From Triglochin maritima (Eukaryota; Streptophyta; Magnoliopsida; Alismatales; Juncaginaceae): a stretch of 64,000 bases of DNA. The position numbers and the translations under genes were made by a program. Positions 1 through 64,000 of this stretch are shown here, piece after piece. The notes under the pieces are model-generated. The model did not search any database. It worked only from the letters and a program-made list of their open reading frames with translations, and was not told where the DNA came from. The DNA lies in the NCBI GenBank assembly GCA_963682175.1, contig OY821770.1:13298501-13362500 (forward strand), given 5' to 3'. Numbering within the stretch: the first letter of the stretch is position 1; each line of letters opens with the position of its first letter.

Positions 1-649
1 TCGGGTATCGTCCGATAAGAGGAAAAACTTGTCTGACAAGTCTATCCAAATGAGCATATGTCTAAAGGATTGACTCGGCATTGCGGATAGAATGCAGAAC
101 ATGATTATTCATGACAACATCGACGATGGCGACGAAGATTGAAGAAAAAGTAATTAAACTACTTTGTTTAAGGAGTAATTTTTTCCTAATACCCCTTAGG
201 TTTTTTACATTACTCTTTATGTTTAGTTAGTCTTCTGGCTTTTTTTTATGTAACCAATATATTGTTTCTCGAATTTAGTTAACAATTTCTAATAAATAAA
301 TTGGTTACTTTGGGGAAAAATAAATTGTGTTTGTGTTTTATTTAACTAAATTATGATTGTATACTTAATTCAACACCCAATGACCCAATTGGAGAGAGAG
401 AAAAACCCGACCCCTGCCGGATCCGGGTCGTGCCGTGTCGGCCCAGATTCCAAGTCTAACAATGGCTCATAGTCTAAAAGGATGTTATTTAGGATTAAAA
501 ATAGTTTCTTGTTTGGTGTGAGTTTCAGATTTTCGGCCCAGCTGAAATCCCCACATCATATGCATCATTAATTTGTCATTCCCTGCTGTGATGCCCAACA
601 ACTCTTTACTTATCATTGGTTGTCACAGTCTTGATATCATGGATATTAT
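1..649. other. Intergenic, no gene recognised
   Basis: This stretch is AT-rich. No coding region, RNA gene or clean repeat boundary is supported. A short acidic tail-like reading frame near 60-160 could be the end of a gene or transposon lying left of the window, but it is too short to classify. Confidence 0.4.
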
Positions 650-1249
650 GGGTCTGTTTGGTTGGTGGCGAAGCCATCTCCTCCACCACTCGGGAGATGA
701 AGCTCTGCTGAAGATCGATCCAAATGGGACGAATTCAGAGTAAATTGTAGGTCCCAGCGTGGATATCAAGGTTAAATTTTGAAGCTGGGGTGGGTGTGCA
801 TTGAACAACTCTGGTGACTGTGGTGGTAATAATTTCAACTTTCGGACCGTGTTGCCCCTGATCTTTTCAGGTAATTCTTCATTTTGTCCCATAATTTTTC
901 TGCAGTTCAAATGGGAGAAAATACAAAAGTTCAACATGATTTTGATTTTTTTAAATATATATATAGTTTTTTTTCGATCATATATAGTTTTTTAATATAT
1001 CTTTCTATTATTTAAGAGAATGATTATAAACATGCAAAAGCTTTGGAAGAATAATATTTGTATAGAAGAAAATTTGTATGGGGGAATTTCGAGTATTGCA
1101 TTTGGATTGGACATCATCTCCTCTACCCACTCTTCTCCAAGTCAAACATCTTCGTGGGCGGAGGGTGGAGAGCAGCTTCATTATCATCATTGCTCGAAGC
1201 TGGATTCAAGGGGAAACTGGATATCGGGGAGCTCTAACCAAACACACCC
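650..1249. mobile_element. Tourist-like (PIF/Harbinger) MITE
   Basis: About 600 bp bounded by imperfect terminal inverted repeats. The left end reads GGGTCTGTTTGGTT and the reverse complement of the right end reads GGGTGTGTTTGGTT. A 3-bp direct repeat TAT flanks both ends (647-649 and 1250-1252). GGG-N2-GTTTGG termini with a 3-bp duplication are the hallmark of Tourist/Harbinger MITEs, although TAA/TTA is the usual target. No coding capacity is seen; short frames inside it are chance. Confidence 0.65.
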
Positions 1250-1769
1250 TATGTCATGTGTTTTTTAATGATTTGGTATGATCAATTTTTATTATTGAAG
1301 TGAGTTATGAAATTGTAATCACATCTAACCAACCACAAGATGTTATGACTTACGAGGGTGGAGATCGAATTTGTGTCTTCATCAAAAACCACCTAAATAA
1401 TCTTTAGACAAGTTGAGATACACTCTTGTGTGAAAAGTGTCCTATTTAGAGTGACTAAAAAGAAAATTATTTTGGAATGAGCACTTGCATGCACAAATTC
1501 ATAATAACTGGCAAAATTATCTATTCAAAAGATAAAAATTACTACTCCCTCCTACCGGTTTGCATGGTGAGGTTAATGTTTGGATCTCAATGATGGTGGT
1601 AGGTACCCAATGGTAGCGTTGTGAAAACAGAGAAGTCTTTCAACCATGCCATTTAGAAGGAAAATCTTAACAAAGTTTTCGTATGTGAAGTTACCAAAGG
1701 ATGGTTATTGATACTTAAAAAAATGAGAATTTCATCAGTTGCCTTCAAAGGAATCCAATACTTAAAGTC
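1250..1769. other. Intergenic, nothing recognised
   Basis: AT-rich sequence between the MITE and the Harbinger remnant. I see no coding, RNA or repeat signal that can be defended. Confidence 0.4.
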
Positions 1770-4103
1770 CAGCGACTCGGTCGACCGGGTTGTGCCAAGT
1801 GGCACAACCTGGTTGGCTCAGGTTTTTTATTTTTTTATTTATTTTGTTTTTGTTTTGTTATTTGTTTTAATAATTAGGTGTTTATATTTTGATAAATAGT
1901 TCGGATTTAAGTAGTTGTAGTTTATATTTTGATAATGATTAGGTTCAGGGTTGACTATATTTTAATAATGTTATAAATAAAGTATGAAAATTATACTAAA
2001 ATACACCAGTTTCTTTGAAATATGGAATATTTTACTAAATTTAAAGTAGAAAACAACAACTAAACTGAAATAACAACTGATATCTAAACTGATAAAATAA
2101 ATAAGGAACATAAGTCTTAAACTAAAATTACAACTGAAAATAGGAAAGATAAGTCATAAACTGAAAATAAACTAAAAATAGGGAAGATAGATCATAAACT
2201 GGAAAAAAATGACGGAGTTCTACTTAAAGATTTCGTCACTGATTCTTTCCAGATTAATTTCATCCTTCGGGGTCAGGATGCCGCATTCCTTGGCCTTCAG
2301 AAGTGAAAGCCCGACGATTTTCTTTTTTCTTCATTTCCAACGCTATCATCTCTCGGCGAAGTGCAATTTCATCATGTTTGACCGAGGCCGCGAACTGAAG
2401 AGACCGGAAGCGTGCATCGTTGTTGACCACGTCCGGATCCTCCGTCACTGCTTTCCTTTTCCATTTCCTTTTAGTTTTTTCTTTACACCCGTCAGAAGAG
2501 GTGCACTTGGGGTGACAAATTCTGGGGCCGTTGATGGATGAGGAGAGACTAAGAAACCTTCTTCAGACGACTCCGTACGACCTATTTTCCCGGACGAACC
2601 AGTGGATGGGTGGGTAGGACTACTTTGGAAATTATCATCACGCATCATCCCAGACATGGGGACCATAGACCGCCACTTGGGGTACTCTTTCAGCATCAAC
2701 CAGGTGTGGTTGTACGTGAAGGTCGTCCCATAAGTGCGCTCATAAATTGCGTGAGCTTGCCCGATGAGGTCGTGCATGTTGTCCCCACTTCTAGTTCCTC
2801 GAGTGGCCTCATCCATGCAGCTGCCCCACTTCATAGTATCCCCATTTATCCTCCTCCAATGCCCTTTGAGAGAGTCAAGATTTCGTAGCTTCAGTCGCTA
2901 GTTTGTGAGCCTCGCTTCGTCGTACCAATTTTTTACTTTTCTCCAAAGGAGCACTGCCTTCTGGTTCGTTCCCACCATTGCATCGCAAATAATCGCCATG
3001 TACGACAAAATGAGGGCTTCGTCCTCCTCTTTCGTCCATACGTTCTTGCTTTTAAGGGGGCTGGTAGCCGTTCTTGGTGCACGTTGGGACAGGCCGATGG
3101 GGCAAGGGTCTGCGTCATCACTATCCTCATCATTTGGGGTAGTGGTATCCTTGTTCCTACTGGATTGACTACTGAGGAGTTGGTTGTACATCTGCAATGG
3201 GGTTGGGAGTTGTTGGGAGTATCATGGTTGGGATGTACTCCCATAGTTTTGGTATCAGGGTGGATGTTCAGTGTCTTGTTGGGAGCTCACACGGTTTTAG
3301 TATGTGGAAGTTGGGAGTATTATTGGGAGCTTCCCCAATTTTTGTGCGGGGGTAGATGTTCGGAGTATGATTTGGAAAATAGTTGAGTACTACTTCCTAC
3401 GTCGTGTGGAATGATAGGTCGCTAGTAGGGATCTGGTTGGGAGTACGCGGCAAATCCTTGAGGTTTAAAAAGATGACGAGCGACCGAGGGTGTTTGATGA
3501 CCCTCATTGTTGTGGTCAGGAGAAGACATGAGTTCAAGAGAGTTTGGAAGGTTGAGGGAAATGAAGTTGTGTGTGATGACTAAGGTGGACTTCTTAAGGT
3601 TTAGTTTAGCTATGTGTGATGACTAAGGTTGAGGGTATTTATAGAGAACTTCTTAAGATTTAGTTTAGCTTCCTAAATAGATTTTCGAGATTATTAGTTT
3701 CCCAAAGATGGTTTTAAGTTAAATATATTCGTAGATAAGATTTTAAATTTGAAATCACGCGCTTAATGTAGATTCTCAATCCAACAAAATAAGGCACCAC
3801 ACGCGTACTGTAGATAAGTGTGTTAAATAGATAAAGTATATGCAATAAAGATATACGAGATTTATTGTTATTTTGTTTTTTCCAAATAGATTATTAATGT
3901 TTTGGGAAAATATAAATAATTTTGGAATAGAATAAAATTTAAGAAGAAAATTAATGATGTGGAGGAAAAAGAGTAGGATGACCTAGTCATGGTTAATGGG
4001 TGAATAGTAAAGGAGAAATATGAGGTTGAGTCATGATAACGTGGCAGAGATAGAAAGAAGAGAGAGAATGTGGATGACCTAGATCAGGGTTATGCATGCT
4101 CTT
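1770..4103 (-). mobile_element. PIF/Harbinger element, copy 1 (decayed)
   Basis: The element is defined by its coding remnant (Myb/SANT-like ORF1, minus strand) and by similarity of its outer regions to the second copy at 57159-59701. The right end, read on the minus strand, begins near AGAGCATGCATAACC and continues through a GACCTAG/ATCAT-type subterminal block. The corresponding end of copy 2 has the same order (AAGACCATCACTAACC, then GACCTGG blocks). The left part ends in a GC-rich hairpin (GGTTGTGCCA and its complement, about 1787-1810), equivalent to the hairpin at the far end of copy 2. No transposase segment is seen. Both boundaries are approximate and no target duplication was confirmed. 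Confidence 0.55.
2260..3200 (-). pseudogene. Harbinger ORF1 (Myb/SANT-like, NAM-associated C-terminus), broken
   Basis: On the minus strand, consecutive segments encode a trihelix/Myb-like region (VWTKEEDEALILSYMAI, then WRKVKNWYDEA), a second part (WRRINGDTMKWGSC, then YEYP-like HTWLMLKEYPKWRSM), and a lysine-rich C-terminal helix (EIALRREMIALEMKKKENRR). This order matches the ORF1 proteins of plant PIF/Harbinger elements, which are often annotated as NAM-associated or 'glutathione S-transferase T3-like'. ORF1 helps the transposase bind DNA. The reading frame is broken by an in-frame stop at 2898-2900 and by a frameshift around 2445-2450. The related intact protein is at 57898-59136. Confidence 0.75.
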
Positions 4104-4330
4104 AGCATTTTTGTGTTAAAGTGGATTCCTAGACTAGGAACGACTTTTGAAAATTTTAGGGTTCGTAGAAAAAATTATTTTACATTCTAGGATTTTGATG
4201 ATTTACCATCATAGTTGAATCTATATTATTTTGTAATTTAAATTGGGTTGTACAACATGAACCAAGTTGCTATTGTGATATGTGAATGTGGGTCTTCAAC
4301 ATAGAAAGTTCTAGGTGTACCCTTGAGATG

Positions 4331-4857
4331 AGGGTTGTCAATCGTGTCGTGTATTAATCATATATATCAGTCGTATATTGTAATCCATATCCAACACATT
4401 TAATAATTATGTTGTTGAACTCGAACTATATTCAACTCATTTATTATCATGTAAACACGACCCAACGTATTTATACATGATTAATTAATGTGTTGTTTCA
4501 TGTAGACATTAGGAAACGTTCAACACGAATCACATTTATATGTTTAGAACAAGAAACAATCACATTTACTACCATTTATTCCATGATTTGCTTCTAAGTA
4601 TGTTGTTATAAATAACTAAAAATAAAACTTACTTATATATTATTACGTGTATTGATCATGTACTATTTGTAATCATATACCTAAATACATGATTGCTTAT
4701 TGTGTATTATCGTAACTCAATCGTGTTAATCGTTTTTGCATCAAAAATTCATATCCAATCTTTTTAATGATCGTGTTCGATTTCTCAATCCAAATATGCT
4801 AATTTTATGTTATTTTCGTGTTGTGTAATCATGTTTTATGTAAAATTGACGACCCTA
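4331..4857. mobile_element. hAT-type MITE
   Basis: About 527 bp with inverted termini GGGTTGTCAAT at the left and ATTGACGACCCTA at the right. It is flanked by an imperfect 8-bp duplication: CTTGAGAT (4323-4330) and CTTGAGCC (4858-4865), 6 of 8 matching. The interior repeats CGTGT/ATCGTG words. It is clearly related to the MITE at 29711-30301, which has a perfect 8-bp duplication. Terminal bases and duplication length fit hAT elements. It is non-coding. Confidence 0.7.
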
Positions 4858-5364
4858 CTTGAGCCAGGTATTAAGAAGGTACTGATAAAGATGGAATTAT
4901 GAGTTAAAGGAGCTCAACTTGAGTGACGGAAAGGTATAGGTGAAAGTATCTCTTATATTAAAGGGAATAAGTGATAGCCTCAATATTTGGAGGGTATTGA
5001 TGATATTAGAATCCATTTGAGAGGTACATATGAAATTCCCCCTAAAAATAAATATATAAAATGACATTAGTCAGTTTGGATTGGGCTTGGACCGCTGAAA
5101 GTGGACCACATTGGATTTAATTAGACTAAAGCGAATTCTGGAAAGATAGCATTTGTAATCTTCGCCGATCATCATCTTTCCAAACTGGAAAACCTTATTA
5201 GATTAGATTTTGATATCCAATTTGGCCATCATAAGTATGTGAGAAAGCAGATTATGAGAAAATATAGGAGATGCGTCATGTAACTCATGTTATGTTTTTC
5301 GTTGCCCATCCTAGAAAATATCAGAATATACACTAGTATTTTTAGTTATTTTCGAAAAACCAGT
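4858..5364. other. Intergenic, nothing recognised
   Basis: AT-rich sequence between the MITE and the tRNA gene. No gene or repeat boundary is seen. Confidence 0.4.
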
Positions 5365-5371
5365 AAAAAAA
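5365..5371 (-). terminator. RNA polymerase III terminator of the tRNA-Asp gene
   Basis: A run of seven A on the plus strand reads as TTTTTTT on the minus strand. It lies 5 bases past the tRNA 3' end, the expected Pol III termination signal. Confidence 0.8.
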
Positions 5372-5376
5372 CCAAA

Positions 5377-5448
5377 CGCCGTTGCCGGGGATCGAACCCG
5401 GGTCACCCGCATGACAGGCGGGAATACTTACCACTATACTACAACGAC
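5377..5448 (-). tRNA. tRNA-Asp (GTC)
   Basis: The 72-nt minus-strand sequence folds as a standard cloverleaf. The acceptor stem pairs GTCGTTG with CAACGGC. The A box region is TAGTATAGTGG. The anticodon stem is CCCGC/GCGGG, with loop CTGTCAT carrying anticodon GTC. The T arm is CCGGG-TTCGATC-CCCGG, which is also the B box. The discriminator base is G. No intron is present, and a T7 terminator follows directly. Everything fits a functional plant nuclear tRNA-Asp gene. Confidence 0.97.
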
Positions 5449-6513
5449 CTAATTGTTAAGTTTTCTGTTTATATTATTGTAATCATATACTATACCCACC
5501 AGTTTTAGTTATAACCAACCCAAAACAATTGATAAGAACCGCATGGTAAATTACATTCTCTCGTGTTTTTTGTTCTTCCGAAACTAGAATTATGTTGGTA
5601 CTTCGTGAATGATTTTTCTTGCCTTCGGTTAATATCATAAATCGTGTATAAACAAAGTAGGTCCAATCTTAAGATTATACAGAAAGTACGTAAAATGTCT
5701 TTCAAGTAAGAAAGTACTGTGACCTCTGACTCCTCTTGAACAACTCTCCCATTCCTTATGCAAGATTAAATTGGTTAGCTTGGTTGCAAGATCTAAAAAT
5801 AACCACACTTGATAAAGTCCATTGCATCCTAAAATTTAGTTAGATTATTTATAATAGAAAAGGTTAAAGGAAAACTGTAGATCCAAACTGACATGTTAAG
5901 TTGAAACATGAAACGTACCAATATATCATATTCTAAAAACTACTTCAACAAGAACTAGGATTCTAAATAGAGTGTAATCCATACTTACGTGAACCTTAGA
6001 TTCATTAGATGATGCATATTATATGTGTAATAAGTAGTTATTTTAGAAAAGTAACTAGTGAAAAACATGAGATAACGTAATTTACGTACAAGTTAGAAGC
6101 AAATGGAACAACGTTCTACATGTTTGTTTGGTAAGTGGTAACCCAAAACCACGTCTGCGTATGGGTCAAACATGTGTTTTGGGTTAAGATTCATTCTTTT
6201 TCGAAGTGACGTCTAGGATAAAATAACAGATGAACCATATGAAGACGCCCATTCCAACTTGCTTCTTCTAGTCTAGACATATGGTTTTTGTATGCAAAAG
6301 CCGTGATACAAGTTTTAACCATAGACACCCAATCAAATATGTTTCGTTGTTAATGGAGGTGTACGGGAGTTTTTGCAAAATACCAAACGAACCGAAAAGA
6401 CTACCACCAATCGAGACTTATCGGATTTCGGATCTATCCGGATCCGAGTTGCATAACCAGGCTAACAAAACCTTCCCCTTTCTCTTCTGTCTTCTCCATC
6501 TCCACCCCTTGCA
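5449..6513. other. Intergenic region and 5' flank of TAD1
   Basis: No gene is recognised. The last ~100 bases become pyrimidine-rich (CT-rich leader with CTTCTCC words) just before the TAD1 start codon, and a GATCCGG-rich patch lies near 6430-6450. No TATA box can be defended. An open frame beginning at 6281 overlaps the leader and the TAD1 start out of frame and looks like chance. Confidence 0.4.
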
Positions 6514-9500
6514 ATGGCTGCCATGGCGGAGAAGATTCTTCCCCCATCATGGGAAACTAGGGTTTCCGACGCCGTCCTATCCATCTACACCTCCCTCCCC
6601 AAGAAGGGAAAGCCCCAAGGCCGCGAGACCACCGTCCTCGCCGCCTTCCTCCTCTCCTCCCTTCCCCACCAAAGTACCCCCAAAAACCACCCAAAACACC
6701 AACTTCGCCTAAAAATCGAATTTTTAGATGACCCATTTGGTCGGAATCCGCGTAGGTGTCGAGGTCGTGGCGGTCGGGACGGGGACCAAGTGCGTTGGGA
6801 GGTCCATGTTGAGCTCCGGAGGTGACGTCGTCAACGATTCTCATGCCGAAGTTATTGCTCGTAGAGCGCTGCTGAGGTGATTGAATTAACTTGTCTTTGT
6901 TTTTTTTTCTTTTTCTGTTGGTGTGAATTCTAATGCGATTGGTGATGGACTCAAAACTGTTCTTTAGTTCTTCTATCCGTCAAATGCCATGTTCTGACTT
7001 GGAATTGTCTGGTTGCTATTCGATATATCCTTGTGTAAGTTAGTATTTTCACGAGAAAGAAAAAAACATCGAAACCATTTGCGTTGGACCTCATTTCCCA
7101 AATTTCATCAGTTTTCGTGGAATGTTTGCATCGACTAAGTGTGGAATCAATGTTCCGAAACGTCTTATACATTTAAAATTCATTTGGAACTGTGTTATGT
7201 TATTTTCGGACAAACTCAACTCCCTCCAACTTAGAATTTGGAACTATCTTTTATCAGTGCTGTTGTTGTTTACCTTGAATATGTGTTTAAAGTATTAGGG
7301 CAGAAAAACAGACGATCGGTCGACCGGAAGGAGTGTTTCGGTCGACCGGATGTGTGTTGGATTACCCAGCAAAGTGTCTGTCGTTTTACGGTCGACCGGA
7401 ATATAGGGTTCAGTCGACCGGGCACACAATTGGAGTTGGGCAAAAGTTACTGTCGGTTTTCGGTCGACCGGAACATTGAATTCGGTCGACCGGAAACATT
7501 CGAAGAGCTGAGAGAAAAGTGTATGTTGAATTTCGGTCGACCGGAACCGTTCGGCCGACCGTTTGGACCCAGTTCTGCCCACATTTTGCATATTTCTCCA
7601 CGCGATTTTTGTGCAATTAATACTTGTTTAGGCCTAATATATAAAGGAAATTTCGTCCCCCTTTATTAAAAAAAGTTAATTCATATTGTCCACTTTTGCA
7701 TTATTAAGAGAAAAAAAAGAGAGCATCCTTGTGATTCGTTTGGAGAGATTTGAGCCGGGTCGTTTCCTCGGTTCGTTCACATCTCTTGTAATACGTTTCT
7801 CTATAGTGGATTTAGAGTTATGTCTGTTGAATATTGGCTTATATTTGTTAAGGAAGCAAAACCAGGAAGAGTCGGTCGACCGAATTGGATTCGGTTCACC
7901 GACGCACAACCCAGGAGATTTTCGGCGAAGACGGGTCGGTTTACCGAATTGGATTCGGTCCACCGACCCGAGGATTCCAGGCACTCCGTGTGTAGCTGGG
8001 ATCGGACGACCGAATTGGATTCGGTCTACCGTCAGAAGATTTTGAAGCACTTCGGAAGAACGGTTCGGCAAACCGTTGAGGAGATTTTTGGTGTTCCGAG
8101 AATCTGGAAAGTGTCTGTCCAAGTTGGAACGGATTACCGAGGTTCACTCGGTCTACCGAAGGGTTGTTGGAATAGTTCGTTAGTTCGTGCAAGAAGCGTT
8201 CTCGCGGTCTACCGAGACGCGCGAGAATAGTTCCCTCGGCCAACCGAGAAGGATTCGGTTAACCGAATCGGAACATGAATAGTTCCTGTTGAAGCATTCA
8301 CGGTTAACCGAGCGAGCGTCGGTTAACCGTGCGCATGAATAGTTCTGCTCGGTTATTGCTTAATTTTAGCTCGGTTTTTGAGTCTATAAAAGAATTGTTT
8401 TGTACTTGCTCTTTCATAACATTGCATACAAGTTAGTTTCCTTCATTGTGAGTTGAGAGATTAAGGCTAGAGATAGATCTAGAGTGATTTGGAGGACCTA
8501 TTGCCTCCAAGCATTTGTAATCTTGATTGCTTCTCTTGTTGGAGAAGCGGAAGAAGGAAAGGAAACCCGCAGGAGACCCCCCAAGGACGTAGGCACGTTG
8601 CCGAACCTTGTAAAACGCGTGTGTCGTGGTTGTTTCAGGTGTGCATGCGTTCTTTGCTTGTTTTATTTTCATCTTGCTTGTGTTCTAGTTGCAATTGTGT
8701 TTGGGAGAGGGTCCGAAGTTAATTCCGCAATCAATATTCTATTTTCGTGGTGCGTTTAATCCGTATCGAGTTAGTGCATTGTTAGATCCCCCTCCCAACA
8801 GCTGGTATCAGAGCTTTGGTTGCACTTTCGATGGCGGAGGAAGCGCGAAACTTTCGGGTGGAGAAATTCACCGGGAAGGGGAACTTCTCAACATGGTAAC
8901 GGAGGGTTCGTGCGTTGATGTCGCAGACGGACGGGCTATTGCTGACGTTGGATGGAGTGGAGAAGAAGTCGTCGAAGATGACCGACGAAAAGTGAGAGAG
9001 TCTGAATCTCCGGGCTATTGGAATCATCGAGTTGTGCCTCTCGGATGATTTGCTTTTCGAGGAATCGGCGAAGACCGCAGCAGAATATTGGAAACTTCTG
9101 GAGGAGAGGTTCATGAAGAAGAACCTTAGCAACAAGTTGAATCTGAAGCGTCAGCTGTACATGCTTCGGATGAAGGAGAACACACCGTTCATTGAGCATC
9201 TCTCGGTGTTCAATAAGTTGATAGCTGATCTGACTCAGCTTGAGGACAAGATGGAGGATGTAGACAAGGCAATGTTGTTATTGACGTCGCTGCCGGACTC
9301 GTATGAGAACTTGGTGAATACCATCATATATGGCAAGGACTCGTTGGTGTTGGAGGAGGTCAAGGGCACGCTGATCTCCTACGATGCAAGGAGGAATTCT
9401 GGTGGTAGCTCTTTCGAGAAGGGTGAAGGATTGATCGCAGCACCGGAAAGGGGCAGGACGGGTAACAAAGGAAGAAACAACGGTAAAGGGCGGTCCAAAT

Positions 9501-12500
9501 CAAAGGGGAGATCCTTTGAATGTTTTTTCTGCAAGAAGGTTGGTCATATGAAGCGTGATTGTAGAAACTTCAAGGAGTCGCTGCAGAAAGGGAAAGACGG
9601 GTACAACTCCGCTAGCGTGGTGGAGGAGAAGAACGAAGTCGACGTTCTAACGGTTTGCGCTGCAGGTATTGACAAATCATCATCTGGATCGATTTTGGAT
9701 ACAGGAGCATCTTTTCACATGTGCCCGGATAAGGAGTGGTTCACATCCTATGAGCCACTGAAAGGAGGGATCGTTGTTATGGGCAACGATGCGCCGTGCA
9801 CTACCGTCGGTATTGGTTCCGTACAGTTCAAGATGTTCGATGGGTGCATTCGAACGCTGACGGGTGTGCGTCACGTACCGGAGTTGAAGAAGAATCTGAT
9901 TTCTCTAGGAGAGCTTGATACTCTCGGGTGGAGATGGTCCGGCGGGGACGGAAAGATTAAGGTCACTCATGGGACGATGACAGTGATAAAGGGAACCAAG
10001 GTGGGCAACTTGTATTGGATGCTCGGGAATGCAGTAGCAGGAAAAGGTGCAGCAAATGTTGCACGCGACGAAGACAACACCGTACTTTGGCATATGAGGC
10101 TTGGTCATATGTCGGAAAATGATTTGTATGAACTACACAAACAAGGATTGCTGAAGGGTGTTAGGAGCTGTAAATTGGATTTTTGCAAGTATTGTGTCTT
10201 CGGTAAACAGCACAGGATTCGATTCAAGACGGCTATCCACAAGACGAAGGAAATTCTGGAGTATGTGCACTCAGACGTCTGGGGACCGGCTCAGGTTCGG
10301 TCAAAGGGTGGAGCCGAATATTTCGTCACATTCATAGACGACTTCTCAAGGAAGGTATGGGTTTATTTTCTGAAAAATAAATTTGATGTCTTTGATAAGT
10401 TTAAAGCATGGAAGACCCAAGTAGAGAAGAGTACAGGAAAATTTGTGAAGTACTTACGGACAGATAACGGAGGTGAGTACACCTCAAGGGAGTTTGCAAG
10501 TTTCTGTGAGAAATAGGCGTCACGAGGCATTTCACTACACCGCGAAGTCCGGAACAAAACGGCGTAGCTGAAAGGATGAACAGGACACTATGCGAACGGG
10601 CAAGGAGCATGAGGCTTCATGCAAATCTGTCGAAGGATTTTTGGGCGGAAGTAGTAGATCTTGCATACTATTTAGTAAATATCTCACCGTCATCAGCACT
10701 TGAATTAAAGACGCCTCAGGAAGTGTGGACGGGTGAGCTATTTGATTACTCGAGGCTTAGGATATTTGGATGCAAAGCCTATGCGTTTGTCGATGAGACA
10801 CAACGGTCGAAGCTGGATTCGAAATCGAAGGAGTGCATATTCCTTGGTTACGATAGGACGGTGAAAGGATATAAGCTTTGAGATCCGGTGAGCAAGAAGG
10901 TACTCCTACGGAGTAATGTGGTCTTTGATGAGACGAGTTTGCTCAAAGGCCTTGAGGAGAAAGAGCAGCAAGAGGTTCCCGTGCAGGAAGACGAAATCGA
11001 AGTTGGGGTCACAACTTCAAGGGAAGAATCGAATCAAGAAGTTCAGCAGGAAACAATTGACTCACGAGTAGAGGAGGAAGCTGAGCAAGAGAGTATTGCT
11101 CAAGGAAGGCAAAGGAGGATCACAAAGGCACCGGTGAGGTATGGTCACGATGATGCTAGTATTGCGTTTGCACTTGTTACCGAATGTGGGGACCCTTGCA
11201 CATTCGAAGAAGCTATTGAGCAGGAGGACAGGAACAAGTGGATGGTGGCTATGACCGAAGAGATGGAGTCTCTTCATAAGAATCAAACTTGGGAGTTAAC
11301 GGAGCTTCCCAAGGGAAAGCGCGCGATTGGGTGCAAGTGGATCTTCAGGAAGAAAGAAGGGTCATCTCCTTTGGAGGAGATAAAATATAAAGCAAGGTTG
11401 GTGGCAAAAGGATATGCTCAGAAGGAAGGGGTCGATTACAACGAGATCTTCTCACCCGTTGTAAAGCATACCTCTATTAGAGTGTTGTTAGCTATGGTAG
11501 CTATGGATAACATGGAGTTAGAGCAGATGGACGTGAAGACAACTTTTCTTCACGGGCACATAGAGGAGGAGATCTATATGAGGCAGCCGGATGGGTTCAT
11601 CACACGAGACAAGGAAGGACAAGTATGCAAGCTGAAGAAGTCCCTCTATGGACTTAAACAATCGCCGAGGCAATGGTACAAAAGGTTCGATTTATTTATG
11701 ATTAATAATGGTTTTGTACGTTGCAATTATGATAGTTGTGTATACTTACGGAGTCTTGGAGACGGCACACACGTGTTCTTGCTTTTATATGTTGATGATA
11801 TGTTGATCGCGGCTAAGGAGATGAAGCATATAGATGATCTCAAACTGAAGCTTCACGGGGAGTTTGAGATGAAAGACCTCGGGAGTGCAAATAAGATTCT
11901 CGGTATGGAAATCTCCAGGGATACCGAGAAAGGTGAAATTCTGCTCACTCAAAGGAGCTATATCCGGAAGATACTCGAGAGGTACAATCTCGAGAACGCC
12001 AAGCAGGTGGCCACACCTATTAGTGCTCACTTCAAGCTCTCGTTGAAGTGCAACCCCTCTACTGAAAAGGAAAGGAGAGATATGGAGAGAGTTCCATATG
12101 CTAGTGCAGTCGGATCCGTTATGTATGCTATGATCTGCACTAGGCCAGACATTTCACACGCAGTTAGCCTCGTGAGTCGTTATATGGCTAACCCAGGAAA
12201 AGAGCATTGGGAAGCGTTGAAGTGGCTGCTGAGGTACCTGAAGGGTACCATGGATGTTAGCTTGAAGTTCACCAAAGATGGAGCACAAAGGCAGGTGGAG
12301 GGGTACGTCGATTCAGATTACGCTGGAGATCTGGATAAGCGGAGGTCCACAACAGGGTACGTGTTCACTTTGGGTGGAGGTCCAGTGAGTTGGAGATCAG
12401 TTCTCCAACATACTACCGCGTTGTCAACAACGGAAGCGGAGTACATGGCTGTTGTCGATGCCGGAAAAGAAGCTATATGGTTGAAGGGTTTGGTCAGCTC

Positions 12501-15500
12501 TTTGGGGATGGAACAGGAAGTGACCAAATTGCATTGCGATAGTCAAAGTGCAATTTATCTAGCCAAGGATCAGACGTTCCATTCAAGGACCAAACATATT
12601 GAAGTAAGGTACCATAGGATCCGAGAGTGGATCGAAGAAGGGCAGGTTGTTCTCCAGAAAATCGACACAAGTGAGAATCCTGCGGATATGATGACCAAGG
12701 TCGTCAATCGGGAGAAGTTCGAGTTGTGCTCGAAGCTTCTCAATGTCCTCAGAGAGTGAGAAGGAGGGCGCTCCGGGGGTAGCGCCAAGCGGTGTCTCTC
12801 GTAGACACGAAGGATGCGGGATAAAAGAAGACTCAGGTAACAAATCTAAACCAAGGTGGAGATTGTTGAATATTGGCTTATATTTGTTAAGGAAGCAAAA
12901 CCAGGAAGAGTCGGTCGACCGAATTGGATTCGGTTCACCGACGCACAACCCAGGAGATTTTCGGCGAAGACGGGTCGGTTTACCGAATTGGATTCGGTCC
13001 ACCGACCCGAGGATTCCAGGCACTCCGTGTGTAGCTGGGATCGGACGACCGAATTGGATTCGGTCTACCGTCAGAAGATTTTGAAGCACTTCGGAAGAAC
13101 GGTTCGGCAAACCGTTGAGGAGATTTTTGGTGTTCCGAGAATCTGGAAAGTGTCTGTCCAAGTTGGAACGGATTACCGAGGTTCACTCGGTCTACCGAAG
13201 GGTTGTTGGAATAGTTCGTTAGTTCGTGCAAGAAGCGTTCTCGCGGTCTACCGAGACGCGCGAGAATAGTTCCCTCGGCCAACCGAGAAGGATTCGGTTA
13301 ACCGAATCGGAACATGAATAGTTCCTGTTGAAGCATTCACGGTTAACCGAGCGAGCGTCGGTTAACCGTGCGCATGAATAGTTCTGCTCGGTTATTGCTT
13401 AATTTTAGCTCGGTTTTTGAGTCTATAAAAGAGTTGTTTTGTACTTGCTCTTTCATAACATTGCATACAAGTTAGTTTCCTTCATTGTGAGTTGAGAGAT
13501 TAAGGCTAGAGATAGATCTAGAGTGATTTGGAGGACCTATTGCCTCCAAGCATTTGTAATCTTGATTGCTTCTCTTGTTGGAGAAGCGGAAGAAGGAAAG
13601 GAAACCCGCAGGAGACCCCCCAAGGACGTAGGCACGTTGCCGAACCTTGTAAAACGCGTGTGTCGTGGTTGTTTCAGGTGTGCATGCGTTCTTTGCTTGT
13701 TTTATTTTCATCTTGCTTGTGTTCTAGTTGCAATTGTGTTTGGGAGAGGGTCCGAAGTTAATTCCGCAATCAATATTCTATTTTCGTGGTGCGTTTAATC
13801 CGTATCGAGTTAGTGCATTGTTAGATCCCCCTCCCAACAATGTCGTCCGTGGTTTTTCCCGCATTGGGTTTCCACGTTAAATCTTGCGTGTTTTGTGTGG
13901 TTTGGATTGTGGATTTGCATTGTGTTCTCAAGTTTAGCCGATTAGATTTGCGATTTCTGTTCCGCTGCGTATTTGAGATTGATTTTAATCCCTAACAATT
14001 AGTATCAGAGCTTTTTTGGTCCGAATTTGAGGATTTTTTCATCAATTTTTTGTCAAGTACTCATGATAAATCATTGGAAGATTGAGAAGTTTAGCCGAGA
14101 TGTTACTTTCGGCTTGTGGCAAGTTAAGATGCACGCAATTCTGGTGCAGCAAGAGGTGGTGGACGTTCTTGAGGGCATGAACAAGTTGCCAAAAGAAATG
14201 TCCGATCAAGATAGGCAAAAACTTAATCGTAAGGCGATGTCAACAATAAAACTATCGTTGTCTGACGAAGTTTTGAGAGAAGTGTTGAAGGAAAAGACGG
14301 CTGCAAGTATGTGGAAGAAAGTAGAGGAAGTCTACATGAAGAAGTCACTTGCGAGCCGGATTATCTTGAAGAAGAAGTTGTTCCTATTCAAGATGAAGTC
14401 GGGTATCTCCCTTCAGCAACACTTGGATGATTTCAATGCAATCATCATGGACTTGGAGAAGGTTGAAGCAAGGTTTTCTGATGAGGATCAGACGGTCCTT
14501 TTACTTTGCTCGTTGAGTTCTTCATATGATTAGTTCGTGGAGACAATGATGTACAGCAAGACCGACATCTCTCCTGCGGATGTCAAAAACGCACTCTCCT
14601 CCAAATCTGATATGGAGAAGAGGTCTGATGGTTCTGAGTTGAGCAAAAGTGAAGCACTTGTTGCTCGTTGTAAGGGGAAAGAGAGGAGTTTCTCAAAGAA
14701 CACCTGTAAGACCAAGTCGAAGGACAAATATATTATTTGTCATTACTGCAAGAAGAAGGGTCACAAGATATCAGAATGTTTTAAGCTACAGAACAAAGAG
14801 AAGCAAATGGGTTCTAGTAGTGGTGGTCAGTCAGGTTCGAACGTTGCGGAGTCCGATTCTGATTTTGTGTTGGCAGTTACAGGTTCTATTGAAGCTTCCG
14901 ACGGTTGGGTGATTGACACGGGCAGTACATTCCACTTAACTCCGAATAAACATTGGTTTTCATCTTATGAAACAATGTCAGGTGAAATGATTGTGATGGG
15001 CAATGGTGACAGGTGCGAGGTTGCAGGAATTGGTTCTGTCAGATTGAGGACTCATGATGGCCTAGTCAAGATTTTATCGGATGTGCGACATGTTCTGAAG
15101 GCGAGCAAGAATCTGATTTCAGTAGGTAGCCTGACTGCAAAGGGCTACAAATTCAGTGTTGAGGATGACAGCTTATCCATCACCAAATGATTACTTATTC
15201 TGATGAAAGGGAAGAAGCTTGGGCCCAGCAAGCTTTATATGCTTAAAGGAGAAACTGTTGTGGGTGACGCAGTTGTAACGTCATCGTTGTCTGGTGAGGA
15301 GAATGCCCAACTTTGGCATATGAGGTTGGGGCACATGAGCGAGAAAGGCATGACGGTGTTAAACAAACGTGGTTTGTTTGAAAGTCAGAAAATCGGCAGT
15401 CTGGACTTCTGTGAATTTTGTGTTTTTGGGAAGCAGAAAAGGGTCAGCTTCTCAGCAGCTAAGCACACCGCCAAGGCCACTTTAGATTATGTCCACTCTG

Positions 15501-18500
15501 ATTTATGGGGACCTTCTCAGGTTCCATCAAAAGGTGGAGCTCGCTACGTGCTTACATTTATTGATGATTTCTCCAGAAAGACTTGGGTTTATATTCTAAA
15601 ACAAAAGAGTGATGTGTTTCAAAAAATTTAGCACTGGAAGGTTATGATTGAGAATAAAACAGGAAAGAAGATTAAGGTTCTTAGGACGGATAATGGTTTG
15701 GCGTTTTGTTCCTCAGAGTTTAACGATTTCTGCAATGATGAAGGAATCGTGAGACACCGAACCGTACGTCACACACCACAACAGAACGGAGTAGCAGAAC
15801 GTCTGAATCGAACTCTCTTGGAGAGAGCTAGATGTATGCTTCTGAATGCTGATCTGACTAAGGATTTTTGGGCAGAAGCAGTGTGTACCGCTTGTTATTT
15901 AGTGAATCGTTCGCCTCATACCGTTTTGGATATGAGAACACCGGAAGAAGTTTGGAAATGTGGAGCTTCAGATTTGTCCAAGTTGAGAGTCTTCGGTTGT
16001 CCAGCGTACGCACATGTAGATCAAGGAAAGTTGAATGCTCGGTCGTTGAAGTGTATATTTCTTGGCTACGATTTGGGTGTGAAGGGTTATCGTCTATAGT
16101 GCAAAGAATCTCAGAAGCTCATGGTTGAAAAAAATGTTGTCTTTAATGAGCTTGCTATGTTACTTTCCAGGAAAGACACTGTTATTTCTACTCCCGTGTC
16201 AAGTGAGACTCCAGTTCAGGTGGAGCCACCGGTAGTGACTGCTAATAAGGATACCAGTGTGACACAACGAGAGAGTTCGAAATCTGAGGAAGATGAAGAT
16301 TATTTGTTGGCAAGGGACAAAGATACGCTGAATCAGTCCTTGCATATTTGAGCCTCTGGTGAGCCGAGCAAGTATTTAGAGGCAATTTCGGCAACCGATT
16401 CAGCTGCTTGGGTGGGTGCAATGAATGAAGAGATAGAGTCTTTTCATAAGAACCAAACTTGGAAGTTGGTAAAACTTCCAAAAAGGAAAAAGGGTCGTTA
16501 GCTGCAAATAGGTCTTCAAGAAGAAAATCGAGGGTCTCTCAGATGTGAGGTACAAAGCTCGATTGGTTGCTCGTGGTTTTAGTCAGGTGGAGGGTGTGGA
16601 TTATAGTGATATTTTCTCACCCGTTGTGAAGCATACTTCTCGGATCAGCAAAGATGATTCTAGGTGTGGAGATACGTCGTGATCGTACATGCAAGAGTTT
16701 GTTTCTCTCCCAGCAGCAATATATTGAGAAAGTCTTGCATCGTTTTGGCATGGAAAATGCCAAGTCTGAAAGAATTTCTCTCGCCGCGCATTTTATGCTC
16801 TCGGTAGACTTGTGTCCCAAGAAGGAGGAGGATAAGGCATACATGTCATGTGTGCATTATACTAGTGCAGTTGGCAGTCTGATGTATGATATGATATGTA
16901 CTCGTCCAGATATATAGCTCAGGCGGTCAGTGTGGTGAGCTGCTATATGTCGAATCCAGGAAATGAGCATTGGTCAACTGTGAAGTGGATTCTCCAGTAT
17001 CTAAAAGGTACAACTAAGCTATCTCTGAAATTTGGTCGATCTTCGTATTCGTTAATGGGGTTTGTAGATGCCGATTACGCGGGAGACTCCGATAGACAAA
17101 AATCTATGACTGGTTATGCGTTTACTGTTGGGAGCACGGCTATTAGCTGTAAAGCGACGTTGCAACACACTGTTGCTTTGTCTACAACGGAGACAGAGTA
17201 TATGGCAGCGACCGAGGGTATCAAGTAAGCTCTTTGGCTGAAAGGTTTATTTGGAGAGCTGATTCCAGGTCAAAATACAGTGGTTGTTTATTGCGACAGT
17301 CAGAGTGTCATTCAACAGACGAAGGATCTGATGTACCACGAGAGGACGAAGCATATCGACGTCCGTTATCACTTCATTCGGGAAGTTGTTGCTGAAAGAG
17401 GTGTGGTGGTGAAGAAGGTGGGCCTTAAGATAATCTGGCTGATACGTTGACGAAGCCAGTTATTTCGACTAAGTTCATGGTATGCGTGAACTTGGTTGGT
17501 TTGAGTTCCAAGTAGGTTGAGCTAAGACGACGACACAATGAGAAATGAAGTGTTCCTTCAAAGATTTACACGGGCTATTCAAGGTAAATGTGAAGATTGT
17601 TGTTGTTTACCTTGAATATGTGTTTAAAGTATTACGACAGAAAAACAGACGATCGGTCGACCGGAAGGATTGTTCGGTCGACCGGATGTGTGTTGGATTG
17701 CCCAGCAAAGTGCCTGTCGTTTTTCGGTCGACCGGAATCTAGGGTTCGGTCGACCGGGCACACAATTGGAGCTGGGCAAAAGTTACTGTCGGTTTTCGGT
17801 CGACCGGAACCTTGAATTCGGTCGACCGGAAACATTCGAAGAGCTGGGAGAAAAGTGTCTGTTGAATTTCGGTCGACCGGAACTTAAGTGTACGGTCGAC
17901 CGTGTATGCACTCGCGCAATCCAGAAAAAGTTACTGTCGTTTTTCGGTCGACCGGTACTTCAATTTCAGTCGACCGGTACTTCAATTTCGGTCGACCGTT
18001 CGCGATACGGTTATTGGATCGGTCGACCGTTTGGACCCAGTTCTGCCCACATTTTGTATATTTCTCCACGCGATTTTTGTGCAATTAATACTTGTTTAGG
18101 CCTAATATATAAAGGCAATTTCGTCCCCCTTTGTTAAAAAATGTTAATTCCTATTGTCCACTTTTGCATTCTTGAGAGAAAAGAGAGAGAGAGAGAACAT
18201 CTTTGTGATTCGTTTGGAGAAATTTGAGCCGGGTCGTTTCGTCGGTTCGTTCGCATCTCCTGTAAACATATCTTGTAATACGTTTCTCTATAATGGATTT
18301 AGAGTAGTGTCGTCCGTGGTTTTTCCCGCATTGGGTTTTCACGATAAATCTTGCGTGTTTTGTGTGGTTTGGATTGTGGATTTGCATTGTGTTCTCAAGT
18401 TTAGTCGATTAGATTTGCGATTTCTGTTCCGCTGCGTATTTGGGATTGATTTTAATTCCTAACAAGTGCTCTACTGTTCGTAGCTGATGAGGTTCTGTAG

Positions 18501-21500
18501 GTTCTTTTATGCAGAGATTGCACGATCAAATGCGTTCTACAGTGAGCTTGGTTATAGTGGAGCTAATTGCCATGTAATTCCTGGTGATGATTCAGGGTTA
18601 TTATTTTGTTTGGTTGATGATCACCAAGGACAACGCAAGTATAAAATGCGGCCATATTGGCAGTTGCACTTGTACACAACTCAGTTGCCATGTAAGTACT
18701 GATATTCTTTCCTCTCTCCCTTTATGGCTATCTTTTTTGGCCATGGTTAGTGAGTTTTGTTATTGAAGTAGTTGAAATCTTTTTTTGTAAGCTCAGTTTT
18801 TCCCCTTTTTTTAGGTGGGGCTGCTTCTGCGACATTGTTATCCACGTCAGAACACAGCCTCAGTGGTGGAGCTGGAAGAAAATCCCCTGAGGCAGTTGAA
18901 GGATCTACATGTAACACTCGTTAGTTTCTTTATCTCATTATGAGCAATTAACTGGCAAAAATATGTAAAATATCATTCGAAATTGTTAGGTGAGATGGAA
19001 GCATTGTTAATCGGTATATAAGGCTTCATACCATACTTCTGTCTCATCTACTATGCACGTACACACTTATTTTTATGACTAGCAAAAAGACTCAATATAA
19101 AAATGCACCTATTTCAGTTGTCATATTTTATATTTTGGAACCAAAGTAGACATCAATTCGGTGGATACATCGAATGGTTTTGACCAATCAGTTCAACCGG
19201 TTTTATAACATGTGATTTGTGACGTCATAAATAACTACCTGCACATAACATATGAAAACCTGAAAATGAAATTTTAAATATTAATAAGCTCCTTTAAAAG
19301 AAGAAAGGTGAAGTTCTGGGGAAGAGTTGTCTAAGATCTAGAAAAGTGGTGAGAGGAGTCGCGTTGGCAGGAAGCAAGACAGAAGGCTGCAACTTTGATT
19401 GGTGGTGGACATGGGCATTTGAAGCATAGTTGGAGAGGACCAGAGGAGTTAGATGTGTGAGACAGGAAAATCCCGTGTGGTTTAAGTTTTCTTTCATTTT
19501 TTCCTTCCAAGAACAGATCCTTAATTGGACACCCGTCTAGCATTGAGCTGCGAGTTCAACCAGAAAACAAGCTAAATCAAAGGGTTGGCCACTGAGAAAC
19601 ATAGTTGGGGTTGTTTAGCTGAACCACTTTACTAGCCTGAATTCAAAGGTCAGGGTAGGTTTGGATACATGACATGTATAATTTTGGAAAACAAAGCAAC
19701 AAATGTGTGAGCACTTTATGTGTTGCTAGTTTGTCTTTTTATTTTTCATTCTCAACAGTTGCAACCAGTGGACCTATGCATGAAATCGAAAGGAATCAAT
19801 TGAATTTAGAGGATGGATACAACAATTCACTTTCAGAAGATGACTTAGCACTTGACTGGAGGGTGCAAAAGAAACCAGGTCGTGGTGATGTGACTTTGTC
19901 AATGAGTTGTTCTGATAAAATAGCTCGGTGGAATGTGGTGGGTATTCAAGGTCTGTTTTACATTTGTTGATAATTTTTGAGGTGATTGGCGTATTAATCT
20001 TGAAATTTATGGTCCTAACTAATTCTCAGGAAGAAACTAGATGGTGCTAACTATTTTCTTCTTTTTTCGTGGAAGTCACTTACTTCAGTTAATTTAAGAG
20101 GTTATAACTATTAAACGATGTTAAAGCATTGAGTTAATTTGTTGTAACTTCGACGTAAGAGTTTAAGAACTATAATTTTATATATCTTGTTTAAGTCACT
20201 AGATTGGTGTTATGATTAAATTTACTTGCTTTATCTCATCTAGGTAGTGTTGCCACATTACGACATTAGCAGTCCATTTTTATTAATAACTGCTACTATT
20301 TTGTTTGTAGGAGCTTTGCTTTCTCATCTCCTGCAACCAGTGTATTTGGCCTCGGTAACTGTTGCACGACCTCCATGTGATAATGTAAATGATTCTAATG
20401 TCAAGTGCCATCTCGAAAGAGCCCTCCATGATCGTATTTATTCGTTATGCAACACAGTACCTGAACCTTTTAAAACTAATAAGGTTTGTAACTTGATATA
20501 CTACCTCATTCTAATGAGACTGAGCATGCACTTCATTTGTGAAAGAATTGTATACTTTCATGCAGGCAACTTTGTTTGTATCGCCGACTCCACCTGTAGA
20601 ATTTCACCCATCAATTAGTGACACGCCTACACTAAAATGCGGGTTTGTACACCTTGTTGATATTTGCATTTGCTTGTCCTTTAGTGCCACTACCAGTATT
20701 TTTCTATGTTTACAAGTGCACATTACATGATTGATTTAGGTTTTCTTCTTGGCTTAATAGATGTTCATGGTCTTTAACAGTATTCCAGCAGCTGTTTTTT
20801 CTTTTATATTTTTGTTTGCTGCATGCATGTAATGTTATTCCCTTTACGACTCACAGGTATTCAATATGTTGGAATAAACATGGTCTGCATGAAGTTGTCC
20901 TTGGAACCACTGGAAGAAAGCAGGGCACCTCCGCAAAAGGAGCTCTTTCCCCATCAACAGAATCATCCTTGTGCAAGTAAGCAACCTTTTTTTCTTCCAA
21001 TAAATATAGTTTGATATTCCAGCATAATTGTTGGAACACTTTAGTAGTGCTTCACAGCCAGTGTGTCGTGTTCATTGTGTATAAATTTGTATTGCTGGAT
21101 ACTAGCGAAGGCGTTCTGACATTATAAAATATACTTGCTATTTTATTTTATTTTGAAGCTCCGAATCATGCTATGTATGGATGAAATGAAAATCTGGGAA
21201 ACATGTTTTTCATAAAGTGTCTTCACCTGTGAACAGGATATTTTATTACATGTTGTGCTCTTATCCCAACTAGTTTGGGATTAAAGGCTTTGTTGTTGTT
21301 GTTGTTGTGCTCATATCTAAGTGATCATTTCACTTTTAGCCTATTGATAGTTTGTTTACTTCATTAGTTTTCAGACTAGTGCCTGACATATGTGGTTCAT
21401 TTGTCGGTATGGTCCGAAAATCCTGAGCTGTATGGTTATTTTGAAGTTCGTGATTCTACCATAAATTGATTGTTGGAAATGAAACTCGGGATCTATCTTG

Positions 21501-22240
21501 TAACTTCTGTAGAAGTGGAAATTATAGAAAGAGTATCATGTTAGTAATGTTTAGTTAAATCTTGAAATTATTTGTGATTTTAGGAGGCGACTATTGCAGA
21601 TATTTATTTCAACCATCGAGGAAGTTTCTATTGGAGCCAATCTCAATCAGGCATCTTACTGTGAATTGAAGGTACAATACTTATCCTTTCTATGCACAAC
21701 TGTCCAAATTAACTATTTTATATAACATTTGAATTTCAAGTGTGTTGTGTTTTCATAATCTCAAATTGACTATGTGAAAGAGACATTCATTATCAATTCA
21801 CTTTGTCAATAATTGTCTTCCAGCATGTTTAAGCCTTTTTTTTGTTAAAACCAATGAATAGATTTGAATCATCAAACTCTTTCCTTTAAAGTGCTATCTT
21901 TGCTGGCCATCCATTTTTTGACTCCCACTCCCACTCTCAATTTAAAATTCTTTTTATTTATTCAATGACGACACTTTCAGGAAGAGAAATTTTCAGTATT
22001 GTCGCCCTTAAAAATATCTTACTAGTTTTTTTTGAATAAGTCAATGCCTTAGCCTAGCGCATATTATGAAAATCGTGTTCTCATGTTGTACGAAATTATG
22101 AACCCTTTGCTGGTATGGGGTGAAGTTGTTGCTGCGTGTAACATTTGTTCTTCTATTGTCGACTTACTTGGCAGGCTATGGCTTACGACTATCAGTCTGT
22201 GCTGACATTATTCAAAGAGCGTCCGTGCGTTCAAAAGTAG
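6514..22240 (+). CDS. TAD1: tRNA-specific adenosine deaminase TAD1 (ADAT1 family), intron 2 invaded by retrotransposons
   Basis: Family role: converts A37 to inosine in tRNA-Ala. Exons: 6514-6673, 6756-6876, 18501-18691, 18815-18910, 19759-19950, 20311-20483, 20566-20642, 20857-20976, 21584-21671, 22175-22240. All introns are GT-AG and the total is 1284 nt (427 aa). The A_deamin domain is visible: [10 protein letters not shown] (61-70), [15 protein letters not shown] (80-94) with Zn-binding H83 and catalytic E85, the second Zn ligand in PCGAAS (C158), and the third in [12 protein letters not shown] (C240). Family members usually have PCGDAS, so D to A is unusual. Intron 2 (6877-18500, 11.6 kb) contains nested copia elements, yet codon R94 splices cleanly across it. 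Exon 10 stops early at 22238. The expected C-terminal motif follows in another frame, after a 19-nt insertion flanked by GTCCG. The catalytic core is intact. Identification is firm; activity is not certain. Confidence 0.9.
7261..7824 (+). repeat. Element B 5' LTR, left part
   Basis: Starts TGTTGTTGTTTACC, identical to the start of the 3' LTR at 17598. A TATA-like TATATAAAG is at 7638-7646. It lacks about 140-150 bp of palindrome-array sequence present in the 3' LTR. It is cut at 7824 by insertion of element A; the remaining LTR resumes at 13845. Confidence 0.9.
7317..7561. repeat. CGGTCGACCG palindrome array, element B 5' LTR
   Basis: About eight copies of the palindrome or one-mismatch variants (CAGTCGACCG, CGGCCGACCG). 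They fall in pairs with 22-bp start-to-start spacing, for example 7317 and 7339. The array ends 76 bp before the TATA-like box at 7638, so it occupies the U3 enhancer position. Confidence 0.9.
7873..8329. repeat. CGGTNNACCG palindrome array, element A 5' LTR
   Basis: About ten to thirteen sites of the form CGGTNNACCG: CGGTCGACCG, CGGTTCACCG, CGGTTTACCG, CGGTCCACCG, CGGTCTACCG, CGGTTAACCG and near variants. Five pairs have exactly 19-bp start-to-start spacing (9-bp spacer, often AATTGGATT), for example 7873/7892 and 7937/7956. The outer CGG..CCG halves are conserved while the two central bases vary. Confidence 0.88.
8385..8391 (+). promoter_or_regulatory. TATA box of element A 5' LTR
   Basis: TATAAAA, 55 bp downstream of the last palindrome of the array, in the expected U3/R position of a copia LTR. 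The same box occurs in the 3' LTR near 13424. Confidence 0.65.
8803..8814 (+). promoter_or_regulatory. Primer-binding site of element A (initiator tRNA-Met)
   Basis: TGGTATCAGAGC lies 2 bases after the 5' LTR. This is the standard plant copia site complementary to the 3' end of initiator tRNA-Met, from which reverse transcription starts. Confidence 0.93.
8831..12759 (+). pseudogene. Element A gag-pol polyprotein, broken
   Basis: Domains appear in copia order. Gag begins near 8831 and continues from 9032. A zinc knuckle ([14 protein letters not shown]) is near 9522-9565, the protease ([10 protein letters not shown]) near 9700, and the integrase HHCC region near 10090-10210. The integrase core ends around 10880. 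RT carries LLYVDDML near 11790, and RNase H carries [14 protein letters not shown] near 12420. Breaks: stops in the gag N-terminus between 8890 and 8995, a stop with frame change at about 10514, and a TGA at 10879-10881. RT and RNase H (10888-12759) form one long open frame. Affinity to the Tork/Tnt1-type lineage is an impression only. Confidence 0.92.
12864..13839 (+). repeat. Element A 3' LTR
   Basis: 976 bp, preceded by the polypurine tract AAGGTGGAGAT (12853-12863). Nearly identical to the 5' LTR, with one base difference seen. Confidence 0.95.
12912..13368. repeat. CGGTNNACCG palindrome array, element A 3' LTR
   Basis: Exact counterpart of the 5' LTR array at an offset of 5039 bp, with the same 19-bp pairs. 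Confidence 0.88.
13845..13997 (+). repeat. Element B 5' LTR, right part
   Basis: Resumes the interrupted LTR immediately after the second ATGTC copy and ends CCTAACA, matching the end of the 3' LTR at 18464. Confidence 0.9.
13999..14011 (+). promoter_or_regulatory. Primer-binding site of element B
   Basis: TTAGTATCAGAGC directly follows the 5' LTR end. It is the initiator tRNA-Met site with a G-to-A change in the leading TGG. Confidence 0.85.
14027..17500 (+). pseudogene. Element B gag-pol polyprotein, heavily broken
   Basis: Gag spans 14027-14533. A zinc knuckle ([14 protein letters not shown]) lies near 14740 and the protease ([12 protein letters not shown]) near 14910. The integrase zinc region and core (15203-16099) include a [16 protein letters not shown] block near 15760. 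The RT start is near 16400-16640 and RNase H ([12 protein letters not shown]) near 17180. Stop codons interrupt at 14531, 15188, 15629, 16097, 16349 and elsewhere. The RT core, including the YVDD region, is missing: sequence near 16640 jumps from the RT N-terminal part to its C-terminal part. It is much more decayed than element A, as expected for the older, outer element. Confidence 0.9.
17598..18464 (+). repeat. Element B 3' LTR
   Basis: 867 bp, TGTTGTTG...CTAACA, followed by target duplication AGTGC (18465-18469). It is longer than the reassembled 5' LTR (717 bp), mainly because it keeps about four additional palindrome units, plus small insertions near 18180 and 18260. Confidence 0.93.
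17654..18029. repeat. CGGTCGACCG palindrome array, element B 3' LTR
   Basis: About twelve palindromes, mostly exact. Pairs and one triplet have 21-23 bp start-to-start spacing; the triplet near 17950-17998 repeats a 22-bp unit with spacer GTACTTCAATTT. Confidence 0.9.
21250..21308 (+). repeat. SINE 3'-end fragment in TAD1 intron 8
   Basis: TCCCAACTAGTTTGGGATTA followed by AAGGCTTTG and a (TTG)n run resembles the 3' end of TS/Au-type plant SINEs. The 5' Pol III promoter region is not recognised, so this is at most a truncated copy. Confidence 0.4.
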
Positions 22241-22304
22241 TCCGCCCTTTAACTACTGGTTATCGAAACCTGAAAATCTTGAATCATTCTCAATTTCACG
22301 ATGA

Positions 22305-23109
22305 CTGAGCGTTTTTTTATTTTTATATGGGCTCATGATATCCAGACTTCTACATATGTACTGCCTGCCAGGATGTTAAGTGGTACTGTCACATACTGTA
22401 AAAACAAATTTTCATTACCAGGATTTCTTTATGTTGTTGTTGGTATCACGTCGCCATCACATATTTGTAAGCTGTTCGGCTTTATTGAGGTTGTTTCTTT
22501 ATATGTTCACTAATAATGTACTGGATGTTTGTGCTATCCCCAATGGTCTATTATTTTGGTTGTCGATAACATAATTTATGCATTGGAAAAGTTGCCATGA
22601 AATTCTTGAAAATGCTGTTGGATCGTGTAAAGTGATGATATACTCTTTTATGTATATCTGCCAAGCTGGCACAATGGATGTTTGCTCTAAAATATTAGGT
22701 AAAATTGGTGGTGGCTGAAGTAGGACGCACCTGTTGATTCTTTCGTGATGTTGGTTGATGTAATAATGTTGATTCTTTCGTGGTGTTGGTTGATGTAATG
22801 ATGTTGATATATGTTTATTTGCCAAGAAGTTATTTTCTTTCATAACAGGAGTGTAAAGATGAATCCAAGAGAAAAGTTATTAAGACAAATCTCTACCATG
22901 CTGGTACTTATCCTAGTTCCACCATGCATTAATTAGAAATTTGATTTGATATGTTTCCCATATCACAACTCTAATAGTTATTCAAAACCCCATAGTTTGA
23001 TGAAGCAATATAATACCATGTGTTTGTACAGTAGACAACTGATGATTTGCCCTTCCATAAGAGTGATGGACAAGAAACAAGGGATGAGTCCTAGTTTCTC
23101 TATTTGGTT
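22305..23109. other. Shared 3' flank of TAD1 and the HMA gene
   Basis: The two genes converge here. The sequence is AT-rich with no gene. A short tandem duplication with core GTTGATTCTTTCGTG(A/G)TGTT lies near 22732-22800. It probably holds the two 3' UTRs. Confidence 0.45.
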
Positions 23110-26100
23110 CTATTTCTTCTCTTTCTTCTCTTCTTTTTTCTCTTCCTTCTTTTCTTCCTTCTTCTCCTCTTTCTTCTCTTCCTTCTTTTCGTCCTTCTTT
23201 TCTTCCTTTGCTGGTCCCACTGATATGATGTCTATTTTTCCAATCTTCTTCAACTTTTTAGCAATGGCCACTGTGTCCATGTTCCCTATGATTGTCATCT
23301 TTTGCTCCTTCATGTCTGCTGCAATGGAATCTATACCTACAAACAGAAATTCATTTAATAAAAATTCCCACTAACCAAACTGTCATCTACTTTAATTACC
23401 AATTAAGCATGGTAAACAAATTTCAATGGAAAGGATTAGTAAGAAGTTAGAATATAGTAGTGTGTTAATATTAAAAGGTCAAATACAAGACATGATCTTG
23501 ACCCTACTCATTCTAGACATCATTCATGAAATCACACAATTTATAGGAGAGTTTTCCTTGTGATTGATTAAAGTTGCTTCATTGACCAATCTCTGCAACC
23601 ACAAATATTGTTTTTCCATTATCATGAATTGGTTGCGCAGCAACACATAATCAAATCATGAATTGGTTGCGCAGCATCACATAATCAAGAGATTCATTGT
23701 ACAATTGGAGGCCCCATGATGGAAGACAACATTGACTTTACTTCTATGGCATATTCATACCGGTAAATCTAATCACCATCCTCCTTAATTTACACCTTAT
23801 TATTCACGCTAGTCGGTGGGATTGGATGTAACGTACCCGAAAACAGCGGAAAATTTAAACAATAATAAAGACCGTCAACGGTCAACACTGGGCACGTCAC
23901 GGGAAACAAACCAACATATATAATATAAATATGATCCACGTGGAAGTCAAATATACAGACTGACTGTGATTACGACAAAAGCTATACAATATGTAATCAC
24001 CTCAAAAGAAAGAGACTGACAACTACAGGATCTGATCTCGGGGGCACCGTCCTCGGTCACCACCTCAAACTCTAACCCTGCTCGCTACCTGAAATGCAAA
24101 CAACAAACATGCCTGAGTTCCCTGAAGGAACCCCGTATACCAAACCTCCTAAAATATAAAAAGGAATTAAATACAATGCAATGCTATGCACATGATCATC
24201 CGCCTCGGGCCCACAATAATGCCCTCACCGCCTCCGCGGCACTGAACCACTCCTGCCACTAGGGTCAAGTCAGTCCACCGCTGCCTCACAAGGGTCAGTC
24301 GACACCACTGCTCCCCAAATCGTGCAGGAAGGAACCCCTGGTACACGCCGCACCCAAGGAGCGAGTCAGCCCGCCGAATACACAACTCGGGTCAGACGAC
24401 AGCCACTGCTCCCCCAAGAGTCGCCTAGCGCGCACCCTGCCGGAACATCCTCGGCCTACCGCTAAACCCTCGCAAACTGCCCAAGGTTTACGGTACACAT
24501 CCCTCACACCCCGCTCGGTAAGAGAGGAAAAAGGTACAACAATAATACGCCTTCGTCGAAGGTGAAATCCGTAGCTCTCAAAGCCGGTAATCAACCGTCG
24601 CCTCGGAGCCGGTAGTCGACCTGACATCGACGGGTCGCGTGTGGATAAATCCACCAACCTGCGGTAGATCGGTCGACCGCTACAAGCACACCGGTCGACC
24701 GGTCCCCCACACAGTACACAGTACTGTACAAACAAATCTACCGGTCGAACCACGCCAACCGAATTACCGACCAATTGGTCGAACAAAAGTCATCTAGCGG
24801 TCGACCGTTTGGAAGGTCTACGCTATACCATTTTATATAATATATATATCCGACCGGTCGAACCAAGGGGCCGTTCGACCGATAACAGGACTTTCAATAT
24901 TTTGCCCAAGTCTCGTTCGGTCGACCGGAACTGAAATACAGTTCGACCGAATCAACACAAGCACTCTACCGCTTAATTAAATGCTCAGTCGGTCGACCGA
25001 GAGTTAAAGAGCGGTCGACCGTTTTGATGGTCAAAGCTCCCAACCGACTTAGCATCGAATGGATCGGTCGAACAAGGTAAGGACGTTCGACCGTTTAATA
25101 AGTCAAAATCCCCAACCGACCCATTCTCATCGTTATTCGGTCGACCGGCTAAGTGGTCCCGTTCGACCGATAACAGTATAATCCCCTTTTTCCCGCACAA
25201 TCTGGCATAACGGTCGACCGTCTAACGACATCGTTCGACCGTTCGCGGGTAAATAACAATATAATAATAGGATCGGTCGACTGCCCACAGGCACCGGTCG
25301 ACCGATCGTCGTCTTCAACCTCTGAATTGGTTGAATTCCGACGGGGAATTCGACACCAACGTCGATCCCCAACACTCACAAGGCACAAGTGAGTTATATT
25401 GAAGATTTGGCATACCTTTTTGACGGTTGAAGAAGCCTCCCAAGCTTTGGCTACTTCAACTCAACACTTCACCTTCTTCTCCTTTTCTTCCTTTCTTCTT
25501 CTTCTTCTCTCTAACCTCTTCTCTCAAGCTCTGGTTGTTGAAAAGGAAAAGAAAACGTTTTATTAACCTTACCTTCCAATTTATAGGCAAACCAATTCTT
25601 ATCCAACCTCCACCTCATCCAATCCTAAATCAACACCTCATGCTACACTATTCCAGGATTAGATTAGGTTAATTAGGTTTAGGTTTAGTTAATTAAGATG
25701 TTTTAGATTAGGTTATTACATTGGAGGTCCTGAAACGGCTTCGGTTTCTGAGAAAAAAAAGTCTGTTCATGACATAGTTTTTGAAATGGTTTTTGACCAT
25801 TCACATTCGTTTGGATGCGAAAGTTGTTTTTTCAGTTTTTCGATGTCTGTTCACGACGAAAAGATGCATTAACCATTCCCTTCAAATTTATAATTTTTTG
25901 TTAAATTTTGGTCTTCAATTGAGAAGAATAGGCTAATATTGGCTTAATCGTGCGTATTTTGGAGAAAGTGATAGATTTCGGCTTAGTATTAAGGAAAAAT
26001 TAGATTTTTTTGGGTGAGTAGATTGATTACTCACAAGGGCATGAAATGAAATAACCTAATAAAATTGAGAGTATAACAATAAAAAATCAAGTGACAAAAA

Positions 26101-26888
26101 TACAAAACATGTAAATAAAAAACAAACGAGGTTCGAACAACAAACCTTACGTGTCACCATCTAAAAACCCGAAAAAGTAACTTTTTCAATTTTTGAAACA
26201 CAAATTAGACACATTTTTTAGGAAAACGAGGTCTGCAAATTTTTGTTTTGACGTCCAGAAACCAAAAAATTGGATTTTATAAAAAAAACGGTATGTTTTT
26301 AACCATCCAAACGCAACCATTAATATTTCCAATACATGCACCACAAACACAATTCAATGTTTTGAGCTTCTATATTATTCAGAATTGCAAATGAAAGGTT
26401 AGATCACAAAACGATGAGCACATGTTAAAATCACGTAACTATGGTGGCTGGAAATTTGAAAATTAAATAGAATTCAAACTGAGTTAGCTCAGTGAACTCT
26501 TATTCTCAAACCAAAGATTACAGCAGGTTGAAACATCAGATGTACCATCCAGACAGAATAATATTGGTAGCGATTATATAGCCAGTACTTCTCTTCCTCC
26601 TACTTTTTGAAAATTGAAGGAGAAGTAAAAAGAAAAGGAAAAGGAAAAGAGTGGTGTGTACCATAGATGTCTGCAACAGCTTCCATGGCTTTTTGTTTGG
26701 TCTTGGCATCAGTCATGGCCATAAGTTTTAGCACCACCTTCTGCTATAGTCACATAAAATCAAGGAAATTAGTTGGACCGACATGAAAATATGGATGCAA
26801 ATTAAACTAGTTTAGACATGGATAGAAATCATATGAATTGTCCAAAAATAATAAAACAAGAGCAAAAACAAGTACTTACTTGTGCCAT
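23110..26888 (-). CDS. Small heavy-metal-associated (HMA) domain protein, HIPP/HPP-like, lacking the CxxC motif
   Basis: Exons (minus strand): 26880-26888 (Met-Ala-Gln only), 26662-26740, 23110-23336, giving 104 aa plus stop, all joins GT-AG and in frame. Residues ~4-70 form the ferredoxin-like HMA fold: KVVLKLMAMTDAKTKQKAM, then a loop, then KKLKKIGKIDIISVGPAKEE. The MxCxxC metal-binding motif of HIPP proteins is absent (Cys-free, MAMTDAK in its place), so direct metal binding is doubtful. The tail is almost pure Lys/Glu, encoded by a (GAAGAAAAG)-type microsatellite, and there is no C-terminal CaaX isoprenylation box. Such HMA-like proteins are common small plant families linked to metals or immunity, but the specific role here is unknown. 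Intron 2 (3.3 kb) contains a solo gypsy LTR. A TATA box lies about 105 bp upstream. Confidence 0.85.
23827..25720 (-). mobile_element. Solo LTR of a Ty3/gypsy-related element in the HMA gene intron
   Basis: 1,894 bp bounded by TGTAACG... and ...TTATTACA, with a perfect 5-bp target duplication TTGGA (23822-23826 and 25721-25725). It is read on the minus strand, the same as the gene. It shares the block GGNNTTCCTTNNGGNAACTCAGGCAT-type sequence near 24107-24150 (as reverse complement) with the LTRs at 42948-45002 and 60788-63067, of which the last borders a chromovirus pol. No internal coding region is present, so this is a solo LTR left by LTR-LTR recombination. Confidence 0.88.
24670..25304. 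repeat. CGGTCGACCG palindrome array, solo LTR in the HMA gene
   Basis: About eighteen palindromes or half-site variants (GTTCGACCG, CGGTCGAACC). Pairs sit mainly 21-22 bp apart, for example 24670/24692. A frequent arrangement is one perfect palindrome followed by one degenerate GTTCGACCG. Confidence 0.88.
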
Positions 26889-26993
26889 GTGGTATATGGT
26901 GGGGAGAAGATGAGAGAAGTAGGAGAGAATGGGAAGTGGTGGTACGAAGGGAAGAGAAATATTGGGTGGACGATTACGTCTTGGTTTTCTTTT

Positions 26994-27000
26994 CTTTATA
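26994..27000 (-). promoter_or_regulatory. TATA box of the HMA gene
   Basis: Reads TATAAAG on the minus strand, about 106 bp upstream of the start codon at 26888, followed by a CT-rich leader. Confidence 0.5.
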
Positions 27001-27406
27001 GTGGTCCTAGTCAAATTTGCTCATGCCACACTTTCTTCTTTTTATTATTTTGGCACTAATTTTTTTATCCCACATATATATTCTAGTTTGAGCAAAGACG
27101 TACAAATTTTGAGGGTTGATTGGACTCCCAGCAACTAGCATTCAAGCGCGTCAGTAATTAGAATTAAACTTTGATTGACACACATTTTTTGGATTTTTCC
27201 TAATGTTATTCTATATTATAAAATTTAGAGGTCGCGTCTAGTAAAACGGGTCATTTTCTAGGTGACTAGGTTATAACTAAGAGTAGAATAAAATGGAAGT
27301 GACTTAAAAAAAACTGTGGGGAACATAAATAAATTGCAATAATATTGGATGAGATTCTATGTCAAACCGCCATTCAGCTATTTTGTGACAATTCTTAGTT
27401 GGATCT
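27001..27406. other. Intergenic, nothing recognised
   Basis: Upstream flank of the HMA gene. AT-rich, with no gene or defined repeat. Confidence 0.4.
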
Positions 27407-28042
27407 AGGGTTGTCCGTTTCTACTCGTGTTCGCTAATTCGCTCGGGATTCGCTTGCTCAACATCTCGACTCAATTGTTAACTAGTCGAGTACGAACCAA
27501 AAAATCTCCTTGGAAAAATAAATGAGTCGAGTTGAACGAAACCCTACTCACTTGTTGCTCGTTCGTTAGCTCATTCACTCGCTCGACTAGGTTGCTCGTA
27601 TATACACATACGAGTATACATACACGACATGGAACAAATGAACAAATATGCTTCTCATTTTTTCCCAAAGTCAAATGTTATGGTTGTTTATGTTTTAGTG
27701 GAGTACATAGTGAAACTCAACATGTTTTATGTTTAGCATGATATTCTGTTAATTATTAATTTTCCTTTTAATACTTGATGTAATAAAGCTCACCGCGGTA
27801 AACTTGACATTACTTTATATTTAAAGTGGAATTAGTAGGGAAAAACTCATACTACTAACGAAACGAGTCAATGAGCCGGCTTACGAGAAAACGAGTCGAG
27901 TCGAGCGGCTCCCGAGCAAGAAGCGAGACGAACACGAGCACAATTTTCACGCTCGAACCAAGCCACAAGCAAACCCAAAATTAAACAAGCCAAGTTCGAG
28001 CTAGCTTTGCTCGCTCAAAATTGACTCGTTTACAACGGTAGT
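27407..28042. mobile_element. hAT-type MITE rich in CGAGCTCG words
   Basis: Left end AGGGTTGTCCG; right end degenerate (ACAACGGTA). Flanked by a direct repeat of at least 8 bp, AGTTGGATCT (27397-27406 and 28043-28052). The subterminal regions are full of GCTCG/CGAGC words, a composition seen in a widespread class of dicot hAT MITEs. Non-coding. Confidence 0.6.
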
Positions 28043-28363
28043 AGTTGGATCTAGTTTTTCTACCAGATGTGCAATTACTTTTATCTTCTTGAAAACAATG
28101 CGTTGGAAATCGAGTTGAGGCAATTGGAAGGCGAAAAATCCAAGGTTTTTTTGTTTAATATGATGATTTGACCAACGTTTTAATTTAATCTGGCAGGTGA
28201 CAATAAACAACTCGAAATTTTAGGGGGCACAAAGTAACTGGTAGTTTAAAACAAATTAGTAAACAGTGTTATAACTTATAAGCACTTCGAATTCCATATT
28301 CTTAATTTTACATGAATGGGTTAATTAGTAAACATCGTGTTGTAATCCTAAATGGTATTGAAT
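27963..28363 (+). repeat. Dispersed duplication, copy 1
   Basis: About 400 bp closely matching 36574-36949 in direct orientation. It includes the right end of the hAT MITE plus ~320 bp of flank. The second copy lacks ~24 bp at the MITE edge. Confidence 0.85.
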
Positions 28364-28825
28364 GACTCATTATTACTTTCAATTTACTCGATTCTTAGGG
28401 TTTTGAAAAAGACAATTTCCAATAACCGAAGAATCTTCAGCACTATAGAACTATAGACGGTGGCATATCCGTGAAACATTTTTCATCATCTTTCAAATAA
28501 AATAATCAATAATTGGTGATTTGTCCTTATTATTTTATCTATATTCGTAGAAAGTAGAAACCCATATAGAAGCTCGTATTTCTGAGAAGTATCTAACGTT
28601 AAAAATGTGGCCTTATAACTTATGTTAATATGATTAGCACTCTATTTAATGTAATATTTATTTCATTTCGCATGAAATGAGGTGTGTATCTTAAGTTCTT
28701 TTTTGTCAAAAGATTACCTAATCGTCTTTTGCCATCCCTTATCTTCCCAAATTAAAGATAAATAGGCAATATGTCTCCAAACATTATTTTGTGGAAAATG
28801 CAATCGTTTTCCACAAGAAAAGCCG

Positions 28826-28828
<3 letters not shown>

Positions 28829-28879
<51 letters not shown>
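28829..28879. repeat. (AT)n/(AC)n microsatellite
   Basis: Roughly 20 AT units followed by six CA units. Simple sequence repeat in non-coding DNA. Confidence 0.95.
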
Positions 28880-29710
28880 GAAATTTTGCAATGAGACCAG
28901 GTCTCATTATAAAAAAATGAGACCCCATATTTTCCTCCCTTAGATCTAGATTCAACGGCTGGTTTATCCAACATGCAATTTATACAACAAAATGGTAATA
29001 TGGTAATCACACAAACACACCGCACCGTCTTCTTCTCATTTCCTCTTTTTTCTCATTCCTATTCTCGTTACAAAACACCTCACTCTCCTCCATTTCCTCA
29101 CCTCAGTCGAACAATCTAGAACTAGAACTAGAACCAGGCGAAGAGGTTGAAATCTAGGATTCCGTCCCCGATCTTGGCTCCTCAGGTGAAATCCTGCTCA
29201 TATCTCCCCCGATTTGGTGTTTGCTTCGTTGCGGGTGGTGTTCGGAGTGGATTTTGGGGGTTTCTTCTGAAATATATGTCTGAAGTTGGAGTGTGTGATT
29301 TGATGAGAAAATAGTTCTATCTACCATTTTTAGTCCTTTTCGGGGTTTTGGTGAAATATATTTGATTATGTAATGCCAAAAGTCAGCCACTTGGTGTGTG
29401 TTTCTTAATAGTTGGATGAGATTTTTTGGAATTTCTGTGTTTTTATGAGATTCTGGTTGGAATTGGTGGCAAAGTTGTTTATATTTGAATTTTGTGGTTT
29501 ATGATGTACCAATTCATTATTTTTTATAAGAGACATTCTTCATTTCTGTTGTATTTGTAAGGATTTTGATGGAATATGTCGAAGTTGCTGATACCGATGA
29601 CGATATGTGGGCTCGTGCTTGATTTTATTCATAGTGCATTTTCACTTTGAAATTTGAAAAATCGTTACTTGAATATCATTCTTTTGATTTTCTGATGCTA
29701 TGGTTGTGTG

Positions 29711-30301
29711 TAGGGCTGTCAATCGTGCCGTGTCGTGTGCTAATCGTGTCGTGTCAACTCCTATATATGAGCTCTAGGTGTTACGCCGCATCCGACCCAT
29801 TTATAACCGTGTTGCTAAATTTCTGTCGTATCCAACCCATTTATAATCGTGTTGCCATATCCAACCCGTTTATACCCGATTATTAAACGGGTTACTTCAT
29901 GTACACGTTTAACACCGCTACCGTTTACATCATTTAACACACGATTAACACACGATTATCCACTCGCTCAGCGTTCAAACTTCAAAGTTTCAAACCACTT
30001 ATATATAATTGGTAAAATTATAAATATGACATTCAGTTCTTAGAATTTGTTTATTATAATTTATAACTTATATATTACTTATAGACTTGTCGGTATTAGT
30101 CGTGTATTATTCGTGTCGTATTCGTAATCGTGTGCCTAATTACCCAATTACTTATCGTGTTTTATCGTGTCTTAATCATGTTAATCATTTTTGCAGCAAA
30201 AATCCATATTCAACCCATTTAATAATCGTGTTCAAATTCTCAATCCATATCCGCTAACTTCGTGTCGTGTTATCGTGTTTCGTGTAAAATTGACAACCCT
30301 A
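29711..30301. mobile_element. hAT-type MITE with intact ends
   Basis: 591 bp, inverted termini TAGGGCTGTCAAT and ATTGACAACCCTA, perfect 8-bp target duplication GTTGTGTG (29703-29710 and 30302-30309). The interior is rich in CGTGTCGTG and ACCCATTTA words, as in the related copy at 4331-4857. Confidence 0.92.
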
Positions 30302-31209
30302 GTTGTGTGGAGGTCTTTTTTGGAGGTTTTTGGTTTCTAATGTGAAATATTTCTGCTACGTGTGAATTTCATGTTTTGCATTGTGTTGTTTTTCATGAGA
30401 AATTGAATTAAAAAAAGCACAAAAACTTTGAAAACAAAATGTTCTTCCTCCATGAAGGTTTATAAACTTTTTCACAAACAATAGTCCATGCTTAAATTAT
30501 CATTCTCATTCGTAACTATGAAGTTTTTTTTGTAGAAAACAATGAAAGCCAAAATTGAGAACAAAAAAGAATTCAGCTCATCCTCTTGGCAGCAGTTTGT
30601 TATTCTTTTTTCTTGTTAAACATTTCTAAATGTGTTATAATTATTTTTAAACTATGTATTTTTCTGTGTAAAGTATTATATTTGTATAATAGGCTATATA
30701 AATTTCATGCTTTTGTTTTTTACATTTGCTATACTTGTTGTTAAACTAGGCATTTTTCTGTGTAAAGTACTATACTTATGTAATAAGCTATCTAAATTCA
30801 ATACTTTTGTTTATAATTGTATTTGCTGCTATGATATATAAAGTAATGTATTTGTTGTTATGCTTGTGTATTATGATTATATAGTTGTTTAATAAACTTT
30901 TATGCTTGTGTATTCAACAAGGTATTTGTGTATTAGAATTGGATTGTTGTCTAATATACTATTATGCTTTTGTACTAAACTAGGGGTGTATGATAGTATT
31001 TAAATTTATTATGCTTGTCTAACAGGATTGTATCATTCCCTAATAAACTTATATGCTTGTTTATTTGCAGTTTATAATTGCATTAATCAACGTTGCTTCA
31101 TAAGCAGTTATTCAAATGCAATTAAGCAGCTATAACCAACAGAAAAGCAATTTGAAAAGTTAACAATAACTCCCTTCTCAAGTATTCATAACATCTCTAG
31201 ATTCTTAGT

Positions 31210-32238
31210 TAATATTAGACTTTTAGAAGATCTTTTTTGAGATACGAAGATAATAATAATTTTCTTGTTGATGAAAATTATTAAACTTCTCGGTTAAAGA
31301 TGTTGCTGACATTCTTGGGTTACCTGATTTTGGTTTACCCATTGAATTGTTTGTTCTCCTCATCTCTCTTAAATTCATATGGCGCAGATGTTTGTGATAG
31401 TAAAAATTTAACATCTCTTATGAGTTCCATATCCAAAAATAGAAAACTTATTGATTTTATATCATAATGTGGATTCTTTTGATGTTATCGACATTCATTA
31501 CTCCAGAAAAGTACTACCAAACCTCCAAAGTCAGTTGTGATTTATTTGGAAAATTTAGATCACATTAAGTTCTACAACTGGACTGAAGCAGTACATCATC
31601 TCATAATGGAGAAAGCCATAGAAATTTATGACGAGATTAAAGAAAAGAGAAAATGATTAAAGAACAAGGTCTCAGCATATATCAAAGGAATGCACTGCTT
31701 GCTTAATGGTTAGTATTGAAGTCGTGTAGTTATGTATTGTAGTAATGTAGTTTTGTATTGTTATATCTTTTTTGTATTGAACTTGTGTAGTTATGTATTC
31801 CACCAAACATGAAGTGTAAATCCCAAAGATTTTACATACATTTGCATTAAATATTCTGTATTTCTGTTTTCTGGGCTTTTGAATGTTGCATCTCAACTTA
31901 TTAAATATGCACATCTACATCCCAGATTCTGAACTTCTGAATTCTAAAGTTATCATCTGTTTAGTTGAAGATTTTCTTTCAATACTCCTATGGTATGGAT
32001 TCTTCGAAATGGCAAACTACACAGGACTATGCCCACAACAAGATGAAAATTCTCTTGATTGTGCTTTATATGTGTTGAAATATATCATTTGTTTAGTTGA
32101 TGGAAAAGAAATAGATTTCACAAATTTTGACACTCAAATATATAGAGCAGAAATTGTTGTCGTGAACTTGATTGACATCATATCATGCATACATTTGTAT
32201 CTTATATCTGTTATCTTTCACCTAAACAATGATGCGTA
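31210..32238 (+). pseudogene. Degenerate Ulp1-type (C48) peptidase gene of a plant transposon
   Basis: Near 32030-32085 the plus strand reads CPQQDENSLDCALYVLKYI. This matches the Gln...Asp-Cys catalytic block of Ulp1/C48 peptidases, which many plant MULE and CACTA elements carry. Upstream fragments in other frames (VKDVADILGLPDFGLPIEL near 31290, and a YLENLDHIKFYNWTEAVHHL block near 31545) resemble the plant mobile-domain/DUF1985-type region normally preceding this peptidase. Frameshifts and stops separate the pieces. The parent element may begin at the GAGACC/GGTCTC-rich sequence near 28890, but this is not proven. Confidence 0.55.
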
Positions 32239-32798
32239 ACGAGTTTTATGTTTAAATTTCAGGAATAAACAGGTTCGAGAAGAAGAGGCACAAAAAAGAC
32301 CTAAAAGCAAGAAAATAACTTAATTGTGAGACTCGTGGACTAAGATGCAAGAGAGAACGACCCGGATGTAAACAAAAAGAATCAATGAGCAAATCAAGAA
32401 ACTCCACACCATCATGAGGAATATTTTGGCAATTCGATTCGGGCCTAAACTCCAACAACCAACTCAGAATGGAGTGATATCTTCATGTGTGATGCACCCG
32501 AGTTGGTTGTTGGAGTTTAGACCCGGATCGAATTGTCAAAATACTCCTCATGATGGTGTGAAGTTTCTTGATTTGCTCATTGGTCCTTTTTGTTTACATC
32601 CGGGTTCTTCTCTCTTGCATCTCAGTCCATGAGTCTCACAATTCAGTCATTTTTCTTACTTTTAGGTCATTTTTGTGTCTCTTCTTCTCAAACTTGTTTA
32701 TTCCTGAAACTTAAACATAAAACTCATTACGTAGCATTGTTTAGGTGAAAGATAACGGATATAAGACACAAATGTATGCATGATATGATGTCAATCAA
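32168..32798. repeat. Long inverted repeat (about 298-bp arms, 34-bp loop)
   Basis: The left arm 32168-32465 is the reverse complement of the right arm 32500-32798 at roughly 90% identity by eye. The loop is 32466-32499. A transcript across it would form an extended hairpin. The arms overlap the 3' end of the Ulp1-like remnant. The outer right edge abuts sequence like the non-coding region of Tat/Ogre/Athila-type gypsy elements. Confidence 0.93.
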
Positions 32799-34519
32799 AT
32801 ACCCCCACACCTAACTTTTGCTAGTCCCGAGCAAAACAAAGAAATAGAAAAATGAACGAAAGAAAAGGCATATGTAAAGCGAGGAAATCCTAACTAACTT
32901 TCGTAGGAATCACGGTTGCACTTATCATGTGCAACAAACCATTAAACTCCCTTGTCACCAAGGAGGAGGAGTGTTGTCTCCTGAGGGTTTTCAGCGGATA
33001 CACCCACAAAATCCGAACATAGATGCATTATTCAACATAGCAACACGACTCGATGGACTCATTTTTGTCGATCATTGGATACGGTAATTCTATGAGCCAA
33101 CTCTATATATGTAATCAGTCCACACACCTATCCTAATGAATCATTCGTGCAAGTTAGTTAAGGACTTAAGTGACAGACATGGGCAACCTTAACATCTTCA
33201 AGTGATATAAAGTGTAAAGTCCATTAATGTTCTTATTTGTATTACCATCTTCTTCTTCTTTCTTTTTTCTTTTTGCTTCTTTTGTTTTGTTTTGTGTTTA
33301 GTTGGTGTTTAATTCTCACAGGGTCAGGTTTCATGCATCATTGCCTGTGATGAGTTACATTATCACGTACACCTTCCCCTAAATCTCCACATAGGGCGAT
33401 CACTACCACCAGTGTAATGAGAGTTCGGTCGGTGCATCCCAAGTCAGATGACTCGAAAGCACTAGGCACTAAGTCCCCTCAGACCTAATTTCCTGAGGGA
33501 TAGGAGTCGTGCGAGAAGAGAGAACTCCACTTATTTATTATCTACATGGGAACCAAAACCCCTACACTTGAAGTTTCACAACAAGATTTTAAGAGTCCCT
33601 GACTACGACAAACTTCGTTATACTAACAGACATGAATTATTCGACTCACTAGGTTCAGGGTGGACTTCTTTATTTGTTTGAGTACTAACCCTATGATTAC
33701 TCGCCCCCCGAGGGAAGACCGAGGTGCATCCTTACGACTCGATATGACCTAAAGCCGGTATACTAGATATCCTAATGCATCATGATCAAGTCAATTCTGA
33801 GAGCTTCTCTTTTGATTGCCTCAAAACGATTTTGCATACGCTAAACACAAACACAAACACCACAAAACATTTTTCTTTCGCAAACACATCAGTTTTTTTC
33901 TTCTTTTTGTTCAAAAGAAATAGGAAGTGAAAGCATTATGGCAAACAAAAGACGATAATGCACCCAAAGATCATGACGAGTAGATATATCGATATTAAAT
34001 TCATAACACTAACATGACCCTAGAAAGGTAAACAAAAGAAAGCGAATTAAAACAAAAGACAAAATATGTACATACGTGAACCCCCTCCCCCCCCCCCCAC
34101 CCACACACACACACGCACACACACACCTAATCCATGCATTGTCCTCAATGTATGGCAGAATGGTGCCAATGCATAGATAGGGTGTACCAGACTAATGATG
34201 GCGGCCCGAGGTTCTCGAAGAGGCACCTCGCTCAAGAGCCGATAACTTCCTATAAATCTTCCGATTTTGCTTGGCCAAAATGACATTTTGCAGCTCTACC
34301 ACCATCTTAAATATGTCGGTGTTAAAGAGTGTTCCTGAGATCACAGATGAGTTTGGAGAACTAGCTCTAACATCCTCCTCCACGTAATTAGGCACTCATG
34401 CCTCCTGAAGGCAATGGCGATATGACGAAGTCATCTTCGCAACCTCAAGGCTGATGCCTTGGCACTGCAGCAAGCGCTCAAATCGTGGGATGTCCAACAT
34501 TCGGAGATCGGATAGTGGA
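32799..34519. other. Probable non-coding remnant of a Tat/Athila-type gypsy element
   Basis: Begins with ATACCCCCACACCTAAC followed by TTTTGCTAGTCCCGAGCAAA and includes GCATTGTCCTCAATG near 34136-34150. These signatures are common in the spacer between pol and the LTR of large plant gypsy elements. Broken minus-strand frames near 34190-34620 could be further remnants. No gene is supported. Confidence 0.4.
34081..34127. repeat. Low-complexity C-rich and (CA)n tract
   Basis: A C-homopolymer stretch is followed by (AC)n with a few interruptions. Simple repeat. Confidence 0.9.
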
Positions 34520-36573
34520 ACTGTAAGTGAGGCTCGAGGGATCGAGTGAGGCTTGCAAGGAGGACTATGACCGGCGTGCGGTGTCGAACCTCTATAAAAT
34601 CCGGTGTCAACGAATTTGTGGTTTGCAATTATTTCTTCCCTTAATCCTTCAGTTAGTGTTTTAATTTCGCATTTATCTAGTGATTAAAGGGTCATATATC
34701 CTAACAATTGGTATCAAAACATTAGGTTGCTAATTTCATTTACTTAATCATAATTTAGCATGACATCTAGTTCTAATCATTGTGAAGGAGTATCCACATC
34801 TAAGTCACATTTATTTAATGGGTTAAACTATAACTATTGGAAGAAAAGAATGTGAATATATTTGCAATCCAATGACTTAAAATTTTGGACATTCATCTTA
34901 AACCCATATACACCTCCTAATGACGATGAGATTGTATCCTTAACTAAATCCAAAATTAAGGAAGCGGAGATGAATTCCTGCATCATGAACATCTTATATT
35001 GTGGGTTAAATGAAGGGGAATACAATAGGGTAAGAGGTTGTGAAAGTGCTTATGACATTTGGCATACATTAGAAATACAACATGAGGGTTCAAATAGATT
35101 GAAAGAAACTAGGATAAATTTGCTCATGCACAAATATGAACTCTTTCGTATGCAATCCGGTGAGAACATAAGCGAGATGCACACTCGCTTCACCGAGATC
35201 ATTAACTCTCTCAAAGCACTTGACAATGATTTTAGCAAGGAAGAAATGACTCAAAAGATTCTCCGGTCACTCACCGACGATTGGGAGGAGAAGACGACCG
35301 CTATCAAAGAATTTCAAGATCTCACAAAGTTTTCGGTCGAGGAGCTTATGGGTAGTCTTATGACATATGAGATACAAATGAAAGATCGCAAGGAGAAATG
35401 ACCCAAAAAATCCTTGGTGCTACACGCCGTCGCCAATTCGATCAAATGAGATAGTGACATTGAAGAACAATTGGTGACACAACAATTCAAGGAGTTCCAC
35501 AAAGAAGAAAAAAGAAAGAAGAAAAGAGAAGAAGAATAAACCTCTCAAAGCAACTTTGGACGACTCATCATCCTCATCAATTGATGAACTCGCGTCAATG
35601 TGCTTCACGGAAATAGAAGATGAAGATAGTGAGGTATCTTCTTGCTCTAGTCGCGATTCAATTAATTCAAATCATTCAAATGCGTATAATGAACTTCAAT
35701 GTGAAATCAATGAATTGCTTGAAAACTTTGAGAAAAATTGTCAAAGAAATAAAGTAGCTAAAAAGAAAATCAATGAGCTACAATCTCAAATTGAATCTAT
35801 CATGAATGAGAAAATTGAATTGTTTGCTAGTCTTGATAAAATTGCATTAAAGAACACTCATTTGATTGATGAAATTGCAACTCTAAATGCAAAACCTTCA
35901 TATAGTGATGATATTCAAGATCTAATTGCTATGAGTATTCAATTGTAAAAAGATCTTGAAAGATTTACAAAGGGAAAAGAAATGTTTGATAGGCTTATTG
36001 GTAGTCAAAGACAATCTTTAAATAAGCATGGTTTAAGCTATTATGTTACCAACTACAAAAACTATGTTATTCATACTACATTGAATGGAAAACATTTCTT
36101 TGTGAATAAAAGTTCCTCAAGTGTTTGGACACCTAAAACCAAAATGGTTTTGGTACCAAAACTTAAAGTCAAAAGACCTAAAGTTGTTTGAATATCAAAA
36201 TATTCACTTGTAGGTACTTAGAAGGAGGAGAATCGATAGTGATTCGCTCAAGCAAAAAAAGATTGATTTCAAGCTTTAAAGAAATCATTTGGATCGAATT
36301 CAAAAAGTCATCGTCGCTATCGAAAGGATATTGAAACCAATACCAAATCAATGATCAAAAGTTTGGTGACATTTTCAATTCTCTTAAACTTTAACATTAG
36401 GTTCTAATCTAGGATTGTAACATGTTTAAATGATAACATACATCATTGCTTTTATGCCTTAGTGATAGGGGGAGCATATAATGTTATATCATCTAATTAA
36501 TAGGGAGAATTATGTAATCCTAAATCTTTGCATCATATGCTTTTATTGTTTGCATTTGATGTATAAAATTGAA
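34520..36573 (+). mobile_element. Truncated copia element with gag only (SIRE-like / TR-GAG-like)
   Basis: An LTR end fragment (CTCTATAAAATCC near 34590; end CCTAACA at about 34704) is followed by a PBS-like ATTGGTATCAAAAC and a gag gene. After gag no protease, integrase or RT is present. The sequence then runs through a polypurine-like AGGGGGAGC (about 36468) typical of the SIRE 3' region. The right boundary coincides with the start of the dispersed duplication at 36574. A matching 3' LTR was not found. Confidence 0.6.
34760..36191 (+). pseudogene. Copia gag polyprotein fragment, interrupted
   Basis: The ATG at 34760 opens a UBN2/gag-like protein (LFNGLNYNYWKKRM) that meets a stop at about 34853. 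The main gag body, 34862-35401, contains YDIWHTLEIQHEGSNRLKE and the FTEIINSLKALD region. After stops and frameshifts, a coiled-coil-like acidic segment (35556-35948) and a C-terminal piece (35982-36191) follow. This layout resembles SIRE-type gag. The CCHC knuckle expected between them is not seen. Confidence 0.75.
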
Positions 36574-36949
36574 CCACAAGCGAACCCAAAATTAAACGAA
36601 CCGAGTTCGAGCTAGCTTTTCTCGCTCAAAATTGGATCTAGTTTTTCTACAAGATGTGCAATTACTTTTATCTTCTTGACAACAATGCTTTGGAAATCGA
36701 ATTGAGGCAATTGGAAGGCGAAAAATCCAAGGTTTTTTGTTTAATATGATGATTTGACCAACGTTTTAATTTAATCCGGCAGGTGACAAGAAACAACTCG
36801 AAATTGTAGGGGGCACAAAGTAACCGGTATTTTAAAACAATTTAGTAAACGGTGTTATAACTTATAAGCACTTCGAACTCCGTATTCTTAATTTTATATG
36901 AATGGGTTAATTGGTAGACATCGTGTTGTAATCCTAAATTGTATTGAAT
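36574..36949 (+). repeat. Dispersed duplication, copy 2
   Basis: Direct copy of 27963-28363. It carries the tail of the hAT MITE fused without its duplication to the same downstream flank. It starts exactly where the gag-only copia remnant ends. Confidence 0.85.
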
Positions 36950-37737
36950 CTAATTCGTACAATCTTACTCGTTTTTTGGAAAGGGACTTCGATCCTAATT
37001 TTATTCGACGTTAATGGGTTATCAAATTTTCAATAAATTTCCTCGTCGTTGTGTTTTGCTCATTGTGAAAACAAACAATATAAGGACTTGGGTTTTCAGT
37101 GCCCTGACGTGTCCGAGGTTGGGTTGCGTTTGTAGAAAGAAGTGTTTGGGATTTATATAAGATTTCTGAAAAAAAAAATCTTGAAAGATAGAAGATTTTC
37201 AGAGGGAGAGACGGAGAGTAACTCACTTGACTTGGCGACTGGGCAAATTACAAGGAGATCCTGCAAGATGTAGGCGACTTCCTGCAAAAAGAGCGTAAAT
37301 GAAGACAACGGTTACCCATCTCACCTAATGGTGGGTTAGGTGGGTGCGAAATGGGTTAGGCATGTTAATTGGATTATGTGGGTTGAGTTTTTAGATTTTT
37401 TATTTCTATGAATTATACCTTGTAAAATAATAACAAGTTCATACTATCATACAAAAACCTTAATAAAAAATATATAATATCATTTAGTTTCGTAGCATAT
37501 AAACATTGTAATTTGGTTAAGTTAGGTGTAAAGTGTAATACTAAACTCTTGATTATATATATTTGTAATATAATATATATATACCTATTAGATAATAAAC
37601 ATATTTTAAGCAGGTGATAGGGCAGGTTGAGAAACAACCTCAACCTTCCTCATTTATTAAGTAGATTGACTACCGGTAGGTTGACGGATTATGATTTTTT
37701 TTTTTGCCGCAACACGTTTTATGCAGGACTGGGGCTA
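36950..37737. other. Intergenic, nothing recognised
   Basis: AT-rich. A GGTTAGGTGGGT-rich patch near 37325 is noted without interpretation. No gene is seen. Confidence 0.35.
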
Positions 37738-38379
37738 TAAACAAGCTTAAACGAACTGAGTTTTCCCTCTTGAACTCGTCCCGTTTTCTCATGAGTTCAG
37801 CTTGTTCAATAAACAAACAGAACATGTTGCTCGAACACGCTTGCTAAGCTCGACGAGTTTGCTCGTTTATGCTTTTACTCATTAGCTCAACAAGCAAGCT
37901 TGGCTAAAAGCTTGTTAAACATGTTTTGCTCATTTAACATGTTTTTAAGTAATATGGTGTAATAAATCTATCAATTTAAATATGACTAACACTAGAAGAA
38001 AGGAAAATAAGTTAGGGTTGAAGTTTTTTCGTTTATACAGTGGATTATGGATATATAATACTGAACTGCTATTCGTCGGTACTTAAGTCGCCCCAACAGA
38101 TTACCATTTTGCCCATCTACCATTTCTACTTATATAACTCTTCGTTTCACTCTTTTAACACAACTTTCTCTTCATATAACTCTTCTATTCACCCGATATA
38201 ATGTCTAGGAGGTCAGGAAAAGAACCAGTGGACGTCACGGACTACTCACATCTGGTAAATTGCCCTGTTTATTTTTATTAAATTTAAAAAAATATAAAAT
38301 TTGGGTAGGGTGTCCGCGGGAGACGCCTGACCCAACGAAATGGTAGTTCCCACGGCCGCTCGACCATTGGTATAGGCCT

Positions 38380-38421
38380 CTGCGGGAGACGCCTCCCGCG
38401 TAGGGCAGGCGTCTCCCGCAG
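38380..38421. repeat. GC-rich perfect hairpin inside the MULE (left)
   Basis: Arms CTGCGGGAGACGCCT (38380-38394) and its exact complement (38407-38421) with a 12-nt loop, in otherwise AT-rich DNA. The same GGGAGACGCCT word occurs once more at about 38319. Confidence 0.85.
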
Positions 38422-39149
38422 ACGCCCAGGAATTTTTTTTAAATTTTTTAAATTGATTACAAAATGTGATAAATTTAAAATAAATTCAATATTATGTTAA
38501 TAATGAATTAAATTAGTTTAGTAAATCCTTTATTGATTATAAATTATGATAATTAATAAATAAATCGATTATTAAGTTAATAATTAGTTTAATTATTTTT
38601 GCAATGAATTATTGATTAAAAGTTGTGATAATCACTAAATAAATTGATTATTATGTTAATAATTAGTTGTGTACGATTTTAGTAAATGATTTTTTTATTA
38701 ATTGTGATAATTGCTAAATAAATCGATTATTAAATTAACAATTAGTTTAATTATTTTAGTAAATCCATTAATAAAATTTTATTTTAAAAATTGAATTAAT
38801 AGTCATCGGGTTACCGTGGAGGAAAAGAGAAATCAATTCCCTTACGCGTGGTACGTAGTGTAGCAGACGAGTCAGGTCCTCATCATCCACGTACACGTGA
38901 TATTTCTGCTTCAGTCAGGTCATCGTCATCCACGTATCCGAGCATGCAGTACGGTCTGCGACGACGTACGACGTTAGGCATAGCGCTTCATTCGCGGAAT
39001 CGGTTTGGAGGACATTTCCGAGAGTAAGACGACTTCACCTGGACGATCTGAGTCGTAACCGCGGCCCCTCCACTTGTGATGCAGATTATTTGCAGTTGTT
39101 CGGTAGGTGCTCACATCCACTTATCCACTCCTTGTCCGTTATTATTGCA

Positions 39150-40170
39150 GTCGGGCTAACAATATCCAATAACAGATCTCACAACCTCTCCAACACCCAC
39201 CGGTAACTAGACTCGGTCTCATCCTGCAAAATCGCATATCCGACGAGAAAATTCATGTTTGTTGGAGTAACATCAATCATCTCAAACAAAGGCATCTTGT
39301 ACTTGTTTGCCTTATACGTCGAATCCATGCAGATTACGAATGGGTATGTACGCAACAACTGAACTGAAGTCTGATGTGCCAAAAACGCGTGAGTGAGGAC
39401 ATTAATTTCTTCATCTGCCACAATCCAATGCAAATAGTTATGCTGCACTACCTCCCTTAGAAACTGCTGCGCGGGATTCCTGTCTGAAGTTATAAATGTG
39501 TCTTTGATTGGGATTATCGTCCGGGAATTTCTCCTTTACCGCCAACAAAATGTTGCGTGGTCTTGCTTGTGCCTCTGTCATATCACGAACAATTTGTTTT
39601 GCCCCAGCACTAAGTCCGCTAACCTGTCGGTGACCCTCTGAATAAACTGCAAGTGCATGGTTGTGTTGCCCATAGGTGCTACTAGAAACAATGACTCATC
39701 CATCACGATCTCGTCGCTCCACCACTTTTACGAAAAACCGACAATCGCAACCTTTTCTTTTTGTAGTCTTTCCCAGTGCAATACTCGTATCACGAGAACT
39801 CATTTCACGTCTGCGATCACATCTCAGGTAACAATCCATCCGGTTATCTGCTTTTGTTTTGTATGATGATATAACTAAAAAAATCTGGCTCCTAGTGCAA
39901 CTTGTTTCGCCCATTTACAACTTTCCTCGATTGTTGTAAATATTTCTTTACTGTCAAAAAGCTCACTGTAATCTACTCCATCACCACCGAAATCTTGCAA
40001 CGGAACCTGAAAAAATTTAATTTAACAGAAAATTAAAAAAAAAATTAAAAAAAACGGGCGTCTGGCTAAGACGCGTCCACCTAGGTGAAGGCGTGTTAGC
40101 CAGACGCCCGAGTAGGGGAAAAAATCCGCTCTCGTTACCTCGCCGGATTCAGGTGCTTCGCCAGACATTT
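39150..40170 (-). pseudogene. MULE transposase, broken
   Basis: The longest open piece, 39179-39448, reads VQLLRTYPFVICMDSTYKAN and continues KYKMPLFEMIDVTPTNMNF. This is the MULE/FAR1-related DDE domain with the first catalytic Asp in CMDSTYK. N-terminal pieces in shifted frames, up to about 40165 (CKWAKQVALGARFF near 39920), match the zinc-finger-side region of FAR1-like transposases. Multiple stops and frameshifts abolish coding. Confidence 0.8.
40055..40110. repeat. GC-rich hairpin inside the MULE (right)
   Basis: Arms 40055-40074 and 40091-40110 pair at 19 of 20 positions (CGGGCGTCTGGCTAAGACGC), with a small inner palindrome CCACCTAGGTG in the loop. Confidence 0.85.
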
Positions 40171-40470
40171 TCATGGTGTTGGTATTAGGAATGTGAGTAA
40201 AACTGAGACTAACACCTTATTTAAAGACACGTGACGAAATGGATATTAATTGATTTGTTAATGGCAAAAATGTCATTTTTAGGACGATTTAAGTAGTTTT
40301 CCGGTGACGAATAGTAGTTCCCATATAATACGAGTGATTTCAAGCTTTAACAACTCAACTCATGTTTGGGTCATTTAATTAAACAAGCTATACTTTGTGT
40401 ATGAGCTCGGCTCGTTTACGGACGAGTCGAGCTCGAACAAACAAATTCGAGAAGATATTGACAACCCTAT

Positions 40471-41764
40471 ACGAAACAAAATAGGGCGGGACGGGGTGGC
40501 AACTAAACCAGCCCATTTATAATCCTGGTTACCAAGAGGATCCCTAGGCCACGTCAAAAGTCAAGTAGAAAATCTCGGTCAAAATGAAAAACCTTAATAC
40601 CTTAATATCCAATATATTAAAAAATTGCATATTACGGGTCAGCCCATTAATGGCCCAACATACATCAATAGTTAGGCCCCTTATCACACACATAAACTTG
40701 GATATCCTGCATTAAGAAATCTAGCCTATCAAGCCAATATTCATTTGCAACATGGCAACATGCATTAAAAATTGGAACCCCATGCAATTGAAGTATTGAA
40801 CATACCCAACCTTTACGTCCAAACAATCTCTAGTTGTCTCCATCATTCACCAACACTAAAAAGTGATAACATTTCATACCCCTTGAAAAAAGAATGACAC
40901 ATGGATACGTTTGATATCGTAAAAGTGAGACCAACCCTACAACCTTGAAGCTTCACACTACGAGCTAGGGAGCAAAAGCAAAGGAAAGGAGTGAAGCAAC
41001 ATATTTACACCACCATGTATCACAGTCTTGAGACAATTATGACAACCTTAGCTGGCCAATGTTTCAAGACATGCCATCAAAGTGTCTGTGGTCTTAATGC
41101 AATGTGGTTTCTTAATTGTTTTTTTTTTGTTTTTTTATATAGCAAGTTAGATAGCATTAGATAAAATATTTGCTATGAACCACAACAAATACCTAATTGT
41201 ATTGGGGTATGATTTCTCCTTCCTCCACGGCAACCCTGCCTCTTGTGGAGTTGAAATGGAGGAGGGTTTATGAGGATTAGGCTGCTAAAAACAACTAGCT
41301 ATTTTTTTGGCTTTGGTTTAAATTAGGTCTAGAGAACTGCTCCCTAAGTGAGACTCGCACAAAGGGATATGTACCCAGGAAATTTTGACACGAAATAGAT
41401 GGGCCGAAGAAATATTCGAAATTGCATGCATAAATCTCATGACATCCATTTTCGTGTGTACCACCAAAACGAAAGAAAAAAACATTTAAAATTGCCCACA
41501 CAATATGACTTGAATATGTATCTAGTATTTGCTTAATTGTTTCTTAACATTACAAAAGTTATATAGTGTAATATAACTATGTTTTATTGCTAACACTTCT
41601 AACAAACCAAAATAACATATAAGTAAATAAATATAGACACTAGAGCCACCAATGATAATCGTTTAGCTCATAGTCACTACACAGAGATATGTTTTTTTAT
41701 CTTTTTTTAGCGTGTAATATATATTCTAGAATAATTTCATAAATATTGGCCATATAATGTAAAA
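40471..41764. other. Intergenic, nothing recognised
   Basis: AT-rich non-coding DNA with no supported gene or complete repeat. Confidence 0.4.
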
Positions 41765-42038
41765 TAGGGCGGTAAACGAGCCGAGTAGAATGAAATTTTG
41801 AGTCATAAGTATTATCTTATGTTATTACCAAATACAAAAAAGATTATAAATAGAACAATAAAAAATTTGAGCGAGCTATCTAGCCGAGTATCAAATTTTT
41901 TCGAGTACGAGCGGTTTGTTTACCAAACTAAGTTTGAAATTTTTTTGTTTTTCATCAAGATCATTTATTTTCAAGTTAAACTAGAGTCGAATGTTTTTCG
42001 AGTCGAACTATTGAACCAAACCAAAGTTGACAGCACTA
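41765..42038. mobile_element. hAT-type MITE (small)
   Basis: 274 bp, ends TAGGGCGGTAAACGAG and GTTGACAGCACTA, perfect 8-bp target duplication ATGTAAAA (41757-41764 and 42039-42046). GAGCCGAGT/TCGAGTCG words link it to the MITE at 27407. Confidence 0.85.
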
Positions 42039-42046
42039 ATGTAAAA

Positions 42047-42942
42047 TGTTATCAATACATATCCTCCACCATTCTGTGATATATTAAACATTATCTTATT
42101 TGAAGAAAAAATCAATTATACCATCTTTGACCAACCATATCTTGTAAAGTCATAACTTAGAAGCTTCAACTCACTATTCATAGTTAACAGCTAATAAAGG
42201 CAAGTGGAGTGTTAAGTTCTAAATATAATTTATTAAGGTACAATAGTATCTAAGATATAATAAAATATCAAAAAGTACTTCTGATGTTTTGAATTATTCG
42301 AAGGATACTTATAAATCATCCTTAATTTTTAATCACCAAAAGTTTGTCGCCTTTCGTGACCCTTCTAGACTGACGCAATTGTCTTGTTCTGGTGAAATGT
42401 TTCATTTTCATTCTTGGTAATGATATTTTGTTTTCACTCTCTCCTTTATGCAATTACTACTGTAGTATAACTGGATGGCCGTGATTTTGGTCTCATCTTT
42501 TCTTCTCCGTGATGTAGTATAACTCTGCATGTTCTGCTTATTAGTTGTTATTTGTTACCCTCCAAAAAATTAAAATATATGTTTCTTATGATACCAAACG
42601 AAATTTGAAACTGATGATATCTGTTTAAAAGAACAAATATCATTTTATAGATCACTCTTCCATGTTGTTTCATAACTTTTATTGCATCTTTGTTTTACTG
42701 GAAATCTCACTCAATTTAGCTTAACACCAGTTTGCAGCATTACAAGGATAAATGAACATATAAATCTCAAGATGACCGAAATATACATAACAACCTTCTG
42801 CCAAAGAAATCCGAGATTCCATCTCAGGACCTGGTGCACATTGGTTCATGCCCGATCATTGACAGACAACTCTTACCGCATGATTTCATCACATGAACAA
42901 GCATACACAAAGAAAAGCCAGTCCTTACATACTTTCGTGAAA
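42047..42942. other. Intergenic, nothing recognised
   Basis: AT-rich sequence up to the solo LTR. No gene is supported; an open frame at 42682-42990 runs into the LTR and has no recognisable domain. Confidence 0.4.
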
Positions 42943-42947
42943 GTTTC

Positions 42948-45002
42948 TGTTAGAACCCTAAACCCATTTAGGGTGCTAATGAGGGTTTAGGAGGAGAGAG
43001 GAGGCTTTGCATGGGGAAGGGAAGAGGGGGTGCACTGTTGGTGGGTGTAGGGTGATGGAGAGGTGTTGTTGTGGGGTTCTTAAATGAAAATCTCTTTCTC
43101 TCTCTCACTTGCACTCTCTCACTCTCATTCTCTTCCATTTCCGACGCAGTAGAGGGGGAGGCTCCGGTGTGAAGCGTCTGGAGGCGATCGTGCGAGGAGG
43201 TGGACGCGCAAGGAGGTGCGGAGACGGCGTGCGCGAGCGGAGCTCCGGCGTATTTCGTCGTTCTCTTGAGGTATGACACTCCTTAGTGTGTTTTTGTTGT
43301 TAACCCTCGTGGGAGGTTGTGTTGGTCGGTCAGGGGAGGTCGGACACCTCTCCGACGACGAGTTTTTGCGTAAATCCTCGGTTGGCGCGAGGTTGAAGAC
43401 GACCAACGGTCGACAGGGCCCTTCGAGCGGTTGACCGAATGTAGTGTATTTTGACTGCCTGTTGTGTTTCGGTCGACCGGTTCCTTGTCTTCGGTCGACC
43501 AGAAGTTAAGTGTACTGGACCTTTTATGCATGTTTGCGGTCGACCGTTATATGACTTAGAATTACTAGGATGCCGTGGTAGTTTTCGGTCGACCGAGACC
43601 CCTGAGTCGGTCGACCGATAGTTTGATTTGATGTTGACCAGACTCCGGATTTTGACCTCGTTTCGGTCGACCGGGTTTAGACTTTTGGTAGACTGTTGGG
43701 ACTTAAGTTTTGCGCAAATAGTTCGACCGTTACAGACTTTCGGCCGACCGATTCCCTTGAGGAAACGGTCGACCGAGTTGCCTCTTTCGGTCGACCGTTT
43801 TTGCACAGGACTGAATTCCTGGTTCCCTTTTTGAATGTCAACTCTGTCCACGGAAACTCGTGTACTCGCCTTGTGCGTGAGCCGGGAGGTGACGGTGGGC
43901 GTGTTCCGCGTGCCTGCCCAGGGACCGCCGTGTGGAAGAGTGTGGGTGTTCGGGACGCGTCACCTCCATGTATCGATCGTGACTAATATGATGGATTGAT
44001 TAGACTCATTGTAGAGTAGCAGGCCTAAGGGATCGCGGATCCCAATGTATGATGATTGTGCAAGCACGCAACTGTCGTTGGGTGAGGTGACTACCGGCCT
44101 ATATGGCGACGAAGGTTGCTGCCCTGCTTTTATAGCGGCGGCGTTGGTGTTTGCGGCTCGTGGAGCCTGATGACCTGGCAGACTTCGGTCTGGACCCGTC
44201 CGATGTTGTGCCGGACGTATTGTTGGACCACCGATGTTGTGCCGGTGATGCCGCCGATGTTGTTTCGGCGATGATGATTGATGGGTCGATGTTGTTCCAA
44301 CTATGTTGTATGATGGGTTGATGTTGTTCCGACTATGTTTTCCTCAGCTGGGCACCTACTGAGATGATGATTGATGGACCGACCGAGCGACGGCTACGTT
44401 GGTGTGGTTACGACCACGAGTTACAGATCTGTTTCTTATGACGCGGACCTGGCGGATGCCCCTTGCTGAACCCCATGATTAGTGTAGCCGCGTGTAGGGG
44501 GTGTCACATCTTGCTCCGTTAGACCGTATGTGCCTACGGTAGGTCTCCTCGGGAGACCCGATGATGATTGTTGGACTGAGGTCTTGTGTTACCCTTCAGG
44601 AGAACTATTTTCCTTACAGTTGATGACATGACATGCTACTAGTATGATATGTTCATTTGTACTACTGCATGCATATAGGTGAGCTTGGCATACAGGGTTT
44701 CCTTATGGAAACTCAGGCATTGTTGTTGCATCTTTTCAGGACCATAGTAGGTCCAGTTGGGTGGTGATCAGCGGGCGCGCGTATCTTGGGATCGAATCCT
44801 CTATTCAGACCACTGAGGTCGACATGATTATGTTTATCTTCTTTTGTTGTTCTGTTGTAATCATGTATCGTTTTGACAAATTCTGATGTAATATGGTGCA
44901 CCGCTTATATGTTTTATGAGAAGTAACAGTCCCGTCTTTAATTATTGGTTTTTGATGTCTTGGTTATAAAATTTTAAATTTCTGCTGTTTCGGGATGTTA
45001 CA
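42948..45002 (+). mobile_element. Solo LTR of a Ty3/gypsy-related element upstream of the LRR pseudokinase
   Basis: 2,055 bp, starts TGTTAGAACCC, ends GGGATGTTACA, perfect 5-bp target duplication GTTTC (42943-42947 and 45003-45007). It shares GGTTTCCTTATGGAAACTCA with the other two gypsy-type LTRs here. A CT-rich initiator-like stretch (43085-43130) precedes the palindrome array. A GATGTTGT(G/T)CCG word repeats around 44198-44338. Its end lies about 85 bp upstream of the putative TATA of the downstream gene. Confidence 0.9.
43407..43797. repeat. CGGTCGACCG palindrome array, solo LTR upstream of the LRR pseudokinase
   Basis: About twelve palindromes or one-mismatch forms. Pairs are exactly 22 bp apart in three cases, for example 43470/43492. 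Confidence 0.88.
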
Positions 45003-45089
45003 GTTTCAGTTGCCATTTTCCCAACACAAACCTTAGTCCACACTCAACGTTCCACCAACCACCACAATTCTCCTTCGCACACACACTTC

Positions 45090-45096
45090 TTTATAA
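45090..45096 (+). promoter_or_regulatory. Putative TATA box of the LRR pseudokinase gene
   Basis: TTTATAA followed by a CT-rich leader, about 170 bp upstream of the ATG at 45264. The solo LTR duplication ends only ~82 bp before it. Confidence 0.4.
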
Positions 45097-45263
45097 CCCC
45101 TCCTCTTTTTCACCATTGAAAGTTGTTACTTGGTTGGTTGTTGGGTTGTTTTATTGCCAACTTTTCTACAATCTTGTTCAAATAAACAACACTGGGATTG
45201 GTAAGGAGTGGTACGTATTGGTGGTGGTGCAGGAGAGAAGAGGAGAGGAGAAGGGAGGAGAAG

Positions 45264-48200
45264 ATGGAATGTCTAGTTTTGTTTCAGCTTCTTGTTATGT
45301 GGGGATCACTAATTCGGTCTTCCCAATCCATAGCCTCTAATGAGAGTATGTTGTGTTTCATGTGTTCTTTATTTGTCTACTTTTACATATATTTTTCTAG
45401 TTTTGCTTCTCTTAGATGCAAATTGTGGTTGTATCTTTTGTGTATTTTCAGTATTTTCTTAGTAGTTTGTGGGCTTGGGATTGGAGTGGTTTACTGACAT
45501 GGCTTGTTGAATACTATGCAGTTTCTGGTCTTGAGGGCTTCAAGAAAGCCATACATGATGACCCAAATTCTGTTCTTGCAAATTGGAACACTAGTCATGG
45601 GGATCCTTGCAAGTGGAATGGCATCTCTTGCTCTGGAGATGGAGAACATGTTATTTCTCTGTAATTAAATTTCTCTTTTTTTATAGTCTTTTTAAGTAGT
45701 TTGATTTGTTGATGAAGTTAAGTTGGAATCTTGAATATTATATGTTTTTCCATAAATCTTGGTCTGTTACTTAATTATCAAAATACAGGAGGTGAATTTA
45801 CTAAATTTAAAATAAAAAAATGAAAAGTTTGATGTGTAGTGTTTGGAGTAAGGAACTCAAGTTTTGTAATTCTTAGTTACTAACAAATAACCATACAAGA
45901 CCTGACAGTTGTTACCAAAGTTAAAAGGAGGGTGTGTAGACTCTAGATTGATTTCTCTTTCAGTAATAAAAGTAACCAATTACAGAATAATCACTTCCAA
46001 TTCTAACTGTGATATATTTGCAGAAACATTTCGCATGCATCCTTAAAAGGGTTCATTGCCCCTGAGCTTGGGCTGTTAACATCCTTACAGAAACTGTAGG
46101 TTTTCTTCTCTTTAACCATTTGTTTTCACTACTTTATAATATGAAGGTGGTTGTTATGACTTTACTCTGAAAGAGATCTGATTAATTTTTCAGAATTTTA
46201 AGTCAAAATGTGTTTCAAGGCACCATACCTAAGCAAATCAGCACGCTGAAGAACCTGGCCGTCTTGGATTTGAGTGACAATCGGCTTTCCGGTCCCATTC
46301 CTCCCGAGATCGGAGGATTGGAAAGAATCTCCACAATGTACACTTCAAAATTTGGTTCAGGCTTGTACCTGTATCAGCTTCTAAACGCCTATTCTGTATT
46401 TATTATTTTTCAGCAACTTTCGATCCAACGGGTTGAATGGTAACTTACCAAGTGAAATCGGGAAATTGACGAGCATCGTCGAGCTACGTTTGGATAGGAA
46501 TAAGCTTCATGGACAAATTCCAGAAAGTAAAACCACATCCCCAACTAATAGGACCAAGTAAGTGCTAGTTTTTGCCTCCATTGGTTTCAAATTTCTTTAT
46601 GTGCATTCAAAAATTTGTATGCACATCAGGGTAATTTAGACACTATTCGATACTGAAAGTTTTATTGTCATAATAGACTTCGGTTGTACATTTATTAATA
46701 GGAAAAATAGTCTCCTACACTATTTCACACTCACTTCCCACGTACCTATTGACATGGCAATCCACGTCACAACCACCGGCTTACTCAGCACCACCCAACC
46801 CAGGAAAAAAATAAATAACCTAGTACACAACCTTACACCATACGTCACAACCAATTAAATCCATTATGCTGCATAACTAACCAATCACACCCATTCTTCT
46901 CCTATTCTCTCCGTCGAAAACACTCTTAAACCAATGAAATTTCTTTCTTCTCCTAAGAACCAATCACAGCTTTTGGGCAACAATTCAGTTCTCTGCAAAG
47001 AAAAGCAGTCAAAAACTTCTTTCGTTGGATGAAAATTTGAAATGAGAAATCCATAAATCCTAAACTTATCCTTGAATATTTCATCCACCCCTCCGGCTCA
47101 ACATCCTTCTGGGCTGCAATGTTTTCCGAGCAATGTAAGCTAATATGTTATTTCTTGTTTCATTTGCTTCTTCTTTGGACACTGTCTCATTTACACCTGC
47201 ATTGGGGTCCCAGGGTCCTTATTATTTTAGAAGTCATCAAAGCCTTCCTAAGATTTATTAGAAATAACTCTTTGACAATAGAACTTGCTATTACCAAAGC
47301 CTACATTAAATTTATGTTAGAAATACTAACTGGGTTTAGTTCAGCTAGGAGATTTTTGTCTTGAGATAGTTGTCGAATCCCAGTAGACTCGTTCACTTCA
47401 CTTTGACCGTCAACGTTACCAAATTAGGAATTCATTGCAGCTAAAAGAAAAAAAGTTACAATTACTGGTTTGATGTTTCTCTATAATATTAATAATAACA
47501 TTTTGTCGAGGGTGTGTTTCATTAAACATTAAGAGTAATGGTGTCGTGTCATTCACCTCTTCTTTCAAACATTATTCAAATCAAACTAGTAGGGGTAGGT
47601 TAGAATTAAAACCCATCAAGAGTCTCGATTAATTCTGAAGAAAAAAATGTCCCTACTCCCTAGCATTGTAATTCTGTTGTTGAATTTCTTTTTTTTTGTC
47701 TACCAGTTTTGACAATATCTTATATAATTGTACGTAAGGTGAAACAAGTTTGCCTTTTTGCTTACTAATGTAATGCAACTACTTACAAAAAAACCTTAAC
47801 TGCCCTCCAATATATTCAGAAGCAGCCCCAACAAATTCGTCAGCGATTTGTGTTCTCTCAAACATCTAAAAGTGGGAGATTTCTCGTTCAATTTTTTCGA
47901 CGGGAAAGTACCTCAATGCCTTGCATATCTTCCTAGGTAATTGTGCATTTACCGAACAACATTCTGGTTTCTGCCAACTAGATATGACCTGTGTTTTTTC
48001 CTCGTGTTCAGGTCGAGTTTTCGGGGGAATTGTTTCGACGACAAGAATGCCATATTTCAGCGAAATAGTCAACAATGCAGTACGTTTTTAATGGTTGCTT
48101 CTTCAAATTTTTCTAATAAGTTTACTGTCATGAATTATTAATCATTTTCCTGTAATATTGTACTTAAAACAAAATCAACCATATCATTTTGACATACATG

Positions 48201-50011
48201 ATTAATTTTTATAGTTAGATAAAGAGCAGCAAACTTGATTCTGTAATCCAATATTATCTCTCAACCTTAACTGGTTGTTGTTTTTTCTCTTCTGATCAGA
48301 AATCTAAGACAAAGTATGTGATTGAATTGTTTTAGGCAGTTCTGAACATGCAACAAACATCAATTCAAGCTCCAAGGATAGACACAAAAAAGTGGAAAAG
48401 GAAGACAAACCTCATAAACCGAAATGGCTTATGATTTTCGAGATTGTCGTAGGAGCTGTATTTGTTATTTTTTTAGTAAGTGTCGTCGCAACAGCTTTCG
48501 TGAAGTACCACTATAAATTCTCTAGAGTGTTTCCTCGAAAGAGAATTATAAAGACGAGGGATCAGATGATATTGTCCATCGGTAAGTACAAGTATTTTTC
48601 ATATCCAATGAGCCATTTCAAATAAAATTCAGCACTTAATTCTACGAACACAATTTGCTCAAAACAGATGATCAAACGCTAAACCATGTGTTGAGATTCG
48701 ACTGTAAAGAACTTGAAGCAGCATGTGAAGAATTCAGTAACATTATAGGTTCTCTGGGTGGTACCACAACCGTGTACAAAGGAACTTTGAGTAATGGTCG
48801 TGAAATCGCGGTGGTTCCGCTTTGCATCTCTGAAGATAATTGGATGGGCTCTCTTGAGATTCCTTTCCAAGTCGAGGTAACCAATCGAACTTCTCTTAAA
48901 AGATTGTGCTCATGGTACTGTAAAAGAGCGACTGAACATACTTAAATGATTTAGGTAGTCAATCTAGCAAGAATAAACCACGAGAATACAGCGAAGCTGG
49001 TCGGGTATTGCAAAGAGGACAAGCCATTCTCCAGGATGCTTGTCTATGAATATGCATCAAATGGGACGCTCTACGAACATCTTCATTGTAAGTCGTGAAT
49101 TTCTTTATGCATTTTGAAGTGATCAGTGAGTTTAGGAAAGTTATTATTTTGTGTGTGTTACAGATGGTGAAGGGTGTCAATTATTGTGGAGTCGACGGAT
49201 GAAAATCGCAATTGGAATCGCTAGCGGCTTGAAGTACTTGCACACTGAGCTACAGCCTCCATTCTGTTTGTCTGAACTGAAATCAAGTTCAGTATACCTT
49301 ACAGAAGATTTCAATCCCAAAGTAAGATTGCATGTTCTTTTTGGCACAGAGTGTAGACTATAATTCAACTTTATTCAACTATAATTAACAATTTTTTAAT
49401 TTGTGTGACAACTGAATTTGTTTCTTCCCATAATATTTACTTTTCAACACTGGTGCAGTTGGTTGATTTTCAGAGCTGGAAAATTGTGCTTAATGGAGTA
49501 GACAAGAACATTCACGCCAACAGAGTTGCAGCTCATAGCTCCCAATATTCGCTAGACACAAACCATATGGACATCCAAGGAAATATTTTTGCCTTCGGTG
49601 TGCTTTTACTAGAATTAATCAGTGGAAGACTACCATACTGCAAAGAAAGAGGGAACTTGGTGGACTGGGTACTTCCTTATTAACTCAACTTCATCAGACT
49701 GCAATTTTCAATCATTTAAAAGTCGTGCTCATTAGTTATCACAATTCCAAATACTGCAGGCTATGGAGAACTTGGAGAAACCTGATATGATGTGCCATTT
49801 GGTTGACCCAGAACTAAGGTATTTTAACCATGATGACCTCCAAGTAATATGCAATGTGGTAAGTTTATGCTTACAACCAGACCTCTCTAAGAGAGCATCA
49901 TCCATGGCAACTCTAGTTGGGATGTTGCAGAATGGAATTGATACATCAACAGCAGCCAGTCTCAAGGAATCTCCTGTTGCATGGGCAGAGTTAGCCTTGC
50001 TGTCTTCTTAA
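45264..50011 (+). CDS. LRR receptor-like pseudokinase (At1g63430/At5g41180-type)
   Basis: A single-pass plasma-membrane receptor-like protein. Exons: 45264-45345, 45522-45660, 46024-46095, 46194-46337, 46414-46557, 47820-47936, 48012-48079, 48336-48581, 48668-48876, 48955-49087, 49164-49321, 49459-49668, 49760-50011. Total 1974 nt, 657 aa, all GT-AG. The order is signal peptide (MECLVLFQLLVMWGS), LRRNT (GLEGFKKAIHDDPNSVLANW), a few LRRs on 72/144-nt exons, a juxtamembrane Cys region (YLPRSSFRGNCF), a TM helix (about 286-311) and a kinase-like domain. The catalytic Lys is replaced (REIAVVPL), HRD is absent and DFG reads DFQ, so it should be catalytically inactive. Family members are described as probable inactive receptor kinases. 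The extracellular domain is short. Intron 5 (46558-47819) is the largest. Start chosen for the signal peptide. Confidence 0.92.
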
Positions 50012-50605
50012 TTGCATCTTCAGTTAACCCCACAAGCTGGATTTATACAGCCTTCCAAGAACTAAAGTATTGTAGAGATTTGACCAGTAAAGGTAAATTG
50101 ACACTTAACAGTGGCTTTTGCTTACGTATTTACTTGTGAAAAACACCACCACAACAAACGTTCATTTCCGACTAAAGATCGTCTGATGACAGACTCAAAC
50201 CTAATAGGAACACGTGTAACTGCAAGTACTGAACTTGATTCATCATCTTTTTTATTTTTCATTTAGGATGTTATAATAGGAAGAAAAAAACATGAAATAA
50301 GATGTCCCGATGAATATGATTACGTGTGACTGAATCGTAAAAAAATAGTCAGGCATTTAATGATGGCATTAGACAATAGGTACGTGATTTAAAGCTAGAA
50401 GCATCAAAATAATACTATAATAGATATTTGTTTACTCGGTCTAGAACAGTAAATACCAGAGGCCACACAACTCGAGTAAAGCCGATTTTTTATTATTTAA
50501 ATAGAGGATACAGGAAAGAGGAAAAAATACATATCAGCAAGTCATCACTCCTTACAAAATTGCATATCAATACATCTCCTTCAAAATTTTAGGTACCTCA
50601 AAGGC
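50012..50605. other. 3' flanks of the LRR pseudokinase gene and NOB1
   Basis: The two genes converge here; AT-rich 3' UTR-like sequence only. Confidence 0.5.
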
Positions 50606-53600
50606 TCAAACCCTTTTACGAGAAAAATGGTTGTCGTTAGGATTTCTCTTTCCAGTAAAAACTGCCACAGCTTTTCCGACAGGAGGCTTTAAAGGAGCTT
50701 TCTTGTGACGACCACCATGCGAGAAGATGTCATCGACACTGAAGTAGTCTTTTCCCTGGTAAAGAACACAAGAAAGCACATGAAGACTAAGAACAACAGA
50801 CTTCAACCCTATAAAAAAATAGTGCCCAACAGCCCCAACTGCAACATTTACCTTATTTTTCTTTTTAGGATAGAGAAGCTTCTGAGGAATTTGATCTTCC
50901 CGGAGAATAAGGTTTTTTGTTACACCATCTCTTCCGCCTTGGGGTAGAGGAAGAGAAAACTGTACACGAGAGGCAACTTATCATTAATTAAAATAGAGAG
51001 AACATGGGAAACTACAAATATTACGAATGATATAGCATTATCAAACAAAAACAACTAACAACCAAAATGCCTGACAACGTAAGCCTAAGATGGCAACAGG
51101 CACTGACAGATGCATGCTATCATGTTTTGTTTGGGTTATGAGAAGTCAAGAAAGCAGACTCAGATATGGAGATAACCACTTACTTTTGTTCCCCTGAGGT
51201 TTATGCGTGGTCGACGGGATGCAAGAATTATTCCATTTTCGTTGACTGTAACAGATACCTTGCGCAAAGTACCACCATTGCCACATTTTGGGCAAAAAAG
51301 TCTACCAATTTCTGCAGTCACTTTGTTACAAGCATGGCATTTCAACACCCACCTGCCACCAGAAAAAGAAACTATTTAGGTCAATATGAAGTGCAAGTTA
51401 TAACACTTAGCAAAGGAGAACAAGTATAAAAAGATGGGTAAACAACAGGAACTATTGGTCTATGACCTATAGGCAGATGTTATTTAATATGACCTAACTC
51501 GTTGCAATATTATAAAACAAAAGAAAAAATCGGCAAAGACACGTGCCTGTGAAGCTGACGGATCTGCATCCCTCCAGGAACCAGTAGTCTCAGGCCAATC
51601 TGCAAGATAACATTTTGCATTGCAAAATCACTTGTAAGACAGGCAATGGTTGACTCAGACAATGATTTCAGCGCCCAGCTCTGTTTGCTGCTAGCATCAT
51701 CTATATAGGACATTTCACTTCCATCAGCCTGACTTGAGATATCAAGCTGGTCCAGTTCTTTAACACAAATATCAATTTCATCACCTTCAACAGATATATC
51801 CTCATTGTTCGCAGAAGCCTCAACATGATCCATAGATGTATGAGGAGACTCATCAAGCTGTGCTTCTTCAAACTTTTCACAGGCCACAGATTCTTGCCGA
51901 TCAGATGCAGCATCTGAAAAAACATCAGAGGTCTCAACATTGGAAGCATTTGTGCTCACCTCAAGATCTTGCTCACTATCTTTCTCTGAGGCCTCAGATA
52001 ACTGCCTGGCTTTTCTTCTAAGATATCTTCTGTGTGTGCTTCTACAAACTGCAGGCCTCCAATCATCGGAATTATCATCATTGCATTCTCCTCGAGAAGC
52101 ATCAATTCCATCAATAACCATTTTACCCTCAGTTTTTACTGGTTTCTTTGGATGACTGTACCTTCTAGGTCTACGGGGAAAATGATCACTAGTATCTTGC
52201 TGTTCCGTGCTGTCAATGGTTCCATTTGAACTAAGGTCTACATTGGAACCAAGGTCCCTCAGAGGAAGGATTCTAGAGTTATTATTTGAGGTATCCTCTG
52301 CTAAATGCTCCAGAGCTTCCCATTCTTCTAGATTGCGTACATTTTTACCCCAACCAGGCATATCCTGCTCAGGCAAGTTTTTAACACTTACCATGCGAAG
52401 TGGTGGAGGGCTTTCTCTAAGATGACTGGTTCCATGAATCTGAGATTCCAGCATATATGCCAGAGCAATAACTTTGAGATCAACATCAGAAAGTGTTTGC
52501 AAGTCTCCAGTTTCTCGTGCAAATTTAACAACTACAATTCAAAATAAAAAAACAATCAATTCATCTCATGCTGCTATGACTTTTCCAAATATGAAATTCA
52601 AACAACAACCAAGATATTACCATGCAAGCTAATTTTGCATGTTGTATTCTCATCAAGGAAGCACGGATACAAATACGGGTATCGGATACGACAAGACACG
52701 GACACGTGATAAGGTATTTTTTTGTAAAAAGTAGGATACGGATTCAGCGACTAAAATATTAATTAATTAATATATAAATAATATATAAAATTTTAAAACT
52801 TAGTATAATAATTAAAATACACAAATATTACCAAATTAGCAATTGTTAATTCAAACAAAACATTCATAATTCATTGATGAAAGTAAATAACGTTTTCACT
52901 AATACAAGACAAATGTCACAAATATGTGTTTCTCGATCATTGTTCGACATCCAACAGATCTTCAAGTGATACATTGTCATTAGCAAAAAGAACAGCTTCC
53001 ATACAGGTTCATCAAGCGAAAAACCCTTGACATTTAAAAAATTACACAATTAGTTGTGTCCAACACAGGATACCCATACTACCCCGGATACGCCACATGG
53101 TGTATCGAACACGTATCTGCACGTAATGGTATCCAATACGAGTACGGAAGGTGTTTTGAAGTGTCCGTGCTTCCTAGATTCTCATATACAACATGACCAA
53201 TAAATGGTATCAAACCTAAGACAAAAATGCTATATCAAGGTAATGAGACTGTGAATCATCACAGAATTGAGACAAGGGCAAGGTGACAGTCCGATTTAAG
53301 TCAGACAATGTAAGAAAATATAAAAACCAGTTTCATGTTAAAAAGTTCCATGTATTTTTTTAAAAAAAACAAAAAATGATTTCAAATAAAAACAAGAAAA
53401 ATATTATTATATCTTCTGTTGTAAGGGCAGAATCCTTCCACTAACTGTGAAATTTTAACTTATAAATATGCACGGAAGAACTTAAACATTTTTTGGCTTG
53501 AGCAGAGAAACAAAAGTCCCTAACTTTATTGGAAGAGCAAAATCTCATCCAATCTTCATTTGAAAATGGTAAAAACCTAGGAGGTTGGATTCCTTGACAA

Positions 53601-55203
53601 CATAACAAAATTATTAAATAATGTCTTCTCAGAAACAAATAATTTCAAAGATGAATGATAGATCATAACTGATTGTATCATCAACAAAGCTAATATAACT
53701 AAGCAAAGTTTAATTTGATATCTTCTGTACAACCAATAAGATTCAAATTTACTTGTACGATGTTGAAAGTAAAATCCCTATATTCTACAAATAAGCAAAG
53801 TGAGCTTTCCTGAGAGGCTGCCATCATATTCTCTTAGTTCAGAAAGGCAAAATACGGATAAAAAATCAAGGTTTTCCCTTCAAAAAGTATCAACAAAAGC
53901 ATTGTAGTGAAAGCTATAGTAGTGAGGAATAGTGGAATGCATTGAATTAGAAAATTTTCCTTAGTCAATATACAAACAAATTAACACTATAAAACGGCTA
54001 CTTTTTCAAAATTTTCTGATAAGAACTACTTTCTCATTTTCAGCCCAATAAAAAAAACATTTTTCAATTTCGACTATAAATAAGCTCAGAGAGTAATAAA
54101 ACAGTTCTCCACTTTAGCTACATCATGTGTGAATTCCATAATCCAACCTTTCAGAATGATGGATTTCCATGATTTAAAAAATCATTTTTTTCATTTACCT
54201 AAACATTTAAAAATAATGTGAAGTGTGAAGAAAACTCTTAGATTGGTTTTAATAAAAAGAGGCTTCAATTGATATACATAACGATATCATACATTTCATC
54301 CAGATAAAGTTCAAAGGATATCATAGTAAGATATATGGGCATATTTACCATCAAGGTTTTTCAACTATGATGACAATAATGTTGCATCGTCCCAAATAAG
54401 TTAGAAACCTCAACATGAGAATTGCGTCTAACAATTTTAGAATTTTCATGGTGCAGCAAATTCCATAGTTACCTTACAGATTTGCAAACAATATACCTTC
54501 AAATCCTAAGTTAAGCAACGACATTCAAGCACCTGCACACCTTAATAAAGACTTTAGCCTGCAAACTCAGTAAATTCCAAAGAACTGTTGAGTCTAGAAT
54601 TTGAAGATCCACAGTGACCATAATTTTTGTTTTCCATGTCGATCAACACACATAATATTTCCAAATCAATAAAACTATTTTTCATACTGATATCATATAG
54701 AACTCGTATTTCGATTCATACAAAGAATAACATCTCTAAGAACCTACATATCATCATCACCATACTTGTTTTAGAACAATTTATTTCAAAAACCTAATCG
54801 AAATTCCCCCCAAAAAAACCTCGCAAATTCTCAAGTCAATTTCGATCATCAAAATTCATATCCCAAACTCACACATCCAAACCAACCCAAAGCCCTCACC
54901 TTTCCTAACGGCCTCAGCAGAAGGCTCCAGAGTCTCGACCTGGATCGGAAAGTACGCCATCCTCTGCCTCGACACCGGGTCCCTGACCTCGTCCAGCACT
55001 TCGCTCACCGTCACAAATTTTTCGGCCGTCCCGGAGAGCTTGTCTCCGTGGATGACGGCGTTGGCATCGACCACGGCGACGGCGACGCCCTTGCTCGACT
55101 GGAGATCGCCGAACACGCGGCTCGAGCTGGGCTCCTCCGGCTTGGGTGCGGCCTTCCGGAGGACGTCGCTCCAGCATGGGGCGGGAGGGGGTGTTGGGTC
55201 CAT
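50606..55203 (-). CDS. NOB1: 20S pre-rRNA D-site endonuclease NOB1
   Basis: Cleaves 20S/18S-E pre-rRNA at site D during final 40S maturation. Exons (minus): 54900-55203, 51547-52531, 51184-51352, 50852-50959, 50606-50755. Total 1716 nt, 571 aa, close to the plant family size. N-terminal PIN domain: VAVVDANAVI with catalytic D46, FVTVSEVLDEVRDPVSRQR, and exon 2 opening VVKFARETGDLQTLSDVDLK. The middle is acidic and low-complexity. The zinc ribbon follows (C435-x2-C438 and C450-x2-C453), then the conserved FSLPLPQGGRDGVTKNLILR and the C-terminal GKRNPNDNHFSRKR. Intron 2 uses a GC donor (CACAG|GCACGT); this is the only joining that keeps RQLHR-WVLKC in frame. The start at 55203 was chosen because MDPTPPPAPCW fits the family better than the upstream in-frame Met. 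Intron 1 contains a MITE. Confidence 0.95.
52654..53177. mobile_element. hAT-like MITE in NOB1 intron 1
   Basis: 524 bp, inverted termini AGGAAGCACGGA-TAC and GTGTCCGTGCTTCCT, perfect 8-bp target duplication ATTCTCAT (52646-52653 and 53178-53185). Subterminal regions repeat GGATAC/GTATC words. Non-coding; removed with the intron. Confidence 0.88.
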
Positions 55204-55300
55204 TGGGGGGAGGAGAATTAGGGTTTCGGATGGGGGTTTAGGGTTTGGGAGGGTTGAAGGAATGTTGGTAGGTTGATGAGGACGGGTTTGTCTCATTGTC

Positions 55301-55325
55301 TGGGCTGGGCTGGGAATTCAGCCCA
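55301..55325 (-). promoter_or_regulatory. Site II elements in the NOB1 promoter
   Basis: Two overlapping TGGGCT and one AGCCCA (the same element on the other strand) lie about 100-120 bp upstream of the NOB1 start. Site II (TGGGCY) elements, bound by TCP factors, are typical of plant ribosomal-protein and ribosome-biogenesis promoters, which fits NOB1's role. Confidence 0.6.
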
Positions 55326-57158
55326 ATTCTAGTAAGTAGAGGTACAAACCTCCTCAAGTTACTCGGGTTCGGGAATGCAACCCGACCGCATATGCAGATG
55401 CGTCCGTGATGTAGTGTCTCGTCGTATCACATCCGCATCTTGTATCTCTGAAACTTGATAAAATCTGTTGATATGGTTTTTCTTCCGATTATGTTATTTT
55501 TACTATATTTGTTAAAGACAACACTTATGTTAAACATTTATCTTTTAAAAAAATATAATCACATTGTATATATGGATATATGTCACGTGTTGAAAATAGT
55601 ACTAGCAAAATTTGATACACGCCCCCATAACACCGCATCCACTTTTTTACATACCAGGTAAAATAGATAGATTACATTAGAGTAATAGTATAGGTACATA
55701 CTCGTCAAATGTGTATCTGATTTTCTAAGCATATGTCACTCACATGAGAGGCTAAAATCAATCCACGAAATTGGGTTTTTATCGATCAACGTGAATGATG
55801 GGATGACAAAATGAATTTAGATAATATATTTTGAGAAGATGAGTGTTGTGTTATTTACTTATTTGTATGTGTTGAACTTAGTAAATAACACTCGGTGCTA
55901 CAATTTTTAGTTGATTTATGGTTAGGTTAATTAAAAAAGAATAAGTTTGTATTAGCTCTAAGCATTCAACATAAATTAAAGTGTATATATTCGGTAATTA
56001 ATATTTTTAAGTGAGTAGGCAGGGCGACCCATCCCATTTTTAAGTGTGTTGGTAGATAAAATTTTTGACGGGTTAGCGGGCATAATATTTTTAAAGCTAC
56101 TCTTCCTAAAAATGGCGAGTTGGGACATCCAAGTGTAGCCGACATTGGAGGAATTAGGCTTACTTAGCATGCAAAAAACTCACTATGATATGACATGGAA
56201 TGTTGTGTTTGGTGACATCAAAGAACAGCTTTTAGAATCGAACATCACATATATCTTAGTTGACACAAAATGTGTCTTTAGTATCCTATGGATTAAGATT
56301 GGAATCTTCAGTTTGGTAATTACCCAAAGACATGGTTATCATTACATAACCAAGTAACCAACATCACATCCTCTCCTATCCACCCTGTATTACTGAAAAG
56401 GTTCAATAATTTTTTTTCTTTGTAAGGATTTGAATGTGATATCACATTCTTTATGCCTGTCGAGTGTCGAATAACCATTGTGAAAACATACTTCCCAATA
56501 AACTAAGCCCTATTAAAAATGCTCACACGAGTATAATCAACGTGTCTTTAATATAATTATGATTGTCTTATCATGAGTTATATAACAATAAACAACTTTT
56601 TTGAAACAAACAAGAAATTGTTTGGTTGACAATATCATTTTCGCATAGGATAATTCGAGTGGGGTCATTTTCAAGCTAAAAAACGAGTTCAGACCATCAA
56701 TGGTAGAGGTGACACATGGACGTCTTGGTGTGTTTTTTTTGTCAGTCAGCTTCTCTCTATCTGTGTTATATCAGTCCACCCACCCTCAAATTCTCCTTAA
56801 CTATACCCTGAATCCCCCCCCCCCCCCCCCAAATACCATACAATCTCTTTCCTTCGTATCATTTGGAGAGCAATCATGGATAAAACAAAATATATTTAAA
56901 ATAAAAAATAATTTAAATAATAATTTAAAAAACAGATTTTAAATGATTTTTGAAACAAAAAATTAATATTATTTTAAAAAATAATAATTAATAACCTACG
57001 GGGGGCGCTCGGGAAAGGGCTCCCGTTAAGGGTGCCCTCAAGAGATGAAACCCACCACCACATTTGTCTTCTATTCTTGCTGACATCCCCACTAACTCTG
57101 TCCACAGTGTACTTTTTTTATTTTTGAAAGAAAAACAAACCCAACTCAACGGAGGTCT
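55326..57158. other. Intergenic region, possible Harbinger MITE at its right end
   Basis: No gene. A C-homopolymer tract lies at about 56813-56830. Sequence near 56690 (GACCATCAATGGTAG) and near 57025-57045 (CCCGTTAAGGGTGCCCT) resembles the left and right ends of the adjacent Harbinger element, so 56690-57045 may be a deleted relative; this is tentative. Confidence 0.35.
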
Positions 57159-57595
57159 AAGACCATCACTAACCATGACCTGGACGACCTGGTCATCAAC
57201 TCTCTCTCTTCAAAATCAGTTTTCTCTCTCTTCCACATCAGCTTTCTCTTTCCTCAACCCACCTTCTTCTCTTTCCTACACTATTCACCTCTTAACCACA
57301 ACCCACAACAACTTACCTCTCTCCTCCACATCATCTTTTATTTCCACTAACTTTTATTATATTCCAAAATCAATTATATTTACCCAAAACATTAATAATT
57401 CAAACAAATATTTATTAATAAGCAAATAATTATTTTTATCAATAATAAACAAAATACATATTTATTTAAACCATTATACGTAGCGTAATACAATAAAATA
57501 TTACATTACCTCAATTTCATTAAAATGAAAATGCATACTACTAAAAAAATTAATTTGAGGTTCCCCCGAATCGTTGCGATATGTGCTCGATCAAG

Positions 57596-57832
57596 TCATA
57601 TCTTAGGGTGAGATGTCTGTTTTTTTTCACGAATGTGTTCTCTGGTGTCCATGTACGTATCAAGATTGACAACACGACCGGTGGAGAACTGATTCGAACC
57701 CAGAGTTGATGTGCCGCCTAAGTTGGGCGGGATGTCATGCTCAAACTCTGTTGTATCATAAATAGTGGAATATGAGTCTCGTTCGTCCTCTACTATCATG
57801 TTGTGCATTATGAGATAGTGTATAAATGCCAC
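57596..57832 (-). pseudogene. PIF/Harbinger transposase, C-terminal remnant
   Basis: About 78 codons matching the end of the DDE_4 Harbinger transposase: FIHYLIMHNMIVEDERDSYS is the diagnostic block. The catalytic core is absent. The upstream part of the gene was deleted, joining this tail directly to the 5' flank of ORF1 near 57825-57840. Confidence 0.8.
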
Positions 57833-57897
57833 ACAAGTCCTTCGAAGTCATCACACCATCTAAACACCGAAACATCCTTTTCAAAACTTCACTGATA

Positions 57898-59136
57898 ATG
57901 TCGTCGTCTGAGAGCAGTGATTCTCAGGAAATGTCTCTCCCAATTCGCCCTCCCTTCAGTGGATACGGATTTTCCCAATTCACCGACCCATCTTCCTGCT
58001 ACAACCCAAGCTTCGCAAGTGGTTCCCAACCTCCACCACCTCAAAACCTTTACTACCCCAGTGGGTCCCAAAATCCACTGACGCACAACCTTTACTACCC
58101 CAGTGGGTCCCAACCCTTCTACCAGTACCAAAATCCTCAACATCCATCACCGCAAAACACGTTCTACCCCTACCAAAATCCACCACCGCAAAACCCGTTC
58201 TACCCGTACCAAAATCCTCAACATCCACCGCAGCCAAATGTACTCCAGATGTATTCTGACCTCCTGCGTAATGAGTCCACTGAGTTCCAACCTCATGAAA
58301 ATGTAGACCATTGTCCCGCAAACCTATCTCAACAGTCACCCAAACAAACAAACAACCCATCAACGGTACACAAACGTGGTTGGTCTTATATGGAAGACGA
58401 GGCCCTCGTTTCTGCTTACATCTATGTTACCACGGACGCGGTTAGGGGGACGAACCAGAAAAATAACCAATTTTGGGCGAAAGTAAAATTTATATACGAC
58501 GCCGCCGCCCTTACTAATTACCAACTCTCACCTAGAAACCAAGAGGCAATCAACGGCCGTTGGAGGAGAATAAATCACGCAACAAGCAAGTGGGCGGGCA
58601 TCTATGATGAAGCAAAAAGACGGATGACAAGTGGACAAAACGAGGATAACGTGATCAAAGAAGCTCATCAAATTTACCAGAGTGAGACCAACACCGGCTT
58701 TCAATACTCACACACCTGGAGAATTTTGAAACAATACCCAAAGTGGAGATCCTTGGGCTCTGTACGTAATTTTTCAAGCAGACAATCTTCCGGGTCTTCC
58801 AATAAACGAAGTTGTACTGACCCGTCTGGCTCCGGGTCCTCCACTAAACGAAGTCGGACGGAGCCATTCGAAGAGGAAGGCCATGAAAGCTTGCCTCCTA
58901 ATTTTCCTACGACGATCCCTGAAATGTTCGCACATCGTCAACCTCGTCCTACCGGTATCAAAAAAAGCAAAAAGAAAGGTAAAGCGGTAGCCGATAATGA
59001 AGAAGTGCATGTTACAAACCTGGTTGCTCGTCTTGCTGAACACACCACCGTAAAAGACAAAGAACTAACATTCAGAGAACGCAAGTTGGAGTTTCAAAGA
59101 AAGAAAGAGAATCGACGTGCTAAGGAAAAACTATGA
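57898..59136 (+). CDS. Harbinger ORF1: Myb/SANT-like DNA-binding protein, intact
   Basis: 412 aa from the ATG at 57898 (MSSSESSDSQEMSLPIRPPF); an in-frame upstream ATG at 57826 lies inside the transposase remnant and is less likely. Residues about 40-115 are Pro/Gln/Tyr-rich with repeats of FYPYQNP. Residues about 160-275 form the trihelix/Myb-like domain (KRGWSYMEDEALVSAYIYVT, FWAKVKFIYDAA, HTWRILKQYPKWRSL). The C-terminus has a Lys-rich segment and a NAM-associated helix (FRERKLEFQRKKENRRAKEK). In Harbinger elements this protein recruits the transposase to DNA. It is open over its full length while its partner transposase is gone. It could be a mobilised helper or a decaying passenger. Host-gene origin is less likely given the neighbouring transposase tail. 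Confidence 0.8.
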   Translation: MSSSESSDSQEMSLPIRPPFSGYGFSQFTDPSSCYNPSFASGSQPPPPQNLYYPSGSQNPLTHNLYYPSGSQPFYQYQNPQHPSPQNTFYPYQNPPPQNPFYPYQNPQHPPQPNVLQMYSDLLRNESTEFQPHENVDHCPANLSQQSPKQTNNPSTVHKRGWSYMEDEALVSAYIYVTTDAVRGTNQKNNQFWAKVKFIYDAAALTNYQLSPRNQEAINGRWRRINHATSKWAGIYDEAKRRMTSGQNEDNVIKEAHQIYQSETNTGFQYSHTWRILKQYPKWRSLGSVRNFSSRQSSGSSNKRSCTDPSGSGSSTKRSRTEPFEEEGHESLPPNFPTTIPEMFAHRQPRPTGIKKSKKKGKAVADNEEVHVTNLVARLAEHTTVKDKELTFRERKLEFQRKKENRRAKEKL

Positions 59137-59701
59137 TATATACGTACAACTACTGAAGGTTAAAGAGTTGTGTTTAATGACTGAGGAGGACGAAATCTAG
59201 CTAGCAAATGTACGTAAGGAGTTGATGTCAGTTTCCGTTTAAGCGTTGTAAATCTGGTTTAATTTCAATTAAGCGGTGTATTGTAGCTTCATTCAAATCC
59301 AAGTGTGCTAATATAGTTTTAATGACAAATTATTTACGAAATAATACCCCCACGTATTTAAACCAAATAAAAATTAAATCCAACATCTCCAACAAATAAA
59401 TAATACCCCAACATATTTAAATCAAATAAAAATTAAACCCAACATCTCCAACAAATAATTCAACCTAACATCTAAAACAAATATTTAACCAATAAATATT
59501 TAACAAATAAATAAAACTTAAAAAATTAAAAAAATTAAAAAAACCCAACCCGGACGGGCCACGTGGCGCGTCCGAGTTGGATGACCCGGACAACCGGGTC
59601 GTCGACCCGTGCGTTGAAACGCTCGGGTCGACGACCCGGGCGAAGATGACCGAGGTCATCTTCGACCGACCGGGCAAAATGCCCCGTTAAGGGATGCCCT
59701 T

Positions 59702-59877
59702 CATTTAATGCATCATCATTACGCCCTTAGCTTCATTGACGTTTGGGACACCCTCTGTTATGGTGGGAGAATTTGGATAAATAATGCCCAAGAGAACGTG
59801 AACCAAACAATGGTCAAATGTATCCCACTACATTCCTACGTCGACACATGAAAATTATAAAAAAGATAGACATATCT
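59702..59877. other. Short spacer between transposons
   Basis: No feature is recognised between the Harbinger element and the copia LTR. Confidence 0.4.
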
Positions 59878-60219
59878 TGTAAAATCCTGATCTCCACTTT
59901 AGATCAACACCATGATTGAGAAGAGGAAGAAATATATCTAAAGGCTAACAGAGTAATTGAAGGAGAAAAGAGAAAAGAGAAAAAAAAGAAAAACTGCTCA
60001 TGTAGAAGGTGATTCAGTTGGTTTGTTTTATTGATTATGATTCATTGAAATGTTGCCCTTGAGGGGATCACCTATTTATAATTGGTGTTCGTCATATACA
60101 TGTTGACAGAGTAGTCCGTTTACAATAATCGGATCCAGTATTAGCATATTACATATGATCCCACTAACGTTCTCCTATATGATTAGTATTGATGTTAATC
60201 TTTTCCCTAGATCTTTACA
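59878..60219 (-). repeat. 3' LTR of the fragmented copia element
   Basis: Begins (minus) TGTAAAGATC and ends ...ATTTTACA; 342 bp. The 5' partner is not in the window. Confidence 0.6.
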
Positions 60220-60224
60220 TTCCC

Positions 60225-60782
60225 CATCAAGGTTGAGAGTATATGTCGTGTACTCCTAGCTTGGAGACTATGAATCTGAATTGAGCTTGACAGAGAGGTT
60301 TAGTGAACAAATCTGCCACTTGTTGTTGACTGCTGATGAAGATTGGTTGTATAATGCTTTGATGAATCTTCTCTTATCAAATGATAGCCAATCTCTATGT
60401 GTTTCGTTCTTATTGGATTTCTTCGTTCTTTCATGGAAGACGTGATTGGAAGCAATGGAGATTGGTTATTTGTTGTCACAGTGAAGGAGAACAGATCCAA
60501 ATTGCTGCACTTGTAAATCTTTGAGCAAATTAAGAAGTCAGGTCACCTCACAACATGAGTTGGCCATGGATCTATATTCTGCTTCAGCTGAACTCCTAGA
60601 TATGATAGCTTGATTCTTTGTCTTCCAAGATATTAATGATTGTCCTAAATATATAGCATAGATTGTTGTTGACCTTCTAGTAAGTGGGCAACTTGCCCAA
60701 TCTGAGTCACAGTAGGCTCTAAGATTAATGGAATTGCTTGTTGGGAAGAACAATCATTGTGTTGGTGCACCTTTAACATATC
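60225..60782 (-). pseudogene. Copia RNase H fragment, broken
   Basis: Minus-strand pieces read LRAYCDSDWASCPLTRRSTT and continue through SWKTKNQAIISRSSAEAEYR, the copia RNase H block. Frameshifts separate it from the C-terminal RTKHIEIGYHLIRE region at 60300-60500. A stop also lies just upstream of FFPTSNSINLRAYC. Non-functional. Confidence 0.82.
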
Positions 60783-61218
60783 TGACATGTAACATCCTCA
60801 AAGTAGCGGAAAATTTAAAATTTATAAACACTCAATCAACAGAGGATATTACGCAAATAAAGGAACACAGGTGCACCAACATATATATACATATATATCC
60901 GAACATCAGAGTTTACAAAAGTTGTGATTACATCAAAAGCATAAACGAAGGAAACAGTAATCACACGACCTCAACCGAGAGAAAGCTGGATCCGGTAGCA
61001 GCGCTCCTCTCCTCGGTCACCACCCCCAAACGCCGATCACGGCCTGAAAGTAAACATGCAACAATGCCTGAGTTTCCAGAAGGAAACCTCGTATGCCAAA
61101 CTCTAAATGCATGAAATAAAAGCATCCTAGCATGCAATTCTACAACCCAAGAAAAACCTCTCAACACGCCCAGCTCCAGGGCTCTCTCATACCCAACCAC
61201 AAGACACACTACTGGTAC

Positions 61219-61610
61219 GGGGCTCCAGGTCTAATCTCAACCAACCGCCGCACCCACCACCATCACGGGGCTCCAGGTCTAATCTCAACCAACCGCCGCG
61301 ACACACACTCGTCGCCAAGCTGGGCTCCAGGTCTAATATCAACCAACCGCAGCTACCACGACACGACCAAGGGCTCCAGGTCTTTTTCAACCAACCCAAA
61401 CGTCTATGGGCTCCAGGTCTTTTTCAACCAACCCCTACACGCGGTCCCTGCTCAGGCTTCAGGTCTATTTTCAACCAACCCGAACGCACTACGGAGCTCC
61501 AGGTCTATTTTCAACCAACTCCGTACAGACTAGCTGGGCTCCAGGTCTATTTTCAACCAACCGCAGCTCTCACACGGTTACGGGGCTCCAGGTCTAATCT
61601 CAACCAACCA
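61219..61610. repeat. Tandem repeat block in the gypsy LTR
   Basis: Nine units of 37-55 bp. Each begins GGGCTCCAGGTCTA (or ...TCTTT), followed by a TCAACCAACC core, then a variable tail. The ~26-nt core is conserved while tails differ in length and sequence. It lies downstream of the palindrome array and is not seen in the two solo LTRs. Confidence 0.9.
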
Positions 61611-61721
61611 CCGCAACCCTCGTGCACCTAGCACACTTGCCGGAAGAACATCGGCACTACGACTCGCCCCACACGGACAAACACGACCACAGCACCTCCA
61701 TAGTGCAAAACAGGACACAAA

Positions 61722-62401
61722 CGGTCGACCGAACCAAAAGTCCCGGTCGACCGAATCAAGCAAATACAGGGCAATCCACTTCGACCGGCACTCCATCGGT
61801 CGACCGATTCCCATCAACAACACTCGTTCGGTCGAACCCAAGTCAAGGGACGGTCGACCGTTTAGATGGTCAACTCCCGGTTCAACGAACAAAACGACTA
61901 ATCGGTCGACCGACAAAGGGGTCCCGGTCGACCGAAAGTCACCAGGGAAAAATCCCTCAACACCACAACGAATTCGGTCGAACGTCGAGCACATCTCGGT
62001 CGACCGAATCTGTCCAGGGAATAATCCCTCACTCGCGCCAGGAATTCGGTCGAACGCCGAGCACATCTCGGTCGACCGAATTCCTCCAGAGCGTTCCCCA
62101 CGCTCAGCGCACAAGTCCGGTCGACCGAACCCTCATCCGGTCGAACCGACCACTATTCTCACTTAAGTCACGGTCGGACGAAAATCAACGAGCGGTCGAC
62201 CGTTTAGATGGTCTAAGCCCCCAACCGACTTAAGACAGTGCACACGGTCGACCGGCAAAGGGGACCCGGCCGACCGAAACTCACCAGGCCTGCCTCCAAT
62301 GCACAATCGGTCGACCGCCCCACAGGCATCGTTCGACCGATTTGAGGCAGAACCCGAATTTCTTCACGAACGGTCGACCGTTTGCACCAACCGGTCGACC
62401 G
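61722..62401. repeat. CGGTCGACCG palindrome array, gypsy 3' LTR
   Basis: More than twenty palindromes or half-degenerate forms (CGGTCGAACG, CGTTCGACCG, CGGCCGACCG). Nine or so adjacent pairs are exactly 22 bp apart, for example 61722/61744. It is the densest array in the window. Confidence 0.9.
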
Positions 62402-63025
62402 GTCAGGCAGTGAAATCTGCTGCACATTTACTCGCGACGAGCCGAACGGCCTACCGTTGACTTCCAAATACTCACGGTAATTAAGTGAGCGAGCTTGACA
62501 TACCGGAAGGTCTGAAGAGACCTTTGAAGAACCGCGACGACGCCTCCACGAGCACGTCTCCCCAAAATACGATCCGTCGACGACTCTCGCATCCAAACGA
62601 CGATCAAACACCTTCTCGACGATCCGCAGCCACAACTCCACCTCCAGCAACCTCCAACTACCACCCACGACCACAGAACTCGAGTGAGATCGAAGGAGAG
62701 GGAAAAACCAACTCAGAAGGGAGGAAAACACACCCAACCCCACTCACCTCCACCAACCAACCGGAGCCGATCTCCACCTCGCCGGAGCACAACCTCCACG
62801 CCTGAGCACCACCTCTGAGGTAGAGAGAGAGAGCAACGTGAGTGTGAGAGAGATGTGAGTTAAAGAGAGAGAGAGAGAGCTCACCAAATAAATATCTCCT
62901 CCTCCTCCTCCAATCTCAACCATCCATACATCTCCAAACCATCTCCACCCTTCATCCAATCCACACCATCCTAGCCCTCCATCCATCTCCAAACCCTCAC
63001 CGCCCTAATCTCCACCTAAACAAGA

Positions 63026-63988
63026 TTAAGGCACAAATAGGATTACGATTAGGATGAGAATCCTACAATCCACCCTCCTAAAAGAATTTCGTCCTCGAAA
63101 TTTAGACTGAAACTCACCAAACAACTCCGGGAACTCCTTCCGGACCTCTTCCTCAATCTCCCAAGTGGCCTCTCGCTCACTGTGGTGCTGCCACCTGACC
63201 TTCACCATCGGAATGGTCCTCCTCCTCAACTGATGCTCCATCCGATCCACAATCTCCACCGGTCTCTCCTCAAGAGACAAATCCTGACGGATCTCTGGAA
63301 CCTCCAACTGAATCACATGAGAAGGATCCGCTACGTACTTCCTCAACATCGAAACGTGGAAGACGTTGTGAAGACCCGAAAACTGCGGCGGCAGCGCTAC
63401 CCTGTAGGCAACCTCTCCAATCCGCTCGAGAATCTCAAACGGTCCGACATACCTCGGACTGAGCTTCCCCTTCTTCCCAAACCTCATCACTCCTCGAGAT
63501 GGTGAAATCCTCAGGAAGACATGGTCACCTGCCTCAAATCTCAGCTCTCGCCTACGCCTATCCGCGTAGCTCTTCTGCCTACTCTGCGCAGTCGCTAGTC
63601 TCTGCCTGATCACATCAACCTTTTCAGCATACATCTGCACAATCTCAGGACCAACTAGCTGTCTCTCGCCTACATCACTCCAGCATACCGGTGATCTACA
63701 CGGTCTCCCGTACATGGCCTCGTACGGTGTCATCCCAATGCTCGAATGGTAGCTGTTGTTGTAGGCGAAGTCGATCAATGGCAGATGCTCATCCCAATGA
63801 CCTACCCAATCCAGAGTACACGCTCGCAACATATCCTCTAGCGTCTGGATGGTCCTCTCAGACTGACCGTTTGTCTGCGGATGGAATGCCGTACTGAACT
63901 TCAACCGAGTCCCTAAGGCCTGCTGCAAACTCCCCCAGAATCTGGAAGTGAACCTCGGATCTCGATCTGAAATAATACTCACGGGCAC
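63026..63988 (-). CDS. Gypsy chromovirus pol: integrase C-terminal half and chromodomain (partial)
   Basis: 320 codons open to the window edge. It starts within the integrase core ([20 protein letters not shown], then [20 protein letters not shown] with the catalytic Glu). A GPY/F module follows ([20 protein letters not shown]), then a C-terminal chromodomain ([20 protein letters not shown]) that in chromoviruses guides insertion to marked chromatin. The frame has no internal stop. It runs past the purine tract and ends 40 bp inside the 3' LTR, so the last ~13 residues are LTR-encoded. The upstream gag, protease and RT are outside the window. Confidence 0.93.
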
Positions 63989-64000
63989 TCCATGAAGCCT

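Follow-up and report, generated by a model that had tools for sequence, protein, structure and literature searches.

A Sirevirus repeated-motif palindrome arrayed as spaced doublets in the LTRs of copia and gypsy retrotransposons of Triglochin maritima

Many copies of a short motif in element termini, bound by one protein, are known from the plant DNA transposons En/Spm (TnpA) and VANDAL (VANC). In LTR retrotransposons, repeated sites for host factors in the U3 region, such as the BII boxes of Tnt1 and the heat-shock elements of ONSEN, drive transcription of the element, and LTR enhancer repeats of this type are, to our knowledge, found in single families. As far as we know, how the transcription of abundant plant retrotransposons is controlled, and whether a common host factor serves unrelated families, is largely open. 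The palindrome investigated here, CGGTCGACCG, is the published repeated motif (RM) of a Vitis Sirevirus (PMC2829016, Table 3), and in the comparison made there, which concerns copia elements only, RMs are called Sirevirus-specific and absent from classic copia.

Abundance and hosts of the palindrome

The window, a 64-kb stretch of DNA from Triglochin maritima, contains 50 exact copies of CGGTCGACCG, compared with a mean of 0.02 and a maximum of 1 in 100 dinucleotide shuffles of the same sequence, which confirms the preliminary description of a palindrome far above chance. Nearly all of them (49/50) lie within LTRs, and these belong to both copia and gypsy elements as had been proposed; the lone copy at position 1778 has no recognised LTR around it. 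Across the genome (1.06 Gb), 359,535 exact copies are present, against 90 for a reversed-pattern control. In a 150-kb sample composed of 15 of 16 10-kb stretches at round positions (L011, mostly N, being left out), CGGTCGACCG is the top palindromic 10-mer with 64 copies, followed by AT repeats with 52 and 50 and then by a count of 7. Within this sample the motif is not equally common outside LTRs, since 61 of the 64 copies are in LTR arrays, and each of the other three is a single exact copy that falls within or next to an LTR-like stretch or weaker sites. As a side observation, the frames in a 5-kb stretch of C2 look LINE-like by eye, and plastid genes were not seen there.

Self-comparison and target-site duplications (TSDs) served to check the LTRs, and Pfam domains support the assignment of A and B to copia and of the element next to the 61-kb array to the chromodomain gypsy group (Table 1). 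The 5' array of copia B is shorter than its 3' copy, as it has no counterpart of 17884-18018, and the gaps in the 3' array are 21, 50, 22, 50, 22, 51, 23, 52, 22, 22 and 31 bp. Most of the 24-kb solo LTR can be aligned at 90-91% identity with the LTRs of the chromovirus in L018, and the 43-kb solo LTR shares a 45-bp stretch of 91% identity with the 61-kb chromovirus LTR. The chromodomain at 63029-64000 scores 27.7 bits, above the Pfam cut-off of 25.1, and that of L013 scores 21.9, below the same cut-off; L018 has RVT_1 and a pol at 81-85% (amino acids) to that of L013, and its own chromodomain was not seen.

Table 1. Coordinates of retrotransposon features and palindrome arrays in the window
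Feature	Position	Strand	Evidence or description
Copia element B with TSDs (AGTGC)	7256..18469	+	self-blast, sequence, Pfam gag_2, Pol_BBD, gag_pre-integrs, rve
Copia B 5' LTR	7261-7824 and 13845-13997		split by element A
Copia B 3' LTR	17598-18464
Copia B 5' LTR array	7317..7561		6 exact (7317-7543) and weaker sites; spacing 22/50 bp
Copia B 3' LTR array	17654..18029		11 exact sites and 1 one-mismatch site
TATA-like box, copia B	18104..18113	+	76 bp past array end
Copia element A	7825..13839	+	TSD ATGTC; nested in the 5' LTR of B; Pfam supports copia
Copia A LTRs	7825-8800, 12864-13839		976 bp, 99.9% identical
Copia A 5' LTR relaxed array	7873..8329		1 exact site (7873) and 11 with 1-2 mismatches; 19-bp doublets
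Copia A 3' LTR array copy	12912-13368		1 exact (12912) and 11 relaxed sites; the copy actually measured
Gypsy solo LTR, 24 kb	23827..25720	-	TSD TCCAA
Array, 24-kb solo LTR	24670..25304		9 exact and weaker sites
Gypsy solo LTR, 43 kb	42948..45002	+	TSD GTTTC
Array, 43-kb solo LTR	43407..43797		7 exact (43470-43797) and weaker sites
3' LTR, chromodomain gypsy element	60788..63067	-	SH3_Tf2-1 and Chromo at pol end, frame 63029-64000, minus strand
Array, 61-kb chromovirus 3' LTR	61722..62401		14 exact and weaker sites

The preliminary description knew of no named plant factor with this site. The motif itself is not new: CGGTCGACCG has the CGG-CCG core palindrome of RMs and is identical to that of the Vitis Sirevirus. 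It is carried here by a Sirevirus, L022, in which five AGGGGGAG polypurine tracts precede the 3' LTR (L022 3174-3466, minus strand), as well as by the non-Sirevirus copia A, copia B and chromovirus LTRs. No such tract was found inside copia A or B, in which the sequence abutting the LTR ends in AAGGTGGAGAT and AAATGTGAAGAT, respectively; the LTR/PBS junction of copia B, CA-ATTAG-TATCAGAGC, resembles a Sirevirus junction. At least eight RM copies per element, the benchmark for RMs, are present in L018 (8 in the partial 5' LTR, 9 in the 3' LTR), L022 (7 per LTR) and copia B (6 + 11), and exact copies number 7-14 in the three gypsy LTRs of the window and one per LTR in copia A. For the start of the RM cluster, placed by the benchmark at 200-400 bp into the LTR, the positions of the first exact site are 389 (L022), 379 (L021), 57 (copia B), and 417, 523 and 667 for the three gypsy LTRs of the window. 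Here the Vitis RM palindrome occurs beyond Sireviruses, in non-Sirevirus copia and chromodomain gypsy LTRs, and with a shared doublet grammar.

Spacing, orientation and position of the sites

Genome-wide, 100,280 pairs of CGGTCGACCG lie 10-40 bp apart, against 0 for the control. Among the matches listed, all from the first 0.8 Mb of C1, 100 pairs form 53 spacer groups, with 48 at 18-25 bp, four at 31-33 bp, one at 40 bp and none at 10-17, 26-30 or 34-39 bp. The 12-bp spacers among these matches (20 groups) reach at most 0.29 bit per position, and their likeness slightly exceeds that of shuffles (0.366 against 0.325, sd 0.008), an excess due in part to bases flanking the palindrome. Among distinct exact doublets of 18-24 bp, 22 bp is the mode in all five groups sampled, which were defined by LTR similarity and not by the coding sequence of each copy: Sirevirus-type (10/12), kin of copia B (7/13), kin of copia A (8/14), chromovirus (18/28) and unassigned (5/17). 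Exceptions are the narrower doublets of copia A (Table 1) and one unassigned family with many at 18-20 bp. Two stretches with an exact 22-bp doublet in the viral contigs of the whole collection are taken as chance.

Gaps of 21-22 bp between exact sites account for 12 of the 33 gaps in the four copia arrays compared and for 9 of 33 in the four gypsy arrays; random placement yields means of 1.3 and 1.0, and none of 2000 trials exceeded 6. Copia A was excluded from this comparison, and related subfamilies, such as the two Sirevirus-type arrays and two of the chromovirus arrays, were both kept. Larger copia gaps (26-130 bp) have a best period of 10.4-10.55 (jitter p 5e-5), phasing of the larger gypsy gaps is weak (p 0.024, 0.019 and 0.097, with best periods of 17.95, 11.2 and 20.0, when 0, 1 and 2 mismatches are allowed), and further arrays give a best period of 9.55, with 10.2-10.7 significant as well; p-values that assume independence are too small because many of the counted doublets are related copies.

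Weakened sites follow an orientation rule in the sampled arrays. In 92 isolated doublets, 55 inner and 17 outer halves are changed, and in the isolated doublets of 15 further arrays, mostly kin of the first set, 36 inner and 13 outer; with chains and copia A included, 76 changed doublets hold 94 inner and 43 outer mismatches, identical changed doublets being counted once in the first and third tallies but not in the second. The commonest one-mismatch site in 11 arrays is the G3T/C8A transversion (11), and next to an exact partner this variant faces inward, with its damaged half towards the partner, in 36 distinct cases against 2 in the outward, mirrored arrangement, or 21 against 1 after grouping. 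Its CGGTCGAACG form, counted genome-wide in the inward arrangement only, occurs 12,021 + 12,222 times. For pairs 26-70 bp apart the bias is reversed (22 versus 67), as expected if such pairs join neighbouring doublets. The inward rule is seen in Sirevirus-type and chromovirus LTRs, and kin of copia B show no such preference, with one inner and two outer halves changed. CpG decay as the origin of the weak sites was rejected, since of the 34 sites with one mismatch in these arrays no more than 10 are CpG transitions.

When the arrays were compared by blastn (E up to 10) with the CGGTCGACCG sites masked, the chromovirus arrays matched one another, the two Sirevirus-type arrays matched each other, and the sole further pair was L001 with the 61-kb chromovirus (E 6.7). 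After masking, copia arrays had no significant similarity to gypsy arrays, nor copia B arrays to Sirevirus arrays, and matches between unmasked arrays are due to the motif copies and the distances between them. Simple homology across lineages is rejected; the earlier view, too, was that copia and gypsy LTRs are non-homologous. None of the five groups sampled has an identical doublet in common with another.

The arrays had also been described as lying directly upstream of TATA boxes in copia LTRs, and a TATAWA is indeed found 53-96 bp past the array end in all five copia LTRs examined. The same layout is not seen in the four chromovirus LTRs examined, where the distance from the last exact site to the next TATAWA is 747-1167 bp; two of these LTRs, close kin, have one TATAWA inside the array.

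A candidate shared factor and competing explanations

We consider the arrays to be candidate sites for a single trans-acting protein, dimeric and sequence-specific, that would bind the paired sites cooperatively and is most likely an activator of LTR promoters encoded by the host, with a probability of roughly 0.6; protein binding, the dimer state, host origin and activation are what we infer from the sequence. A common DNA-binding factor, already suggested in the preliminary description, is the best reading, backed by the shared doublet spacing and the inward-facing weak halves. The putative dimer would recognise CGGTCGACCG, and a doublet would hold two dimers some two turns of the helix apart (mode 22 bp), a spacing that, we propose, would let them make contact on the same side of the DNA. 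The outer half-site would be essential, while the inner, partner-facing half would tolerate change. Doublets recurring at further preferred gaps of about 42 and 50-53 bp might build an enhancer-like array, which in copia LTRs would lie upstream of the TATA box. If several LTR lineages depend on the same host factor, selection might keep site, spacing and orientation and leave the spacers to differ, and convergence or an ancient exchange of modules could have produced the common site and geometry. At slightly under even odds, the one predicted protein, the paired dimers, the preferred 22-bp geometry and the outward-facing strong halves would amount to a shared master regulator of several LTR lineages in both superfamilies, which would have converged on one enhancer code with ~360,000 putative sites. 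As to its identity, a WRKY W-box reading was set aside, the W-box-like CGGTCAACCG being rare (2 of 73 CGGTNNACCG in the sample), and a literature search on LOB-domain factors as candidate binders gave no result.

Concerning origin rather than mechanism, there is perhaps one chance in three that the array has a single origin, probably in Sireviruses, from which other copia elements and gypsy elements acquired it via recombination or template switching, the spacers diverging later while sites and spacing were kept. The identity with the Vitis Sirevirus RM, the equal doublet spacing across the groups, and the inward rule common to Sirevirus-type and chromovirus LTRs point in this direction, as does the maize Sirevirus palindrome, which in the relevant part of PMC10760457 is also the top motif of structured Helitron regions. 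However, masked arrays of copia and gypsy, or of copia B and Sirevirus, retain no detectable similarity, no identical doublet is common to any two groups, and a trans factor would still be required for holding the sites. It is unlikely that the arrays instead recruit a sequence-specific silencer, or else an anti-silencing or suppressor protein encoded by a TE, with access to the sites modulated by CpG methylation. The sites are CpG-dense (array CpG O/E 1.37-1.97 in 11 arrays), and VANC and TnpA are precedents for a TE protein that binds terminal arrays, but copia and gypsy would need one common TE protein, and successful elements should lose a silencer site, yet elements with 98.0-99.9% identical LTRs keep their arrays (full in L018 and L022, relaxed in copia A).

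Pairing within the transcript, either selected or triggering siRNA silencing as proposed for the maize Sirevirus palindromes, would explain why array transcripts (first 400 nt) are more stable than mononucleotide shuffles (30 each), with folding z of -7.3 for copia B, -7.2 for Sirevirus and -3.3 for chromovirus. A stem is also compatible with conservation of the outer halves alone, and the maize palindromes are described as small-RNA mapping hotspots in the relevant parts of PMC5311732 and PMC10760457. We nevertheless regard such hairpins as quite improbable: the lineages share the exact sequence, beyond complementarity, a hairpin has no need for a fixed 22-bp spacing, and among 42 changed isolated doublets of the further arrays, 28 are changed in one inner half, ten in neither and four in both, none of these four being exactly complementary. 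Hairpin-derived siRNAs may be a side effect. Neutral growth, by which tandem duplication and gene conversion would spread a satellite-like motif that has no binding function, fits the ~72-bp tandem repeats of copia B, whose duplication explains part of the within-array regularity, and the similar successive spacers of the L029 array; it is hard to credit when the 10-mer and its spacing persist with differing spacers across LTRs of no detectable homology, and when the inward orientation prevails by 36 distinct cases to 2.

Significance and comparison with known systems

The site, together with its spacing and orientation code, is a ready bait for finding the predicted factor, and it provides a test case for promoter convergence versus exchange between copia and gypsy. 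If bound, the ~360,000 sites would be a large competing reservoir for the factor, and genes near these LTRs could be affected.

Compared with the repeats of Tnt1 and ONSEN, one site and one geometry are found here across copia and gypsy, in ~360,000 genome copies, and En/Spm and VANDAL differ in being DNA transposons with an element-encoded binder. The maize Sirevirus palindromes, as presented in the relevant parts of PMC5311732 and PMC10760457, are similar in that the LTR has a palindrome-rich cis region and one palindrome occurs in two superfamilies (there Copia and Helitron), but their sequence is CACCGGACNNNGTCCGGTG and they are discussed via RNA structure and small RNAs. The Sirevirus RM boxes are alike in having the same consensus (in the Vitis element), many copies per LTR, CpG richness and a position upstream of TATA in copia (PMC2829016); a term search of the main text of that paper gave nothing on RM doublets, phased spacing or orientation, and unlike the boxes described there, those of Triglochin maritima are also carried by non-Sirevirus copia and chromodomain gypsy LTRs.

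Abundance and carriers of the palindrome

The 10-bp palindrome CGGTCGACCG occurs 50 times in exact form in the window, versus a mean of 0.02 in 100 dinucleotide shuffles, and 359,535 times across the genome (1.063 Gb in 167 contigs), versus 90 for its own letters in reverse order. Among 15 stretches of 10 kb, chosen at round positions, it was the top palindromic 10-mer with 64 copies, followed by AT repeats (52 and 50 copies) and then by a palindrome with 7; 61 of its 64 copies sit in arrays with at least seven exact sites, and of the three single ones, two lie within or adjoining LTR-like stretches and one near weaker sites. Arrays, that is, clusters of exact and weaker sites in LTRs, were taken from the window, these 15 stretches and the first 0.8 Mb of C1, the contig on which the window spans 13298501–13362500, all in one genome, and related copies enter several of the counts given below. 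The CpG observed/expected ratio was 1.37–1.97 in 11 arrays.

The 3' LTR of copia B (LTR 867 bp, TSD AGTGC) has 11 exact sites, and copia A, which is inserted into the copia B 5' LTR (TSD ATGTC) and has 976-bp LTRs of 99.9% identity, carries a relaxed array of one exact site and 11 sites with one or two mismatches. Both are assigned to copia by Pfam, their coding regions share 42–59% identity over the aligned parts, and neither contains repeated AGGGGGAG tracts, a Sirevirus trait (PMC2829016). The sampled stretch L022, by comparison, has five such tracts and seven exact sites in each LTR of its Sirevirus element, which is probably non-autonomous; its gag frame gave no match to copia A or B at E 1e-10, and the copia pol of stretch L023 is 34–42% identical to the coding regions of both alike. 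A copia-like LTR in stretch L029 is 89% identical to the copia A LTR over 117 bp and possesses ten exact sites despite this similarity, a hint that the array evolves more rapidly than the shared portion of the LTR. In this relative the doublets, i.e., pairs of neighbouring sites, are spaced at 21–22 bp, and the relaxed sites of copia A might represent a shift toward another binding specificity.

The arrays at 24.7, 43.5 and 61.7 kb are all within gypsy LTRs, the former two being solo LTRs (TSDs TCCAA and GTTTC, respectively) and the last the 3' LTR of an element with a chromodomain at the end of pol. The 24 kb solo LTR is 90–91% identical to the LTRs of the gypsy element in stretch L018, which are 98.0% identical to each other and each hold an array, while a chromovirus relative in L013 has its array beyond pol. 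Moreover, an LTR-like family was found in L001, L039, L040 and L042, with distant kin in L017 and L032; in its four members, sites overlap (CGGTCGACCGACCG) and doublets are shorter, often 18–20 bp.

Coordinates of features in the window and in two sampled stretches
Stretch	Position	Feature	Observation
Window	1778–1787	Solitary exact CGGTCGACCG	No neighbouring sites; no recognised LTR around it
Window	7256–18469	Copia B	
Window	7825–13839	Copia A	
Window	7873–8329, 12912–13368	Relaxed sites of copia A	CGG..CCG ends kept, centre variable; doublets 19 bp
Window	34698–36474	Fragment with Sirevirus-type gag	48–62% (amino acids) to the L022 gag frame; one AGGGGGAG at 36467; no CGGTCGACCG nearby; apparently a Sirevirus relative without the motif
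Window	38478–38764	AT-rich tandem array	79-bp unit, 3.6 copies
Window	61217–61609	Tandem units of 37–48 bp	Core GGCTCCAGGTCT..TCAACCAACC; located between the array and the end of the chromovirus LTR
L022	3182–5514	Sirevirus element	LTRs 99.8% identical; interior ~2.3 kb with gag-like frame
L023	881–2422	Sirevirus-type LTR	Apparently inserted into another copia element, where it separates the integrase frame from the reverse transcriptase frame

Spacing and orientation of paired sites

Genome-wide, 100,280 pairs of exact sites lie 10–40 bp apart, versus none for the control. The first 100 pairs listed, from the start of C1, fall into 53 spacer groups, of which 48 lie at 18–25 bp, with a mode of 22, and none at 10–17, 26–30 or 34–39 bp; their 12-bp spacers hold at most 0.29 bit per position, and the mean pairwise identity of these spacers is slightly higher than in shuffles (0.366 versus 0.325). 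For distinct exact doublets (18–24 bp), the mode was 22 bp in each group of LTRs, and doublets of 21–22 bp number 12 in four copia arrays and 9 in four gypsy arrays, versus 1.3 and 1.0 by random placement.

At larger distances, 46 exact-site gaps of 26–130 bp in ten arrays show a period near 10.5 bp overall (jitter p 5e-5), which is favoured by 20 copia gaps (R 0.80) and weakly by 23 gypsy gaps (p 0.024; best period 17.95). A further set of 15 arrays gave p 5e-5 for 10.2–10.7 bp, yet a best period of 9.55; gap clusters near 31–33, 42 and 50–53 bp are the firmer statement. The sites may be bound on the same face of the DNA, and duplication of a 72-bp unit contributes to the regularity.

Weakened sites mostly follow an orientation as well. 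In 92 isolated doublets, changes fell in the inner half, which faces the partner, 55 times versus 17 in the outer half, and the excess of inner changes recurs in each of three chromovirus families and two of Sirevirus type, whereas the too few cases from copia B kin lean the opposite way (1 versus 2). The 15 further arrays, mostly kin of the first, gave 36 versus 13 (p 0.0014 if independent). Of the commonest variant, at 18–24 bp from an exact partner, 36 distinct cases point inward and 2 outward (by group, 27:2 in chromoviruses, 8:0 in Sirevirus-type LTRs and 1:0 in copia B kin), or 21 versus 1 with similar spacers grouped; copia A kin and the L001/L039/L040/L042 family yielded no case beside an exact partner. 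The CGGTCGAACG form of this variant accounts for 12,021 and 12,222 cases genome-wide, counted in the inward orientation only.

Candidate explanations for the shared arrays

After masking of every site with two mismatches or fewer, arrays matched among chromoviruses and between two Sirevirus-type arrays, and no match was found for copia–gypsy or copia B–Sirevirus pairs; likewise, no identical exact doublet is common to any two groups. Because LTRs without detectable homology have in common an invariant palindrome, a preferred spacing within pairs, differing spacers and an orientation rule, the best explanation for the arrays would be a single dimeric DNA-binding protein that acts on sites in pairs. 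Alternatively, the arrays could act through RNA structure, since their transcripts fold strongly (z of -7.3 for copia B, -7.2 for Sirevirus and -3.3 for chromovirus); however, changed doublets in the further arrays are mostly uncompensated, with inner-half changes in one half in 28 of 42, in both in 4, none of these exactly complementary, and in neither in 10.

The preferred candidate for the dimeric protein is a host activator, because copia and gypsy elements would otherwise have to share an element-encoded binder, and because arrays are retained in elements with nearly identical LTRs. As to promoter position, TATAWA lies 53–96 bp past the array in all five copia LTRs covered (copia A and B, L021, L022 and L029), with further TATAWA in L021 and L022. 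In the four chromovirus LTRs covered (those at 24, 43 and 61 kb and that of L018), 747–1167 bp separate the last exact site from the first TATAWA beyond it, and the closely related 24 kb and L018 LTRs also have TATAWA within the array.

Relation to known LTR motifs

In the open-access literature searched, no report of CGGTCGACCG in gypsy LTRs or of a spacing or orientation grammar was found, nor any palindromic motif in LTRs of Tekay retrotransposons; among the matches listed, PMC2829016 alone combines the letters of CGGTCGACCG with retrotransposon and LTR. The motif and its location in Sirevirus LTRs are already known: in that paper, CGGTCGACCG is the repeated motif (RM) of a Vitis Sirevirus, classic copia elements are described as lacking RMs, and no shared site at which one factor would bind is reported. 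In addition, PMC5311732 and PMC10760457 report that maize Sirevirus palindromes are small-RNA hotspots, and that one of them also tops motif abundance in structured Helitron regions (PMC10760457).
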